From Lepidostoma basale (taxonomy: Eukaryota > Arthropoda > Insecta > Trichoptera > Lepidostomatidae), in NCBI GenBank assembly GCA_022606425.2, contig JAHDVF020001254.1:124001-188000 (forward strand): a stretch of 64,000 bases of DNA, in the 5' to 3' direction. The notes under the pieces are model-generated. The model was given only the letters and a program-made list of their open reading frames with translations. It was not told the origin of the DNA and did no database searches. Shown here one piece after another: positions 1 through 64,000 of this stretch. The number at the start of each line of letters is the position of its first letter. Positions within the stretch are counted from its first letter, which is position 1. A program made the position numbers and the translations under genes.

Positions 1-140
1 GTTTTTGAATTGTTTCAGGCGGTTATAAACCAAATATCAATTGAGTTAGCATTTTATAAAAATAATCTAATTTGATAGCTGAAACGACTAGATGAAGAAG
101 GGGCATGGGGAAGAGGCATGTAAACAGAGGTGGAAGAAAG

Positions 141-194
141 ATGGCTGAAGAAAAATTTGACTATTCTCGCATAAGCGTGTCGGCTGTTTTATCT
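141..194 (+). CDS. Candidate first coding exon, unknown protein
   Basis: An ATG in a good context (AAG before, G after) opens an 18-codon stretch, MAEEKFDYSRISVSAVLS, that runs directly into GTGAGT, a consensus splice donor, in phase 0. It lies outside any repeat I recognise. No downstream exon can be assigned with confidence. A short ORF beside a donor-like hexamer can arise by chance, so this is only a candidate. Confidence 0.2.
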
Positions 195-634
195 GTGAGT
201 ATGAAAAAGTAATAATCGGATTATAGAGGAAATTGCAAAAAAACAAAAGTTTAAGTTAGTGCTCACGCACGCTGTCCATGTGGGTTGACTTAGATTAATA
301 ACTTTTCAGTGTGCGCTTTATTGACGGGGAAGCAATGAATACAATTAGCATCGCATTAGAAGGGTAGATGGCGAGGTTGCCAGCGACATGTGACGAGGAA
401 CAATCTCTTGTTTATTTATAGCCGCCTCGCCATGGGCATCGCCGCCTGCGCCGCGCCGCGGAAAGAGGTTAAGTATTAAAACAATATCAAAATGACCGAT
501 GTTTCACAGTGCGGCGATAGACAGGAGTGCTACAACATGGTCTCTGATCCAGTGCAAGCGGCTTAACTTAAAAAGATCTAGATTATTCTACACGTTACAA
601 CGATTTTTTAAATCGAATTAACGGTTACGTTAAA
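195..634. other. No gene seen; GC-rich patch at 415-470
   Basis: AT-rich sequence with one CpG-rich patch (about 415-470, rich in GCCGCC and CGCG). The patch could be part of a promoter or untranslated exon near the candidate exon at 141, but no ORF or known repeat is visible. Confidence 0.4.
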
Positions 635-1434
635 AATTAATACGAATGAAAATGATTTTTTTTAGAAATTTTATTATATTTTATGCGAATGACGTGTTTC
701 GCCTGTCTAATGTATTGTGGGGTTAACAAATCATGCAGGACTTTGAGACCACACGAGTGGAGGCAATGGACTCAGACTGCTGTACCAGCATATTACAATA
801 ACGAAATACATTGCATGGACAATCAAAACACCTGACACAATAGATTCTCAGCCTAACGAAGCCGACGACCGAGTGCGAAAAATGATGAATCAGGGCCCGG
901 GTTCATACACAAAGGTTACTAGAGGTTGTCCGGCTGAGTATCGTGTGCAAAGGAAGCAAAACATATAAAAGCTGTACAGCCCACCACTCTACACGCCAGT
1001 CATTGATATGACTTCTAACAGACACGAGTCTACGTTATAAAGGCTATGTCACGAGGGATCTCGGACTCCCTCCCGCTGATCTACCCTTTTACGTCGCGTA
1101 GCTTCGGGTAAGTCTTCGCTTCAACTGAACGACACTACCGCCTAGCGTGACATCGTCATCAACTGCTCGCCGCCCGGACTCCGCCCCGCTGCTATCGACA
1201 CCCTGTGAAGTTACTCTGTCACCCATCCACGCTCCCTTACGAGTACATAATACTATTAATGTATAATTACTTGTGATCGAGAATAAACGTTGAAACTTCC
1301 TACGCCTTTCAACCATCACCACACCCCCAAAGTGGTGACCTCTCCTGACCCCCAAAGTGGTGACCCTTAAGTATTATCAAATGAAATATATGATATTGCC
1401 TTAGGCGGGCGAAATTCTTTTTTTCATTCGTATT
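635..1434. repeat. PAL-P palindromic element interrupted by an LTR-like insertion
   Basis: The left arm (about 637-705) and right arm (1366-1434) are inverted copies that begin with an ATTCGTATT-type end. Each carries the PAL-P core, GCC..TTAGACAGGC-GAAAC in the left arm on the minus strand and a decayed form in the right arm. Other PAL-P copies join the two arms through a short loop containing GCATTATCAAATG. Here about 660 bp with LTR features separates the arms, so a nested insertion is the simplest reading. Confidence 0.55.
708..1365 (+). mobile_element. Probable solo LTR with leader sequence
   Basis: The segment sits between the two arms of a palindromic element. It contains a TATA-like box near 964 (CATATAAAAG), a poly(A) signal AATAAA at 1282-1287, and an 18-bp direct repeat with the core CCCAAAGTGGTGACC at 1323-1340 and 1348-1365. 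Such TGGTGACC sequences are common just after the LTR of insect BEL/Pao and gypsy elements, where the tRNA primer binds. No gag or pol coding sequence is present. The exact LTR ends and TSD are unclear. A minus-strand ORF of 88 codons here is judged a by-product. Confidence 0.4.
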
Positions 1435-1580
1435 AAATATTTAATTATTTAATTGTTCAATAAAAAATAAATAATCCACGTAAATCTTTCTCCTTTCGTT
1501 ACATTGTTTGACAAGTACAGAAAATATGCACCAAATGTAACGAACATAATAATTTATAAAATAATTGAATAATTATCAAA

Positions 1581-1840
1581 AATAATTAAATAAAATGACG
1601 TTATTTTATTTACTATTTCCACTTATTGACTTCATTACGACAGCGACCGGTTTTGCCAGGCTAGCTGGCATTAACATTCCCAGGTCTGTAGTATAGCTTC
1701 GTCTGTCGATGCCAGCTAGCCTGACAAAACCGGTCGCTGTCGAAATTAAGACAACAATTGGAGGTCTTTTATAAAGAGAATATCGTTTTATTTAATTACT
1801 ATTTAAAATAAACTTCCATCAAGAGATTTCAGTAAAAACA
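1581..1840. repeat. PAL-A palindromic element with hammerhead-like core
   Basis: The inverted arms are centred near 1690: GCGACCGG..GCCAGGCTAGCTGGC (about 1642-1672) pairs with its complement at about 1709-1740. The outer arms carry the family's ATAAAACGATG-type end. The right side continues past the arm into the family's one-sided extension (ACTTCCATCAAGAGATTTCAG, about 1811-1832). The sequence is decayed but clearly the same family as 3152-3408 and 9937-10095. Confidence 0.7.
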
Positions 1841-2008
1841 ATAAAATATCGTTAAAATATTTTTTTTAATTTTAGTAATCTAATTTATTATTATTGATTT
1901 TCTACGCAAATATCATTCACAGTTGTTATAATTTGGTCAATGATATGTAAAACTTACCAACACAAAGTTTTTAGGGCATTTTCTGTTATGAATTCTTGCC
2001 TATATTGT

Positions 2009-2154
2009 TTAACGCTTATCGACTTCAAATATACCTCTATCAGGGGCACAATTTGTATACACACCTTCTGTATTCGCCTCTAAGCTATTCCGTACCGAAT
2101 TCACTTTAAACTCCGTATCAGCAATTCCCAAATTATTCCTATTACAAATTAGAA
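2009..2154 (-). CDS. Candidate terminal exon, unknown protein
   Basis: On the minus strand a TTGATTTCTAG acceptor (AG at 2155-2156) opens 2 nt plus 47 sense codons ending in TAA (2009-2011). The predicted peptide starts LICNRNNLGIADTEF and ends CAPDRGIFEVDKR, with two cysteines and normal composition. A canonical AATAAA lies about 120 nt downstream (minus strand, 1884-1889). The entry phase requires one base from an upstream exon. It lies outside recognised repeats and on the same strand as the signal-peptide exons at 41.2 and 44.7 kb, but nothing proves they belong together. The protein family is not recognised. Confidence 0.35.
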
Positions 2155-2159
2155 CTAGA

Positions 2160-2475
2160 AATCAATATTCCTTGAACTAGACATTACTACACAGAAGAAA
2201 TTCGTATCATCTAAAAATAATCTCTGCTCAAAGCCATATCACCTGGTTCACGGTTAAATCCTCAATAATGTCATTTGTTATTAAAAAAGCTTAATTATTT
2301 TTATGACGAAATATAGCACAAAGACCATATAATTCTACATTGCTGTAATTTTTACTATGTTTTTTTGAGAATTAACACTTTCATTGAGAAATATTTAGAA
2401 TAATAGGTAGGAACCTCAAATTATGTCTTATTTAAATATAACTTAACATTTTTGTAATAAATTATTACAATTTTA
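2160..2475. other. No gene or repeat recognised
   Basis: AT-rich sequence upstream, on the minus strand, of the terminal-exon candidate. It would be intron if that exon is real. Confidence 0.4.
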
Positions 2476-2655
2476 CTAATCATCACGCCATCTCTCCGAA
2501 GGGGTAGAGCATTCTTCTCTTTTCACCCCCGCAGGAGACGTGGTGTGATGGTTTGCGAACCTCATCGCCACCAATAGGCATCTCCCGCGCACACTACCAT
2601 CGTTCAACGTCTACAAAATAAATCCAAAATAAATATTATAATATAAAATGTAATG
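2476..2655 (-). mobile_element. SINE-T copy (tail shared with RTE-T LINE)
   Basis: Read on the minus strand this copy has a GGTGGCGATGAGG..GGTTCGCAA body, then a shortened junction to GGAGAGATGGCGTGATG, the RTE-T LINE end. The body matches 18840-19103 and 28601-28746. The upstream AT-rich leader of the 264-bp copy is also present (to about 2655). The tail is down to a single TTAG unit and no clear TSD was found. Confidence 0.7.
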
Positions 2656-2909
2656 TTCTTTTTAATGATGTACGTTTTGTCAGCAGGACGATCCGAACTT
2701 TTGTGTTTATTTATTTTATATTCCACTTATCCCCCCTTCCTTTAAATAGATGTAATAAGGCACTTAAAAAACAACACAAGCAAGAACTTTAAAATATTAT
2801 TTAAGAAATTATTCAAATTGTCATTGAAATAAATGAAAAATTTAGTACAACACCAGTCAAAATTATTTTATATAAACGAAAAAACTTATTTATATAAGTT
2901 TTTTATTAA

Positions 2910-3043
2910 CCATTTGATTGTTGCCGCACTACGAGTATATAATAGTTAATAACGTTTGTACTGTTTTGATGTTAAGATTATTCTTAACATCAAAACAGTA
3001 CAAACGTTATTTACTTTTATATAGTGCGGCAACAATCAAATGG
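2910..3043. repeat. 134-bp near-perfect hairpin (fold-back MITE)
   Basis: CCATTTGATTGTTGCCGC at 2910-2927 pairs with its complement at 3026-3043. Pairing continues to a 6-nt loop (ATTATT, 2977-2982) flanked by GTTAAG and CTTAAC. Both arms share AACGTTTGTACTGTTTTGATG. GTTGCCGCACTA at the end resembles sequence near some PAL-P copies (AATGTAGCAACAATCAAA at about 21846), so it may be a PAL-P derivative. The overlapping 60-codon ORF is only palindrome sequence. Confidence 0.75.
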
Positions 3044-3139
3044 ACCAAAATAATTCACTTATACACAAAATATCTCAAAATTTACGGAAGAACCACATGA
3101 ACCAAACCAAATTATCGAAATCAGAACCATTTTCTTGGC

Positions 3140-3420
3140 ATTTATTTTTGTGATAATCAAATGATTTTACTGAAATCTCTAGATGAAAGTTCATTTTAAA
3201 TAATAATTAAATAAAACGATGTTTTTTAACTACTTCCACTTTGGACTTTATTTAGACAGCGACCGGTTTCACCAGGCTCGCTGGCATCGACAGACAGGTC
3301 ACCAGTCTGCACCAGTCTGTCGATGCCAGCGAGCCTGGCGAAACCGGTCGCTGTCTAAATAAAGACAAAAGTGGAAGTAGTTAAAAAACATCGTTTTATT
3401 TAATTATTATTTATTTTTGT
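3140..3420. repeat. PAL-A palindromic element, nearly intact, with TSD
   Basis: The arms run from about 3202 to 3408. The right arm holds the core: CTGTCGA (3317-3323), T, stem GCCAG/CTGGC (3325-3329 with 3335-3339), GAAA (3340-3343), C, CG, GTC (3347-3349). The left arm holds the inverted copy, with GGTGAAAC in place of GGCGAAAC. ATTTATTTTTGT occurs at 3140-3151 and 3409-3420 and is the likely 11-12-bp TSD. Between the left TSD and the palindrome lies a ~50-bp extension (3152-3201). The same extension, inverted, ends the copy at 9937-10095. The heptamer differs from the hammerhead consensus CTGANGA at one position. Confidence 0.75.
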
Positions 3421-3690
3421 ATATTATATATACCTGTACTTGGTGAAGATTAACAAAAACAAGGTACGCGTACGGAGCACTTAACTAGATTTAGATAGTG
3501 CGTGGCTAACGCGTACTCGATTAAAATACAAAACGTGCATAATTAATTTATTTCATTTATACATATTTTTTAAACTTTCAGTTTGAGGATGAAATCGAAA
3601 TTGTATCTATAAATGAAAACAAATCGCCTCGTTAAAATAAATTATTGTATTGTATCATTTTGTTGAATGGCTCTTTACATCATTACAACG
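3421..3690. other. No gene or repeat recognised
   Basis: AT-rich sequence; only very short ORFs. Confidence 0.4.
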
Positions 3691-3694
3691 CGAG

Positions 3695-3790
3695 CAAAAC
3701 CTTTGTAAAGGGTATAGCTATCTTATTGATTCTCTTTATTTGAGAATCACACTGCCATCGTCGGGAATCGAACCAGGGAGGGAATAATAA
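3695..3790 (-). mobile_element. tRNA-derived SINE head fragment
   Basis: On the minus strand there is a perfect B-box, GGTTCGATTCC (plus positions 3764-3774), followed by a short AT-rich tail. No convincing A-box remains, so it is a 5'-truncated or decayed SINE, not a tRNA gene. Confidence 0.4.
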
Positions 3791-4190
3791 TATTTGAAAT
3801 GTGTTATAATTGTCATTTTTAGTAAGAAAAAAAAACCTTCAGACTAATTACTATAATCTAAAAAATATACTATATCTCTTGGACAGTGACGAAGACATTA
3901 ATTGATGATTTAATGTATGTATACTCGTATACGTACGTTGTACTTAGACGAGGGAAAACAGGCGTTTCCTGAAACACGCCGAGCCCTTTTCAATCACCCC
4001 TCTCACTCTCCCCATCCGCTACTCTCCCTTTTCTCATCGCCTTCAAAAGCAGTACGCGCCTAAGGATGTGGCACCAAAACATAATTACATAAAAATTCAT
4101 TTCACATATTCTCGTATTTTGTTTTTCTTTCTTTTAATAATAGGACCATATTTGACAGTCACGACCTCAAAATAGTTACCAAGGTTGCAA
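3790..4190. other. No gene recognised
   Basis: Mostly AT-rich. A CT-rich stretch lies at about 3980-4040. Nothing assignable. Confidence 0.4.
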
Positions 4191-4194
4191 TATA

Positions 4195-4475
4195 TTATTC
4201 TTCTTCTTATTCTTACTCAGTCTATTCCCATTCACTCCTGGACAAAGGCCTCCTCCATTCGCTTGCATGTCACTCTGTCCTCTGCAGACTGCATCCAGGT
4301 TATTCTGACGTGCCTGTTCAGATCGTTCTTCCACCGTAGCGCGGTCGCCCTGCACTTCTCTTTGCCGTCCACGGTCTCCAAGTCAGCAGTCTTCTTGTCT
4401 ACTTTTCATCTGAGCTTCTGGCTACGTGACTTGCCCATTGCCATTTTAGAGTCGCCACCGGAGTCATTTGCAACG
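4195..4475 (-). mobile_element. RTE-2 LINE 3' end (HmRTE-like)
   Basis: The minus-strand translation gives the C-terminus of an RTE-clade polyprotein (LKWQWA-like start, then WRPWTA, GRPQLRW-like and EWE end), closing with the AAGAAGAAGAAT tail next to the stop codon. It matches the better copy at 15283-15830. It is 5'-truncated and carries stops. RTE elements typically have almost no 3' UTR, as seen here. Confidence 0.8.
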
Positions 4476-4480
4476 CAACG

Positions 4481-4617
4481 AATTAAATCGCTTTAACTTG
4501 CGCGAAAATTCAAAATATTATTTTATTCGTAGACGGCTCAAATGCGCAAAAAACATCGTTGTATTATAATTTTTTGAGGCGAGCCTGGCTTTTCGGCTTG
4601 TATGGAAGTACCGCCAC
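4481..4617. other. No gene recognised; short PAL-A-like scrap
   Basis: AAAACATCGTTGTATTATAATT and GCGAGCCTGGC (about 4550-4590) resemble fragments of PAL-A. Otherwise there is nothing. Confidence 0.3.
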
Positions 4618-4690
4618 TGATTCATACATCATGTCATGCACACACGTCGATTTCTCCGACTCCTCGCGTGAAACTAACATTTAGAATTTT
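4618..4690 (-). mobile_element. RTE-T LINE fragment
   Basis: The plus strand carries TTCATACATCATGTCATGCA and CGTCGATTTCTCCGACTCC, the complement of the conserved RTE-T region encoding RSQRNRRACMTRCMN. Both ends are missing. Confidence 0.65.
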
Positions 4691-5580
4691 ATGATTTGAT
4701 CTGCCAGGTTTTCCCCTGTGGTTCCATATTTTTAAAGCCATTCGAATATTTAAGGTGTACTTTATTTATTCATTATTTTAAAAAGGTCACAAAATATTAT
4801 GAAAATGATTATTTTAACTTTGCGTCTTCTTGCTAAACATCACAAATATATTATATTTTTTTACAACCGTTTTATTATTCTATCTATTGGACATGTTTTA
4901 CTTTCATTATAGATTATTAAATAAACAAAATTCCATTATCAGTTTTGTTTTTGTTTTGTCATATCGATTCCACAGTATATAACAAAAAAATATCTGATAA
5001 AAGTAGCAAAAAAAAAATGTAATGCAGGTACCTACTTAAGATAGTTTTCGATACTCTCAATCGACGCTACACCGCCCTAGCAAGAAATGGCAAAGCGCGT
5101 ATCGCGTATCGTAAAGAAACGAACATACACGATACGATTCGCCTTCGTGCTAGAGTAAACTTATCAAAAAATATCTCGATCACATGCGAAGCGTGAATAC
5201 CGTATGTGGAATTCACAAAGCCCTTGCAAGTTTCGCGTAATCCTGTATTGCCGCGTCAGCGAATCGTGTTTTGAGTGCAAAGATAAGAATGAACGCCAAC
5301 TGGGTAGAGAAATAAAAGCTGGCAACGGAACTCATCAAAAAGTGATGAAAGTTAATTTCATTCTTGCATTTTTGGAAGTATCATTTCGCCCATAGGCGCC
5401 CCGGCGGCCCGCTCAGGCTTCAGCGTTATAGTACTTGGGGGAATAGGAACCGCGATGTTTCTTCATCATCTTCTTCTTCTTCTCCTTCAACGTGTTTTAG
5501 ATTTAAGTACAGAAGACAGATTTAAATACTTTTGTGTTCCTTATACTCATACTCACGGGTCATGAGCATTATTATTATTA
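4691..5580. other. No gene supported
   Basis: AT-rich sequence with a higher-complexity part at 5040-5460, including a short GC-rich run at 5393-5420 and a CTT microsatellite near 5465-5490. A 63-codon plus-strand ORF (5204-5395) has no recognisable domain, splice sites or homolog that I know, so it is not called. Confidence 0.35.
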
Positions 5581-5593
5581 TTATCATTATTAT

Positions 5594-5818
5594 ATTATCA
5601 GAAATAGAGGAAGACCGAGGAAAACGTGGCACGATCAAATAAATCAAATATTGAATGTCGGCCATGTGAGGAGTCAGAGAAATCGACGCGCGTGCATGAC
5701 ACGATGTATGAATGTTGAGGAAGCGAGAGAAATATGTCAGGAAAGAAAAGTGTTGCAGTCCATTCTTTCTGCCTACCCCTTCGGGGAGACGGCGTGATGG
5801 TTAGTTAGTTAGTTAGTT
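5594..5818 (+). mobile_element. RTE-T LINE, 3' 225 bp, with TSD
   Basis: Encodes the C-terminal 66 residues of the RTE-T protein (from RNRGRPRKTWHDQINQ to SAYPFGETA), a TGA stop, then TGG and (TTAG)n. TATCATTATTAT at 5582-5593 and 5819-5830 is a 12-bp TSD, so the copy is a strongly 5'-truncated insertion. The frame is open across the fragment, suggesting a fairly recent insertion. Confidence 0.88.
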
Positions 5819-5892
5819 TATCATTATTATTAGACTTAAAGAGTCTGTAATTACAGGATTCACCTCGAATTTTTAAAATATATATATTTTTA

Positions 5893-5937
5893 AATAGTCT
5901 ATTGTTTTGGCTGAAACACATGACATTTCAACATTAT
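5893..5937. repeat. PAL-B extension fragment
   Basis: AGTCTATTGTTTTGGCTGAAACA followed by CATTTCAACATTATT matches the one-sided extension found at PAL-B copies near 10895, 41335, 42620 and 48960. It is interrupted here by the RTE-3 insertion that starts at once after it. Confidence 0.55.
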
Positions 5938-6495
5938 TATTCTTCTTCAAGGGCCCTGTCGGGTCCCTCCAACGTTGGCGATCACCTCGGCGAACCTGTC
6001 CCTGTCCTGCGCAGCTCGGAACAGCTCCTCAACACTTCGGATGCCAGTTTCGCAGCCAGGACATTTGTCTCCTTCCGGGCCCTCGGCGTCCCTCAATTTT
6101 TCCCTCCAATATCAGTTGGAGAAGGTGGTACTTTTCCCAGTACTTTTTTCAGTATATGACCCAGATATGAGATCTTTCGAACTTTGATAGTTGATAACAA
6201 TTCCCTGTCAACTCTAGCTCGCCTCAGAACTTCGGTATTGGTAACATGTCTGTCCAGGGAACTCTGAGCATTCGGCGATGGAGCCACATTTCAAATGCTT
6301 CCAGTCTGTTCGTTGAGTTTCAGGGTCCAAGTTTCACACCCGTACAATAAAACAGACCACACATAGCATTTGATCATTCTCTGGCGGAGTTTCAAGTTTA
6401 CGTTATCATTGCAGAAGAATGATTTAATTTCATTAAACGTAGCTCTTGCTGCCTCAATTCTGCATTTTATCTCTACATCTGGGTCAAGAGATTGC
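5938..6495 (-). mobile_element. RTE-3 LINE 3' portion
   Basis: The minus strand encodes a decayed RTE C-terminal domain: VWSVLLYGCETWTLK-like start, RARVDRELLSTIKVRKISYL at about 6180-6230, GHIL, GRIE and a GDLGS end, closing with a GAAGAAGAAT tail at 5938-5946. It is the same family as 59370-59830 (best copy), 20970-21235 and 40840-41035. Frameshifts and stops interrupt it. Three overlapping plus-strand ORFs are shadows. Confidence 0.75.
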
Positions 6496-6497
6496 GT

Positions 6498-6950
6498 TAT
6501 TAACTGTTAAAATTCGTAACACTGTTATTTTTTTTTTTTTTTCAAAAGACTAATACCAAGGATTTTAATCAATGATATTAGAATTTATTTTACAATCTTC
6601 AATGTGAGCAGAAAAAAGCTCATTATTATGAAGAAGGAATCTTGTCGTGTCCAGGCTTGAACCCATGTCCCCTGGATCAGGAGCCAAGCGTTCTATCCCC
6701 TAGACCACCACCCGATCACAATTTGAATTATTCATTTTTTGACTGCCGCGACAGCTGTTTTGCCAGCCGATATTTCCATCATCAGGCGTTACAAACAACT
6801 GTAGATTAAAAATTGAAATTAAAAATGAAAATTTGTTTGTTACAACCAGATCGGTTGGCGAAACAGCTGTCGTGATACTCAAAAAGTTTATAATTAAAAT
6901 GATCTTATCATCACAGTGTTATAATTTGTAACAGTTAAAAATGTTTTAGC
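6498..6950. repeat. PAL-B palindromic element carrying a SINE insertion
   Basis: AACTGTTAAAATTCGTAACA (about 6501-6520) pairs with TGTAACAGTT (about 6926-6936). The inner arms carry the core on both sides: on the minus strand CCTGATGATGG..GGCAAAACAGCTGTC (about 6748-6788), and on the plus strand GGTTGGCGAAACAGCTGTC (about 6853-6873). A tRNA-type SINE (6528-6716) interrupts the left arm. Confidence 0.7.
6528..6716 (-). mobile_element. tRNA-derived SINE with poly(A) tail
   Basis: On the minus strand there is an A-box TGGTCTAGGGG (6697-6707) and a B-box GGTTCAAGCC (6654-6663) 33 nt apart, the spacing of a tRNA promoter, in a tRNA-like head. A non-tRNA body and a run of 15 A (6528-6542) follow. 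It lies inside PAL-B. It is not a functional tRNA because the 3' acceptor half is missing. Confidence 0.7.
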
Positions 6951-7079
6951 CACTTTGAAAAAAAAATATCCTTACATAAATTATCACAGTGCCAATACTT
7001 ATTCGTGAAAGTTAAACTAATAGCTTTCAAAATGGAGATATACGTTTGGATGCATTAAAAAAAAAAAGATGAATATAGA

Positions 7080-7315
7080 ACAGGTTAACGATACAAATGG
7101 AACAAGATATAGAGGAAGAACGAGGAAAACATGGTACTATCAATTAAATTAAAGATTAACTGCCAGGTACGCGAGGAATCGGAAAATTCAACGTGCATGA
7201 CACTCTCTATGAATGTTTAGGAATCAAGGGAAGAATATCAGGAAATAATTTTGTGGTTGTCTTTTTTTACTGCCTACCCCTTTGACGAGACAACGTAATG
7301 GTTAATGTACGTTAG
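7080..7315 (+). mobile_element. RTE-T LINE, decayed 3' end
   Basis: It follows the RTE-T 3' end from the VNGTRxRGRxRKTW region to TGCCTACCCCTT and the terminal GACAACGTAATGG, with about 20 percent differences and several indels. The TTAG tail has decayed. It is an older copy than 5594-5818. Confidence 0.7.
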
Positions 7316-7560
7316 GTTGGTGGAATAAATATTTTAAAAATACTTATATATCAATATTTTTCTAAGCGCTTGTCGTTTCACAAAAGACTCTTTACCTGTT
7401 AAAGTTGCAGTTACTTTTAGGTTAAATAAGAAAAAAAAATGCGCAGAAAATAGTATAATATATACTGAAATAATCAATGAGAAAATAATCTTAGCAGATG
7501 AATTAATCCTCAATAAAATGTTGAATCGATAGAGATAAATTATTTTAAAGTAGTGTACAA
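7316..7560. other. No gene or repeat recognised
   Basis: AT-rich spacer. Confidence 0.4.
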
Positions 7561-7569
7561 GCAGCTTAA

Positions 7570-7788
7570 ATGAAACAAATAATCGAGGAACGCCGTGGAA
7601 AACTATTACTCATACCAAAACCAAAGACGGCCATGTTCCAGGTCGGAAAATACAACGAGCGTACATGTAACTTTTATATTGTACAAGTTTCCATAACATT
7701 GCCGCATATTATCAAGAATCCTGAAAAGATTTATATCGGCGATATGGCTGAACTAGTTATTCGACATGTAGACTTGCTACGAGTATGA
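7570..7788 (+). CDS. Unidentified 72-codon ORF
   Basis: ATG to TGA; peptide begins MKQIIEERRGKLLLIPKPK and includes MAELVIRHVDLLRV. It has a more protein-like composition than its surroundings and is not part of a repeat I recognise. There is no signal peptide, no membrane segment and no clear splice sites. It may be a fragment of a retroelement or chance. I do not recognise it. Confidence 0.2.
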   Translation: MKQIIEERRGKLLLIPKPKTAMFQVGKYNERTCNFYIVQVSITLPHIIKNPEKIYIGDMAELVIRHVDLLRV

Positions 7789-7984
7789 AAAAATATCAAC
7801 AACGTGTCACCGTGCTAGATACTAGGTCAGTGAATCCTTGGTTAAAAATAAGCTGTTAAATAACAGCTTTTAACCCCCCTTGTGCGACTGGCTTCATTTG
7901 CAGCAAAATAAATTGACCTAGAACCGCGGCTGGCTACATTTGCAACTGAGATAGATAAACTCAGTTAATAATAATATTGCACAC

Positions 7985-8505
7985 AATTTGGTAGAAATAA
8001 ACATATATATTATACTACTGTGTTATAGTATGAAAGAGCTAATAGGGGGGGTTGTAGGCTCCAAAATGAGCGGAGTGTCAGTAAGCTGTCTCTTGTATGT
8101 GGATGACGCTGTTCTACTTGCAGACAACGAGCATGAACTACAAGTCCTGGTGAATTGTATGTATGAGGTATGCATGTGAAATGATCTGATGATGAATGTT
8201 AAAAAGTCCTAGGTAATGATTTTTGGAAAAGAAGAAATCGTGACAGTCTACCACATTAGTGTAAATGGTGAAAATTTGTAGATGGGCAAATTTTAAAAGA
8301 GATGGGCGAGAGAGAGGGGTATTGAAAGAAGGGTTGGGGCAGGCAACAAAGTGAATGGTGCACTTAAAGTTGACATCGCAAACAAAAACCTATCCAAAAA
8401 AGCTAGCGAAGCGAGAGAAATATGTCAGGAAAGAAAAGTGTAGCAGTCCATTATGTCTGCCTACCCCTTCGGAGAGACGACGTGATGTTTAGTTAGTTAG
8501 TTATT
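7985..8505 (+). mobile_element. RTE-T LINE with ~480-bp internal deletion
   Basis: It begins in the RT domain (YSMKELIGGVVGSKM, then SCLLYVDDAVLLADNEHEL at about 8083-8140, where YADD has become YVDD). It continues to AAACCTATCCAAAAAAGCTAG (8383-8403) and then jumps to CGAAGCGAGAGAAATATG in the last 90 bp of the element, ending with GACGTGATG and a short TTAG tail. Compared with 12997-14104 the stretch between these two points is missing. Stops and frameshifts make it dead. Confidence 0.8.
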
Positions 8506-8649
8506 ATATTATTATACAAAAACTTTTATAAGATACTTCACATTTGAGTCTACCGCAATCTGAAATAAAAATTGGACTGCAAATGTAGCTAGCCTCACTA
8601 TAGAGGTTAAAAAAATAGTATTATACTAAAACAATCAAATTTTCATATC

Positions 8650-9500
8650 GAAAAGAAGAAAGGGAAAAATGGGCATCGAATCAGTAGAACCAAAACGAAG
8701 TATATGATTTGCGGTTTCTCGCGAGCCAGGACACGACCAGCGTACGTGTACATTCACCTTAAATCCATCCCATTAAAAAAGGTGGACCACTTTATTTATC
8801 TCAGCTCTGTTATGAGCTTAAATGGCGTGCCCTTTCAGGAGTGCAAATAAAAGGAAAGTTGTACCAAACCACCGTAAGACCTGAAAAGACGCAAAGAAAA
8901 ACAGGGGTTACACGTAGCAGAAATGAAGATGCTGAGGTGGGCCTCTGGGGTTGCAAAGCGGGTTGAAGCTAAAAACGAGCACATAAGAGGTAGCCTAAAA
9001 GTTGCTCCCATAGCATAAAAGGCTAGGGAACGTCGTCTGCGATGGTACGGCCATGTGAGCAGGAGGGACGATAAATACATCGTCTACAAAACCCTGCAAA
9101 TGAAAAATGGAAGTAGGGGACCAGGTCAGCCTCCTGCAACGTGGATGTTCATAATTGACAGCGACAGCACAGATTGTTTTACCTACCGGCCGCCAAAACC
9201 AATCTGCCTCTGGTGACACCGGTGGGAAGAGCAATTAGTCTGCTGAACACGGTTTTCTCGGAGATCGACGTCTTTCATGTTAGTCAAAGTACGTTCAGGG
9301 GACAAATACTCTTGACTTTGGAAAGTATCTTGTCATCTCAATAGATGCCTTAAACATTTATGCTGTTTGTAATGTCTTTTGAGTAAATAAACTGTTGATA
9401 AATAAATTTGATTTGATTTGATTGATAATTAGGAACGATCTGAGCCACTGGAACTGGACAGATGACCCAGGATCGAAAAATAGCCAGGCGAAAGAAAAAG
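8650..9500 (+). mobile_element. RTE-4 LINE copy, split by a CR1-type insertion
   Basis: Translation in shifting frames gives an RTE-type C-terminus: TKTKYM, VDHFIYLSSVM, then ARERRLRWYGHVSRRDDKYIVYK, GQPPATW and, after the insertion at 9157-9424, the end (WNWTDDPGSKN, then a KEKEK tail). The parallel copy at 58030-58500 is colinear without the insertion. There is an internal deletion at about 8838 (VPFQE joined to CK). Confidence 0.75.
9157..9424 (+). mobile_element. CR1-type LINE 3' end, (GATTT)n tail, with TSD
   Basis: 268 bp ending AATTTGATTTGATTTGATTG, a tail typical of CR1 (Zenon-like) elements in Lepidoptera. ATAATT occurs at 9151-9156 and 9425-9430. Removing the insert restores the RTE-4 sequence seen at 58360-58380, which proves the junctions. 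Only the 3' UTR is present. Confidence 0.75.
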
Positions 9501-9504
9501 AAAA

Positions 9505-9920
9505 ACGTTCACATCAAAAAGTTGAAGGTCTCATAGTTTGGTATACTAGTATACACATATTATAAGTTATGCTTCTTTACAATTGGCATCCAAAAATATT
9601 TCCTCAATTATAAAATTACAGTGTAAACTTGAATGGCAAATAACGAATCCCCCTAAGTGAAAAATAAATTGACTTTTGAATCAAGAAGAGAGCGGTATCA
9701 GTTCCTATATTTTAAAGTAAATAATATACTGAATGGGCCGGTGCAACGAGAGTTTGACTCGTACTCTCCAGGGAATCCGTAGATTCTGCGGTATTGATGA
9801 AGTAACCGTGATTGGATTAATTGACGGACAATCTGCCGATCGTTTTACTACATGTGATATAATGAAAATACCCTGAAAACGCTTTGAAAATATTTTTTCA
9901 AATATATTTGTTTTTTCCTG
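9505..9920. other. No gene recognised
   Basis: AT-rich sequence with no domain-like ORF or repeat that I can place. Confidence 0.4.
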
Positions 9921-9924
9921 AACA

Positions 9925-10107
9925 CTTAAGATATTTAAATAAAACGACTGGTACTGTCGATGCCAGCGAGCCTGGCGAAACCGGTCGCTGTCTAAATAAA
10001 GACAAAAGTGGAAGTAGTTAAAAAAACATCGTTTTATTTAATTATTATTTGAAATGAACTTCCATCAAGAGATTTCAGTAAAATCATTTGATTATCTTAA
10101 GATATTT
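9925..10107. repeat. PAL-A single-arm copy with 12-bp TSD
   Basis: CTTAAGATATTT at 9925-9936 and 10096-10107 flanks the insert 9937-10095. The insert has only one arm: CTGTCGA, T, stem GCCAG/CTGGC, GAAAC, CG, GTC (about 9955-9987), then ATAAAG..GTTTTATTTAATTATT, then the ~45-bp extension ending CATTTGATTAT. The left end is cut inside the arm, as in a 5'-truncated retroelement. The TSD fixes both ends exactly. Confidence 0.8.
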
Positions 10108-10194
10108 GTTTTTTGGGATCTTGGAAAAATCTGTGTAACTCATCTTTCTCGACCGACGGTTTCTTAACCGACTTTATATTTATAATTTATTCAG

Positions 10195-10690
10195 AAGTTA
10201 TATTCTTTCACAATGGAGTTCTGGTCCCAACCTTAATGTATGGAAGTGAAGCATGGAACTGGCAGAAGAAGGATGAGAGCAAAATAAATGCGGTATAGAT
10301 GAGGTCCCTAAGACGTATGTGTGATAGAACGATATACGACAGAATCTTAAATGCTGATATAAGAAAGAAATGTAGAGCGGAAGAAGTAATTATGAACAAA
10401 ATTATGAAAGGATCGTTGCGTTGATTCGGACATATGGAGCGCATGGATGGAGAAAGAATGGTTAAGAAAGTATACTTTAATGGTGTAAATGGAGTACGGA
10501 GTCGAGGCAGACCGAGGAAAACATGGCATGACCAAATTTTAAAGGTTGCTGATGTTAGAAGTCGTTAGAATCGACGTTTGTGTATGAATGTGGAGGAATC
10601 TAGAGAGCCATCTATATGCCAGGATAAAGGAGTGTGGCGGTCCATTCTCTCTGCCTACCCCTACGGGGAAACGGCGTGATGGTTTGTTGT
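10195..10690 (+). mobile_element. RTE-T subfamily 2 LINE 3' portion
   Basis: Encodes a diverged RTE-T C-terminus (LMYGSEAWNWQKKDESKINAV, then MRSLRRM, GSLR, HMERMDGERMVKK), with in-frame stops. It ends ACGGGGAAACGGCGTGATGG and a TTGTTGTTG tail, unlike the TTAG tail of the main family. The same subfamily is found at 45890-46395 and 51132-51887. Confidence 0.8.
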
Positions 10691-10699
10691 TGTTCAGAA

Positions 10700-10945
10700 T
10701 TAATTCAGATTGTTTTTAAAATTCACAAAAACGTGTATGATGTAAGTTGTTAACCGAGTAATTGGAAACAACCCGAGTTATTGATTGTAACACCTGACGA
10801 TGTTAACATCGGTTAGCGAAACGGCTGTCGCGACAATTTTGAAAGAAATATAATCAATTGTGATATTCTATACAGTGTTTTTATTTACACAGTTAATAAT
10901 GTTGAAATATCAAAGTCTTTCCGCCAAAACAATGGATTATTTAAA
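10700..10945 (+). repeat. PAL-B element, best plus-strand hammerhead-like core
   Basis: The core reads CTGACGA (10794-10800), T, stem GTTAAC/GTTAGC (10802-10807 with 10812-10817; one T-G wobble), GAAA (10818-10821), C, GGCT, GTC (10827-10829). ATTGT before and ACAAT after the core could form an outer stem I across an internal loop. The family extension (AATAATGTTGAAATATC..CCAAAACAATGGATTAT) follows at about 10895-10940. The left half is truncated. Confidence 0.7.
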
Positions 10946-10960
10946 AAAAATACTAACTAA

Positions 10961-11000
10961 CCATCACGCTATTTCCCCGTAGGGGTACGTTAAAAAGGAT
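10961..11000 (-). mobile_element. RTE-T subfamily 2 terminal scrap
   Basis: ACTAACTAACCATCACGC and TTTCCCCGTAGGGGTA are the complement of the last 35 bp and TTAG tail of the LINE. Confidence 0.6.
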
Positions 11001-11077
11001 TGATGCCACACTGATTGATTGCACAGGAATTTTACATTTTTATCCTTAATTCCTGCCTTGTCCTTTCCGCAGCCAGG

Positions 11078-11147
11078 TCGTTCCAGCCATTCGGGCAATG
11101 TTGTCAGACAATCTTCAAGGTGGCCTAAAAGATGATTAAATAAAAGC
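11078..11147 (+). CDS. Candidate terminal exon, unknown protein
   Basis: A strong acceptor, CCTGCCTTGTCCTTTCCGCAG, ends at 11077-11078. The next bases are open in all three frames for 17-22 codons before a stop. The most protein-like reading, entering with two bases from an upstream exon, is QVVPAIRAMLSDNLQGGL and then KDD and stop. AAATAAAAG follows, so a poly(A) signal is in place. No partner exon is known and the frame is undecided. Confidence 0.2.
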
Positions 11148-11545
11148 TTAATATAATATAAAGTGAATCATTTCTAAGTATAATAAAATTGGAGTCGGAC
11201 ATCCTGTCACGAAGCAAGTCGCCTATGCTTCCATCGCAATGGAATTGAATTTCTCGAGCTTATAGTACATCTTATCTTGTGATGTATTATTCGGAGACCT
11301 ACCTATTAATTTCCTCACCCCGCTGCCCAGTGAAGTTAGGTGACCTTAATCGTTTCGATATTGGAGCAATTTGTTATGTCACCAAATCACCATGTTTTTA
11401 TTCAGAACCTGTGAATGATTGACGGAAATTATATTTTCGGTAAAAGTAAGCGCGTTAAAATTGGTTTCACAAAACTTAGCAGACAATTAATAAATATTTC
11501 ATGATTAACTTGGCTAAGTATTCTGATGTTAATCAGACCAAGAAC
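11140..11545. other. No gene recognised
   Basis: Unique-looking AT-rich sequence with no domain-like ORF. Confidence 0.4.
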
Positions 11546-11546
11546 C

Positions 11547-12067
11547 GGGGCGCCGCACACTGGATCCTTTATAAATCTTAATTAATTGTTACGAGTATAA
11601 AGTGGTTTCGGATTTTTTGTTAGATGCATAAATATGCTAAAATCACTCCATTCTTTTGTAAAGGAACGCGATGCTCATTTATGCATCTAACAAAAAATCC
11701 GAAACCACTTTATACTCATAACAATTAATTAAGATTAATAATGTCTGCTGCTTTTAAACGAGCAGAGATATGAAGTAGATGTCGAAACAAGTAATGTAGA
11801 AGATTATATCTTCTATAATCCCTACTAAGTTTGGTTTTGACGTATCCAACTGATTCCGAAATAATTGCAAAAATCAGTTTTGCTTCATACAAAAAAAACA
11901 ATAACATTTTTTTTCTTGGAAATTAGCAGTTATATCAAGAAAATTTTAAATGTAAAAGGGGTTTGGAATCACACAAAGGACCTAATTTTAAAAAATCAGG
12001 GCAAAATTCGGAGTTCGACCCCTAAGTCCATGTTTTTGCCAAATGGATCCAGTGTGCGCCGGCGGGG
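11547..12067. repeat. Nested inverted repeats around a 163-bp perfect hairpin
   Basis: Inner hairpin: AATCTTAATTAATTGTTACG at 11574-11593 starts an arm of about 60 bp that pairs with 11677-11736 around a ~45-nt loop. Outer pair: CGCACACTGGATCC (about 11553-11568) is the complement of GGATCCAGTGTGCG (about 12046-12059), each flanked by GC-rich bases. The inner unit looks like a fold-back MITE. The outer pair may be the ends of a larger element. ORFs inside are by-products of the repeat. Confidence 0.6.
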
Positions 12068-12127
12068 TGCTAATACAATCCATACTTCCTTGACACAAAA
12101 TTTAAACTGTTATCTAACTAATCTAAC

Positions 12128-12420
12128 TAACTAAACTAAGTAACCATCACGCCGTTTCGAGGGGTAGGCAATGAGGATGGACGGCCATACCGCTCTGTCC
12201 TGTCATACCTCTCTAAATTTCTCTACATTCTTACCCCGTAACGTGCACGCTCTTTCCGACTTCGAATGAGACTGCCATTCTGTATTCGATTGCTTTGGCC
12301 ATGCCACGCTTTTCTTGGTCTTCCACAGCTTCTCTTTCTACTTACACTGCTTGTATAGAACATTTAAACCATTCTTCTCTCGTCTATTCGTTCCATATGT
12401 CAAGACTATCTCAGGGATCC
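12128..12420 (-). mobile_element. RTE-T subfamily 2 LINE 3' end
   Basis: The plus strand starts with CTAACTAACTAAACTAAG, then CCATCACGCCGTTTCG, and carries the complement of a decayed RTE-T C-terminus up to CCATATGTC (GHME) and CTCAGGGATCC. It is 5'-truncated. Confidence 0.75.
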
Positions 12421-12439
12421 TTTTTCAATTTTACTTATG

Positions 12440-12600
12440 ATACAAACTTCAAATGTTATATATTATTGATGTAAAACAATGATTTAAAACTCTACATTAA
12501 ATAATTATAGCGAATGAAAACTTTTCTAAAAGTTTTATTATATAATATTTTATGGAAATGCCATATTTCGCCTTGCTTATGCATATTGTACATAAAATCC
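12440..12600. repeat. PAL-P single arm
   Basis: AGCGAATGAAAACTTTTC, AGTTTTATTATATAATATTTTATGG, AATGCCATATTTCGCC (about 12510-12575): the family arm, with a worn core and no visible partner arm. Confidence 0.45.
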
Positions 12601-12985
12601 GCATTTACCATTTAAATTTACACGCAAATATATACTTTCCAGTCTTAAAAATGCAAAAAAACTCTATTTTGATTTTCTGAGAAAAAATGCAGTTTACTGA
12701 AATTTGAAACCAATTAAAAATAAGTCATTTTGCTTGTTAAATGCAGCTCAAATGCAATTAAGGTCTACGGGAATCGAGGTTTTTTCTATACACTTTTTCC
12801 AAATAGTTAAAGTTTTGAAATAATTTTAACTGCATAATTTTAGACCTTACAGAACCGGAAAAATATTTTAATTAATGATGACGTCATAACAGCGGTGAAA
12901 ATGATAAATGTCATATAATTTTTATGAAAATGGGTATCAGTATATCGTAAAGTATACTTTTTTAGTGTTTTTTTTAGTTTATATA
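12600..12985. other. No gene recognised
   Basis: AT-rich sequence upstream of the longest LINE copy. Confidence 0.4.
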
Positions 12986-12996
12986 TATATAATACG

Positions 12997-14104
12997 TTAA
13001 TAGAGAAAAGTTGTGGGAAATATTGTCTGAATATGGAATAAGTACAAAACTGATCACGGCAATTAAGTCGCTATACACGGAAAGCACCGCTAGTGTCAGA
13101 GTAAATGGAGATCTTACAGCCTGGTTTGATATCAATAAAGGTGTCAAACGGTGTTGCGTAATGTCCCCGTGGTTATTTAATCTGTATATGGACAAATGTA
13201 TGAAAGAGCTGAAAGGGTTGGATGTAGGTGCCAAAATGAGCGGAGTGTCAGTAAGCTGTCTCTTGTATGCGGATGACGCTGTCCTTCTTGCAGACAACGA
13301 GCATGAACTACAAGTCCTGGTGAATTGTATGTATGAGGTATGCATGCGAAATGATCTGATGATGAATGTTAATAAGTCCAAGGTAATGATTTTTGAAAAG
13401 GAAGAAACCACGACAGTCTGCAACATTAGCGTGAATGGTGAAAATTTGGAGCAAGTAGTTGAGTTCGTGTATTTAGGTAGTATGTTTACAAGAGATGGGC
13501 GAGTGGAGAGGGATATTGAAAGAAGGGTTGGGGCAGGCAACAAAGTGAATGGTGCACTTAAAGTTGTCATCGCAAACAAAAACCTATCCAAAAAGCTAGA
13601 ATGGCAGTGCACAATGGTGTTCTTCTACCGACCCTTATGTATGGAAGCGAAGCATGGAACTGGCAAAAGAAGGATGAAAGTAGAATAAATGCAGTAGAAA
13701 TGAGATCTCTTAGACGAATGTGTGGATACTCTGTGTATGATAGAGTGTCGAATGAAAATATAAGAAGTGAATGCGGTGCGAATGATGGTGTCATGAACAA
13801 AATAATGAAAGGATCATTAAGATGGTTTGGACATATTAAAGAATGAATGAAGAAAGAATGGTAAAAAAATTATATGTTAATGATGTAAATGGAACCAGAA
13901 ATAGAGGAAGACCGAGGAAACGTGGCACGATCAAATAAATCAAATATTGAATGTCGGCCATGTGGGAGTCAGAGAAATCGACGCGCGTGCATGACACGAT
14001 GTATGAATGTTGAGGAAGCGAGAGAAATATGTCAGGAAAGAAAAGTGTGGCAGTCCATTCTTTCTGCCTACCCCTTCGGGGAGACGGCGTGATGGTTAGT
14101 TAGT
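12997..14104 (+). mobile_element. RTE-T LINE, longest copy: RT second half plus C-terminus
   Basis: This is the reference copy for the family. The first frame (13011-13594) encodes the late RT domain: GVKRCCVMSPWLFNLYMD (motif before the active site), then LLYADDAVLLADNE with the catalytic YADD at about 13264-13275, then KVMIFEKEE and VYLGSMFTRDGRVE. A 1-base loss in an A-run at about 13588-13593 shifts to the next frame, LMYGSEAWNWQKKDESRINA and RWFGHI. Further indels lead to RNRRACMTRCMNVEEA and SAYPFGETA, TGA, TGG, (TTAG)2. TAATACG at 12990-12996 and 14105-14111 is the probable TSD. The 5' part (endonuclease and early RT) is missing, so it cannot move by itself. The stop immediately before a simple-repeat tail and the C-terminal layout argue for the RTE clade or a close relative. 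Confidence 0.85.
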
Positions 14105-14111
14105 TAATACG

Positions 14112-14405
14112 AATGGATGAGCGAAGAATGGCTGGGGGTTTATATAGACCACTTTGGGAATCACTGATCTAGTTGCATGTATTAATCTTCTTCAGCCTTC
14201 TTCTCTCCACTGCATGCAACTAACTCAGTGATTCCCAATGTGGTCTACATAGAACCCCAGGAGTCTACGACAACTTGCAAGGGGTCTACGACATTTTTTT
14301 TTTAATTGGAGGTCCATTAGATGGTTCAACTAGATTAAAGCCGAATATTGAAACGCAAAACGAATATCGAAATCGTTGGCGACCTTTTTTTTAGCTCATT
14401 TGGGG
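14112..14405. mobile_element. Two hAT MITE ends, head to head, around a hairpin spacer
   Basis: CCACTTTGGGAATCACTG ends at 14166 and its inverted copy, CAGTGATTCCCAATGTGG, starts at 14226. Both are hAT-type ends matching 60841-61214. The 59-bp spacer is itself a fold-back (AGTTGCATG at about 14174-14182 with CATGCAACT at 14213-14221). The right part continues with GGGTCTACGACA, the family's inner sequence. Confidence 0.6.
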
Positions 14406-14623
14406 AAATCGTCGGCGACCTCGCTAGGACTCCATATCACAGAACCACTTTCGAGTCGGCTCTGAACCGACGCATTGTATAGGACTCTGAGCACATTGGG
14501 ATCTCTGAAAACTCTTCCGGTCCGAATGATGAAGCCCAATATCCTCAGTACTCTATCACACGTTGTTCTCCTCATTTTTAAAAACAAAAAATTATTTATA
14601 TTCAGTTTTATTGAATCTTGCAA
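14396..14623 (-). mobile_element. Jockey-type LINE fragment
   Basis: The minus-strand reading RVLRILGFIIRTGRVFRDPN and LRVLYNASVQSRLESGSVIW matches the post-RT region of jockey-like elements, where LGFI..R and LY..LVRS.LEY.S..WSP are conserved. It is bounded by stops; no tail is visible. Confidence 0.65.
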
Positions 14624-14629
14624 CTTGAT

Positions 14630-15275
14630 AAATAATGTCCCTGCTCCGACTGAGGTTACTTTTTATTTATGTATCTCTATTACTTTTTAGCTCCCTCTAA
14701 TATTGTTATTTATAAGAACTTTTTTTACAAAATAAATATTTCCTTTTGAAAATGGGATCGCTAATATTCACATTAATTTTTATTTGTTTATAATAATATA
14801 ACAAATTCTTCCGTATTTTATTCATTGCAAATCTGTTTACAACGCTGTGATAATGTCACGTGTTGTATCTATAGTAGGTATACATTATACATCTATGTGT
14901 ATGTTTTGTAAGTACACATATACATGAAATATTGTATGTATACGAAATAAGGTATATCCAGAGACGGTATTATATGTAAGGGAAGCGGTATATCTGGCTT
15001 GCTGATACAGAAACACGCTGTAAGAATAACAAAACAGAATAAATGATATCAAATATTAGAATAGAAGGAACCAAATTCAAAAGTCATAAACTCATCTCGG
15101 GTCGTTCAGAATTACCAAATATTTGCTGTTTTGTGTGAGAGCGTGCATACATAAAATTTCAAGATGTATCTATTACACGTAGGAAAAGTTTTTTACTTAA
15201 ATATTAAATTATTTATTATTTATATAATAGTTACCAGTCAACAAATTATTCATTGAATGTAAATTACTAATTTAC
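14630..15275. other. No gene recognised
   Basis: AT-rich sequence with runs of TA dinucleotides at 14870-14950. No ORF with a domain. Confidence 0.4.
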
Positions 15276-15278
15276 AGA

Positions 15279-15830
15279 AGAATTGGACTAAGCTGGGCAG
15301 CTTTCGGAAACATGAATTACATCCTTAAAAACCGGAAAATACCGATCAACCTGAAACGAAAAGTCTATGAAGCCTGCATTCTACCAGTTGGTAATTATGG
15401 TCTTGAAACTGTTACATTGTACAAACAAAGTGCCGAGAAACTACGAGTGACCCAAAGAGCCATGGAAAGAGCCATGTTAGGAATAAGCCTAAGAGACAGA
15501 GTCAGAAACGATACGGTGAGAGAAAAAACAAAGGTCACTGACATCATCCACCGGGTGGCGACTCTAAAATGGCAATGGGCAGGTCACATAGCTAGAAGCT
15601 CAGATGAAAAGTGTACAAGAAGACTGCTGACTTGGAGACCGTGGACGGCGAAGAGAAGTGCAGGGCGACCGCAACTACGGTGGAAGGATAATCGGAACAG
15701 ACACGTCGGAATAACCTGGATGCAGTCTGCGCAGGACAGAGTGATCTGGAAGCGAATGGAGGAGGCCTTTGTCCAGGAGTGGACGGAAATAGGCTGAGGA
15801 AAAGGAAGAAGAACAAGAAAATAATTATTT
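15279..15830 (+). mobile_element. RTE-2 LINE 3' portion (HmRTE-like), open frame
   Basis: A 161-codon frame stays open: WAAFGNMNYILKNRKIP-like start, VYEACILPVGNYGLETVTL, QRAMERAMLGISLRDRVRN, TDIIHRVATLKWQWAGHIAR, RRLLTWRPWTAKRSAGRPQL, ending QEWTEIG, TGA and an A/G-rich tail. This is the typical C-terminal region of RTE-clade endonuclease/reverse transcriptases. It is 5'-truncated, well preserved and probably a young copy. Confidence 0.85.
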
Positions 15831-16134
15831 ATTTACAGGTAAATGTTTCTTTTCAAACTTTTTTTGTATCCGAATTATAATTGTATATTTTATTGATGTG
15901 TACTCGTATATGTGTGTTAAATTTAAATTATAACAGTATACTGGTAAAATATATCAATTCAAATATAATTTTCCAAATTATAATTGTTTAATATATTTCC
16001 ATGTAAATACTTGTTTTTCCTCGCTGTAATTACATACTTTTGAGGTTTAGTCATAATATTTTACTTAATGTGTCTTTATATAATAAGTCTTTCTTTGGTT
16101 AAAGTTTAGTTATATATTGGTTATATATTATTAG

Positions 16135-16215
16135 TTATATATTACTTCACTGAGGGTGAAGGCCACCTCCAAAACATGTTGTGATTTATATTTTTATTCC
16201 ATTAAAAATGTTATA
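16135..16215 (+). repeat. PAL-C-like single motif
   Basis: CACTGAGGGTGAAGGCCACC then TCCAAAACATGTTGTG (about 16148-16184): a worn form of the CACTGAAGA..TCCGAAACATGTC core of 17698-18035. Confidence 0.4.
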
Positions 16216-16234
16216 AATAAAAGAAGAATTAAAA

Positions 16235-16710
16235 CAGTGTTATCAATTTTGCCCGTGTGTATGGAAGTGAATATTTGAGCTGGCAGAAGAAGGATGAAAG
16301 TATGATAAATGCTGTAGAAATTAGGATACGATAAATGATAGAATAACAAACAACAAAAGAAGGAAAAAATATAAGGCAGATAATTGCATCATAAGTAAAA
16401 TTAAAAAAGGATCCCTGAGATGGTTTGGACATATGGAACGAATCAGCGATAGAAGAATGGTTAAAATGTTATATATAAGGTGTGTGAGTGGAGAAAGAGA
16501 GGTAGTGACAGACCAAGGAAAACATATCATGACCAAATTAATCAAATACTAAAAGGCGGCACATTCGAAGTCGAAAAAAAACGACGAGTGTGCATGTTAA
16601 GGTGAATGAATGTAAAGGAATCTAGAGATGTATGTCAGGACAGAGCATTATGGCAGTCCATCTTCTCTGCTACTCCTTCGGAGAAACCGTGTGATGGTTA
16701 AATACATTGT
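16235..16710 (+). mobile_element. RTE-T subfamily 3 LINE 3' portion
   Basis: Diverged C-terminal frames (SWQKKDES-like, GSLRWFGHMERISDRRMVKM, then a degenerate RGRPRKTYHDQI region) end in TACTCCTTCGGAGAAACCGTGTGATGG. Stops are frequent. The same subfamily is found at 51901-52255. Confidence 0.75.
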
Positions 16711-16714
16711 TATC

Positions 16715-17680
16715 ATTTTTGTTTAAAAATATAACCAACCACGGATGTATCGCTTCCTTATTTTATCAGTGATATTAGATTTTTCTATTTTAAATTTAAA
16801 ACATAATCTACCATTTACAGGATTCCCTGACGATTAAAAAAAATAAAAATTTAAACTGAAATTAACGTTTTTTTATTATTTTTAAATAAACTGTTTATTA
16901 TTATTTTTGAGTATACTTTTCTGGAAATGTTTCGAAGTTGTACACCTTCATGGGCGATTTAAACCCTGACAAATCTATATTATTTTACTGGTGATAACGG
17001 CGTAAAAAAATTATTCATATATTATACGGAGCTATTCTAGAACACAAAAATTACATTTTTAATTCTAATTAAGACAAACATGTATTTATGTTTTAAGTAT
17101 TTTTAATGTTTAACCTTGCTACGGTATTATCAAATGTCATTTAAAAAAAATAATAGAAAACAGAGAGACATAAGCTAAGAATATTTCAGGAAACAAGTAA
17201 AACTTATAATATTATAACCAATGACATGAGGAAGAAGATTTGTAATTGTCAGACTCATCAAATTAATTACGATGTTATTATATTGTTTCAAATCAAGCTA
17301 TATTTTTATTCAATACAATCCATGATTTTGATTCCCTCTTATTAATGTTGATTTAAATTTAATGTTATTTTGTTACGTTTAAATTTGACATTTTGATTCG
17401 CTCAAACTCTAAACGAAGCCCATGTCGTAATATTTACTAACAATGGTAGTTTAAGATTAGGTCCACTCATGGTACTCTTTATACTCAATAAAAAGCGAGT
17501 AAGTTTAGTTTCATTCGGTAGTCGGTTCACGTAACCTTATAAAAAAACTAACTCGGATTTATCGCGCTAGAGTTTATTTAAGAGGCCTAAACATTTTTAT
17601 ATTATTTAAAAAACCATACTCGAAACGGAATCATTCCCACAATGTGACATGTGCATGTAACATGTAGCACAACAATAATC
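16715..17680. other. No gene or repeat recognised
   Basis: Almost 1 kb of AT-rich sequence without a domain-like ORF, splice pair or repeat family that I can name. Confidence 0.4.
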
Positions 17681-17685
17681 TAAAC

Positions 17686-18047
17686 AATGATATTTTCTTC
17701 TATATACGCCATTTGTGTTGTTATGATGCTTTATTTCTCTTTTTCTTTTTTTATATACTTTGTATATACAACACTTACAATAAAAAATTAAATCATATAG
17801 ACATGTTTCGGACAACCAGTCTTTCTTCAGTGATACATATAAAGATACATTTTTAAAATATTATAAAATTGTTTACATGACCTGACAGATGTTATAAATC
17901 TTTATAACATCTGTCAGATCATGTAAACAATTTTATAATATTTTTTTAATGTATCTTTATATGTGTCACTGAAGAAGGACTGGTTATCCGAAACATGTCT
18001 ATGTTAATATATTTTTATTAAAAAGAAAGAGAAATAATGATATTTTC
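17686..18047. repeat. PAL-C palindromic element with TSD and 35-bp extension
   Basis: AATGATATTTTC at 17686-17697 and 18036-18047 is a 12-bp TSD. The insert begins with 35 bp not in the palindrome (17698-17732). Then come arms of about 145 bp that pair almost perfectly around CTTTATAACATC (17733-18035). Each arm has the core; in the right arm it is CTGAAGA (17969-17975), A, stem GGA/TCC (17977-17979 with 17987-17989), GAAA (17990-17993), C, AT, GTC (17997-17999). The left arm has the same core on the minus strand (about 17799-17830). The heptamer, GAAA and GTC all fit the hammerhead consensus. Confidence 0.85.
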
Positions 18048-18234
18048 ATTTTCCTTTTTTTAGTTTCAATCTAAAGGATTGGTTTGCAGCAGGATAACGT
18101 CATTGCTGCTTCTTGGGATGCCACTTAGGTTTTTTTTATGTGGTAGCTTCCCGTTGTTTTATTTTTTTTATATACAACAGGTTATTTATCTGTCTTTTCT
18201 TCTTTAGTCATTATTTTTATGACATGTGATAGGT

Positions 18235-18362
18235 AGCTGGTCTATCGCCATTTTATTGTCACGTGAATTCTACCACACCAATGACAATGTGAGATTTTTG
18301 CCGTCATCGCCAGGAATCGAACCCGGCACATGTTGTCAATCTGCCACGAAGACCGTCTAGTC
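18235..18362 (-). mobile_element. tRNA-derived SINE
   Basis: Minus-strand head GGTCTTCGTGGCAGATTG with perfect B-box GGTTCGATTCC (plus 18313-18323), then a body with TTCACGTGACAATAAAA. It shares head and body with 37110-37212, so both belong to one SINE family. The A-to-B spacing is shortened here. Confidence 0.7.
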
Positions 18363-18364
18363 TT

Positions 18365-18825
18365 TTCTTCAAACTACGAGTATTTAATATAATCATGGAC
18401 ATGTCCGCGCCACGTGATATTAACTTCGATTGACTTCGATTGTGATCTCCATATCAGTGTAATTGTTGTTTTACCTGCTCTTTTTTAAATTCAAAAATAA
18501 CAAATACCCTGCATATAGATACAACACGATCTCCGAAACCTCAGTCGTAAAAAGAATCACAAAACACGGACATATCAAAGATTCCAAGAGAAATTTAATC
18601 GATCGTTTTCATCTACGATATAATGTTTTTCGCTTATATTGAATTAGAACATTAACAAATTGACTATTTCCGAGAGTTCTTAAACTGATATCTTTATAAA
18701 TTTATGTATTTCGCTACGATTAAAATTTATGAAGATAATGCACTTTTTCTCGATAGCATTATGTCTCTTAAACTCGAGATAATCGCTTATGTACCATATT
18801 ATCGTTGAAGTGTGCTACCCAAAAT
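18365..18825. other. No gene recognised
   Basis: AT-rich with scattered GAT-rich sequence; no repeat named. Confidence 0.4.
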
Positions 18826-18827
18826 TG

Positions 18828-19115
18828 ACGTTGCGTGTAACTAACTAACTAACTAACTAACCATCACGCCGTCTCCCCGAAAGAGTAGGCAGAAAGAATG
18901 AACTGTCACACTTTTAATGATGCGGCACTTCATCCTTCTCTTTTCGCCCCGCGGGAGACGCGGTGTGATGGGTTGCGAACCTTATCGCCACCAATAGGCA
19001 TCTCCCGCGCACACTTCGATCGTCCAAAACCCATAATATAAATCTAAAACAAATAATATAAAATACAATGATATAAAATAAAATAACAAAATAAAAATAA
19101 TACACGTCGCGTGTA
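18828..19115 (-). mobile_element. SINE-T, full-length 264-bp copy with TSD
   Basis: ACGTTGCGTGTA (18828-18839) and ACGTCGCGTGTA (19104-19115) flank the insert 18840-19103. On the minus strand it has an AT-rich leader, GTGTGCGCGGGAGATGCC, TTGGTGGCGATAAGGTTCGC (B-box-like GGTTCGCAACC), CCGCGTCTCCCGCGGGGCG (a GC hairpin), and then the last ~60 bp and (TTAG)4 tail of the RTE-T LINE. The 5' source is uncertain; a pol III promoter is only suggested. Confidence 0.8.
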
Positions 19116-19440
19116 AAGTTAGCTAATTTAAAATCTAAATTCCAAGTAGGTTTATTTGATCTTCAAATAGAGAATAATTACAGTTAGGTGAGATTTCAAT
19201 GAATGTGAAGCCTCGTACGTAAAATTTGGCATCACGCACCCACCGTTCGGGTCGCAAGTTTACCTTCTGTGACGGGTGAGTGCGAGCAATTAGTTCCGAG
19301 GGCTGATCATAGGCGGCAACGCTCGGCGGATCACTTTACCTACTCTGCAGAAATCACAGCGCGCTAGAAGGCGCTCAACCCATCAAATGCCTTCGAAATA
19401 CTACGGTTGTGATATTAATAATTGATGTGTTTCGTTATAA
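19116..19440. other. No gene supported; GC-rich patch at 19205-19385
   Basis: A CpG-rich patch in AT-rich DNA, with a donor-like GGGTGAGTGCG at 19274-19284. One plus-strand frame is open for about 60 codons across the donor (VRVASLPSVTGECEQLVPRA), which is as likely chance as coding. It could be an untranslated exon or a remnant of a GC-rich repeat. Confidence 0.3.
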
Positions 19441-19447
19441 TAAATTT

Positions 19448-19913
19448 GCAATCATTAGGATGAAAGTAGAAAAAATGCAGTAGACATGAGATCTCTTAGA
19501 CGAATGTGTGGATACTCTGTGTGTGATAGAGTGTCGAATGAAAATATAAGAAGTGAATGCGGTGCGAATGATGGTGTTATGAACAAAATAATGAAAGGAT
19601 CATTAAGATGGTTCGGACATATGGAAAGAATGAATGAAGAAAGAATGGTAAAAAAATTATATGTTAACAATGTAAATGGAACCAGAAATAAAAGAAGAAC
19701 GAGGAAAACGCGGCACGATCAAATAAATCAAATATTGAATGTCGGCCATGTGAGGAGTCAGAGAAATCGACGCGCGTGCATGACACGATGTATGAATGTT
19801 GAGGAATCGAGAGAAATATGTCAGGAAAGAAAACTGTGGTAGTCCATTCTTTCTGCCTACCCCTTCGGGGAGACGGCGTGATGGTTAGTTATTTAGTTAG
19901 TTAGCAATCATTA
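19448..19913 (+). mobile_element. RTE-T LINE 3' portion with 10-bp TSD
   Basis: GCAATCATTA at 19448-19457 and 19904-19913 flanks the insert 19458-19903. The frame from MRSLRRMCGYSVCDRVSNEN through GSLRWFGHMERMNEERMVKK to EICQERKLW is open for 118 codons, with a stop near the end (TGGTAG) where other copies read VWQS. It ends in the standard GGCGTGATGG and TTAG tail. 5'-truncated. Confidence 0.88.
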
Positions 19914-19929
19914 ATAATATTATTTTTAA

Positions 19930-20460
19930 ATACTTTTACTTGTTTAAACAAATATAACTGCACTAGGATTTACAACACTCTATTTCACTTGTCACATACA
20001 TGTGTCGAAGCAAGGGCAGACACAGTACTAAAAAAGTTTTGAGGACTTCCGAGATGAAGACACTGAGGACGATAGCAGGCAAGACACTGAGAGATCGCGT
20101 GAGGAACACCAAAATAAGAGAGATTTGTGAGGTTGAGGATATTATAAGATGTAACAGACAGCGAAAAAGGAACTGGTCATATTCAAAGAATGGACACCAC
20201 CAGACTCTCTACATAATCAGCCTCATGGGACTTGTCCTAGTGAAAGACCTAAATGATGGAATGACAGCTGGGAGTCTACCTCACAGGAGGAACAACACTC
20301 GAGAGAACAGACCACATGGGTCTACTACAAGGAAGAAGAAGAAGAAGACATACATGTTTCGATTATAACTTTTTTCAATGTACAAAATTTGAATATTTTT
20401 TTGTGAAATAAAGTGTTGTGCAATTATATTTATTCAAATATGAATCCACAACACAAAGTG
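19930..20460. repeat. PAL-D element split by an RTE-5 fragment
   Basis: AATATAACTGCACTAGG..TACAACACTCTATTTCACTT (about 19950-19992) is inverted at about 20402-20440 (TGTGAAATAAAGTGTTGTGC..ATATTTATTCAAATA). ATACATGTGTCGAAGC and ACATGTTTCGATTATAAC flank the insert and match the PAL-D core seen at 28275-28300. The LINE piece lies between them. Confidence 0.5.
20000..20345 (+). mobile_element. RTE-5 LINE 3' end
   Basis: Frame: VLRTSEMKTLRTIAGKTLRD, RVRNTKIREICEVEDIIR, then decayed QRxxWxxHxxxMxxxR, and a tail of GAAGAAGAAGAAG. The same block (RTIAG..LRDRVRN..IxEIC) is found at 54655-54965 and 55480-55880. A 122-codon ORF covers most of it but includes frameshifted stretches. Confidence 0.75.
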
Positions 20461-20479
20461 AAGGCGAATATAAAAGAAA

Positions 20480-20660
20480 CTTTCACTTGTTTTTACACCG
20501 TTTTAATTTTGTCAAACCCATAGGTTTTCCCTCCTACCTGGGCTTCGTCGGGGTTACAAAACAAACTGAGTTCGAACTGAAAACAGTTTGTTTTGTTACC
20601 CTGACGAAACTCCGGTGCGAGTTAAACCAGTTGGTTTGTCAAAAATAAGCAAAAGTATTT
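20480..20660. repeat. PAL-E short palindromic element with long stem III-like arms
   Basis: CAAACCCATAGG..CTGGGCTTCGTCGGGGTTACAAAACAAACTG is followed by the inverted CAGTTTGTTTTGTTACCCTGACGAAACTC. The plus-strand part CTGACGA, AACTC/GAGTT stem, AAACC-AGTT-GGTTT, GTC (about 20602-20640) resembles a hammerhead with a longer stem III, but the G of GAAA is missing. Confidence 0.45.
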
Positions 20661-20969
20661 TTTTTTAAATATTAAAAATACAACACACATAAATAAAGTG
20701 CTTCATAGGTTAATATTATTTTACATGTCATTCAAAGAGAGGTAAATCAATTCAATTACATAATGTTCAAATGAACAAAAAATATTTTTGCGATAATAAT
20801 TTTTCCGAATTTGCAAATCATGTCATTGAAAAGATAATGGCGTTGAAATTATACATGTTCATAATAATAGAAATGTAACTTTTACTAATCTTAAAATTTG
20901 GGATAGGAAAAAGCAATTTAAACCAAAGTTATGATTTTAAATAATATATTATTGTAGTAGACAACTGCT

Positions 20970-21240
20970 AAAGGACGTTAAGATTCGTAAGATTTCATAT
21001 CTGGGTCATATTCTGCGGTTAGATAAATACAGTGTGCTCCAACTAATCCTGATTGGAAAAATTGGGGGGCAGCGTGGTCCTGGTAGAAGGCAAACGTCTT
21101 GGCTGTGCAACATAAGAGACTGGACCAGGATGAGACATGTGGGGGGGCTGTTCCTGGTTGCGCAAGATAGAGAAGCCTTCGCCGGAGTGATTGTCAACGT
21201 CAGAGGGACCTGATACGGCAAGAAGAAGAAGAAGATAATA
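20970..21240 (+). mobile_element. RTE-3 LINE 3' end
   Basis: Plus-strand frame VKIRKISYLGHILRLDKYSV, LIGKIGGQRGPGRRQTSWLC, NIRDWTRMRHVGGLF and a VIVNVRGT end, stop, then GGCAAGAAGAAGAAGAAG. Colinear with the minus-strand copy at 59370-59830. 5'-truncated, otherwise open. Confidence 0.8.
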
Positions 21241-21535
21241 TAATATAATAAATTTATTTTCAAGCCAATAATTGGTTTATTTATTTTGTGGCAAGATTAA
21301 TACCTGAACCCCAATAAAAACTTAAAATTATTATTTTAGATTTATTCAAAATATATTTGTTACAATAAATGCATAAAAGGTTCGAAAAACATCGTTTATC
21401 TATCAAAACTGACCACATTGATTAAGAGCTTTTGTATCGTGAAAAATGTTTGTTTTTGTTTTTAAATATAGGTTTATTTTAATATATTTTTTTTAATAAA
21501 TTGTTGTGTTACAAACTTACAAAAATATTGTTTAA
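21241..21535. other. No gene recognised
   Basis: AT-rich spacer with poly(T)/poly(A) runs. Confidence 0.4.
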
Positions 21536-21539
21536 AAAA

Positions 21540-21690
21540 ATTTAATGATTTTACTGAAATCTCTTAATCGAAGATCATTTTAAATAGTTATTTAATAACA
21601 CGATGTTATTATAATAACCATCCAGTCTGTGAATGCCAACCAGCCTATTAAAATCAATCGCATGTGTGATATTAAAAAACATGTTAATAT
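21540..21690. repeat. PAL-A, decayed copy
   Basis: Extension ATGATTTTACTGAAATCTCT, then AACACGATGTTATTATAATAAC and CAGTCTGTGAATGCC..CAGCCTATTAAAATC: the family order with the core mostly lost. Confidence 0.6.
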
Positions 21691-21734
21691 TTATAATAAC
21701 TATTATTTAAAAAAATATTCTGTTTAAGTGCGAC

Positions 21735-21880
21735 CTCTATCAGTTTATTACTTCTTGAACAATAAGTAAAAAAATCCATATTAAATTATATATACGAATA
21801 AAAACGTCTGTTTTCTTACGTTTTCTCTTACTATGGCATTATCAAATGTAGCAACAATCAAACGCATTGCTGTTTATATA
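21735..21880. repeat. PAL-P, decayed copy
   Basis: ATTACTTCTTGAACAATAAG (family extension), ATACGAATAAAAACGTCTG and ATGGCATTATCAAATGTAGC (about 21745-21850). Confidence 0.55.
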
Positions 21881-22135
21881 CCCGAACTGAAGAATGAGCT
21901 AATGGAGTAGAAGACTGTAAAAAGGTAATTGATGTGGTTAAATACAACTTGATAATATGGAACAAAATGAAAAAAACAAAACGTGAATGTGTTACTTGGA
22001 AATAATTTGAATATTTCATGACTACTTACAGTACATACCTGTATATATAATACAATGTTTAATTTTTTTTTAAATGAAACCTTGTTTTTTTTCACTTTTT
22101 GGGGTATTTTTCTCTAATTGTTTCGATTGCACTTT
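21881..22135. other. No gene recognised
   Basis: AT-rich spacer. Confidence 0.4.
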
Positions 22136-22139
22136 CATA

Positions 22140-22525
22140 ATAGCGCGCAAAAGGCTGGAGGCATTTGAGATGTGGACCTATCGACGGGTTTCCCATGTTT
22201 CATGGAAGGACCACATTACAAATGAAGAAGTTCTCAGCAGAGTTCAAGAGAGAAGGCACGTGTTGCGAGAGGCGCGCAAGATGGATTGGTCATGTGTTGC
22301 GACACGAATGTTTCCTGCATAATGTGTTGGAGGGAATGGTCGAGGGATCGATTGGCACAGGACGACCTCGCCAAGAGTAGCTAGACCAGATAGAGCTAGT
22401 CGAGATATGGGCTGCACCTCTTATGCGGAGTTGAAGAGAGTTGCCGAGGACCGAGCGGAACAGAAGAGGAGATGCGTCGCCTTGCTGCAGGCCAATCGTT
22501 AGATTGAGACCGGAGAAGAAGACGG
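22140..22525 (+). mobile_element. RTE-8 LINE 3' portion
   Basis: Frame 1: KRLEAFEMWTYRRVSHVSWK, DHITNEEVLSRV. After a frameshift: RRARWIGHVLRHECFLHNVL, EGMVEGSIGTGRPRQE, then stops. The blocks AFEMW.YRR..rISW.D..TNEEVL and RR..WIGH.LRH are standard in RTE C-termini. It ends near GAGAAGAAGACGG (about 22510). A minus-strand relative is at 56990-57255. Confidence 0.75.
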
Positions 22526-22529
22526 TATA

Positions 22530-23125
22530 TTTGTCTCTAATTATTTCGAAGATTTTGCACCTTCATAATACTCGTAACAACAATATTAACTAACCTTTTT
22601 TTGTTACTTTTTACATTTATTTTTATATCTCTTTGGAATAAAATCATCAAGGTTAAAAATCATAAAATCAACAAGGGTAAAAATCTTCAAGAGTTGTATT
22701 GCCATAAGAAGTTATGATGATATTGTAAATATTAAAACTTTTGGTAAAATTTAATTAATTTTTTTAAACCGAAATAACGTTCACTTAAAATGTATAATTG
22801 GATTAATCCTTAATTTATTGTAAATGAAGATACTCGAAATGGAATTATGGAATTCTAGCGAACAGTTCTCAGGGGTATTGTTAATCAATTAATGTTTTCA
22901 TTTATACAAACTAGCAAAGAATTTACAGAAAGCAACATCAATTTGTCCTGATTAAGTCTCCCGCAGGGAATAGACAATGCGAATTTAAATTATTCTCTTT
23001 TTACGCGCTCGCTGCCACCAGCGGAACACTTAGCTCCAGGGGCTTCCAATACGCGGCCCGGACACTTAATAATTGATAATATTAAATAATAACGACTATT
23101 CTAGATTAATATATCAAGAAAATTG
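22530..23125. other. No gene recognised
   Basis: AT-rich, with a short GC-rich island at 22990-23070 (GCTGCCACCAGCGG, CGCGGCCCGGACAC). No ORF or splice pair assignable. Confidence 0.35.
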
Positions 23126-23134
23126 AAATGAGTC

Positions 23135-23350
23135 ATTATGAATTAACGTTGGAGAGGGTTCAAAAGAAAATCTTGAGAACCCTCTACCTGAGAGAGTACT
23201 GAGCTATAAATTTGCCGTTCCAACAACGTTCCTCTAGGGTATGCTAGGGAATAACTCCCTTAAACTGACGATGAAAGGGTTTACAGCGACACATTTTTTC
23301 AAGCTGATTCGAGTCACTATTGAAAACCCCTATGATGGTTACCTGCGGCA
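23135..23350 (+). mobile_element. Jockey-type LINE fragment
   Basis: Plus-strand reading LERVQKKILRTLYLREY (about 23149-23201) followed by a decayed FPTTFL.GML.Y-like segment. This matches the post-RT region in 33070-33447 (VERTQKKILRFLYLRERGYY). Many frameshifts. Confidence 0.65.
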
Positions 23351-23354
23351 AAGC

Positions 23355-23735
23355 CAACATCAATTTATTGTTCTAAACTCTGTCACGCAAAACCAACCTT
23401 CCTTTGGTGAAGGCAGTTGAAAGAACAATTCGTACGTTGAATTTAATCGCCTCGTATTTGGGCATTTTCTGTGTCAGTGTTCTTTAACAATATATTATAG
23501 TGCATGTCACGTGTAAACGGTGTGATAATTAGTTTTAATATATTTGCAATTTATAAATATAAGTACCTCTCAATACCTTTATTTTCTTCGTCATTACGTC
23601 ATAAAAGAGTTAACATAAATTTATATTTATTTTTAAGCTTATGGAATAATGAAATAAATAAATTTAAAAATCTATTTTGGATAAGACATAGTAAAAAATT
23701 GTTATTATCGTCGGCTTTCTAGAAACTTTATAATA
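23355..23735. other. No gene supported
   Basis: AT-rich. A 72-codon ORF (23504-23722) is low-complexity and not supported. Confidence 0.4.
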
Positions 23736-23739
23736 TTTA

Positions 23740-23905
23740 TAATATGTGAATATCATGGCATGATCATATGTGATGCATTTGATTATGCCTCAGACAGGCG
23801 AAACGTGTCACTCACATAAATTATAATAATACCCCAACCAAACAAACATTTATATTCCTATTACTTCATGGTTCAAGAACAATAAATTTTAAAAAAACGT
23901 TTCTC
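23740..23905. repeat. PAL-P copy
   Basis: Plus strand: TTTGATTATGCC, TCAGACA, GGCGAAACGTGTCACTCAC (about 23777-23818), then the extension-like ACTTCATGGTTCAAGAACAATAAA (about 23864-23888). The core fits GCC..GGC-GAAAC-GT-GTC. Confidence 0.6.
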
Positions 23906-25250
23906 GTGGTACTCTCTGACGAGAAACCAAATATATAAAGAATAGTAAATATAAAAAAGTGTTAGAAACTTTCCTTATTACCTTCAATATACACTTTCAT
24001 TCTCTATTAAAACTTGAATGAGGCATTTCATTGTTTTTCAACAAGAAGTGAAATGAATACATGAAAAAATTATCGGAACCCATCTGAGGAGCCCTGCTTT
24101 AACCGGATACGTTTACTTTGTCAAATGGAAACATTCAACTGTTTCCGGGGACTGCCTTTGAGATTTTTTTACGAACGAATGGGATTCTCTCTCCAAAAAT
24201 TTAACGTCATAATTTTAAATCTTTTATTCTTTTCGCTAGTGTTACAAATTCCCCCCCGAATTTAAATACATTTCAAAAATTCCGCTGTTTTAAACACGCA
24301 GAGTTACCAGATTGCTGAAAGTGTAAAGCCTCGATTAAATTATCTAATAATTAGTAAAAAAAAAATATTTTAAGTGAAATGATAATTATTTTAAAATGAT
24401 TCACTATTCAATAGCAATGTGCGTCAGCCATAATATTTGTTTATATCTATTTATATTCGCCTTCTCTTTATGTTGTTAATTCTTATTCGGTCTATATTAA
24501 AATACTCTTTGATATAAAACGGTTATTTTTATTTTTTTTAATAATTTCAATATAATCAAAAACTACATATTTTAGCATGACAACTTCGAAGGTTTAAATA
24601 AAAGTGATAATTGATATCTTGCTTACTTTCAATTATCCGTTTATTAATTTTTTTTAATATTTAACATAATTTTTACGCTTCATAATACGTATTATTTAGT
24701 TTCATTCTTGTTACAGTCCAAAATGTAAAGCAGCACGTTGGCGAAACCAGATGGAATTAAAAGAACAAGTGAAATGAAACTAAATATGTAATGCAAAGAA
24801 TGTATTTATTGACAACTTCCACAAATAAACTTAAAAAAAAACATTTTCAAACATTTTTTTTTAATTTCAAGAATATTTCACATAGAGCATTATTAAAATA
24901 AATAATATTGTTAATTATATTACGCTTTCATTATTATTAATATTATCCAAAAAAATTATTTGGGTAAGCGGCAACCCTACTTAAAACATATTTTAAATCA
25001 TAAGATATTCATTCCAACACTTAAGTACTGTTTTCAACGGATTTAAAGCGAATATTTAAAAGCATTGCAATATTTCTGTGGAATTAAGAAAGGATTTTTT
25101 ATTATCTGAAGTCCTGGGGGAAGCTGAATAAAAATATGTATAAGTAAAGGGCGCTGTATACGCGGTTGAAATGGGCTATACTCAATGTTGTGCCTTAATG
25201 ACATAGACTACAATTTGAATCGCTTAGTAATTTATATAAATTTGTTTTCA
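23906..25250. other. No gene or repeat recognised
   Basis: About 1.3 kb of AT-rich sequence. Only low-complexity ORFs; some unique-looking sequence near 24060-24200 and 25080-25200, without usable splice signals. Confidence 0.4.
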
Positions 25251-25256
25251 AAAAAT

Positions 25257-25744
25257 GTTGCTTTTATCTAATCGATGTATGATTGAGTGTATAGAATTCC
25301 ATAATGAAAAGAAAATAAACAAAAGTTGTTTAAAAATAGAAGAACTAAAAATTCTATAAGTGATAAAAAATATTCACGACACGTGTTTCGTCTTATGAGG
25401 ACATCTTCGAGTGTGCAGGCTTTAGAATAATATGTTAATTTATATAGACTTTGGGGTATGTCCCCCCCCCCCCACTTCTACACAGATTATTTGTGGAAGT
25501 GGTTAACAATTAAAGGTGCATTGTAAGTTTAGTTTCTGGGTATTTCTGTGGATTCTAAAAATTCTAAGAATTTCAAAAATATGATGACAGGATTCTAATT
25601 AACATATTATTCTAAAGCCTGCACACTCGAAGATGTCCTCAAAGACGAAACACGTGTCGTGAATATTTTTTATCACTTATAGAATTTTGAGTTCTTCTAT
25701 TTTTAAACAACTTTTGTTTATTTTCTTTTCGTTGCTTTTATCTA
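25257..25744. repeat. PAL-F palindromic element with 14-bp TSD and 35-bp extension
   Basis: GTTGCTTTTATCTA at 25257-25270 and 25731-25744 is an exact TSD. The first 35 bp (25271-25305) are outside the palindrome. Arms of about 130 bp (from 25306 and to 25730) enclose a ~170-bp non-palindromic centre with a C13 run near 25459. Core in the right arm: CTCGAAGA (25626-25633), T, stem GTC/GAC (25635-25637 with 25644-25646), GAAA (25647-25650), C, ACGT, GTC (25656-25658). The left arm carries the inverted copy at about 25377-25412. The heptamer has one inserted C. Confidence 0.85.
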
Positions 25745-26285
25745 TTAAAAATACTGGTAGATATTATATATCATTGATTCGAAATTTACCGAATGTATTT
25801 TTTAGTGATTAATTTTATCTCAATAGAGACGAAATGCTCCATTTTCTATTAGTTGTATTATTTACATATAAAATATATAAAAAAACGTTAATCTGTATGT
25901 CTATGCTTTTCTCGAAAATTACTAAACCGATTTAGCTAAATGTATCACAGTTTGTTTTTATTATTCCTTTTGAGAGTAGTTTCAATGAAATCCAATTTGT
26001 GAAATTGTTGCTAAAAATAAGCATGAAAAACATTAACCTGTCAAGTTGTATTGAGCTTAGCCCATAGGCATACCACTTAGGTTAGCCACAGATTAAATGA
26101 GGCATTCAAAGGAAAAGTGGACTAACCCACATGATGGCCAATATTGAGTTAACTATGGGAATGTGTCTAAAACATGTGTTTCTTCGATTCAAGAATGGAC
26201 TAAACTTAGTTTCAACAATATTCTTTAGATAGAAGTGTTTTTTTTGTTTTTGCATTTAAATATTTAAAAATATTCTCAATGCAAA
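25745..26285. other. No gene called; shares short words with the flank of the pseudogene
   Basis: AT-rich. AATTACTAAACCGATTTAGCTA (about 25917) resembles ends of other insect MITEs but could not be bounded. GTGGACTAACCCACATG (about 26121) recurs as GTGGACTAA-type words to 27000. Confidence 0.3.
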
Positions 26286-26334
26286 AGTGGACTATAATGG
26301 TCAGTCCAAAGTATTAGTGACGAAAATGAAGTTC

Positions 26335-26930
26335 ATGTATATTGTGTCCAATTCTGATTATGTGGTGAATGACATTGACTACAAATGTTTAGTGAGTGGT
26401 CATTCCTATTTACCATGTGATCAGGTTTAATTGAAAAACAAAAATGATTTTTTCTAGATATTTACAATCCGGAACACTGGATTCAAGTAATACAATCAGC
26501 CAGGAAAAGTAATCAATTAAAAATAATCTCAATGGAAAGGGATAATTTTTATTCAACAATTAAATTGGAGAGTAACATAGTAAATAGAAAGGACTCACTT
26601 GATGGATCCAAAGTAGAGTGGTTGAAAATACAGTGGTTGAGGTATACAAAAACCGAACCATTTAAAATATATTTCAAATACTCAAACAACATTGAAGTGA
26701 TTTTCTCCATAGTGGATATTTCAAAAAGATTGTCAGTCTCAATCACTACTCTAGATGCATTGTATCAACAAGGAAATACTATCACAGCGATGAAGAAGAA
26801 GGATTTAATTTCCTTCTTGACTTCGTACCGCCAATTTTACCACCATTTTTAAAACAATTTGAAGACCAATAATATTCAGTCAGATGTAATAGACGTGTCT
26901 GATTCCGAAAGGGATTAAAATTATAATAGA
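26335..26930 (+). pseudogene. DUF7869-like gene remnant
   Basis: Reading through two or three shifted frames gives DYKCLVSGHSYLPCDQ (about 26375-26424), GLIEKQK, then DIYNPEHWIQVIQSARKSN and MERDNFYSTIKLESNIVNRK..VEWLKIQWLRYTKTEPFKIYFK. The SGHSYLPCDRDF motif and this order are what I recall from the multi-copy arthropod DUF7869-type proteins, whose role is unknown and may be transposon-linked. The intact frame 26532-26852 is only its downstream part. Frameshift and stop between GLIEKQK and DIYNPEHW make it a pseudogene. Words such as AAAGTGGACTA recur on both sides, so it may sit inside a larger element. Confidence 0.5.
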
Positions 26931-26939
26931 TATATTTTC

Positions 26940-27255
26940 TATATACCTTAAATTTCATTTCACTTTTCTTCTAGCCTAATAAAAAAATGGACTAAACATA
27001 ATAAGACTTCAATGCAATAGTGGACCAAGCCACCAAAAAAGAGGTATTTATTAATTTTTTGGCCAAAAACGGATCTACATTAAAATTAACTGATCTTTTT
27101 TACCAAGAATCTTTTTTTACAATTAGTATATGTTGTAAAATTTACGTACCACAAAGAGATTAAATTTGATAATTTCTAAAATGCGCCATTACTCAAAACT
27201 ATGGTAGATGGGGTTAGTCCACTTTTGCTTTGACTGCCACAAATATTCCACAGAA
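26940..27255. other. No gene recognised
   Basis: AT-rich; contains more GTGGACTAA-type words (about 26990, 27020, 27220), perhaps belonging to the element that holds the pseudogene. Confidence 0.35.
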
Positions 27256-27259
27256 GAAG

Positions 27260-27590
27260 ATTTGTTTGGGTAGAATATTTCAAAATTGTCACGCAACGAT
27301 GTCAGAGGATCGTTCAAAGTGGTACTGAAAATCTGAAAGAAAGCAGGACGAGATGATACAGTCACGTCATGCGTAGAGATGAGGACTATTCACTAGAAAA
27401 AAGCACCAAAAATCCCCACTAGACCTAGAGGTAGAGGCTGATCCCTGGCAACATATTGGTTTAACATTGAGAAGAAAATGACAGCACATAATGTTACTGT
27501 TGGGACAACCCAAGATCCTGGCGCTTACGTACAAGGAGCCCAGACCCTAAATCAACCGGGATACGGGACAGGGAAAAAAGAAAAATACTT
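27260..27590 (+). mobile_element. RTE-7 LINE 3' end
   Basis: Decayed plus-strand frames with SHVMRRDEDYSLEKS (about 27360-27405) and ending TGIRDREKRKK (about 27556-27588), a typical WR..RRADP..TGIR RTE end with an A/G-rich tail. Multiple stops. Confidence 0.65.
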
Positions 27591-27591
27591 A

Positions 27592-27815
27592 TTGTTCTTC
27601 TTCTTTTAGACCTTTGGTCTGTTCCTCTAGTCAGGCTGGCCTTTCTTGGGAGGTTAACCCCCACCTATTCCTCCATTTCTTTGGCGGTCTTCCGGGGGGA
27701 CGGTAGCCAACAGGAATATGATGCGCCACAACGTGTAAGATTCTAGAGGGATCCATCCTCTGCACGTTCGCATTCCAATATCTTCTGCGTTGTGCGTAAC
27801 GGGGATTGATTTGAA
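27592..27815 (-). mobile_element. RTE-5 LINE 3' end
   Basis: Minus-strand frame RRRYWNANVQRMDPSRI, HIPVGYRPPGRPPKKWRNRW, GLTSQERPA, stop, with TAAAAGAAGAAGAAC tail at 27592-27606. It matches 41370-41580 and 55480-55880. Confidence 0.8.
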
Positions 27816-27819
27816 ATGA

Positions 27820-28225
27820 AGAAAAAGACGTAATAAAATAATACTTCTTGAAAACTGACATATTCATCAACGTTTGATAAGTTATCGTGTAAACAATATT
27901 ATTAATTGTTCTTGCTCTCTGATATTTCTACAACATAAAAAAATGAAAGATGAAAGCTTCAATATTCACACAACGCAAAAGCTAATACAATTAGCTACTC
28001 CGCCTCGTAAATATACACACTTCATTACAAATCATTCCCCGTAATACAGAATGCAGCTAGACATCACGAAATGGGATATTGTTACTTGGCGTCTAAGTTC
28101 CTCTGACATTTGACAGTACTCTCAGCTCTAGACCATGATATTTGACTATTCCCAAAGCAAACTGGTAAACCAATTTCACAATTGATTTGAAACATGAACC
28201 CAATAGAAGCGAACGTAATTATTAT
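27820..28225. other. No gene recognised
   Basis: AT-rich with unique-looking sequence at 28020-28180; nothing assignable. Confidence 0.4.
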
Positions 28226-28227
28226 AT

Positions 28228-28480
28228 AACGAAATAAATATAACTGCGCTCAGTATTACAACACTTTATTTCACTTATAACAGATATGTTTCAGTTATAA
28301 CGCAACCTTTTTCAATGTTCTCAATTTTAACAATAAAAAAGAATAGAGTGATCAATTACACAAAAAAGGGGTAGAATAATTTATAAAGGTGGAAGTCTGT
28401 GATAAGTGAAATAAAGTGTTATAATACTAAGTGCAGTTATATTTATTCAAATATAAATCCATAACACGAAGTGTAGGCGA
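28228..28480. repeat. PAL-D palindromic element
   Basis: AAATATAACTGCGCTCAG..ACAACACTTTATTTCACTTAT (28230-28278) is inverted at about 28398-28455 (ATAAGTGAAATAAAGTGTTATAA..GTGCAGTTATATTTATTCAAATA). The left arm holds ACAGATATGTTTCAGTTATAAC, a worn core. An extension-like piece with AACACGAAGTGTAGGCGAAG follows, as in 20448-20470. Confidence 0.6.
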
Positions 28481-28589
28481 AGTAATTACAAATGTTTGAA
28501 ATAAAACATTCAATGATGAATGCACCAATGTTATTACGTAATGTAATAAACTTCCTTTTACATTATGATGCATATTATTTTTAAAATAT

Positions 28590-28757
28590 ACTTGTATTAT
28601 GGTGGCGATGAGGTTCGCAACCCGACACACCGCGTCTCCCGCGGAGCGAAAAGAGAAGGATGGAGTGCCGCATCAGTAAAAGTGTGACAGTCCATTCTTT
28701 CTGCCTACCCTTTCGGGGAGACGGCGTGATGGTTAGTTAGTTAGTTACTTGTATTAT
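28590..28757 (+). mobile_element. SINE-T, 5'-truncated copy with exact 11-bp TSD
   Basis: ACTTGTATTAT at 28590-28600 and 28747-28757 flanks the 146-bp insert 28601-28746. It starts GGTGGCGATGAGGTTCGC, has the GC hairpin (GCGTCTCCCGCGG), GAAAAGAGAAGGATGGAGTG, then the RTE-T LINE end from AAAAGTGTGACAGTCCATTC to GGCGTGATGG and (TTAG)3. The junction between SINE body and LINE end is near 28678. Confidence 0.85.
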
Positions 28758-28759
28758 AT

Positions 28760-28895
28760 TTTAAAAGAAAATTATAAAGTTTTTGAATTCGATATGTGAT
28801 CTAATTATACGGGTCGAGGTCAGGCAAGAGTCACAGACGTACAATTTAGACCACGAGATTAAATATAAAGTTTATTTAAATATTTATTTTTCCAA
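28760..28895. other. No gene recognised
   Basis: Short AT-rich spacer. Confidence 0.4.
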
Positions 28896-28899
28896 TAAA

Positions 28900-29110
28900 A
28901 GGGACAAGTTGATTGATTCATAAAAAATCCTCCACATTGTTCTATCCCGACACACCTCTCGACCTTTCTCTATAGTTATATTTTTTTATTTCGAACATGC
29001 CCGTCTTTTAAGTATCAGATTAATTTGGTCATGCCATGTATTCCTCGTTTTAGTTCAACTGTTTTTTTTTTACATGTACACTGTTTGTATAGATTCTATG
29101 CATTTCGTTA
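28900..29110 (-). mobile_element. RTE-T subfamily 3, decayed
   Basis: The plus strand has ATCCTCCACATTGTTCTATCC, CGAACATGCC, ATTAATTTGGTCATGCCATG and TCCTCGTTTTAGTT (about 28928-29055), the complement of the 3' part of RTE-T-type elements. Both ends are lost. Confidence 0.5.
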
Positions 29111-29184
29111 CCTTAATATCTTTTTAATCTCTTGTTATCGAATGTAAAATCATAGAAAATGTTTTATTTAAACAATATAAAGAA

Positions 29185-29755
29185 TTAAGTTCTATCATAA
29201 AACCTAAAACCTATCCAAAAAAGCTAGAATGGCAGTGCACAATGGTGTTCTTCTACCGACCCTTATGTATGGAAGCGAAGCATGGAACTGGCAAAGGAAG
29301 GATGAAAGTAGAATAAATGCAGTAGAAATGAGATCTCTTGGACGAATGTGTGGATATTCTGTGTATGATAGAGTGTCGAATGAAAATATAAGAAGTGAAT
29401 GCGGTGCGAATGATGGTGTCATGAACAAAATAATGAAAGGATCATTAAGATGGTTTGGACATATGGAAAGAATGAATGAAGAAAGAATGGTAAAAAAATT
29501 ATATGTTAATGATGTAAATGGTATCAGAAATAGAGGAAGACCAAGGAAAACGTGGCACGATCAAATAAATCAAATATTGAATGTCGGCCATGTGAGGAGT
29601 CAGAGAAATCGACGCGTGCATGACACGATGTATGAATGTTGAGGAAGCGAGAGAAATATGTCAGGAAAGAAAGGTGTGGCAGTCCATTCTTTCTGCCTAC
29701 CCCTTCGGGGAGACGGCGTGATGGTTAGTTAGTTAGTTAGTTAAGTTCTATCATA
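29185..29755 (+). mobile_element. RTE-T LINE 3' portion with 15-bp TSD
   Basis: TTAAGTTCTATCATA at 29185-29199 and 29741-29755 flanks the 541-bp insert. The frame MAVHNGVLLPTLMYGSEAWN through WFGHMERMNEERMVKKLYVN to RSQRNRR is open for 137 codons, then a 2-base loss (CGACGCGTGCATG) shifts the frame just before the end. Tail (TTAG)4. One of the youngest-looking copies. Confidence 0.9.
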
Positions 29756-29807
29756 TTAAAAAAAAAAATTAAAAATATACATAAATATGTTTTATAAAAT
29801 TGATTTC

Positions 29808-29995
29808 GTTTTATCTCACTTAATTTTTAGTTTCGACCATTTTTGGCAGCTCGCTGCCATCTTCAGGTCTTCAGTCAGTAGGCTACCGAAACCGGTCGAA
29901 ATTAAAAATCAAGTGAAATAAAACTATATACAAATATTATAAAAGTTTTGTTTATAAATACTTACAAAGAACTTCCACCGAGAAATTTCATTTAA
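29808..29995. repeat. PAL-G palindromic element
   Basis: CGTTTTATCTCACTTAATTTTTAGTTTCGACC pairs with GGTCGAAATTAAAAATCAAGTGAAATAAAAC (about 29807-29930). Inside, CTGAAGATGGCAGCGAGCTGCC lies on the minus strand (about 29839-29861) and CTACCGAAACCGGTCG on the plus strand (about 29884-29899). The right extension (about 29930-29995) includes AACTTCCACCGAGAAATTTC. 48050-48150 is a second copy. Confidence 0.6.
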
Positions 29996-29999
29996 AAAC

Positions 30000-30320
30000 A
30001 TTAATGTTTTACAATTAAATTATATGATGCATTCACTAGAGTGTCTCTGCTTGTTATAAAATACAATAAACGAGATGTCAAAACAACGTTGCTGAACGTA
30101 TACGAGGCTATGTACATAGGAGCCTAACGGAAATATTTCACCACGGTTGATACTGCTCATGGAAAACTTTAAGTACATAAATGATATCCGTTTTTTCAAA
30201 TACTACGAAATGAAAATCATAAACAAAATTTAATGTATGAAGGTCTAAAGTGGAGTGAAAACACAAAAAAATGGTTTTAACAACTGTGGCTAAAAAACGA
30301 AAGATGAAATAATTAATAAT
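30000..30320. other. No gene supported
   Basis: AT-rich. A minus-strand 85-codon ORF (30138-30395) overlaps the PAL-P arm and has no clear family. Confidence 0.35.
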
Positions 30321-30327
30321 ACATAAT

Positions 30328-30505
30328 AAATTCGAATGAAAACGTCTTTCTAGAAATTTTATTCTATGAAACATTTGACAGGCAAGGCAAAACATGTCAT
30401 TCCCTTAAAATATTATAAAATTCCTAGACAACAAACGTTTTCATTCGAATTAATATTTATTATGGAGTCCTACATGATTGTTCAAGAAACACTCAATAAT
30501 AAGGA
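30328..30505. repeat. PAL-P palindromic element, both arms
   Basis: AATTCGAATGAAAACGTCTTTC (about 30331-30352) pairs with AAACGTTTTCATTCGAATT (about 30433-30451). The core between is GACAGGC..AAAACATGTCATTCCC (about 30376-30403). The extension (GTCCTACATGATTGTTCAAGAAACA) follows at about 30467-30492. Confidence 0.65.
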
Positions 30506-30507
30506 AC

Positions 30508-30772
30508 TAACCATCATACCATACACAGAAAAAATGTACCGTCACAATCATACATCGTGTCATACACGCATATCGATTTCTCCGACTCCTCCGTGTGGCC
30601 GTGTGGCCGACATTCAATGTTTGATTTACTTGATCGTTCCACGAGTTCGTCACTCTACCTATATTTCTTGTTCCGTTTACATCGTTCATATAAACAATAC
30701 TTTCTTTGTCATTCGTTCATCATTCATTCCTTCCATGTCTAAATTATCTAAATGATCCTTTCATTATTTTGT
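30508..30772 (-). mobile_element. RTE-T LINE 3' end, mosaic
   Basis: The plus strand carries AACTAACCATCATACCAT, then the complement of RTE-T from the ACMTRCM region to MKGS (AATGATCCTTTCATTATTTTGT, about 30750). The last ~80 bp before the tail are missing. The 60-codon minus-strand ORF (30507-30689, MNDVNGTRN) is its remnant. Confidence 0.75.
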
Positions 30773-31315
30773 CCTTCCTTCTTCTACTTCCTCAGCCTAT
30801 TCCCGTCCACTCCTGGACAAAGGCCTCCTCCATTCGCTTCCATGTCACTCTGTCTTGTGCAGACTGCATTCAGGTTATTCCGACGTGTGTATTTAGATCA
30901 TCCTTCCACCTTAGTTGCGGTCGCCCTGCACTTCACGCTCTTTGCGGTCCACGGTCTCCAAATCAGCAGTCTTCTTGTCCATTTTTCATCTGAGCTTCTG
31001 GCTACGTGACCTATCCGTTGCCATTTTAGAGTCGCCACTCGGTGGATAATGTCGGTGACCTTTTGTTTTTTCTCTCACCGTATCGTTTCTGACTCTGTGT
31101 CTCTGACGCTTATTCCTAACATGGCTCTATCTATGGCTCTTCAGGTCACTCGTAGTTTCTCAGCACTTTGTTTAAACAATGTCACAGTTTCAAGACCATA
31201 AGAACCAACTGACAGAATACAGGCTTCATAGACTTTTCGTTTCAGGTTGATCGGAATATTCCGGTTTTTAAGGACCTAATGTTTCGGAAACATGGGTTAC
31301 ATCCTATTTCGTTCA
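30773..31315 (-). mobile_element. RTE-2 LINE with 5' inversion
   Basis: The minus strand encodes the same protein end as 15279-15830 (KVYEACILSVGSYGLETVT, RATLKWQ, RRLLIWRPWTA, CPGVDGN) with stops. At its 5' side the match stops at CCGGTTTTTAAGGA (31261-31274). A plus-strand piece of the adjacent upstream sequence, TTTCGGAAACATGGGTTACATCC (about 31283-31305), then follows in inverted orientation, the pattern left by twin priming. Confidence 0.8.
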
Positions 31316-31349
31316 TAACACTTTAATTTCACAATAAATAAGATTGTTC

Positions 31350-31800
31350 AGATTTTAATTGTATCTCAATAGAGACGACGACGCAAACTGGAAACTGAAC
31401 ATGGATGATCAAGGTGTTTACAGGACTTATGACCTGTCATTGGTTGGGTTAAGCGCACGCTTTATGTAATTACAACATTCCCCATTCCACCTTTGTTATT
31501 GTGATCATGCATGACAAATTTTTTGGAAGATGTATATATACTTCAAAATCCATATCTATCTTCACGTGTCAGTTTCAATCAGCCATCTATGTAGATTTGG
31601 TTGCACTTGTGAATTTTTCAAGATTAACCTATACAATCGACCCACTAACGCCATCTATGGAGAATGATTTTCGGCATTTAGCAAACTACCTTATTAACAC
31701 AATGCGAAGGCTGTCGCCTAACATATTGTTCGAAGCCGCCAGGAGTATTATTCCATTCTATATGCCAAAGAATTTGATTGTTCAGGTTTAAATTTAAATA
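31350..31800. repeat. MITE-M1 copy
   Basis: It begins TTAATTGTATCTCAATAGAGACGA, has GTGTTTACAGGACTTATGACC, TGTCATTGGTTGGGTTAAGCG and ACATTCCCCATTCCACCTTT, then a diverged second half. The full-length copy at 49030-49440 has inverted ends; here the right end is lost. The 96-codon ORF at 31501-31791 is repeat sequence. Confidence 0.65.
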
Positions 31801-31804
31801 AATC

Positions 31805-32155
31805 TATTATAATTCGAAATTCGAATCGGCAAAATATGTCCGCAAACATGGCGTACATTGGGTGCTTCGTATGGAATATGCAATCCAATCCGCGGCGTCC
31901 TTCTAGTGACGTGCGGCACGCGATCCCCGAGGCGCCGCGGGGGCGTCCCGCGCTCCACCCGCGGATGCGCCACGCAACACAGATCAGCCGTTCGATCAAG
32001 CGGGCTGCTCACTTCGCACACACCTAGATGCATGCCGCGGTACATCGGAAGATAATCCGTTATTAATTAACCCCTAAAGCACTCGTCGCACGGTGATGAA
32101 GCGACTAGTGATGTGCGAGTTCATTCTTGTTGCAACTGTGCGCGCGCAATACGTG
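31805..32155. other. No gene supported; strong CpG-rich patch at 31885-32050
   Basis: About 160 bp of high GC with many CpG and several overlapping ORFs on both strands, in otherwise AT-rich DNA. The ORFs are expected from the low number of TA-containing stops and none matches a family I know. A CpG-rich promoter or a decayed GC-rich repeat are both possible. Confidence 0.35.
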
Positions 32156-32157
32156 TA

Positions 32158-32245
32158 TAAAATCCTTATTCTTCTTATTTTAGACCTTTAGTCTGCTCTT
32201 ATAGTCAGGCAGGCCTCTCTTGGGAGGTTGACTCAGACATTTCGC
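32158..32245 (-). mobile_element. RTE-5 LINE terminal fragment
   Basis: ATTCTTCTTATTTTAGACC..TCTCTTGGGAGGTTGACTC is the complement of the RTE-5 end (..SQPPKRG stop-type end and AAGAAGAAT tail), as in 27592-27660. Confidence 0.65.
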
Positions 32246-32478
32246 GCATGACATGTTTTAGTTGTAATTAATTTTAGGATGAGAGAGACAGATTTCAAAA
32301 TAGAGAACCCGACGGACTATTCTCGCTGCATAAGTCTTTGGAGAAACGTTTAATATATATTTCTACAAACTATCTTATGAATTTATGAAATCATATCCGT
32401 TGCACTATCCAACTCAAATCCACAGCACTAGAATCAAAATATAACTATTTTATAACACTTGACCCTCTTAGCAAATTA
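32246..32478. other. No gene recognised
   Basis: AT-rich spacer. Confidence 0.4.
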
Positions 32479-32479
32479 T

Positions 32480-32960
32480 TACTGAATACCCCTATGCTTC
32501 ACACAAGACTCACTGCGAAACAAATATTCCACCTTCCTGCTTATCGGGCCAACTACGCTCAGAGCGCGAAAATGTACCGGATATGCGGCATTTACAATAA
32601 GTGCATTAATAACATCGATGTGTTCCATCTTAATGAAAGAGATTTAAAAAAAAATGGTTGGAGCAAACCTTCGCGGCGAATGAAACTAAGCTACTCCGCT
32701 TTTCTTACGTTTTTATACAATATATCATATTTAATTATTTTTGTTATTAGTATTATTTTTATTCTCTTTGACTCACTAAACTATTATGTTACTTTATTTT
32801 TCTTACATATTTATGTACATACGAGTATATGTTAGTTGCTGTACAATATGTGTGGTAGCATGTATTTGGTCTTGATTTAGTGTCTCTATGTATTTGTATA
32901 TGTATATTGAAATCGCTATTTGTTGCCCTCAATAAAAAATATAAATAAAAAATTTCATTT
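32480..32960 (+). mobile_element. Jockey-type LINE 3' end with 3' UTR
   Basis: The open frame 32494-32835 includes FHLPAYRANYAQSAKMYRIC and INNIDVFHLNERDLKK, a C-terminal block (YR.NY....P..R.....N......DVF) common to jockey-like elements. It continues through an AT-rich UTR to AATAAAAAATATAAATAAAA near 32930-32950. 5'-truncated. Confidence 0.6.
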
Positions 32961-33029
32961 AGAAACATTATAGACGTATAATTCCAGATCGTTTGCAAAT
33001 ACATTAAAAAACATAAAGATTAAGGAAGT

Positions 33030-33960
33030 AGAAAGAATCATAACATTGATATTGCATCCCTGAGGCAACTCATACAATCACGATATATGTCGACCTTCGA
33101 GGCAACCCGATTAAGCAATAAGACTGCCCTACCCACAGGACATAACCATTGGCAGGTTGGTTCTGCAGCGCGGCAAATAAAACTGTGATGTCTTTGACGA
33201 AGGTAAATAGACCTACATCACTCAGGACATCCGAGTTTTGTATATGGCCGCCAATCAGCTGAAAGAACTGAATTCCCAAGTGGATATTCCTCTTTCTCTC
33301 CAATGATTGGTAGCTTAGCATACCTAGCAAGAATTCAGTCGGAAAGAGACACGGGTAATAACCGCGCTCCCTGAGGTAAAGAAAGCGCAGAATTTTTTTC
33401 TGCGTTCGCTCCACCATCAGAGAATATCGGATCCCAGGCAGTGACAAATAATGGAATTATATTCCAGCCGACTTCTTACCAGGAAATGCAACTTCTTGAG
33501 ATGCAACTTGTGCCTTTGTTGTAGTAGTTTCCCGTTAGTTTCCAAATCAAAGTTCAAGAAACAATAAATAGAACTACGGCCTTAAGTTTATCAAATATTT
33601 ATGTAAGAATGTTTAAATTGTGCGATAAACACGTTATCTAAGGGAGAGTGGAAAGCCGAATAAATATATTCCTCTATTAATCCAACAAAGGTATTGCATG
33701 GAACTTGGGATAATCCATTGCAAATGACTGACGCCTTACATCTTGCCATGTTCGGTGAGTCCTACTCTGCGGCGTCGCTATTTGTCTTCCCCGCTCAAGA
33801 CCAGACTCCTCCCAAGAGAGATAAACTAACCATCCGGTGTACGTGCGATAACATATTTCAGAATTCGCCCTCGAATACAAGAGCCCCATCGCCACCTTTA
33901 AAATATAACACAAAACATCCAGTTCTTGACATTATTTACATAAACTAACTATTGTGCAAA
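33030..33960 (-). mobile_element. Jockey-type LINE fragment
   Basis: The minus-strand frame 33070-33447 reads MVERTQKKILRFLYLRERGY, YPCLFPTEFLLGMLSYQSLE and DVLSDVGLFTF. The RFLY.R..GYYP..FPT.FLLGML.Y.SL signature is diagnostic of the post-RT region of jockey-like LINEs. Upstream on the same strand (33677-33913) another open frame may be an earlier part. It faces the plus-strand fragment 32480-32960 tail to tail. Confidence 0.75.
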
Positions 33961-33984
33961 ATAATATAATTTATAAAAAAAAAA

Positions 33985-34122
33985 TAACTCACAATCAAGC
34001 CGTCTTCCCGAAGGAGTAAGAAGAAATAATGAACTGCCACACTGTTCTTTCATGATATAATTCTCTCATTTCCTCGACATTCATACATCGATTTCTCCGG
34101 CTCCTTGCGTGACCGACATTTT
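33985..34122 (-). mobile_element. RTE-T LINE, decayed 3' end
   Basis: ACTCACAATCAAGCCGTCTTCCC to TTCTCCGGCTCC is the complement of the last ~130 bp of RTE-T, with an internal loss near ACATTCATACATCGATTTC. Confidence 0.7.
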
Positions 34123-34124
34123 AT

Positions 34125-34435
34125 ATAGGGTGTTTTTTTAAGAGGTTTGGTTTTTAAACGGGCAACATTGTTTCTACAGATTGTCAATTTGACAGTTGAT
34201 AGTTAATTTGTAGTCCGTACGTTTTGCCATTCTACTATAAATAATGTTTTGCCATTTTACTAGAACTGATGTCAAAACAGAGCTAGCAAATTGTGCAAAT
34301 TTATTTTGAAAATCATGGTTCGGTTCGCCAAACTTATCGTGCACTACGTCCATTTTACGGTCGACATAATCGTCCATCCGAGAAAGTTATTCGGAAGACC
34401 ATGGATCGTTTTCGGATAGGCTGGTTTGGCTCATA
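34125..34435 (+). mobile_element. Mariner-superfamily 5' end fragment, N-terminal HTH
   Basis: It begins TAGGGTGTTTTTTTAAG (about 34126). From 34293 the reading IYFENHGSVRQTYRALRPFY and GRHNRPSEKVIRKTMDRF matches the N-terminal helix-turn-helix of a Tc1/mariner-type transposase (DUF4817-like). The catalytic part is absent. A second copy is at 36425-36905. Confidence 0.65.
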
Positions 34436-34499
34436 TCACATTTTGCTAAAACGTACTTGTTTGTCATGGGATAGAAGGATTCGTTTGATATTTCATTCA

Positions 34500-34600
34500 A
34501 CAGCTCCATCTTCGCAATATTACCGTTGACCATCAGGACGACCATCAAAGAGGTGGAGAGAAAGTTGGACGTCTTCATCATAGGACCAAGATTGATATAC
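34500..34600 (+). mobile_element. RTE-5 terminal scrap
   Basis: Plus-strand reading PSGRPSKRWRESWTSSS then stop (about 34532-34582) equals the RTE-5 C-terminus. Confidence 0.65.
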
Positions 34601-34624
34601 TGTCTGAACAGATCTCAAGATATA

Positions 34625-35380
34625 TAAAAATAAGAAGAAAATTCCTTGATTTAATTTTTTTGTGATGTATATAAAAATATTTATTGTTAGCTTTGTACGT
34701 TGTTTAACTTATCCTAGTTTGCTTCCCCAGCTGGTAACTTTGAGCTTTGTTATACATATGTTACAAGTTATTTAAATTTAAAGTTCATACTATATAATGC
34801 TCGTTATTAATATTCTCGGCATTCTAAAATCTTCATAGTAATGTCATTAAAGAGATCGTGACGTAATGATTAATTAATTTAAATATACACAATAAAATTA
34901 ATGTTCGCATTCTTTTGAATTAATCATCAAGCAACAAAGACGTGCCCAGAGTTTTTTTTTTGCATTAATTTACATGACAACACGCATTTAAAGAGAATTT
35001 TATTGTATTTCTAAAACATCGCCCCAGCCATAATTATTTCTACGAAGAATTGTAAATAAGCCATGTTAGTTTGGGCAGCGGGCTTACTTGCCCATAAAAG
35101 AACACACCTGTGAATTTAAATGAATTAATATCCAGCTCATTAAAGCGCACCCTCCAATGCAGTGGCAGCCAGTGATTTCTCAACGAATAAATATGCATTT
35201 ATATTACAAGTATTTATATTAGTGATTCACTGCCAAGATAAAAAAATAATACTGATAGCAAATGCTGGGAAAACAGTGCAGAGGACATACCTAGGCAGAG
35301 AATAACAGTACATGAAAGCACCTAGGAATTTGAAGAAGAGCGCAGTAACGACGAGAGGAGGAGATGAAAAGAGGGTCTAT
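34625..35380. other. No gene recognised
   Basis: AT-rich sequence with no domain-like ORF and no bounded repeat. Confidence 0.4.
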
Positions 35381-35384
35381 AAGG

Positions 35385-35620
35385 AGAAGGTGCTTGTTCC
35401 ACTGCCAACGTCTTTCCCTGCTCTTGATGCCCCAGATTGGTTGGGTCAAGGAAAGGACTCTTTAGCCATATAAAGACCCACATACGTAGATGGCACCAGA
35501 TAGCCCAAGAAAGAAAATACTCTAAGAGTTTAAAAGAGGCAGCAGGTGAACCAATATGTCTTACAAAAATAAGAAATAGAAAAAATACCATATATCTATC
35601 ACAATTTATCCTTACTTATT
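35385..35620 (+). mobile_element. LINE-derived C2H2 zinc-finger-like fragment
   Basis: Plus-strand reading C-x-A-N-V-F-P-C-S-stop-C-P then RLVGSRKGLFSHIKTHIRRW (about 35396-35500). The C..C....GL.SH..TH layout is found at the C-terminus of some LINE polyproteins. A stop within the first half and the lack of neighbours make this a fossil. A host zinc-finger pseudogene is the alternative. Confidence 0.35.
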
Positions 35621-35689
35621 GATTTAAAAACGGTATTTAATCTAAATACTTCAAAACACAAATTTTCGAAAACGTTTTATAAAATATGT

Positions 35690-35895
35690 ATTACTAAAAT
35701 CTCTTGATGGAAGTTCATTTTAAATAATTATTAAATAAAGCGATGTTTTTTTTAAAACTGCTTCCACTTTTGTCTTTATTTGGGCAGCGACCAATCTATC
35801 GACGCCAACGAGCCTGGCGAAACCGTTTGCTGTCGAAAAAATGGCTAAAGTGTTAGTTCTTAAAAAACATCATATTATTAATACAATATACGAGT
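35690..35895. repeat. PAL-A, two-arm copy with shortened centre
   Basis: Extension CTCTTGATGGAAGTTCATTTTAA, then AAGCGATG..CTTCCACTTTTGTCTTTATTTGGGCAGCGACC, and GACGCCAACGAGCCTGGCGAAACC (about 35809-35832), with the right arm decayed. The left core is deleted. Confidence 0.65.
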
Positions 35896-36415
35896 ATTAT
35901 AGCAAAAATTGTCACCATCAGTAAAATAAAATCATTTGAATAATAGTATATTTTTACTGAATAAAGCTTCGCCGACCACACTGCCGGGTATTAACCATAT
36001 TTTTCACGCACAGGCTCGGCCGGTCTGTGACCTTGTGCTTCATTGTAATTAAAAACTTGACCACTTCCCTTCCACGATTATGAATGATCTCATAAATTTT
36101 AAGAGAGTTTTATTTAGAAAGCTCAAATGCATGGACGTGAAAAGGAAACGCCTCAGGGCTGGCGACTGCACACCCCAATAATAAATTGTATATACAATAT
36201 AAACGCCATCTGACAATGGTCCAAAATAATTATTTTCACCCTTCAATTGCCGATACTGTGTAGCTAGTACAAATTGCTTCGAATCCCTTTAAAGTAATAA
36301 AAACAAATTATAATATATCTAAATTCTTTCGATACATTATACATTTAGCTAATATAATACATATTTTTTATAATAACTTATATTTCTATAAATCATCTGT
36401 TCTCTAGAGGTTTCA
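35896..36415. other. No gene supported
   Basis: Contains a higher-complexity stretch (35965-36260). On the minus strand an AG acceptor-like site followed by ATGGCG (about 36206) gives only 18 codons before a stop. Nothing assignable. Confidence 0.35.
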
Positions 36416-36424
36416 TTTTATAAG

Positions 36425-36905
36425 TTGTTTTTTTTAGATGTTTGGTTTTTAAACTAGCAAAATTGCTTCTAGAAACTGTCAATTTCGCAGTTGATAGTTG
36501 ATTTGTAGTCAGTACATTTTGCCATTTTACAAGAATAGACTGACGTCAGAACAGCGCTTGCAAATTGCGCAAATTTATTTTGAAAATCATGGTTCGGTTC
36601 GCCAAACTTATCGTGCACTACGTCCATTTTACGGTTGACAAATTCGTTCATCCAAGGAAATTATTCGGAAGACCGTGGATCGTTTTCGCAGTACATACAC
36701 TCTAGTGGATAATTCGCATCCACAAAGACGACAATTGTCGAAAATTGGATATCACGCTTGCGCTAATTCGAGCTGGCCGTGGCGCTCATGTGCCCGAAAT
36801 CATATTTTAACAATAATGGCATAAAATTATATATTAAATAAAGCCAATATCATTGTATATATTGGCTTCATTTAATATATAATATGTATTGTATACCTCT
36901 AAAAC
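36425..36905 (+). mobile_element. Non-autonomous mariner relative, second copy
   Basis: It matches 34125-34435 from TTTTTTTAGATGTTTGG through the same HTH region (AAATTTATTTTGAAAATCATGG, about 36569). It continues with PQRRQLSKI-like codons and ends near AAAACAACACCCTTTA (about 36901-36916), complementary to the TAGGGTGTTTT start of the other copy. A 57-bp hairpin (about 36829-36886, loop CATTGTAT) lies before the end. No catalytic domain. Confidence 0.6.
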
Positions 36906-36929
36906 AACACCCTTTATGTTATCGCAATG

Positions 36930-37085
36930 ATACGTTTCGCCTAGCTATGAGACATGTCATTCCCATTAAAAATGTACAATAAAACTTTTAGAAGGGCGAC
37001 GTATCCATCCGTATTAATTATTACATATAAAGTTTTACATCAGTATTATAGATACAATAATAATAATAAATAGTGGATTAATATC
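36930..37085. repeat. PAL-P copy
   Basis: ATCGCAATGATACGTTTCGCC..TGAGACATGTCATTCCC, AATAAAACTTTTAGAAGGGCGACG and ATCCGTATTAATTATT (about 36938-37022): arm order of the family, worn core. Confidence 0.5.
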
Positions 37086-37109
37086 TTCGGTAATCGTTCG
37101 ATACACATT

Positions 37110-37212
37110 TAGCTCACACCATTTTTATTATCACGTGAATACTGCCAGACCAAATTGAACCCGGAGCGTTCGGTGCAACAGTCATAACTCTTACCACTCT
37201 GCCGCGAAGACC
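37110..37212 (-). mobile_element. tRNA-derived SINE
   Basis: Minus strand: A-box GGCAGAGTGGT (37193-37203) and B-box-like GGTTCAATTT (37152-37161) in a tRNA-like head, then CAGTATTCACGTGATAATAAAA. Same family as 18235-18362. Confidence 0.7.
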
Positions 37213-37219
37213 GCCAAAC

Positions 37220-37870
37220 GATGTACATATAATATATAGAGAAAACATAAAAGTACCGTACGACCGTTTGGATCTCTCTATTTACCCATCCGTGGAAACG
37301 ATTATCATGCCAATCACGGTTAGTTAGTTGTTTATTCAAAGTAATTCTTATTTTATACCTCTATCGAGAAGCGTAAACACGAAAATATTTGCGCACAAAA
37401 TAAGGATTCGTAGCATCCCCTCTCAATTTATCGACAATACCATTATTTTATTTTTTTGCGAAACAATGTTCCATTTATTTGAATTTGAATTCAATTTATC
37501 ATCACCGGAATGTGGTAGATATTCTTTCTTTTAATTTGTTTCCTCCGTCTCACTTTTTGTCTCTTTTCAGCATTCCAATTGGTGCTATTGTAATTATGAA
37601 TTGCGAGGAAAACAGTATTGTTTTTTTTTTCTAATATATATTTTTTGTTTGCCTACGCATTTTCCATTAGCATTTGTATTTCTTGTTCGAATCATTTCAG
37701 GGCACAGAAAATAAGAAAGTCACGAAACTAATTACTTAGTATAAAATTTCTCTTTTTAATCCAAACATTTAATTACCTTTTCACCAGCTGTAGGATTGTG
37801 TAAAACAACAACCCATTACTCTGACGAAAACAAAAATATTAACGTTATTTACGAATGTTTGTGGTTTTTT
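37220..37870. other. No gene recognised
   Basis: AT-rich sequence, T-rich runs at 37430-37460 and 37620-37650. Confidence 0.4.
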
Positions 37871-37879
37871 TTATTACGA

Positions 37880-38070
37880 AATAATGCAACGAGTATCATC
37901 ATCAGCCGTCTGTCATCCACTGCTGAATGTAGGCCTCTCCCAAAGCCCGCTACCGACCCCCATTGCCGCTCCCATCTATCCATGTCCAGCAATTCTCTTC
38001 AGATCGTCGGTCCAGCGGCCAGGGGGACGGGATTCCGTAGAGTTGGACGTCCCCCTGCCCGCTACGAGTA
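37880..38070 (-). mobile_element. RTE-type LINE 3' end, decayed
   Basis: The plus strand starts ATCATCATCAGCCGTC and includes CACTGCTGAATGTAGGCCTC and CGGTCCAGCGGCC, the complement of an RTE end (GRP..W.DD..R..G..W, then AMGRGLHSAVD-type end). Frameshifted. Confidence 0.6.
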
Positions 38071-38230
38071 TACGATAAGTGAAAGAATATTTCAAATCAT
38101 TTATAAATACAACTAATTGATATGGAAATTAACCATATACAGTGATAAATTAAATCATTTATGAGGATTTTTAAATTTAAAAAAATCATAATCTTCATAT
38201 CAGAGAATTTATAAATTCTGATTTAAAAAA

Positions 38231-39558
38231 TATACGAGGTCTGTTCAAAAAGTATCGCGAATTTTATATTTTTTCAAAAAGTATTTATTTATTCATGAAT
38301 ATCTATTTTGTCCCCTTCAAAGTAATTCCCCTCGGATATAATACATTTATGCCAACGTTTTTTCCAATCCTCGAAGCACTTAAAAAAATCATTTTTGTGA
38401 TCTTGTTCAGCTCCTCCTTCGATGCCGTCTTTATCTCCTCAATCGTGGCGTAGCGTCGTCCTTTCATGGGCCTCTTCAGTTTTGGAAACAGGAAAAAGTC
38501 ACAGGGGGCCAGGTCTGGGGAATACGGTGGCTGCGGCACCATTACTGTGTTGTTTTTGGCCAAATATTCGCGCACAAGCAACGATGTGTGAGCAGGGGCG
38601 TTATCATGGTGCAAAAGCCAGTTTTTGTTCTTCCACAAATCCGGGCGTTTCTGGCGGATTGCTTCGCGCAAATTGCGCATAACTTGCAGGTAATATTCCT
38701 TATTGACCGTACTACCCTGTGGCAAGAACTCATGATGCACCACGCCCCTGCAATCGAAGAAAACTGTGAGCAAAACCTTCACGTTCGACCGAACTTGGCG
38801 CGCTTTTTTTGGTCTTGGCTCATGCGGCAGCTTCCATTGGGATGATTGAGCTTTGGTTTCCACGTCATAACCATTAACCCATGATTCGTCACCAGTTATG
38901 ACCCTCTGGAGCACATTTGGGTCGTCACGGACCGAGTCCAACATCTCCTGAGCAATGTTAACGCGATGCTGTTTTGGTCGAAATTGAGCAATTTTGGCAC
39001 GAATTTCGCGGCGACCCGACTCATGCCCAAATCATTGGTTAAAATCGAATGGCACGAGCCAATCGATATGTTTAGGTCCTCAGCAACTTCTCTAACGGTG
39101 ATTCGACGATTGGCTAATACTATTTTCTTCACTTTATCAATGTTTTCGTCTGTTGTTGACGTGCTCGGGCGTCCGGCACGCTCTTCGTCGTTCATATCTT
39201 CTCGGCCCTCTGAGAACATTTTGTACCACCGATAAACGTTGCTTTGGTCCAAGGTAGCTTCACCATATGCCACAGTCAACATTCGAAATGCGTTCGCGCA
39301 CTTTATTTTGTTTTTCACACAAAATTTGATACAGATTCTTTGATCCATTTTTTGGAATAGGCAAAAATCGAAGACGAGCCAAAACACATCAAAGCAAAAC
39401 AGCTGTCAAAAATTAACTAAACATTCAAAATGGCCGACCTTGTCAGCATAAGTAAGGGACATGAGTACCAACATAACGCTACAAAAAAATCAAAAATCAA
39501 ATATACGTAGCCAGCGGAAATTCAAAATTCGCGATACTTTTTGAACAGACCTCGTATA
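38231..39558 (-). mobile_element. Near-complete mariner element
   Basis: Perfect 31-bp terminal inverted repeats, CGAGGTCTGTTCAAAAAG.. at 38235-38265 and its complement at 39524-39554, each flanked by TATA (38231-38234 and 39555-39558), which includes the TA target duplication of mariners. Total 1320 bp. It carries one transposase reading frame on the minus strand, broken in two places (see 38289-39348). No neighbouring gene belongs to it. Confidence 0.95.
38289..39348 (-). pseudogene. Mariner transposase, two single-base deletions
   Basis: The start ATG is at 39346-39348 (MDQRICIKFCVKNKIKCANA). The N-terminal part has two HTH domains (to about residue 110), including the VYRWYKMFSEGREDMNDEER region and ITVREVAEDLNISIGS. 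Catalytic residues are present: TGDESW, HHDNAPAHTS and YSPDLAPCDFFLFP. The last two aspartates are separated by 34 residues (DD34D). The WVPHEL-type linker is not obvious. One A is missing from an A-run (plus T-run 38972-38975), shifting the frame after LLNFDQ. A second A is missing near 38392-38396, shifting the last ~35 residues. With two frames corrected the length would be about 353 residues, normal for mariner. The element is therefore inactive unless supplied in trans. Confidence 0.93.
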
Positions 39559-39689
39559 CATAATTATGTACCCTAGAGGATAAATTATATAAGTCACATC
39601 ACAGTTGTAAATTTTTGAACATAACTTTTACACCAGTTGAGAAAACTGTAAGCATTAATGAAAATATTGGAACCAGCGTAAGTAAAACC

Positions 39690-40060
39690 CTTATAGATGG
39701 GCTATCCGTTTATCGCTTAGTGCGCCTTCATGGACCAGGATCACACCACTGCACCTAGAATCGGGAATCCCGATGATAGATGAATTCATTCTGAAACTTG
39801 CCGAACGTTTTTACAAAGGACTCCCTTCACATCCTAACCCCATAATAAAAGACCTCTCAAATCACGACCCAAACACCTCCGGCCGCCACAAGCGTCCAAA
39901 ATCGATCCTCCTTTAGAGGAACATTCCGGGCCACACAAATAATATAAACCTACCACGCATAAAACAACAACCCACCAAATCACCTTCTAACAATGTCCCA
40001 CAAGAGCTGAACCTCTGTAAGCCAGAAGATCCAAGTCCAAGTATAAGTCCCTTGTAGATT
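39690..40060 (+). mobile_element. Jockey-type LINE C-terminus
   Basis: Plus-strand frames end with IPMIDEFILKLAERFYKGLP and SHPNPIIKDLSNHDP, RHKRPKSILL, stop. The IP.(I/L).EFI..LA.RFY..L..HPNP(L/I)I..L block is the usual C-terminus of jockey-clade proteins. A decayed 3' region follows. Confidence 0.7.
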
Positions 40061-40064
40061 GGAT

Positions 40065-40835
40065 ATCCAAGGTTTTATCTAATGATAAAACATACTTTAT
40101 TTGAATTACTCATTGTTACCAAAATCAACTGAAATAATTTTGTGTATATTTTTTAATGTGATATTTCAAACTACATAAAGATGTTTCCGTAATTTAAAAA
40201 AAGTTTATTTTGTTTTTTTCTTTTTTGTGGTAGGATTCTTGAATCACCTCGGAATAGCTCCCGCATTCGTTTTGGAATAACCCTGTACATATTCATAAAC
40301 ATATATTCCTGTCAGCAAAATATATTTTGCTGACCCCTCGACTAGAAGGCACGATATCTTTTGGGAGTTGTTCTATCCGAAGCGTAAGAATGGTGGTCTT
40401 TACAAAATCACTTAGCAAATTTGACAGAAAAAAAAACACATAATATGTTATTAGTAGTTTACTTTATGAGAATGAAATTTGTTTTAACAACTCCATAGTT
40501 TTTTAGAAGTTCTACTTCTTTTGGCGCGTTTAGTAAAGGTTAAAATTGAGAGCCGCGCTCGTACCCTGTTACGAAGGTGCTACATGATGAAGTTAGCAAT
40601 CAATGATAAATAACGGCCGAAAATTTCACGCGTGCTTACTCACGAATCGCGAAAACATCATGAAAGAGAACAAGAATGAAGTTAGTCGTTAAAGTGTAAA
40701 ATCGTACCAATGAACTGTTATATTTTAGAGGGGTAATTTTGAATATTTTGATTCTTTTGGCGCGTTTTAAATTAAAACTTTATTGATTGTATTTAATTTA
40801 ATCTTTCGTCTGTTATTTTATCGTCTTTTCTACTT
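40065..40835. other. No gene recognised
   Basis: AT-rich. AAACTTCTTTTGGCGCGTTT-type words recur at about 40518 and 40755 (CTTTTGGCGCGTTTA), a hint of an unnamed repeat. No supported exon. Confidence 0.4.
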
Positions 40836-40839
40836 CTTA

Positions 40840-41035
40840 TTCTTCTTCAAGTGCCCTGTCAGGTCCCCCCAACGTTGGCGATCACCTCGGCGAACCTGTC
40901 CCTGTCCTGCGCCGCTCGGAAGCCAGGACAGTTGTCTCCTACCGGGCCCTCGGCGTCCCTCAACCTTCCCCTCCAATATCAGCCGGAAAAGGTGGTACTT
41001 TTCCCCACGCAGTATATGACCCAGATGTGAAATTA
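40840..41035 (-). mobile_element. RTE-3 LINE 3' end with internal deletion
   Basis: The plus strand carries TTCTTCTTCAAGTGCCCTGTC (tail), GTTGGCGATCACC, CCGGGCCCTCGGCG, CAATATCAGCCGG and ATATGACCCAGATGTG: the complement of the same region as 5938-6190, missing about 60 bp. Confidence 0.75.
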
Positions 41036-41194
41036 GTATTGATTGAGTACTGATACGCGGGATAAAATTTATCTTTTTTTTTGTTTTGTTACGCCAAAGA
41101 ACTATAATTTCTTACGTAGGTACGTACATAATCACACGTTTTTTTTAATTCTTATTGTTTAATTTAGGCATTCAAAAGTCAATCATGGACTTAC

Positions 41195-41314
41195 CAAATC
41201 AGGGTTCACAACCTGGACCTCCGAATCCAAGCAGTGGCGGCACTCCATACTGCCCTTGCACAACGCAATCAGAATGGTCGTGATGACGAGCACTTTCACG
41301 GTGACTGACAGCAT
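41195..41314 (-). CDS. Candidate first coding exon of a secreted cysteine-containing protein
   Basis: On the minus strand CCTTTAG, an acceptor-like site, is followed at once by ATG (41312-41314). Then 40 open codons end exactly at GTAAGT, a consensus donor, phase 0 (exon edge 41195). Residues 1-21, MLSVTVKVLVITTILIALCK, form a textbook signal peptide. The mature part starts GSMECRHCLDSEVQ with a CxxC pair. It is in unique sequence between two LINE fragments. It could be a small disulfide-rich secreted protein, but the family is not identifiable from one exon. No downstream exon was placed; one would lie at lower coordinates. Confidence 0.5.
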
Positions 41315-41329
41315 CTAAAGGAATTATAA

Positions 41330-41369
41330 TCAGATAATCCATTGTTTTGGCTGAAACACTATGATACTT
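41330..41369. repeat. PAL-B extension, left part
   Basis: AATCCATTGTTTTGGCTGAAACACTATGATACTT: the PAL-B one-sided extension. It continues after the LINE insertion at 41581. The last 12 bp are duplicated as that insertion's TSD. Confidence 0.75.
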
Positions 41370-41592
41370 ATATGATATGAGAAGACGCTACTGGAGAGAT
41401 CATGTGAAAAGAGCATGTTCTGAAAGAGTGATCAATATAGTCGCAAATAAAGTACCAACAGGAAATCGACCTGCAGGAAGACCACCTAATAGATGGCGAG
41501 ACAGTTGGACATCTGCATCCCAGGAACAGGCTCCGAAAAATAACAGGACACAGTCCTAAATAAATCAGAAGAAGAAAACGACTATGATACTT
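41358..41592 (+). mobile_element. RTE-5 LINE 3' end inserted in PAL-B, 12-bp TSD
   Basis: ACTATGATACTT at 41358-41369 and 41581-41592 flanks the 211-bp insert. The frame reads MRRRYWRDHVKRACSERVIN, NKVPTGNRPAGRPPNRWRDS, WTSASQEQAPK and a stop, then AAGAAGAAAACG. The open frame and exact TSD suggest a fairly recent event, younger than the PAL-B copy it splits. Confidence 0.88.
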
Positions 41593-41700
41593 CAAAATTA
41601 TTGAATGTTTTAACTTTGTAACATTTTTATTTTTACGAAATTATCGCAACAGCTGTTTCGCCAACCCGTTTTGAAATAAATGACCGACATACTATAACCT
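41581..41700. repeat. PAL-B, right part of the split copy
   Basis: TTCAAAATTATTGAATGTTTTAACTTTGTAACA, then GCAACAGCTGTTTCGCCAACCCG (about 41647-41669), the minus-strand core. The distal CTGATGA side is lost. Confidence 0.65.
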
Positions 41701-42090
41701 GACACACCAATCTAGATTCCTCAACATTCATACAACGAGTCATACACGCACGTCGATTCTTTCGACTTCTAACATATTTTAAGATATTTTAAAAATTGAT
41801 TGATTTGATCATGCCATATTTTTCCTCGGTCTTACTCGACTCCGTACTATATTTAAATCGTTGACGTATACTTTCTTAACCATTATTTCTTAATCCATGC
41901 GTTCCATGTAACCAAACCAACGCAGTGATCCTTTCATATATTTTTTTTCATAATACTTTGTTTCGCTCTAAATTCCTGCCTAATACCAGCATTTAAAACT
42001 ATGTCACACAGATTTTTTTTACACACACGTCTAAGAGATCTCATTTCCACCGCATTTATTCAATTTTTTCATGCTCGCTTTTGGTTGTAA
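41700..42090 (-). mobile_element. RTE-T subfamily 2, decayed 3' part
   Basis: The plus strand shows CTCAACATTCATACAACG, GATCATGCCATATTTTTCC, AACCATTATTTCTTAATCC, GTGATCCTTTCAT and AGATCTCATTTCCACCGC: the complement of RTE-T from the NVEEA region up to INAVEMRSL. The terminal repeat is missing. Confidence 0.75.
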
Positions 42091-42094
42091 CTAG

Positions 42095-42605
42095 AACAAC
42101 ATTGTAAACTGCCATTTTCGCTTTCATGTGCTCTCATTCATGTTCCCATTATTTAAAATAAAATACAAAAAACGGAATAGTGCGTCCGGTTAAATTAATT
42201 TTGAAGTACAATGCTATGCGAGATATAGACAGCGGAGTGACGTCGTCTCTCCCACGTTCGACATTTTCGAAAAATTGTGTTCTGCAATGCAGATGATTGG
42301 AAAACAAAATATCCCGTATTTTACATAAAGTTGCCGTTATCGAAGTTCACAAAGCCCTTTTATGAACACGGCACGTGGTGAGACTGTGTTATGTTCCAAT
42401 TAATCGCCTTGTATGCTATGCTCAGTTGTCAAACACCAACTGACCGAAACTGATGGCCACAATACAAAAGCATCAACCCTGCATTAAATTAAACGTAGAC
42501 CGATGATGGACATATCAAATGCTTTGGTTGTTACTTGCACTCGCAAAAAATCACTATTAAAAATTTAATTATTAACAAGAACTAGTATGAAGTATTGTTA
42601 TAAAT
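42095..42605. other. No gene supported
   Basis: Higher-complexity sequence at 42170-42500 without splice-flanked ORFs. It would lie in an intron or upstream region of the 41.2-kb exon candidate. Confidence 0.35.
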
Positions 42606-42609
42606 TAAT

Positions 42610-42785
42610 ATAATTATAATAGTCCATTGTTTTGGCCGAAACACTATGATATTTCAACATTATTAAATGTTTAAATATAAATCGCTGTTTATGGTATCAT
42701 AATTTTTTTTTAGTGAAAGCTGTTTCCTCAACTAGTTGTCGTCATCTATGTTGACATCATTAGGTGTTACAATAATTTTTTCAAC
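42610..42785. repeat. PAL-B copy, decayed
   Basis: Extension GTCCATTGTTTTGGCCGAAACACTATGATATTTC, then AAGCTGTTTCCTCAACTAGTTG and TTGACATCATTAGGTGTTACAA (about 42615-42773): the minus-strand core with substitutions. Confidence 0.65.
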
Positions 42786-42789
42786 TGTT

Positions 42790-43190
42790 CAAATTTATTT
42801 TAGTGATTTTTCGAACCTTTATGTGCATTAAACAAATTGCGAAAAATAATACATAATTGTGATAATAGAAACAGCGTTTTATATTTTTTACCGTTAATAG
42901 TTATAATGAGTATAGTTATATGGAATACTTCAGGAATATATTTAAATTTCAATTTCAATTTATTCAAAAAATTATAAACATTACAGAATAACACATCCAA
43001 ATCGTTTATAATCACAAAAATAAAAATAACAATTAAAAAAAACATATTTACAAATAATGTAACAAGAAAATAAATGAGAATAAGTCAGAAAAAAGAAAAA
43101 CCAAAGACAATTTAAAAAAAAAAATATTCGAGAACAGTTTGGTAAAGATTAACATTTTTGTACAATAAGTAATATATTGCATCATAGCTA
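42790..43190. other. No gene recognised
   Basis: Strongly AT-rich; ORFs here are low-complexity. Confidence 0.4.
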
Positions 43191-43196
43191 GAAAAT

Positions 43197-43635
43197 AACT
43201 AACTAACCATCACGCCGTCTCCCCGAAGGGGTAGGCAGAAAAAATGGACTACCACACTTTTCTTTCCTGACATATTTCTCTCGCTTCCTCAACATTCATA
43301 CATCGTGTCATGCACGCGCGTCGATTTCTCTGACTCCTCACATGGCCGACATTCAATATTTAATATATTTGATCGTGCCACGTTTTTCTCGGTCTTCCTC
43401 CATTTCTAGTTTCATTTACATCATTAACATATAATTTTTTTACCATTCTTTCTTCATTCATTCTTTCCATATGTCCAAATCATCTTAATGATCCTTTCAT
43501 TATTTTGTTCATGACACCATCATTCGCACCGCATTCACCTCTTATATTTTCATTCGACACTTTATCATACACAGAGTATCCACACATTCGTCTAAGAGAT
43601 CTCATTTCTACTGCATTTATTCTACTAGCTTGAAA
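43197..43635 (-). mobile_element. RTE-T LINE 3' portion
   Basis: The complement of the RTE-T end from the TTAG tail (AACTAACTAACCATCACG, about 43196) through GGGGAGACGGCGTGATGG to INAVEMRSL (AGATCTCATTTCTACTGC). High similarity to 29200-29740, minor indels. 5'-truncated. Confidence 0.85.
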
Positions 43636-43639
43636 GTAA

Positions 43640-44690
43640 TATATTATATTCATTTACACAAGTGTTAGACATATCCAAAGCTTTCAGATTGGAATTAATA
43701 TTATAATATGCAACAATAAGTGAATGAATTATGTCATTTTTTGTTAAAAGTTTATTTTTTGTTTGTAAGATTTTTCGGATTTCATAATGCAACTAAATCC
43801 TTCACTATCAATGTGTGTATGTATATAAATGTTGTGTCTGCGCAACACGCTAGCTACATAATTGCAAACATTTCTAAAAAAAAACATATTTTTAAACGCA
43901 ATTATCGCTATTTCGCAAATGTTGCACATTCGTTGTCAATTCCATATATATGTATTTTTAAGGGTAACATACAGCGATTTTTAAACAGAAAAGCGGGGAT
44001 AATACATGATATCACAAATATAAATTAACAAAATAATAAATAGACTACAGTATGAAACAAAATTGAAACTTAAGTTAAACTAATTCCAACAAGATATTTA
44101 AAATAGTTAAAAAATAATAATAATAAAGTAGAATTTTAAAAGTAATGTAACATTATGCCCCATGTAAGCGAAATATTATTTTTAATAACATTCGTTCATG
44201 TGGAAAACATTGATATTAGCAAAATAAGATAAATATAAGATAAAAGTTTATTCAATATACTTTTACCTTACAATATTAAGTGCTATATGTAAAGCATTTA
44301 AGTATAACATGTATAGCGTTTGCATTTTGAACGTTTTTACAAAATAAAACGCTAGATAAAAAGTTATTTAAAAGTATTTTTATTATTTTGTACGAAAATA
44401 ATAAATTTGTTTCTATTATGATATCTTACTTTTCGTAAATCCTTATTTTTCGTTGGAAATAACTAACGTAAACAAAAATATTCGTGAATTATGAATTCAT
44501 ATGAATCATTAACAAACAAAATGTAAGTAGGTAAGTAATTTTGAGAAAAAATAATGTTTTATAAATAATCCCACAATAAAGAAAAATATAATGGATCACA
44601 TCAAAAAGATTTTTTCTCGGTAAAACAAATTTAGTCGAATGGCATAAACGAGTAAACAATACAGGTAAGAAAAACAATATTTTATGAAAA
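43640..44690. other. No gene supported
   Basis: Very AT-rich. A 102-codon plus-strand ORF (43720-44028) and a minus-strand ORF at 43744-43929 are low in complexity and not supported. This region would be the first intron downstream of the 44.7-kb exon candidate. Confidence 0.4.
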
Positions 44691-44695
44691 CTTAC

Positions 44696-44824
44696 CTTCC
44701 CACCGTCCATTACGTGATGTTTCTTGTGATTCTTCTTATGTTTTCCTCCTTTTGTATATTTTTGGAATACCTCTGAAACGCCTAGAAACAGTGCGATAAT
44801 GTTAACAAATATCGTCACCCCCAT
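44696..44824 (-). CDS. Candidate first coding exon, secreted basic protein
   Basis: On the minus strand ATATAGTATAT precedes ATG (44822-44824). 43 open codons run to GTAAGT (donor, phase 0, exon edge 44696). Residues 1-21, MGVTIFVNIIALFLGVSEVF, are a signal peptide. The rest, KYTKGGKHKKNHKKHHVMDG, is a Lys/His-rich stretch. No repeat matches. A secreted cationic peptide or the leader of a larger secreted protein are both possible. The next exon is not identified. Confidence 0.45.
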
Positions 44825-44829
44825 ATATA

Positions 44830-45030
44830 CTATATGTGCGTATTATTTCTAAACACGTAGCCGATAGCTTCGAGAGCGCTCTACAAAACTTGATCGCAAT
44901 AAAACAAAATTTAGCGGAGAATTCAAGTAGGATAAATAAAACTCTAACCAAATTCGCAAACAGATCTTTCATTTGTGCAAAAGATTTAAAAAGGAATCTT
45001 TCAATTAATAACATCACTAGTAAATACGAT
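44830..45030. other. No gene supported
   Basis: Overlapping ORFs on both strands (44802-45017 minus, 44836-45036 plus) without a family or splice signals. It would be upstream of the minus-strand exon. Confidence 0.35.
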
Positions 45031-45034
45031 AATT

Positions 45035-45318
45035 AATAAGGATTAATTGTATCTCAATAGCGACGAAGATGTAAATTGTTTTTTTGGAAACAAAATTTGG
45101 TGGCCGAAGCGTTTACAGGACTTATGACCTGTCATTTGTTGGGTTAAGCGATCGCTTTATGTTAACAACATTCCTCATCGCGCCCTTCTTACGACCACCA
45201 CATGCTACATCATATGCTACTATGTTAAGAACACTTCACATTTTTTATGTCAATCTACACCAGCGCCATCTATTAAGATTATATGTAAGCATTAAGCAGA
45301 AAATCTTTATAATAAAAT
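45035..45318. repeat. MITE-M1 copy, right end replaced by LINE insertion
   Basis: GATTAATTGTATCTCAATAGCGACGAAGATG, GTGTTTACAGGACTTATGACCTG, then GCGCCATCTATTAAGATTATATGTAAGCATTAAGCAG as in 49030-49440. Confidence 0.7.
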
Positions 45319-45418
45319 ATGTCAGGAAAGAAAAAATGTGGCAGTCCATTCTTTCAGCCTACCCTTTCGAGGAGACGGCGTGGTGGTTAGTTAGTTAATT
45401 AGTTAGTTAGTTACACAA
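45318..45418 (+). mobile_element. RTE-T LINE, last 100 bp
   Basis: ATATGTCAGGAAAGAAAAAATG, GGCAGTCCATTCTTTC, then GACGGCGTGGTGG and (TTAG)n. ATCTTT at about 45308 and 45418 is a possible short TSD. It is inserted into MITE-M1. Confidence 0.75.
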
Positions 45419-45419
45419 T

Positions 45420-45885
45420 CTTTTTCCGAAAGAATCGTTGATTTTCAAACCATTCTACAGGTACTTATTTTTACAATAAATGTGGTAAAATTCAATTTCC
45501 GAAACATTCATATCACTTTTATTTCAAAATTAAAAAACGAGCAGGTATTAATTGACTTATAATTGAATTGCAAAGCTGTATAAGCTTTACCGGAAAATAA
45601 TTTTACTGTTTCGACAGACCTAAAATATCATTGTTATATCATTCCTTTATGATGCTAGTTTTATAACATACCTCTACAATATAAAAATATTTTTAGTAAC
45701 CAATTCGCATTATTTGATAGACAAACGTTTTACGCAATTTTTAATTATACATAAATCATGAACAAAGGAAGCTCGCTTTTTTGCAATTTTCTATATACGA
45801 GTATTTACCATACATATATATATAATAATATACCTGTATGCAATTTGGTATATTAATCATAAATTTCATTTGGAGAATTTATCAA
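45420..45885. other. No gene recognised
   Basis: AT-rich spacer with TA repeats near 45800-45835. Confidence 0.4.
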
Positions 45886-45887
45886 TG

Positions 45888-46400
45888 AAAGCGAAAACGG
45901 CCGTTCACAATTGAGTTCTGGTCCCAACCCTAATGAATGGAAGCGAAGCACGGAACTGGCAGAAGAAGGATGAGAGCAGAATAAATGCGGTAGTAATGAG
46001 GTCCCTAAGACGTATGTGTGGTAGAACTATATACGACAGAATCTAAAATTCTGATATAAGAAAGGAATGTAGAGCGGAAGAAGGTATTATGAACAAAATT
46101 ATGAAAGGATCGCTGCGTTGGTTCGGACATATGGAGCGCATGGATGGAGAAAGAATGGTTAAGAAAGTATACGTTAATGATGTAAATGGAGTACGGAGTC
46201 GAGTAAGATCGAGGAAAATATGGCATGACCAAATGAATCAAATGTTTAAGGTTGGTCATGTTAGAAATCGGAAGAATCAACGTGCGTGTATGACTTGCTG
46301 TATGAATGTGGAGCAAGCTAGAGAGGTGTGCAGGATAGAGTAGTTTGGCGGTCCATTCTCTCTGATTACCCCTACGGGGAAACGGCGTGATGATTTGTTG
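45888..46400 (+). mobile_element. RTE-T subfamily 2 LINE 3' portion
   Basis: From AAAGCGAAAACGGCCGTTCAC, frames read LMNGSEARNWQKKDESRINA, MNKIMKGSLRWFGHMERMDG, ERMVKKVYVNDVNGVRSR, NRKNQRACMTCCMNVEQARE, then a stop. It ends CCCTACGGGGAAACGGCGTG and a TTGTTGTTG tail. Confidence 0.82.
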
Positions 46401-46477
46401 TTGTTGTCATTTGTATGTATTCCTAGATAGAGTGCTCTCACTAGATTGATAATTCACAGTCTTATAATAATAATATA

Positions 46478-46725
46478 AATGGCAAAAAGTATATGTTAAC
46501 GATGTAAACGGATCTAGAAGTATAAGAAGGTCGAGGAAAACGTAGCACGATCAAATAAATAAAAATATCAAATGTCGGCCACGTGAAGAATTGGGGAAAT
46601 CGATGTGCGTGCATGACACGATGTATGAATGTTGAGGAACCTAGAGAAGGAGATGATTGCGTGGTGGTCAATTTTTTCTACCTACACCTTCGGGGCGATG
46701 GTTAGTTAGTTAGTTAGTTAGTAAG
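46478..46725 (+). mobile_element. RTE-T LINE 3' end
   Basis: ATGGCAAAAAGTATATGTTAACGATG through GTGCGTGCATGACACGATG to TACACCTTCGGGGCGATGG and (TTAG)5. Internal 5-10-bp deletions, including GAGACGGCGT at the end. Confidence 0.8.
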
Positions 46726-46729
46726 TTAT

Positions 46730-46970
46730 CATAAAAAATCTTGTTATTAAACTGATATCAGTTACAATAGGCCAAAACCATGCTTTAAATTTTTTTCCTT
46801 AACCCACTGTAATAGACTCTGATACTTAGGTTAAACACTTGTATTTAAAATTGATTTAAAGCAAAAGCGATAATGTTATTTACATATAAAAAATATTTTA
46901 TCAAGAATTAAATGTTAAATAACATGGAACTAATATAAAGTAAATGCAAAAAATATTAAATATACACGCG
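46730..46970. other. No gene recognised
   Basis: AT-rich spacer. Confidence 0.4.
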
Positions 46971-46974
46971 CAAC

Positions 46975-47110
46975 ATACTCGTTTGTACACGCGTCTTACC
47001 CGCGCGGCAGTCCCGACGGGAATGAACTTTCGCGTATGTAACGTAATACTGATAACTCAGTATCCACCACCGAGTGGCGAGTGTTAAGCTAAGGAGGGAT
47101 TAAGAAAACT
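46975..47110 (-). other. GC-rich patch, possible untranslated first exon
   Basis: CpG-rich segment (46985-47040). On the minus strand CTGCCGCGCGGGTAAGACG offers a donor at about 47001-47006. Two frames are open upstream. Its place 2.2 kb upstream of the 44.7-kb signal-peptide exon on the same strand would suit a 5' UTR exon, but this is inference. Confidence 0.25.
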
Positions 47111-47114
47111 TAAG

Positions 47115-47435
47115 AAAATTTGCTTTTGACAGTTTTTACGACATTCGTGATTCTTCCGAACATGGATAGAGTTTGAAGAAAGTTTAAGCGGTAGAGATAA
47201 TTAATAAAATTTTACTCTGATTTTTTACTCTACATTATCGCTAATAGGGGATTAAAATCCAATCGCTCAGTCAGCTGAGAAATTCTAAATGTGACATCAT
47301 TGGGTTAGTTTTAAATTGCAATCTTAGTTTAAAAGTATCTGAGAGGAAATTCTATTTAAACGTATAATCGATTGTAAAAAAAAATCAGACATCAACATTT
47401 GAGAATATATTTAATAATTATAACCCTTTCGTTTC
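47115..47435. other. No gene recognised
   Basis: AT-rich spacer. Confidence 0.4.
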
Positions 47436-47439
47436 GTAC

Positions 47440-47906
47440 TATCTTCTTCTTCTTCTTTGCTAGCCTTCTTCCCTCCACTGCTGGATATAGGCCTCTTCCA
47501 ATTTCTTCCACTCGTCTCTACCCTGCCCCTTTTGTATCCAAGATTTTCCAAACCTTTTGATAATATCATCGGTCCATCTCATCGGTGGCCTTCCGACACT
47601 TCGTCTATTTTCCCATGGTCTCCAACTGAGTATCCTGGCTGCCCATCTGTTGCCACTCTGTCTAGCCAAGTGTCCAGCCCATTGCCATTTCAATTTTGCC
47701 ACTCGGTCCATGACGTCAGCAACCCTGGTGCGGCGTCTGATTTCTTCATTTCTTATGCGGTCATGCAAGCTCACACCAAGTATCTGTCTTTCCATGGACC
47801 TCTGTGTACACTTGAGCCTGTGGACACTTTTTGCTGTAAGAGTTGTCGTCTCTAGTCCGTATGTCATCATGGGCAGTATACACAGTTTCGTACTATATAA
47901 GAACAT
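47440..47906 (-). mobile_element. RTE-6 LINE 3' portion, open frame
   Basis: A 148-codon minus-strand frame: LCILPMMTYGLETTTLTAKS, LKCTQRSMERQILGVSLHDR, RVAKLKWQWAGHLARQSGNR, RILSWRPWENRRSVGRPPMR, ending EAYIQQWREEG, stop, then AAAGAAGAAGAAGAAGAT. This is a classic RTE C-terminus, distinct from RTE-2. 5'-truncated but otherwise intact. Confidence 0.85.
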
Positions 47907-47909
47907 AAT

Positions 47910-48045
47910 GTATAGAATTGTGAATTGTGAACTAAATAAAGCATTAAGTTTTAGTTAAAATATAATTACCAAAGTATTATGTATTATATCTAATAGAATC
48001 ATAAAATGTCGACTTCCCACCATTAGCATTTAATATTTTAAATAA
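47910..48045. other. No gene recognised
   Basis: AT-rich spacer. Confidence 0.4.
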
Positions 48046-48049
48046 GCTC

Positions 48050-48160
48050 AACAAAATTTGACGTACAATAGGTACCAGAAGATGGCAGCGAGCTGTCAAA
48101 TCTAGTAGTAGCTAAAAATGGAATAAAACTATATATAATTATAAAGAGTTTTTTCTCATT
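48050..48160 (+). repeat. PAL-G, single arm
   Basis: CAGAAGATGGCAGCGAGCTG (48076-48095), then GCTAAAAATGGAATAAAAC and the family extension CTATATATAATTATAAAGAG. The GAAAC block is lost. Confidence 0.5.
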
Positions 48161-48174
48161 ATTTACAGTAAACC

Positions 48175-49010
48175 TAACATACTAACTGTAATGATATCAC
48201 AATTTTTATTATTCACTTTTAGAGTGTCCGACTGATGTTTCGCCAACCCGTGTTGGCATCATCAGGTATTACAAAAATCGGTTGTTTGTAACACATTATA
48301 ATGCCAATATCGCGACAGGTGGCGAACCAGCTGTCGCAACACTCAAAAAGTGAATAGTAAAAATTGTGATATCAGAACAGTGTTATAAATTTTAACAGTT
48401 AACCACTTCAATACCGCAAGGCCACTGGTCCCCGCTACGTAGGCGCACCATCAATACCGTAAGGCCACTTTGCAATAAAAATGATTCCAGTAGGAATTTA
48501 AAAAAAAAATTGTGTGGCTAGCGACGTCTTAACACTATCTCTGCAAGAAAAATTAACCTTCTGACGTTGGTCGATCTTATTGAAAAGGGGAGTTTTGTAG
48601 AAGTCGAAGAAGAAGAGATTGATATAATGGATCAAAAGGATATCGCTTGAAAGAATTAAATTTCAAGTGATAATAGGCAAGAACTGACAAAACATACTTT
48701 GATTTTTTAATGTTTGCTTTCAATAATTTTTTTTTTATATAAAAATGTTAAAATTATATTTATTAATGCTTGTGATAACTCTAAAAGAAAATTCAAATAT
48801 ACGAAATTTTGATAATTCTACTAAAAAAATTAAACTTGATATATCATTTTAAAAGTAAACTTTAAACACAATGCCCAAAATCTATTTTTTTATTGTTAAA
48901 AACATGCGGTATGTGAGTGTTTTTAAGCGTAAAACATCACGGTACTCAAACGGTTAATAATGTTGAAGTATCATAATGTTTCGGCCATAACAATACACAA
49001 TTCATGAAGT
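48175..49010. repeat. PAL-B element with best hammerhead-like core, split by a piggyBac-type insertion
   Basis: Left half: on the minus strand CTGATGA (48259-48265), T, stem GCCAAC/GTTGGC (48252-48257 with 48242-48247, loop ACGG), GAAA (48238-48241), C, ATCA, GTC (48230-48232). All three conserved blocks match the consensus. The right arm (about 48303-48398) has a mutated core (GGTGGCGAACCAGCTGTCG). The family extension resumes at 48958 (AATGTTGAAGTATCATAATG, then TTTCGGCC). The two parts are separated by 48403-48953. Confidence 0.8.
48399..48957. mobile_element. piggyBac-type non-autonomous insertion, TTAA TSD
   Basis: TTAA at 48399-48402 and 48954-48957. The insert 48403-48953 starts CCACTTCAATACCGC and ends GCGGT..ACTCAAACGG (complement CCGTTTGAGTACCG), imperfect inverted ends matching in about 11 of 14 positions. 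An internal copy of the end (CATCAATACCGTAAGGCCAC) lies at 48450. Inside, LLTLVDLIEKGSFVEVEEEE (about 48560-48620) may be a piece of a transposase N-terminus. Confidence 0.7.
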
Positions 49011-49029
49011 TTCAATTAACAAACATATT

Positions 49030-49440
49030 TTAAGAATTAATTGTATCTCAATAAAGACGAAGATGCAAATTGGAAACAGAATATGGTTGATCGAGGTGTT
49101 TACAGGACTTATGACCTGTCATTGGTTGGGTTAAGCGCACGCTTTATGTAATACAACATTCCCCATTCCACCTTTTTCTTATGACCAACATGTCTGACAA
49201 ATTTTTGAAAGTTGTATATATGTTAATCTGCAAAACCACCCTTTGCATGGTAGTTTATTCAATCTACACACTAACGCCATCTATGAAGATTGTATTTTAA
49301 GCATTAAGCAGAAGATCATTTTAACGCAATGTGAAAGGCTACCGCCATTTAGCGCATTGCTAGAAACTGCCTGGAGATGTCATGTCCATATTCTGTTTCC
49401 AATTTGCATCTTCGTCTCTATTGAAATACAATTGATTCTT
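49030..49440. repeat. MITE-M1, full-length copy with ~55-bp inverted ends
   Basis: AAGAATTAATTGTATCTCAA at 49032-49051 begins an arm that pairs with 49386-49440 (about 52 of 55 positions). The centre includes GACCTGTCATTGGTTGGGTT and CTAACGCCATCTATGAAG. The flanking TTAA (49030-49033) and TTGA make the TSD uncertain. No coding capacity. Confidence 0.8.
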
Positions 49441-49444
49441 GAAT

Positions 49445-50030
49445 TAATAACCCGCAATGGGTAAATAAAATCCAGTATTCGTCTATAAGTATTTGTATAC
49501 ATTCAAAATGTTGTATAAAACATATTTTAATATATAGGATAAAACACAACTTGCGATACGAGTGTAATATGTATTTGTTTGCTTTATTATATACGCGATA
49601 CAAGTTCGCACTTTGTAAAGGCATTTGTAAAGAAAACAATTTCCACCAGTAAATCAGGTACGAAGTAAAGATCGTCAAAACATTAACCGCGATAAGAAAC
49701 ACGGGGGGAAGGCTGTGTGTGTTGAGGGTATTACAAAAAGAGCTAAGTGTATTAGGGCTCGGTAATTGGGGCCATTCACCCTCAAAATGAACGCAAAATT
49801 TCCAATTCGATCGTTCGCGGAATCTTCCCGCGGCCTCCGGGTACTCGGATAGCGCAGTCGGGTGGGAAATTGAATTCTAACGATGACAAAAAGTATACCA
49901 CCTTATCATACATTATTCCAAGCCGGCTAAATACGTCAGTTGGATTAAATGAGTAATTTGAAAGAAAAAAAAACGACAAATTGAAATTCATAAAATAAAT
50001 ATTTATTATTTATAAATATTTATAAGTCCA
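49445..50030. other. No gene supported
   Basis: AT-rich with a CpG-bearing stretch at 49790-49870 (CGCGGAATCTTCCCGCGG). Minus-strand ORFs of 94 and 69 codons lack any family. Confidence 0.35.
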
Positions 50031-50032
50031 AG

Positions 50033-50766
50033 GTAATGATTTTTGAAAAGGAAGAAACCATGACAGTCTGCAACATTAGCGTGAATGGTGAAAATTTGGA
50101 GCAAGTAGTTGAGTTCGTGTATTAGGTAGTATGTTTACAAGAGATGGGCGAGTGGAGAGGGATATTGAAAGAAGGGTTGGGGCAGGCAACAAAGTGAATG
50201 GTGCACTTAAAGTTGTCATCGCAAACAAAACCTATCCAAAAAAGCTAGAATGGCAGTGCACAATGGTGTTCTTCTACCGACCCTTATGTATGGAAGCGAA
50301 GCATGGAACTGGCAAAAGAAGGATGAAAGTAGAATAAATGCAGTAGAAATGAGATCTCTTTGACGAATGTGTGGATACTCTGTGTATGATAGAGTGTCGA
50401 ATGAAAATATAAGAAGTGAATGCGGTGCGAAAGATGGTGTCATGAACAAAATAATGAAAGGATCATTAAGATGGTTTGGACATATGGAAAGAATGAATGA
50501 AGAAAGAATGGTTAAAAAATTATATGTTAATGATGTAAATGGAACCAGAAATAGAGGAAGACCGAGGAAAACGTGGCACGATCAAATGAATCAAATATTG
50601 AATGTCGGCCATGTGAGGAGTCAGAGAAATCGACGCGCGTGCATGACACGATGTATGAATGTTGAGGAAGCGAAAGAAATATGTCAGGTAAGAAAAGTGT
50701 GGCAGTCCATTCTTTCTGCCTACCCCTTCGGGGAGACGGCGTGATGGTTAGTTACTTAGTTAGTTT
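50033..50766 (+). mobile_element. RTE-T LINE 3' portion
   Basis: It starts in KSKVMIFEKEETMTVCNISV, then VNGENLEQVVEFVY, a frameshift, MFTRDGRVERDIERR, then CGYSVYDRVSNENIRSECGA, WFGHMERMNEERMVKK and SAYPFGETA, TGA, TTAG tail. About 734 bp, three or four frameshifts. AATATTTAT-type words flank it but the TSD is ambiguous. Confidence 0.85.
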
Positions 50767-50877
50767 TTAATATTTATTTATTGATCAATTACCAAGTGCA
50801 TGGTTTTAATATTTTTGTATTTTACCGCTTTTAATTCCTTACGAGATAGAACAACACTTTGTATTTTCACAATACTT

Positions 50878-51095
50878 ACTAACTAACTAACTAACTAACT
50901 AACCATCACGCCATTTCCCCGGAGTGGTAGGCATAGGGGATGGATCGCCACAATGCTCTGTCCTGGCATACCTCTCGGGATTCCTCTACATTCATACATC
51001 GTACCATGCACGCACGTCGATTATTCCGACTTCGAATATGGCCACCTTATAGTAATTGATTAATTTGGTCATGCCATGTTTTCCTTTACAATACT
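50878..51095 (-). mobile_element. RTE-T subfamily 2 terminal fragment
   Basis: (CTAA)5 then CCATCACGCCATTTCCCC and the complement of the RTE-T end up to GTCATGCCATGTTTTCC. Subfamily 2 body with a TTAG tail, showing that the tail is not fixed by subfamily. Confidence 0.8.
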
Positions 51096-51118
51096 TTGTG
51101 TTTCATAATAATAAAATT

Positions 51119-51846
51119 TAACGAAACAAATTATGAATGTAGGAAAGTCAAAGGTGATGGTTTTTGAAAGGGAAGAGCAAATGACAGTGTGTAACATACT
51201 CGTAAGTGTGAACGAAGAGAATTTGGAGTAGGTGAGTGAATTTGTGTATTTAGGTAGCATGTTCACAGCGGATGGCCGAACGGATAATGACGTCGAAAGA
51301 AGGGTTGGTGCCGGTAACAAAGTGAATGGAACTTTAAAAATAGTTATTGGAAACAATATAAAATCAATGAAAACGAAAACGGCCGTTCACAATGGAGTTC
51401 GATCCCAACCCTATTGTATGGAAGCGAAGCATGGAACTGGCAAAAGAAGGATGAGAGCAGAATAAATGCGGTAGAGATGAGGTCCCTAAGACTTATGTGT
51501 GGTAAAACGATATACGACAGAATCTCGAATGCCGATATAAGAAAGGAATGTATAGCGGAAGAAGGTATTATGAACAAAATTATGAAAGGATCGCTGCGTT
51601 GGTTCGGACATATGGAGCGCATGGATGAAGAAAGAATGGTTTAAAAAGTATACGTTAATGATGTAAATGGAGTACGGAGTCACGGCAGGCCGAGGAAAAA
51701 ATGGCATGACCAAATTAATCAAATTTTAAAGGTTGGTCATGTAAGAAGTCGAAAGAATATGTAGGAAGCTAGAGAGCTTTGCCAGGATAGAGTAGTCTGA
51801 CGGTCCATTCTCTCTACCCCTGCGGGAAAACGGCTTTATGGTTTGC

Positions 51847-51886
<40 letters not shown>

Positions 51887-51900
51887 ATAACGAAACAAAT
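51119..51900 (+). mobile_element. RTE-T subfamily 2 LINE, 756 bp, 13-bp TSD
   Basis: TAACGAAACAAAT at 51119-51131 and 51888-51900 flanks the insert 51132-51887. Frames: VFEREEQMTVCN, FVYLGSMFTADGRTDNDVER, RVGAGNKVNGTLKIVIGN, AWNWQKKDESRINAVEMRSL, MNKIMKGSLRWFGHMERMDE. It ends in a (GTT)13 tail (51842-51886) instead of TTAG. Several frameshifts. It lies just upstream of a subfamily 3 copy. Confidence 0.88.
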
Positions 51901-52255
51901 GACGAAATAAAGAAGAAATGAATGCCAGATGATTGGAACACAAGTAAAATTTATAAAATAATCCCCGAGATGATTTGGACATATGGAACAAATGGACGAG
52001 AAAAAAATGGTTAAAATGTTGTATACACGCAGTGTAAGTGGTAAAAAAAGCCGTGGAAGACCAAGGAAAACATGTCACGACCAAGTTAATCATATACTAA
52101 GAGGCGGCCACATTCAATGTCGGAAAATCGACGAACATGCATGTTAAGTTGTATGAATGTAGAGGAAGAGGAAGAAAAGAATGTCAGTACAAAGCAGTAT
52201 GGCAATCCATCCTCTCTGCCTACCCCTCTGGGAGACGGCGTGATGGACAGTTAAG
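51901..52255 (+). mobile_element. RTE-T subfamily 3 LINE 3' end
   Basis: Plus strand: CCCCGAGATGATTTGGACATATGG (MERMD-like), AAGACCAAGGAAAACATGTC, GGCGGCCACATTC, then TGCCTACCCCTCTGGGAGAC, GGCGTGATGG. Multiple stops. Confidence 0.75.
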
Positions 52256-52257
52256 TT

Positions 52258-52432
52258 TATTAAATAAAACGATGTTGGTACTCTGTATATATTTTTCTAG
52301 CACACGTCACATATTAGGTGTTTGTATTTTGTTTAAAATATGTTGGTTAGTTTATATCGTTCTCCCGATGATGAATGTGTAAAACCTTCGAAACGCGTCG
52401 AAAAAAATTAACTCAAAAGTGTAAAAAACTGT
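52258..52432 (+). repeat. PAL-H single arm with hammerhead-like core
   Basis: CCGATGA (about 52363-52369), T, stem GAA/TTC with a long loop, GAAAC, GC, GTC (about 52385-52398). It is flanked by TCAAAAGTGTAAAAAACTGTG. Pairing is weaker than in PAL-B or PAL-C. Confidence 0.4.
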
Positions 52433-52434
52433 GT

Positions 52435-52875
52435 TTTGATTCATTAAAAATTGTCAAATTAAATTCATTTTTATTAGAATTGTTAGACATTTCTACATTT
52501 CGTATATTCGTTATATCCAGTAACTTTTTATAATTTTTTATAATTTCCAGTTTATTAATGCTACGTTTTTGTTATTAACGTGTAAAATTTCAAATCCGTA
52601 ATCTTTATTAACCGAATGAGGTGATTGGCGAATTTCAAAAAGTTATCTCGTATGTTTTTTATTTAGAAATTTAAATTCTAATTTTTATTTAGAAATTTAA
52701 ATTCTAATTTTCCTTTCATAAAATGATGATGAATTGTGACATAAGTTTGCTACAATCAAATAAGAGCTACATAAAAAATTTATCTAATTTAATTTTTGTA
52801 AAAACGTTTCATAAAAAGATTTATTATTATTGATAAATCAAATAGCCAATTAAATTTGCTTAATAAAAATAAGTA
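52435..52875. other. No gene recognised
   Basis: AT-rich. AATTTAAATTCTAATTTT repeats in tandem at about 52665-52710. Confidence 0.4.
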
Positions 52876-52877
52876 AT

Positions 52878-52950
52878 TGGTCATAATTCAAACCTAGGAG
52901 TTAATCATATACGGCGATATTACCACTGTGCCATGGAGGCCTTCAGCACA
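52878..52950 (-). mobile_element. tRNA-derived SINE head
   Basis: Minus strand: perfect A-box TGGCACAGTGG (52923-52933) and B-box-like GGTTTGAATTA (52884-52894), 28 nt apart. Acceptor-stem pairing is absent, so a SINE head or tRNA pseudogene. Confidence 0.55.
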
Positions 52951-53340
52951 TCGTATGTACAAATATGAAATATTTTTACAACATACGTAACCGCCAACCG
53001 GGATAGTCCACGGGGCTCGTTTAAAAGAGATATAATATAATCAGGTTATCTCTCAAAATATCCCAATAACTTTATCCAGCGTGAAGCGATACAAAATAAT
53101 GTATTTTCCTGTAATCTGTGGTGGGGGGGATATTTGCACTCGGCGTTAAGTGTGGGCCGTCCCCCCCTGGCCCTGTGGCGGCTATCAACATCTGGTTATG
53201 ATCGATCATTCCATACGGATAATGTAACATGAAAATATTTCTGGAAAAACTGAGAGAAATCTGTAAAATTTGAAAAGGAAAGGAAAGGAAAACACTGTGA
53301 TACTTCAACATTATTAAATATTTCAATTTATAACAAGGTT
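52951..53340. other. No gene supported; PAL-B extension scrap at 53285-53325
   Basis: A GC/AT-mixed stretch with G-runs at 53122-53130 and C-runs near 53160. ACACTGTGATACTTCAACATTATTAAATA matches the PAL-B extension. The 84-codon minus-strand ORF is not supported. Confidence 0.35.
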
Positions 53341-53900
53341 TTTTGTACGTATCATTGTGTATTTTTTTTAATTTGTCGCGACATAAGTTTTAATTTTTGG
53401 CACACCTAATGATACCAAAATTACGATGATGCCTAATGATACGGGGTTCGAATTGTCAGTAGGGTCGCGGCGAGTCACATCTTGCTGGAGGGTGTGATTC
53501 TATAAAATGCTGCGAAACACCCAGTTGCATTCCACCGGCAACACTACTGACTAGTCCAACTCGTTAGCGTCCCTGTCGCGAACCCCGGGCAATGGGATCA
53601 CACTCATAACCGTGGAATCACAGCAGATAACGAGGAGATGAAAGGCGAGTTTCTGGCGCCTCCAAAACAGATCCAACCAGCTAAGGGAAGGTAACCCCGA
53701 CAGAAAAATCCACCAGAGAAGTCAACGGGAAACCACTCTAGTCACCTTTTCCCAGGAATCACTATGGCACTATGGATTGCTGTAGTGATCGCCAACGTTG
53801 GGGGGCCTGGCACGGTACCAAAAGAAGAAGAAGAATGATACCAACGTGATATCGCGAAACCAACTCGTAAAAATAAATTTTTGATACATACAAATAATAG
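53340..53900. repeat. PAL-B-related element split by SINE-K
   Basis: Left part: AACAAGGTTTTTTGTACGTATCATTG..TTGTCGCGACATAAG and GATGATGCCTAATGATAC. After the SINE-K insertion it resumes CAACGTGATATCGCGAAACCAACTCG (about 53841-53866), so a worn CCTAATGATAC..GCGAAACC core is restored when the insert is removed. Confidence 0.5.
53435..53841 (+). mobile_element. SINE-K: non-coding element with RTE-3 tail, 8-bp TSD
   Basis: AATGATAC at 53435-53442 and 53834-53841 flanks the 391-bp insert. It opens with GGGGTTCGAATTGTC (a B-box match) and has CGCGAACCCCGGGCAATG, GGGAAGGTAACCCCGACAG, GGAAACCACTCTAGTCACC. It ends with GTGATCGCCAACGTTGG..CCTGGCACGGTACC and AAGAAGAAGAAG, the RTE-3 end. There is no long ORF. 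A second, inverted copy lies at 57485-57790. Confidence 0.75.
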
Positions 53901-53904
53901 TGTT

Positions 53905-54475
53905 TCAAATTTAAACATTCAATAAGTGAAACGGAAAATTAATCCAATATTGATAAAATTATTAGAGTCCTTTTCTTCAAATGTGGTGGTGTTACAAGGG
54001 CTACAAATACTAACTGCACCATTATACGGATCATCAGTTATTTTTTTTATACATTTATGACAACTTCAAAATATATTGTTTAACCAACCTACTAAGGGTG
54101 ATGCCGGTTGAGAAACAAATCGATTCATTTAATATGATCACCTACGAGAGAGACATTTTTTTAAGAAAATAAATTATATTAAAAAAAAAATCATAATAAT
54201 ATAGTGTAAAGAATTTTGAGTTGCGGTATTTTCAAAATTTGAAAGTTTTAGTTATATATTGAGATATGAGTGCGCGTTAACTTTTCCGAGTAGATTCAAA
54301 TATATGAGCAATATTACATATTTTCAAAACTCAACGCTTTCGAAAGTCAGCAATCATGTCATTCTTCTAGAATGGAATTCTCAAATTAAGAACAAAACTT
54401 TTAGTCTATTGAGAAGTGCCATGGGGAAATAAGCAAAGTGTTCATTTGTTTAATTTTCTTCACTGGGCTCACGAT
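53905..54475. other. No gene recognised
   Basis: AT-rich sequence; GTTGCGGTATTTTCAAAATT and similar unique words, no ORF. Confidence 0.4.
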
Positions 54476-54482
54476 TTTAAAC

Positions 54483-54620
54483 CTGTAATATACTCAAGAT
54501 AAGCGACATGATTGTTATCCGCTAGCTCCCCTACTATGGTGCACAGTGTTTCGTTTTGTACAAGTAAAACATCAAAAGTTATATCAACTTTTATTCGATT
54601 ATGTATTAATTTCCTTTTAA
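54483..54620 (-). CDS. Candidate internal exon, unknown protein
   Basis: Minus strand: acceptor CTTATTATTTTACAAG (AG at 54621-54622), 138 nt open in one frame (KRKLIHNRIKVDITFDVLLV, NETLCTIVGELADNNHVAYL, EYIT), then donor-like ACAG-GTTTAA. Its composition is protein-like and unlike the AT-rich surroundings. No family recognised; retroelement origin is possible. Confidence 0.25.
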
Positions 54621-54654
54621 CTTGTAAAATAATAAGTGTACAATCGGTCACCGT

Positions 54655-54965
54655 ACGTATTTCACAAGGACCAAAGTAGTTCTGAGAACTTCCGAGACGA
54701 ATACACTAGGGATAATAGCAGGCAAGACACCAAACTAAGGGAGATATGTGAGGATGAGAATATTATAAGATGGAGTAGACAGAAAGGGGAGGACTGGTGG
54801 GTCATGTCCAAAGAATGGACACAACCAAACTCCCCTATATTGCAAGACATAATCAGCCTCACGGGACACGTACTCGTGAAAACCTGAAGATGAAAGGACA
54901 GCTGGGAATCAACCTCGCAGGAGGAGCAACCCTCTGAAGAACAGACCATAAGAAGAAGAATATTT
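54655..54965 (+). mobile_element. RTE-5-like LINE 3' end, decayed
   Basis: Plus strand: VVLRTSETNTLG, IIAGKT, then decayed IREICE, PKNGHNQT and a GTLGINLAGGATL-like end with AGAAGAAGAATA (54951-54962). It matches 20000-20345 with many substitutions. Confidence 0.7.
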
Positions 54966-55110
54966 ATTGTTTCTTGAGCAATGATATAAAACTCCAACTC
55001 CATTAAATAATTATACTTATGACGTCTGTTTTCTAAAAAAATATTATATTTTATGTGTATGACAAGTTTCCCCTGTCTAAGGCATTATCAAATGTAGCGG
55101 TCAAATATTG
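54962..55110. repeat. PAL-P arm with extension
   Basis: ATTTATTGTTTCTTGAGCAATGATATAAAACTCC (extension), then ATGACGTCTGTTTTC, TATTATATTTTATG, GACAAGTTTCCCCTGTCTAAGGCATTATCAAATG. The core on the minus strand would be GCCTTAGACAGGGGAAAC-TT-GTC. Confidence 0.65.
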
Positions 55111-55194
55111 TTACGGTAAAACATATTTTTTAATGAATATTCAGATAATATAATTGTAAATAATTATTGATCGTTTTTTATAATTAAGTAAATT

Positions 55195-55335
55195 GTATAA
55201 TTAAGTAAATTAATTAAGTAAATTGTATAATTAAGTATAATTAAGTAAATTAACTAACTAACTAACTAACCACGCCACGTTTTCCTCGGTCTTTCTCTGT
55301 TTCTTGTTCCATTTACGTCTTATACATACTTTTTT
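55195..55335 (-). mobile_element. RTE-T terminal fragment beside AT-rich tandem repeat
   Basis: (AATTAAGTA)-type tandem repeat (about 55180-55250), then (CTAA)4, then CCACGCCACGTTTTCCTCGG and TTGTTCCATTTACGTC, complement of RTE-T with the last ~150 bp before the tail deleted. Confidence 0.65.
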
Positions 55336-55399
55336 GAATACTTTAATTGAAAAAAAACTTTAATCCTGTTAGAAAAATACGCTTTTTTATTCATATAAT

Positions 55400-55885
55400 A
55401 AATATATATGAATAAATAAAGCTTCGGCTTTATCAGGCTGTCTCGAGGAGACCATATGGAAGAATAAATATATGAGAACTGATAGTAAGGTTAGAATATA
55501 TGAAACCTGCGTAATTTTTATGCTGACATATAGCATTAAGGCCAGAGCGGATACCACAAGAACGAAGGTTAAAATGCGGGTGGCAGAGATGCGGACGCTG
55601 AGAACAATAGCAGGAACTCTTCGTGATAGGGTGAGGAACACGGCTATCCACGAAATCTGCAAGGTGGAAGTATCTTTAGATGGGACAGACAACGCAGAAG
55701 ATACTGGAATGCGCACGTGCAGATAATGGATCTCTCCAGAACCCCACACGCCGTGGCGCATCAGATTCCTGTTGGCTACTGTCCCCCGAAAGACCGCCAA
55801 AGAGATAGAGGAGTAGCTGGGAGTCAACTTTCCAAGAGAGGCCAACCTGACTGAAGAGATCAAATGTCTAAAAACAGAAGAAGAA
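55400..55885 (+). mobile_element. RTE-5 LINE 3' portion
   Basis: Frames: LRTDSKVRIYETCVIFMLTY, VAEMRTLRTIAGTLRDRVRN, TAIHEICKVE, a frameshift, then RRYWNAHVQIMDLSRTPHAV, HQIPVGYCPP and SQLSKRGQPD-like end, stop. The A/G-rich tail (AAACAGAAGAAGAAGAAG, 55871-55888) is where the next LINE begins. Confidence 0.82.
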
Positions 55886-55888
55886 GAA

Positions 55889-56272
55889 GGGAAAATACGA
55901 TCGACATGTGCGTTGACTGGGATAATATTGGACTAAGCTGGGCAGCTTTCGGAAACATGAGTTACATCCTTAAAAACCGGAAAATACCGATCAACCTGAA
56001 ACGAAAAGTCTTTGAAGCCTGCGTTCTGCCAGTTGGTACTTATGGTCTTGAAACTGTTACATTGTCCAAACAAAGTGCCGAGAAACTACGAGTGACCCAA
56101 AGAGCCATGTTAGGAATGCTTAAGAGACAGAGTCAGAAACGATACGGTGAGAGAAAAACAAAGGTCACTGACATCATCCACCGGGTGGCGACTCTAAAAT
56201 GGCAATGGGCGGGTCACGGCCTTTGTCCAGGAGTGGACGGGAATAAGCTGAGGAAGAAGAAGAAGTGCGTGT
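55889..56272 (+). mobile_element. RTE-2 LINE joined to the RTE-5 tail, internal deletion
   Basis: From ISLSWAAFGNMSYILKNRKI, VFEACVLPVGTYGLETVTLS, RVTQRAMLGMLKRQ, to TDIIHRVATLKWQWAGH. The code then jumps to CPGVDGN..LRKKKK (about 56217-56265), the last codons read in another frame. About 165 bp of the 15279-15830 sequence is missing at GGGTCACGGCC (56211-56221). It starts directly in the tail of the RTE-5 copy. Confidence 0.82.
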
Positions 56273-56645
56273 ATATTTTACCGAAAAGCACACTGTGCGT
56301 TTTGAACAGCGCCTGCGGGGAACGCCACCCACCTCCGCCCCCACTTCTCCATTGCTTCCCCAAAGCCAACGGCATGTTATTTACAAATCTGACAACACAA
56401 CTCCAAGGGCAAGAATAATGCAGAATGTATTGTTCTGTAATATTCGTGAGCATTTTGCACTCACTTCACAGCATAAAAAAGATTCTAACGTTACTTGTCG
56501 CTTTTGTGTTTTTATGCATTCTAATATAACGTCTTTCTATAAAAAAAATCAACCGCATAACATAAGGAATCTACACTTTTTATAATTAGATAAAATAATA
56601 CTTTTTAAAAATTAAAGTGTTTATAATCTAACAGAAGACTTTGAA
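56273..56645. other. No gene supported
   Basis: A C-rich run with CCACCTCCGCCCCCAC (about 56326-56345) is the only GC-rich part. The 106-codon ORF across it has no family. Confidence 0.35.
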
Positions 56646-56649
56646 AGCT

Positions 56650-56835
56650 GGACGTAAGCATTCATGAGTTTATATTTATAAATATATTTCACTTTACGAT
56701 AATTGTGGTTTGAGCCGATACGTACGTTTTTCACCCCATCCTAGCAACGTGAAACATGTCACTAAATAAATATATAAAATTTCGAATGAAGGCTCAAATA
56801 TATATATTTTAAATTCGTCAAATGTCATCATAATG
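56650..56835. repeat. PAL-type copy, unassigned subfamily
   Basis: Plus strand: CACCCCATCCTAGCAACGTGAAACATGTCAC (about 56731-56761), then ATATATAAAATTTCGAATGAAGGC. The GTGAAACATGTC block fits the shared pattern and the ends resemble PAL-P. Confidence 0.4.
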
Positions 56836-56985
56836 TTCACACTATCAACCGACTTAAATTGTTAATGAATGCTTTATAATCATAAATTTTAAAAATTCTT
56901 TAGATTAACATAAATCGTATGTTGTCTTGTGAAGAATTTATTTCAATAGCTAATATTCTTACTTATTTTTTTTTCTTCGCATTGG
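56836..56985. other. No gene recognised
   Basis: AT-rich spacer. Confidence 0.4.
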
Positions 56986-56987
56986 TT

Positions 56988-57258
56988 TGCAGCATAGTCT
57001 TGCTTCTCGTCCTCAACTGCCCTCTGTCTTTAACTCTTCAGCTCAACATATGAGATACGGTTCACGTCCTCGTACACCTGTTTAAGATATTCCCGTCGGT
57101 GGCGCATCCTATAATTTATCACCCCATCCATCCCCTCTAGTTTGATGTCCAGGAGACCCTTATGGCGCATAATGTGTCAAATCCATTGGGTTCGCCTCTC
57201 TGAGATGGTTTTGATAAGTTGTCTCCCTTTTTCGATTTTACTGAGGACCTCATCATTT
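56988..57258 (-). mobile_element. RTE-8 LINE C-terminal fragment
   Basis: Minus strand: KNDEVLSKIEKGRQLIKTIS, ERRTQWI, stop, HIMRHKGLLDIKLEGM, then HRREYLKQVYEDVNRISYVE. This equals the RTE C-terminal order EVL.R, RR..WIGH..RH..LL..I.EG and Y..Q...D. Related to 22140-22525. Confidence 0.7.
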
Positions 57259-57259
57259 T

Positions 57260-57480
57260 TTATGTAGCTAACTCCAGGAAATTCTTTTTTTGTAGCACAT
57301 TATATATTTATCTTAAATATATATCCTTTGTTTCGAAATTATATCTTTCGTGTATACACCATGTCTCACAAACGAATATTAAGATGATCCATACATATGT
57401 TTTGTAAAGATGTTTTCGGAACTTAAGATCTACATTATTTGATATTAAATCTTTGATTTTTTGTTGAGCGCAAGCTTTGC
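57260..57480. other. No gene recognised
   Basis: AT-rich spacer; a 62-codon ORF is not supported. Confidence 0.4.
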
Positions 57481-57484
57481 CTGA

Positions 57485-57850
57485 TGTATCTTCTTTCTGT
57501 GTCTTGTCAGGTCTCCCGAACGGTGACTATCACCCTTGAATAGGCCTCATGGTGATGACCTGGGGAAAAATATCCAGAGTGGTATCCCCTTTCCTTCTCT
57601 GGAGAATTTTCTGTCGGGGTTACCTTCCTTTAGCTGGGTGTATCCAGTTTTATGACGCTGGAAGCTCGCTATTTGTCCTCTCTCTATCTGCTATGGTACT
57701 AAGTAATATGTACCACATTGCCCGGGGTTCGCGGGGTCTTTAAAAGACCTCTCGTGGACGCTAGAGAGTTGTACTTGATAGTAGTGTTGCTGTTGTAAAT
57801 GCAACATGGCGCCTTACGACATTTTGTAGAGGCTTATGTTCCAACAAAAC
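57485..57850 (-). mobile_element. SINE-K, inverted second copy
   Basis: Read on the minus strand it matches 53443-53833: CAACACTACTATCAAG, CGCGAACCCCGGGCAATG (57714-57731), GGAAGGTAACCCCGACAG (57614-57631), and the RTE-3 end with CCTGACAAGACACAG and AAAGAAGAT (57488-57512). The 5' limit is not defined. Confidence 0.7.
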
Positions 57851-58025
57851 ATACCCCATCGTAGCCCTTCTACCCTTTTGAACCCCTGATGCCTGATGCC
57901 TTGCCTAATGTATGCAGTTGTCAATTTCACTTATTGTTCGACTCGTACAATTCCATGTGTTCCTACTCCCAAGTACAAAATCTTTCGAGTTTTGCAGTGT
58001 GGCTCCTAACATAAATTTTAATAAT
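57851..58025. other. No gene recognised
   Basis: Short unassigned spacer. Confidence 0.4.
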
Positions 58026-58029
58026 TTCG

Positions 58030-58505
58030 TAATATAAATAAAGCATAAAAGGAAAAGTGTACCGAACCGCCGTAAGACCTGCTATGCTCTACGGATCGGA
58101 ATTCTGAGCCGCAAGACGTCAAGAAGAACAGAGGCCGCACGTAGCAGAAATGAAGATGCTGAGGTGAGTTACGATGCTGGATAAAGCTAGAATTGAGCAC
58201 AGGTAGCCTGAAAATCGCTCTCATAGCGGAAAAAACTAGGGAACGTCGACTGCAGTGGTACGGCCATGTGAGCAGGAGGGACAATGAATACATTGTTCAC
58301 AAGACCCTGCAACTGAAAGACGGAAAGAGGGGAACAGGTCGGCCTCCTGCAACGTGGACGTCCACAGTTAGGAAGGACCTGAAGGTGCTGGGACTGGACA
58401 GCCAGATGACCCTGGATCGTGAGACTTGGCGGAGCCGTATTAAGAGAGCCGACCCCAAACAACGGCAAATGGCTAGGCGAAAGAATAAGTAATATAAATA
58501 ATGCT
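58030..58505 (+). mobile_element. RTE-4 LINE 3' end
   Basis: Plus strand: RKSVPNRRKTCYALRIGI-like start, VAEMKMLR, then KTRERRLQWYGHVSRRDNEY, IVHKTLQLKDGKRGTGRPPA, TWTSTVRKDLKVLGLDSQMT, ETWRSRIKRADPKQ and a RRKNK end. The last 99 codons are open. This copy supplies the undisturbed sequence that defines the CR1 insertion site at 9157. Confidence 0.82.
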
Positions 58506-58920
58506 AATACTTTATCACTCGTTAATACAATGAAGTTCTACTTATGAAAAGGTACCTTTATAGTTCAAGTAGTTTCAAAACTATGAAACAAAGTTTAGAG
58601 CCTCGAACTTTCACTTAATCGAACTGAATGTTGCATATTCTAAACTTCTTAACATATCGGAACGGGCGATAACATCATATGAATAGAAGGTAAATTGTAA
58701 ACTTTAGCAGAACATATTCAAATACTGACAAATTCGACAAATATACTATACCAGGTCAATTCAAAATAGTACTCGTATGTGATTATTGAGGTGATGCTTG
58801 GCTAGAATTGTTGTACTTGTGTTCCTTAAATAAGTTCTTTATTCAAGTGAATTAATTTTAAAACCTTCAAATGTTTAAAAAGATACACAATTTGAATTTC
58901 ACGCTGAATGTGTAATTTAT
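58506..58920. other. No gene recognised
   Basis: AT-rich spacer. Confidence 0.4.
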
Positions 58921-58924
58921 ATGA

Positions 58925-59085
58925 TAATTAATACGAATGAAAAAATATGTCTTCTAGTAGTTTTATTACAATTTATGGTAATGACATTTTCACCTTTCTA
59001 AGGCATTATGAAATGTCCTGTCTTAAAATATCTGTTTACATTCGTATCATTATTCAAGAAACAATACATATGACGTATACGACTT
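58925..59085. repeat. PAL-P palindromic copy
   Basis: TAATACGAATGAAAAAATATG, AGTTTTATTACAATTTATGG, GACATTTTCACCTTTCTAAGGCATTATGAAATG and the inverted end ACATTCGTATCATTATTC (about 59038-59056), then the extension AAGAAACAATACA. Confidence 0.6.
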
Positions 59086-59365
59086 ATACTAATATTCTTC
59101 TGAACTCCTAACAAACCAAATATAATAATATTATATTATATTTAATACAAATAATATTTGTTTTCATGCCACTTTGTTACATTTATTACAATAATCTTAT
59201 TAATTTCATAATATGAAACCACTAATTAAGTGCTTCATACGAAGTAAATAAATAATTATTCTTGTATATTTAATGAGTACGGTTTTTGGAAGCAATGCTA
59301 CAAAATTATATTCTTATAAATTTCTTACGTTTAAAAAAAACTTTTTTTATAATCAATAAAGTAGC
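59086..59365. other. No gene recognised
   Basis: AT-rich spacer. Confidence 0.4.
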
Positions 59366-59369
59366 GTAA

Positions 59370-59835
59370 CGTATTCTTCTTTCCGTGCCCTGTCAGGTCT
59401 CCCCTACGTTGACTATCACACTTGAGTAGGCCCCCCCGTCCTGGGTAACTCGGAACAGCTCCCTCACGGTCCTCAACCCCGTCCACTCTCGGATGTTCCT
59501 CAGCCAGGAAACCCGTCTTCTCCCAACACCTCGTCGACCCTCAATCCTACCCTCCAATATCAGATGTAATAGTGCGTACTTTTCGCCTCTCAGAACATGG
59601 CCCAAGTAGGACACTTTACGGACTTTGATGTTGCTCAGCAACTCTCTGTCAACTCTGGCTCTATGGAGAACGTTTGTGTTGCTGACCATGTCAGTCCAGG
59701 AGATGCGTAACATCCTTCGGTGTATCCACATCTCAAAGGTCTCTAATTGGTTCATAACATTGACTTTAAGGGTCCATGACTCCACCCCGTATACCAGCAC
59801 TGACCAAACATAGCATCTGACCATTCTTTGTCGTA
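59370..59835 (-). mobile_element. RTE-3 LINE 3' portion, open frame
   Basis: A 143-codon minus-strand frame: MVRCYVWSVLVYGVESWTLK, NQLETFEMWIHRRMLRISWT, VDRELLSNIKVRKVSYLGHV, EGRIEGRRGVGRRRVSWLRN, ending SSVIVNVGET, stop, then CCTGACAGGGCACGG and AAAGAAGAATAC. Best copy of the family in the window and source of the SINE-K tail. Confidence 0.87.
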
Positions 59836-60835
59836 ACTTATACTACATTTTAACTTTGAGTCTATTTTTAATTTATATGCTTACAATGTTTATACAAGTT
59901 ACATTGTTGGTAAATAAATCTATTTTTTCCGAAAAAAAAATTATATTAGAAACCTGCGTAAATATTGCATCGCCATTTTCTATTTTAATATTGTACATTT
60001 TTAATTAATTACTAGTTAAATATTAATCTTCTACATAAATACAAGGCAAACTAATTTCTTTATACCTATTGGTATGTTTTGAGAGCGGTTGTGTAGAAAC
60101 GAGTAGGTTTGATTTTTAATTTGCCAATGTTCAACTGTAAATCAGTAGCGAGGAGTGCACAGACAAGGTAAATTGGGTGACCTCCTTTCCCTCAATTGGC
60201 CCCTGTCCGCGGAAAATGGATACGGATCCAATTGCTTAGAAGTAGGGGCATATAACATCCTCAACTTCACGTGATATACCAATTTATTTACTTCAAAATC
60301 TTTCATATTACGGATTTTTCTTAAATTTTTATAGTATTTAATATCATTGTTATTGCTGTTTTGTAACTTCTCATCGTATTTCTCCACGCCTCTTTCCATT
60401 ACTCGGAGTAACTTTATGTTTCATTTGTAGGTATCTTTTTTCTTAATATCTGGAGTCATCATCCCTCTGAAAATGTTGTCATCCAAGTGGTTTGAGGTCA
60501 TACCCTCCCCATTTTCTATGCAGCTTTAGAAAAACGGGAAAGCACTGTTTCACAGCATAGTCTCAGGTCATCTTATTACGTGACCGAACCATTGATTTAT
60601 TTTTGTAACATAAAATAAATATTACGACTACAGCCAGATAGTATAGTCAGCAAACTAGCTGAAAATCATTTAACAAATAAAACGCATCCCATATATTGTT
60701 ATTCGGAAAACTGTGAAAATCCCCTTTCTAAATTACAATCATGTTGATCAAATATTCAAATATTTCATAAAATTATGTTATACTTTTGTAAATACATTAC
60801 CTTCTCGGTTAAGATTGCAAAAAATCGAAAATGTG
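59836..60835. other. No gene supported
   Basis: About 1 kb. A mixed-complexity part lies at 60140-60230 (CCTCCTTTCCCTC, GTCCGCGGAAAATGG), and an ORF of 85 codons on the minus strand has no family. A possible RTE-like scrap is seen on the minus strand at 60520-60590 (TEQC..KLHRKWG-like), too short to call. Confidence 0.35.
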
Positions 60836-60840
60836 TCAAC

Positions 60841-61214
60841 CAGTGATTCCCAAAGTGGTCTATATAGACCCCCAGGGGTCTACGACAACTTGCAAGGGGT
60901 CCATGTCAGCGGAAAAAAAATTTGGGGTTCTGTGAAATAAAAATGGGTGTCCAAGATAGTAGATCTCATGTCGGATGGTCGAAATCGCTGGAGACCTTTT
61001 TTATTGGATAAAATCTGTGGGTCAAAACGCATGGCGACCGTTTATTTTAGCTCGTTGGGGAAAATCGAATGTCTGATCTTTGCCAAATGAGATAAAAAAT
61101 GATCACGTTTCGATGAATTTGTAAAAAATAAACTATTTTAGAAAAGCAGGGGGTCTACACAAAATAGAAGAATGCGGCAAGGGGTCTACGGGTAAAAAAG
61201 TTTGGGAACCTCTG
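60841..61214. mobile_element. hAT-type MITE
   Basis: It begins CAGTGATTCCCAAAGTGG and ends GTTTGGGAACCTCTG (complement CAGAGGTTCCCAAAC), the usual hAT terminal motif. GGGTCTACGACAACTTGCAAGGGG near the left and GGGGTCTACGGG near the right are inner repeats. 374 bp, no ORF. The flanking octamers GTGTCAAC and CCTTAAAC agree in only 4 of 8 positions, so the TSD has decayed. Confidence 0.82.
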
Positions 61215-62930
61215 CCTTAAACGCTTCTTTTAACTTTATGAAAGTTTTATATCATATATATTTTGCTCTATTAGACTAATTGATTATGCTCAATGTCTGA
61301 TAATATTAAATTTTTAAAAAATAAGTCATGAGTGGATTTATATATTATAAAATTCGTTGAAAGTAATGCTTTTAATTTATTAACTTTTTTTTCTTGTTGG
61401 TATTCACAAATTATATCGCAACAAAATAGTTAATTTAAAAATTCGGATTAATTTAATTTAGTGTTAATATAAATTAATTAAATTATATGATTATTGGGAA
61501 TAGGACTTTCCAAAAAAAGTATGTATAGTATTAGAAAGCTGTTCATTTTCGGTGTGTAAATATATAGCAATTGTTATCAAAGCCCGTATCGCCATGCAAA
61601 ATATTAAAGTGAAACATCAGTATACCTATATGAATGCACCAAACTACACTAAACATGATTCTGTATATGCTGTGAACTCTCAAAGATAAATTCTAAATTC
61701 AAAATAAAATATTTAAAATTATTATGTTGTTTATCATATTAATTATTTAAATACTTAATAAAGGATTTTTCCATTTTCTTAGAATATTTTTAAAAACAAT
61801 TTCCATAGTCAAGAGTTGCCTTCATCATCGAGAGTACGATAAAAACTTAAATAATCGTCTACTAGACGTATTGAAAATATTGTATAAAAAAATATATATA
61901 ATCCACGAATTTAGAAATTTTATTTGTTTAATCACAATAGATCAAAGTATAATCTCATAATAAGACTGTATCTTCTTGGACAACGAATACGAGTATGTTT
62001 AGTTACAAACATAAATAGCTTAAGGATAAAATTAATAAATTGCCTACAAATTATTAAATTGAACATCCAAAAAAATCTTTCTGCGAACAGAACTACAATA
62101 ACCAGTAAGCAAATGTAATATTTTTTCTTGAATTATTTTTTAAATGATTTTACTTTTTGTATAATACCTTCGAAAGATGTCTAAAAAAATAAATTCAATT
62201 TTTTTTTTATTCATAAATACATCATTGCAGAATTTTTGTTAACTATTTTATCTGCCATTTAGTAAGTTAACATAAATAATATCGAAAAATCATATTAAAT
62301 AATTAATTATTATATGACTGCAATAAAATTAAACAATAACCAAAATTAACAAAAATTACTGAATTTTTTTGTTGACACAATTAAACGTAATGTTGCAACG
62401 GGTTAAAAAAATATATTATTCGTGTATCATACAAATCAACACAATTAATAATAATAAAATATTAACTAATTGAAAGAAAAAAAATATTCATATGGCTAAA
62501 AATTGTTTCAAATTAAAATTTCTTAAATTACATGTATTTATTAAAAATCAAACGTAAGTACAGAAAAAACGCAGCATTTTAAATTTAATATATTGTTTTA
62601 AAAAAACAGACTAAAAAGTTAAGAACGCATAATGATTTAAATAAAATAATTTCGAATACTCACTCTAAATCTGCAGATTAGTTCAACCAATTTTCATAAA
62701 GGGTAATCAAATACTTTCTACTTAATATCTAGCGTGGTTTCATTGCAACTAAAATGAAATTCATATTATACAAACTTGAATAAAACTTTCGTGTTCAAAA
62801 ACTTTTGAAAGATCTGCGGCAGAACCGGTAATAATTTTATTATTTTAAAACTCAACTGTTTGTTTCTCAGAGGGAACAAAGCTTTAAAAGTTTGCAGGGA
62901 AATTTTTATATGTAATAAATGGGGAATTCG
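61215..62930. other. No gene or repeat recognised (1.7 kb)
   Basis: The longest empty stretch. Extremely AT-rich with poly(A) and poly(T) runs. ORFs are Ile/Lys/Asn-rich and not credible. Confidence 0.45.
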
Positions 62931-62934
62931 GTGA

Positions 62935-63115
62935 GTTTAAACCATCTCCGAACCACTTTGTTTTAAGTTTTGTTCAGCGCGCTCGAGGGGGTAGCTGTCG
63001 GCAGGCAACGCGACATACCTGGGCTACGGGACCGCTACGACTGGCGTAGCCGCCGTAGGACCCACCGCGGCAGCCGAGTTCCGTAGCGAGCTACGAATTA
63101 TTTCTATGCATGCGC
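62935..63115. other. Isolated CpG-rich patch, possible exon or promoter
   Basis: GC-rich block (62978-63090) within very AT-rich DNA. It contains several CGTAGC/GCTACG words that can pair with each other. On the minus strand GTAGCCCAG-GTATGTCGCG (about 63013-63032) is a donor-like site preceded by an open frame (NSAAAVGPTAATPVVAVP) that closes with TAG just before it. On the plus strand one frame is open for about 90 codons. Neither is convincing alone. Confidence 0.25.
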
Positions 63116-63194
63116 GCGCAATTTTATTTCTTGAGCTTCGATATTCTTATCAGTCTTTGATAGAATGCAAATTAAATGCAGTGCGAAAGAAAGT

Positions 63195-63250
63195 GTTACA
63201 AACTAATAAATGTTTCATTAAGATGGTTTGGATATGTGAAAGAATGAAAA
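63195..63250 (+). mobile_element. RTE-T scrap
   Basis: TTCATTAAGATGGTTTGGATATGTGAAAGAATG corresponds to the SLRWFGHMERM codons of RTE-T. Confidence 0.5.
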
Positions 63251-63445
63251 GGTAGAATAAATGGAACGGTTACAATATTGTGAATGTTTCCGAATTCTAT
63301 CTAACTCTTTCTGTAAGTTATAACTTACTTAAAGTGAATAAATAAATGGTATATACAAAATATATTAAAATACTTCATGCATCAAATATTTTAAAGTTCA
63401 TATAGAAATAAATTAATCATAGATTATTTTTTAAATAAGATTACA
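63250..63445. other. No gene recognised
   Basis: AT-rich spacer. Confidence 0.4.
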
Positions 63446-63447
63446 GT

Positions 63448-63765
63448 GCCCAGTCGTATTCTTGTAGCAACCCTTATGTATAGAAGTAAAGCAAGGAACT
63501 GACAAAATAAAAATCAAGGAATTAATACATGGATTAAATGAGGACAAAGTAAATCTGTATATGATATAGTGTCAAATACAAATATAAGAAGTGAATACAG
63601 TGCGAATGAAAGTGTGATGAATAAAATAATGAAAGTGTCATTAAGATTACTTGAACACATGGAAAGAATGTAAACATTAACGATGTGAACGGAACAGAAA
63701 AAGAGGAAGACCGAGGAAAATGTGGCACGATCAATCAATAAAACAGTAAATGTAAGGGGTTATTA
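63448..63765 (+). mobile_element. RTE-T LINE, decayed
   Basis: GTAGCAACCCTTATGTATAGAAG, AGTGTCAAATACAAATATAAGAAGTG, AATAAAATAATGAAAGTG, AGAGGAAGACCGAGGAAAATG and GGCACGATCAATCAATAAA follow the family order from LPTLMYGSE to HDQINQ with many losses. The end and tail are missing. Confidence 0.75.
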
Positions 63766-63900
63766 AAGGGGTAATTAAATTTTTTTTATTTAATCTAATG
63801 CACAAGAGTAAAAGTTTCAGTGGAACTTCAAGATGAAATACGAGTTATGAAATACGAGTTATGAAATATGTAGTATGAAAACATGGTATAAGATACGTAG
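63766..63900. other. No gene recognised; short direct repeats
   Basis: GAAATACGAGTTAT is repeated in tandem at about 63834-63864, then related ATACGTAGTATGA words. Confidence 0.4.
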
Positions 63901-63903
63901 TAT

Positions 63904-64000
63904 GACATACGTTAACTTCCCAGAATCATCCCTCAACAAATCATCCCAGAACTGCGCATATGCGGATGATATTTTCATTACAAGTAGAGACAAACAAACG
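63904..64000 (+). mobile_element. Reverse transcriptase fragment at the window edge
   Basis: The open plus-strand frame YVNFPESSLNKSSQNCAYAD, DIFITSRDKQT holds a YADD motif in the context CAYADDIFI, the RT active site of a non-LTR-type element. It runs out of the window. It is not RTE-T (which reads LLYADDAVLLAD), so another family starts here. The 5' side is truncated or frameshifted. Confidence 0.6.

Follow-up and report, generated by a model that had tools for sequence, protein, structure and literature searches.

Palindromic elements with a hammerhead-like core in Lepidostoma basale, read as ends of Penelope-like elements

Results

The shared core in the window and in the genome

The palindromic elements in the window, the whole 64-kb stretch of Lepidostoma basale DNA analysed here, are best read as pseudo-LTR (pLTR) ends of Penelope-like elements (PLEs), inserted mostly as inverted pairs. 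We consider it very probable that they are short 5'-truncated insertions of several PLE families, and that the core shared by them is the PLE-type minimal hammerhead. The pattern is genuine, though for PLEs largely an ordinary one, with a few unusual variants; less expected are the self-complementary linkers, U3-A8 in family F, and T6 in family A.

Eight palindrome families of the window carry the core, namely a CTGANGA-like heptamer, an extra T or A, stem II, GAAAC, 0-4 bases, and GTC (Table 1). The arrangement is that of a minimal type I hammerhead plus one extra base, as the first-pass annotation of this DNA had proposed, and the examples given there (48230-48265, minus; 10794-10829, plus; 17969-17999, plus) are present as described. 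Its count of about 25 elements in seven or more families was fair, since our list holds 21 places, many of them degenerate, and eight readable families (A, B, C, D, E, F, I, and J). All eight appear to represent a single kind of element, PLE ends, rather than unrelated elements. The full core is not found in every palindrome. On reading, no part of it was found in 2936-3023; the palindrome at 11569-11741 has GAAAC and lacks the heptamer and GTC, and that at 14132-14260 has a heptamer-like piece and lacks GAAAC.

Table 1. Copies of the palindrome families in the window, with the arrangement of their arms and the motifs read in them
Family	Positions	Strand	Arrangement	Motif positions	Sequence features
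A	3140..3413		inverted pLTR pair, PLE remnant	3293-3266 (-); 3317-3344 (+)	tailed left arm ends at 3140, tailless right arm at 3413
A	1572..1858		inverted pair, older copy		CTGTCGATGCCAG..CTGACAAAACCGGTC
A	9954..10103	+	single arm with tail	9954-9981
A	21531..21742		degenerate inverted pair
A	35691..35942		degenerate inverted pair		tail assignment ambiguous
B	10779..10946	+	single arm	10794-10829	CTGACGA T GTTAAC..GTTAGC GAAAC GGCT GTC
B	48165..48385		inverted pair	48265-48230 (-)	linker in this copy not self-complementary
B	6721..6900		inverted pair		both arms with linker ACAGCTGT
B	42599..42908		degenerate inverted pair
C	17779..18019		inverted pair, both arms with motif	17969-17999 (+)	CTGAAGA A GGA..TCC GAAAC AT GTC
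D	25303..25733		inverted pair		both arms TCGAAGA T GTC..GAC GAAAC ACGT GTC
E	29790..29944		inverted pair		left arm CTGAAGA T GGCAGCGAGCTGCC; linker ACCGGT in right arm only
F	30304..30479		inverted pair		right-arm linker ACATGT
F	630..716	-	arm		GGCGAAACACGTC
F	23776..23866	+	arm		TTGATTA T GCC..GGC GAAACGTGTC
F	54980..55095	-	arm		TTGATAA T GCC..
F	58924..59017	-	degenerate arm
F	12478..12584	-	degenerate arm
F	36949..37040	+	degenerate arm
I	52365..52399	+	motif		CCGATGA T GAATG..CCTTC GAAAC GC GTC
J	28233..28447		inverted pair	from 28315 (-)	TTGAAAA A GGTT..AACT GAAAC; mutated linker

A scan for a heptamer with at most one mismatch, a stem of at least 4 pairs, and GAAAC was applied to the window and 22 loci, of which 15 are 10-kb stretches at arbitrary positions and 7 are 3-kb loci chosen for carrying the motif (the overlapping L003 being left out). 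It gave 28 matches versus 0 on the reversed sequence, and the spacer between heptamer and stem is exactly one base in 24 of the 28 and in 14 of the 14 with perfect heptamers. Across the 769-Mb genome, CTGATGATN{8,24}GAAAC gives 21,908 matches (10,929 + 10,979) versus 116 (65 + 51) for the reversed pattern, and CTGAAGAN{9,25}GAAACN{2,6}GTC gives 15,200 (7,693 + 7,507) versus 50 (29 + 21). The core is hugely over-represented in this genome: its matches number in the tens of thousands and fall into roughly a dozen motif types, of which some may be subfamilies. Stem II does not directly follow A9: a GCC/GGC stem preceded by one extra base gives 4,893 matches (2,453 + 2,440; 0 reversed), whereas the same stem without the extra base gives 1 (0 reversed).

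Arms, tails, and ends of the inserts

The motifs in the arms run from the centre outward. Among about 100 matches listed, 14 motif pairs less than 200 nt apart are in (-,+) orientation, 0 in (+,-), and 2 on the same strand. One short and one long arm are found in 8 of 9 family A pairs, and likewise in a further comparison in 6 of 6 family A pairs with ORF pieces. Of 14 family B pairs found, 10 had sufficient length for this comparison, and 8 of these show the same asymmetry; two family B pairs (L020) appear long on both sides in the pair comparison. For family F it is clear in only 4 of 11 pairs, a low figure explained in part by a query that stopped at the tail. In the left arm of the family A insert at L036, the alignment continues beyond the short end via an AT repeat. 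The inner ends of small family A arms lie at -9 to 0 from C3 in 10 of 18 cases, and none of the 18 starts at the cleavage site. The family A pLTR carries a TATA promoter feature, TATATAAA (TATA), about 30 nt upstream of the commonest inner end as counted by eye. Direct repeats of 11-12 nt near the ends, candidate TSDs, are found in 3 of 21 elements, one of them of low complexity, versus 1 of 420 mismatched pairings.

The elements are short, AT-rich, palindromic, and of high copy number, and most copies read have no coding capacity. These properties would suit MITE-type DNA transposons whose terminal inverted repeats share a hairpin motif by chance, with no ribozyme. Such an origin is highly improbable, however, since the ends are asymmetric in families A and B, with one arm tailed, the near-end direct repeats vary in length, and single arms exist beside inverted pairs (9954-10103 and 10779-10946). 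For family A it is ruled out by the PLE reverse transcriptase (RT) and GIY-YIG frame that the arms flank.

The type I layout and the short AT-rich units could also point to animal retrozymes, which are small tandem repeats containing a type I hammerhead and spreading as circular RNA; their presence in insects is reported (PMC7229834). We give this origin even less credence, because the copies read in the window and loci form no tandem arrays, being either single arms or inverted pairs directed outward from the centre, and because the core resembles the PLE form without internal stem III. No tandem repeats of about 170-400 bp around a canonical type I hammerhead were found among these copies.

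Tie to PLE coding frames

A genome search for GIY-YIG (PF01541) gave at least 62 matches at E <= 0.001 among 150 scored of 541 candidates, and the 5 close pairs among those matches all have the minus member on the left and the plus member on the right. Family A ends were detected by BLAST at 5 of the 12 GIY-YIG loci examined (L029-L032 and L035). At L028, a family B motif follows a decayed GIY-YIG match at a distance of about 0.8 kb, and at L027 another motif family lies nearby, the proximity of which suggests a link to a PLE frame. The other five loci (L024, L025, L026, L033, and L034) have no motif or only a weak one, and the match at L024 is bacterial UvrC.

The insert at L036 should be noted. 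A 758-aa frame with RVT_1 (1.4e-13) and GIY-YIG (6.6e-5) stands between its two family A arms. At L037, both arms carry GIY-YIG and one carries RT. Family A is an EN+ PLE, having an ORF with a PLE-type RT and a C-terminal GIY-YIG, and the hint of Penelope-like elements in the first-pass annotation is thereby borne out. We infer that families B-F, I, and J are also PLEs from their having the same anatomy, family A alone being directly tied to a frame.

Features of the hammerhead core

No Rfam hammerhead model, the check proposed for the likeness, matches the window, whether gathering scores are applied or E values up to 10 are allowed. Fold prediction for four stretches gave a hammerhead fold in none of them. 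Several window copies have accumulated too many mutations to fold. The hammerhead core CUGANGA...GAAA...UH is found in families B, C, E, and K, by searches that fix most core letters. The joined form of the family E left-arm core and the ACCGGT linker was found in the genome-wide motif search.

Covariation in stem II was evaluated on 51 different sequences, almost all belonging to the family B type, against 500 shuffles. The doubly changed cells number 27 versus 10.4 in shuffles, and the covariation score is 0.302 versus 0.208, though related copies can inflate both figures. None of the 500 shuffles reaches either value, and slid versions score lower. The pairs with a double change (3 versus 2.7) and the further pair types (10 versus 9.2) show no excess. 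The expected covariation is thus present in family B type by the first two measures, by which stem II is paired; the other two do not rise above the shuffles.

All 8 of the 8 tabulated insect families have a self-complementary AC..GT linker, as does Poseidon_Ac, a PLE of Anolis carolinensis (PMC11167929). Stem III in cis has at most 2 bp. The 2-bp stem III initially described is better understood as one half of an AC..GT whose self-complementarity would allow pairing between two RNAs; stem III would therefore be possible between two molecules, and the linker suits a dimeric stem III. Stem I has 0-4 bp, by eye 4 bp in family A and 1-3 in the others.

The core had been suggested to be necessary for the life cycle of the elements. 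Several observations leave this in doubt, and would fit a core kept within PLEs as a structure, not as a catalyst, its hammerhead resemblance being ancestral; the stem II hairpin and the self-complementary linker would then dimerise PLE RNAs or bind a PLE protein. In family A, 23 of 24 anchored copies read T at core position 6; the family includes an intact-looking PLE frame and retains stem II, GAAAC, and the palindromic linker despite T6. The family D heptamer is TCGAAGA, with positions 3 and 4 changed. Small family A arms do not begin at the cleavage site, as described above. Poseidon_Ac ribozyme mutants leave insertion in vitro unchanged, and no reads end at the cleavage site (PMC11167929). 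Contrarily, families B, C, E, and K keep the core letters, GAAA, and GTC under searches that fix most of these letters, one A6 copy of family A type occurs among the matches listed (C11:879696), and Poseidon_Ac RNA cleaves with its protein (PMC11167929). The family F heptamer is mostly TTGATAA, with T-A at positions 3 and 8 in 14 of 24 anchored places; family F reads U3-A8 where the core has C3-G8, suggesting that the core pair matters. A purely structural core is unlikely on balance, though it deserves serious weight.

Discussion

Proposed origin of the palindromes

In the PLE reading, which we prefer, each arm would derive from one end of a PLE RNA, with reverse transcription beginning internally and proceeding towards the RNA 5' end. 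Priming on both target strands would leave two copies opposite each other, each with its sense strand directed from the centre outward. The arm with the more downstream start would retain a tail of about 45-55 nt. The minimal hammerhead would lie a few nucleotides downstream of the PLE RNA 5' end, with the extra base after A9, and the self-complementary AC..GT could give a double-length stem III between two RNAs. Since AC..GT can pair two RNAs, any cleavage would most likely be dimeric.

Head-to-head inverted repeats may also form via self-priming on an antisense template, which the authors of PMC3846280 prefer over two-strand priming. In the Poseidon_Ac assay, RT start is reported to be alike on both strands (PMC11167929), so the rule of one long and one short arm is unexplained by that assay.

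The conserved function of the PLE hammerhead module might be RNA pairing rather than cutting, with the linker joining two template RNAs; we hold this as a tentative and rather doubtful idea. Two template RNAs would share one RNP and each target strand would be primed on its own RNA, which would yield centre-outward palindromes. If so, family A would be a natural experiment, in which U6, expected to cripple cleavage, was tolerated by a family that yet kept amplifying and retained stem II, the palindromic linker, and an intact-looking RT-EN frame, and family F, with U3-A8, would offer a naturally occurring compensatory change in the core pair.

What hammerheads do in PLEs has been called a mystery (PMC7761336). 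Families with changed cores in one genome are natural mutants with which to ask whether selection keeps catalysis, dimerisation, or protein binding. For annotators, such palindromes mark PLE ends, not MITEs.

Comparison with known systems

The setting is not new, because minimal hammerheads lacking helix III in PLE pLTRs have already been published (PMC7761336, PMC6155905, and PMC11167929). According to PMC7761336 and PMC6155905, minimal type I hammerheads with a diminished stem III occur in PLE pLTRs and dispersed in animal genomes, and the small PLE hammerheads, the subject of Cervera & De la Pena 2014 and of Lunse, Weinberg & Breaker 2017, were proposed to cleave as dimers. The newt/axolotl type I hammerhead, a retrozyme, likewise has a short helix III and is more active as a dimer (PMC7229834), but it belongs to tandem repeats and circular RNAs, whereas the insect copies are inverted PLE ends.

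Penelope families of Adineta vaga, several of them single- or few-copy, have inverted pLTRs with a 31-bp tail on one, TSDs of 8-10 bp, and head-to-head inverted repeats with palindromes at the junction; their pLTR contains TATA and Inr and includes the first 12 ORF codons (PMC3846280). This published anatomy agrees with the insect copies in the inverted pLTRs, the one-sided tail, and TATA; the text of PMC3846280 mentions hammerheads 0 times. The traits published for PLEs include inverted pLTRs, a tail on one side, short TSDs, and a minimal hammerhead (PMC3846280, PMC11167929, and PMC7761336).

Poseidon_Ac, as described in PMC11167929, has its hammerhead at the ORF start. Both target strands are cleaved and extended, and reverse transcription begins at an internal site about 111-118 nt downstream of the AUG, with an optional tail of 30-40 nt. 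It is in Poseidon_Ac that cleavage was tested. Most of the insect copies read consist of tiny inverted pairs, and family A has T6, unlike Poseidon_Ac. The Poseidon_Ac linker is a self-complementary ACGU, and the insect linkers are 6-8 nt long. The template RNA, CUGAGGA U GCC...GGGC GAAAC GUC, shares with the insect families the heptamer, the extra base, which in Poseidon_Ac makes the AUG, stem II, and GAAAC.

Recurrence of the hammerhead-like core

The core shared by the palindrome families (a CTGANGA-like heptamer, one extra T or A, stem II, GAAAC, a linker and GTC) is real and is explained by known biology: the palindromes are ends of Penelope-like elements (PLEs) with PLE-type minimal hammerheads. 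Its lasting value lies in the natural core variants and in a rule of palindromic linkers. The sites named in the first-pass annotation are present in the window. In a strict scan of the window and 22 loci of the same genome, 7 of which had been fetched for the motif, 28 core matches are found in the forward sequence versus 0 in the reversed sequence. Across the genome (769 Mb, 1,572 contigs), the excess over the reversed pattern is ~190-fold for one core form and ~300-fold for another. The core thus recurs beyond chance. A relaxed motif scan gives 35 real versus 5 reversed matches, and its weak single matches are therefore distrusted. The extra base after the heptamer, pointed out in the same annotation, proves to be a constant feature: genome-wide, a GCC/GGC stem is placed one base after CTGANGA in 4,893 cases and directly after it in 1. 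Among the matches listed for this search, an extra base other than T or A is rare. Two pattern scans for relatives in viral contigs gave 0 and 0. A literature search found no description of insect palindromic hammerhead elements, a weak negative since subscription papers were mostly outside its reach.

The window is rich in pieces of non-LTR retroelements and also holds a mariner-type transposase. Many related non-LTR 3' pieces show a ACCCCTTCGGGG hairpin followed by a GTTAGTTAGTTA tail end.

Features of the window and of loci L004, L007 and L020 fetched from the same genome
Sequence	Position	Feature	Remarks
Window	2936-3023	Near-perfect palindrome	Full core absent
Window	11569-11741	Near-perfect palindrome	Full core absent
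Window	12993-13688	Non-LTR reverse transcriptase fragment	RVT_1
Window	20503-20648	Palindrome, arms with CCTGACGAAAC / CCCGACGAAGCCC	GAAAC not preceded by stem II; perhaps derived from a PLE end by deletion
Window	38231-39558	Mariner-like element, ~1.3 kb	Matching terminal inverted repeats; Transposase_1/DDE_3 frame
L004	1434-1697	Directly abutting PLE ends, as if one inserted at another's end	Different families
L007	1119-1599	Directly abutting PLE ends, as if one inserted at another's end	Different families
L020	7443-8093	Directly abutting PLE ends, as if one inserted at another's end	

Arm asymmetry and link to PLE proteins

In the palindromes read, which come from the window and from fifteen 10-kb stretches placed arbitrarily, the motif points outward in both arms. 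BLAST of the arms of families A and B gives two outer ends, separated by ~45–55 nt, both of which are normally represented in a pair. Short and long arms are paired in 8/9 pairs of family A, the ninth being ambiguous, and 8 of the 10 judgeable pairs of family B are asymmetric (14 were found, 4 of them too short). Clear asymmetry is seen in 4/11 pairs of family F.

A GIY-YIG search of the genome gives at least 62 matches, including 5 close pairs, all with the minus strand on the left and the plus strand on the right. In four loci (L029, L030, L031 and L035), ~460–540 bp separate the GIY-YIG match from the family A arms downstream of it. The ORF-bearing family A pairs are short/long in 6/6 (L029–L032, L036 and L037), a count that leaves L035 and the surplus single arms of L030 and L032 unpaired; the short end of the L036 left arm should be read with care, as its alignment can be extended through an AT repeat. 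In L036, a 758-aa frame encodes both a reverse transcriptase and a GIY-YIG domain. Where an organism is named in the top 120 protein matches of the PLE frame, it is a moth or butterfly, a locust or a leaf beetle, and the host is accordingly taken to be an insect. Inverted asymmetric arms together with such a frame are the marks of EN-positive PLEs, as in the accounts from rotifers (PMC3846280) and Anolis (PMC11167929). A reading as MITEs was rejected because the arms are asymmetric in families A and B and those of family A accompany a PLE frame, and a reading as retrozymes because the copies read are inverted pairs or single arms, not tandem arrays.

In L024, on a contig of 1,639,099 bases (G000:C102), the best GIY-YIG match falls in a UvrC-like frame of bacterial type, 600+ aa long, with a FecR-like neighbour (named by eye). 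This contig appears to be bacterial, from a symbiont or a contaminant in the assembly.

Linkers, folding and stem II

In 8/8 families tabulated, the stretch between A15.1 and U16.1, both included, is a self-complementary sequence, each linker being taken from the best copies: ACCGGT in A and E, ACAGCTGT in B, ACATGT in C, F and K, ACACGTGT in D, and ACGCGT in I. Family J, whose sole copy is mutated, stands outside this set. The chance that all inner pairs match is ~1e-6 under equal base use, a figure that treats the families as independent and is weakened by PLE kinship. The matches listed add the types ACATGT and ACTAGT (one row), and also ACGT when the first GTC is taken; likewise, family M (GAAACGTCGGTC) is self-complementary only with the first GTC. 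Non-self-complementary linkers occur in single copies (window 48230-48265, L004 1529, L023 and some rows among the matches listed). Such palindromic linkers fit a putative stem III formed between two RNAs.

A scan of the window with the Rfam hammerhead models, a check proposed earlier, gives no match even at E up to 10. Weak microRNA matches (MIR8675, mir-4680, mir-3017 and others) lie below gathering on long palindromes and were set aside as chance. When four motif stretches were folded as single strands, family B gave a simple extended hairpin (z −2.47), not found by eye in family C; the remaining three were no more stable than expected. Covariation of stem II, also named as a check in the annotation, is seen by two measures and is absent by two others in 51 distinct sequences; these come from one search pattern and are nearly all of family B type, so the positive part counts for that type only.

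Departures from the core

Position 6 (A6) is not known to vary in active hammerheads, and a change there is expected to impair cleavage severely. Look-alike motifs are found in sharks and frogs. In family A, T occupies position 6 in 23/24 anchored places, 20 of which read exactly CTGTCGAT and one of which is a shifted reading; among the matches listed, one copy of this type has A6 (C11:879696). Of 24 anchored places in family F, 14 carry T-A at positions 3 and 8; the other 10 are mixed, and several of these are misplaced anchors. Family D has TCGAAGA in both arms.

Proposed mechanism

In 10/18 small family A arms the inner end lies 9–0 nt before C3, with a TATA box 30 nt upstream of it; 0/18 start at the cleavage site (the 18 leave out the arms of ORF loci L029–L037, the long L021 arm, two tail-only L014 pieces and one L013 fragment). 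The template of the small copies thus seems to be uncut RNA, running from the transcription start to an internal start of reverse transcription. The PLE protein would cut both strands of AT-rich target DNA, and each cut strand would prime synthesis on an RNA, from either of two internal sites. The two cDNAs would extend as far as the 5' end of the RNA, which lies immediately ahead of the ribozyme core, and would be joined centre to centre. The part of this scheme observed in this genome is the anatomy; we infer the cDNA joining, the role of a dimer and the reason for the long arm. Two-strand cleavage and extension with an internal start are described in vitro elsewhere (PMC11167929). For rotifers, PMC3846280 instead prefers a model in which an antisense template serves for self-priming.

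Comparison with Anolis Poseidon

The template printed for Anolis Poseidon in PMC11167929, CUGAGGA U GCC..GGGC GAAAC GUC, has the same layout as the insect core, including the extra base. From A9-T-G, a family B copy (L007 1507 onwards) reads M-P-T-S-V-G-E-T-A-V, close to the start of the Anolis frame, M-P-A-I-D-V-G-E-T-S (both by-eye translations). Since the extra T makes a start codon, it may be retained for that codon. According to PMC11167929, Poseidon RNA is cleaved only with its protein; changing either C3 or G8 alone abolishes cleavage and leaves insertion as it was. The intact-looking PLE frame belongs to family A, the family with T6, which points in the same direction as the Anolis result and suggests, by analogy, that cleavage may not be required for insertion.
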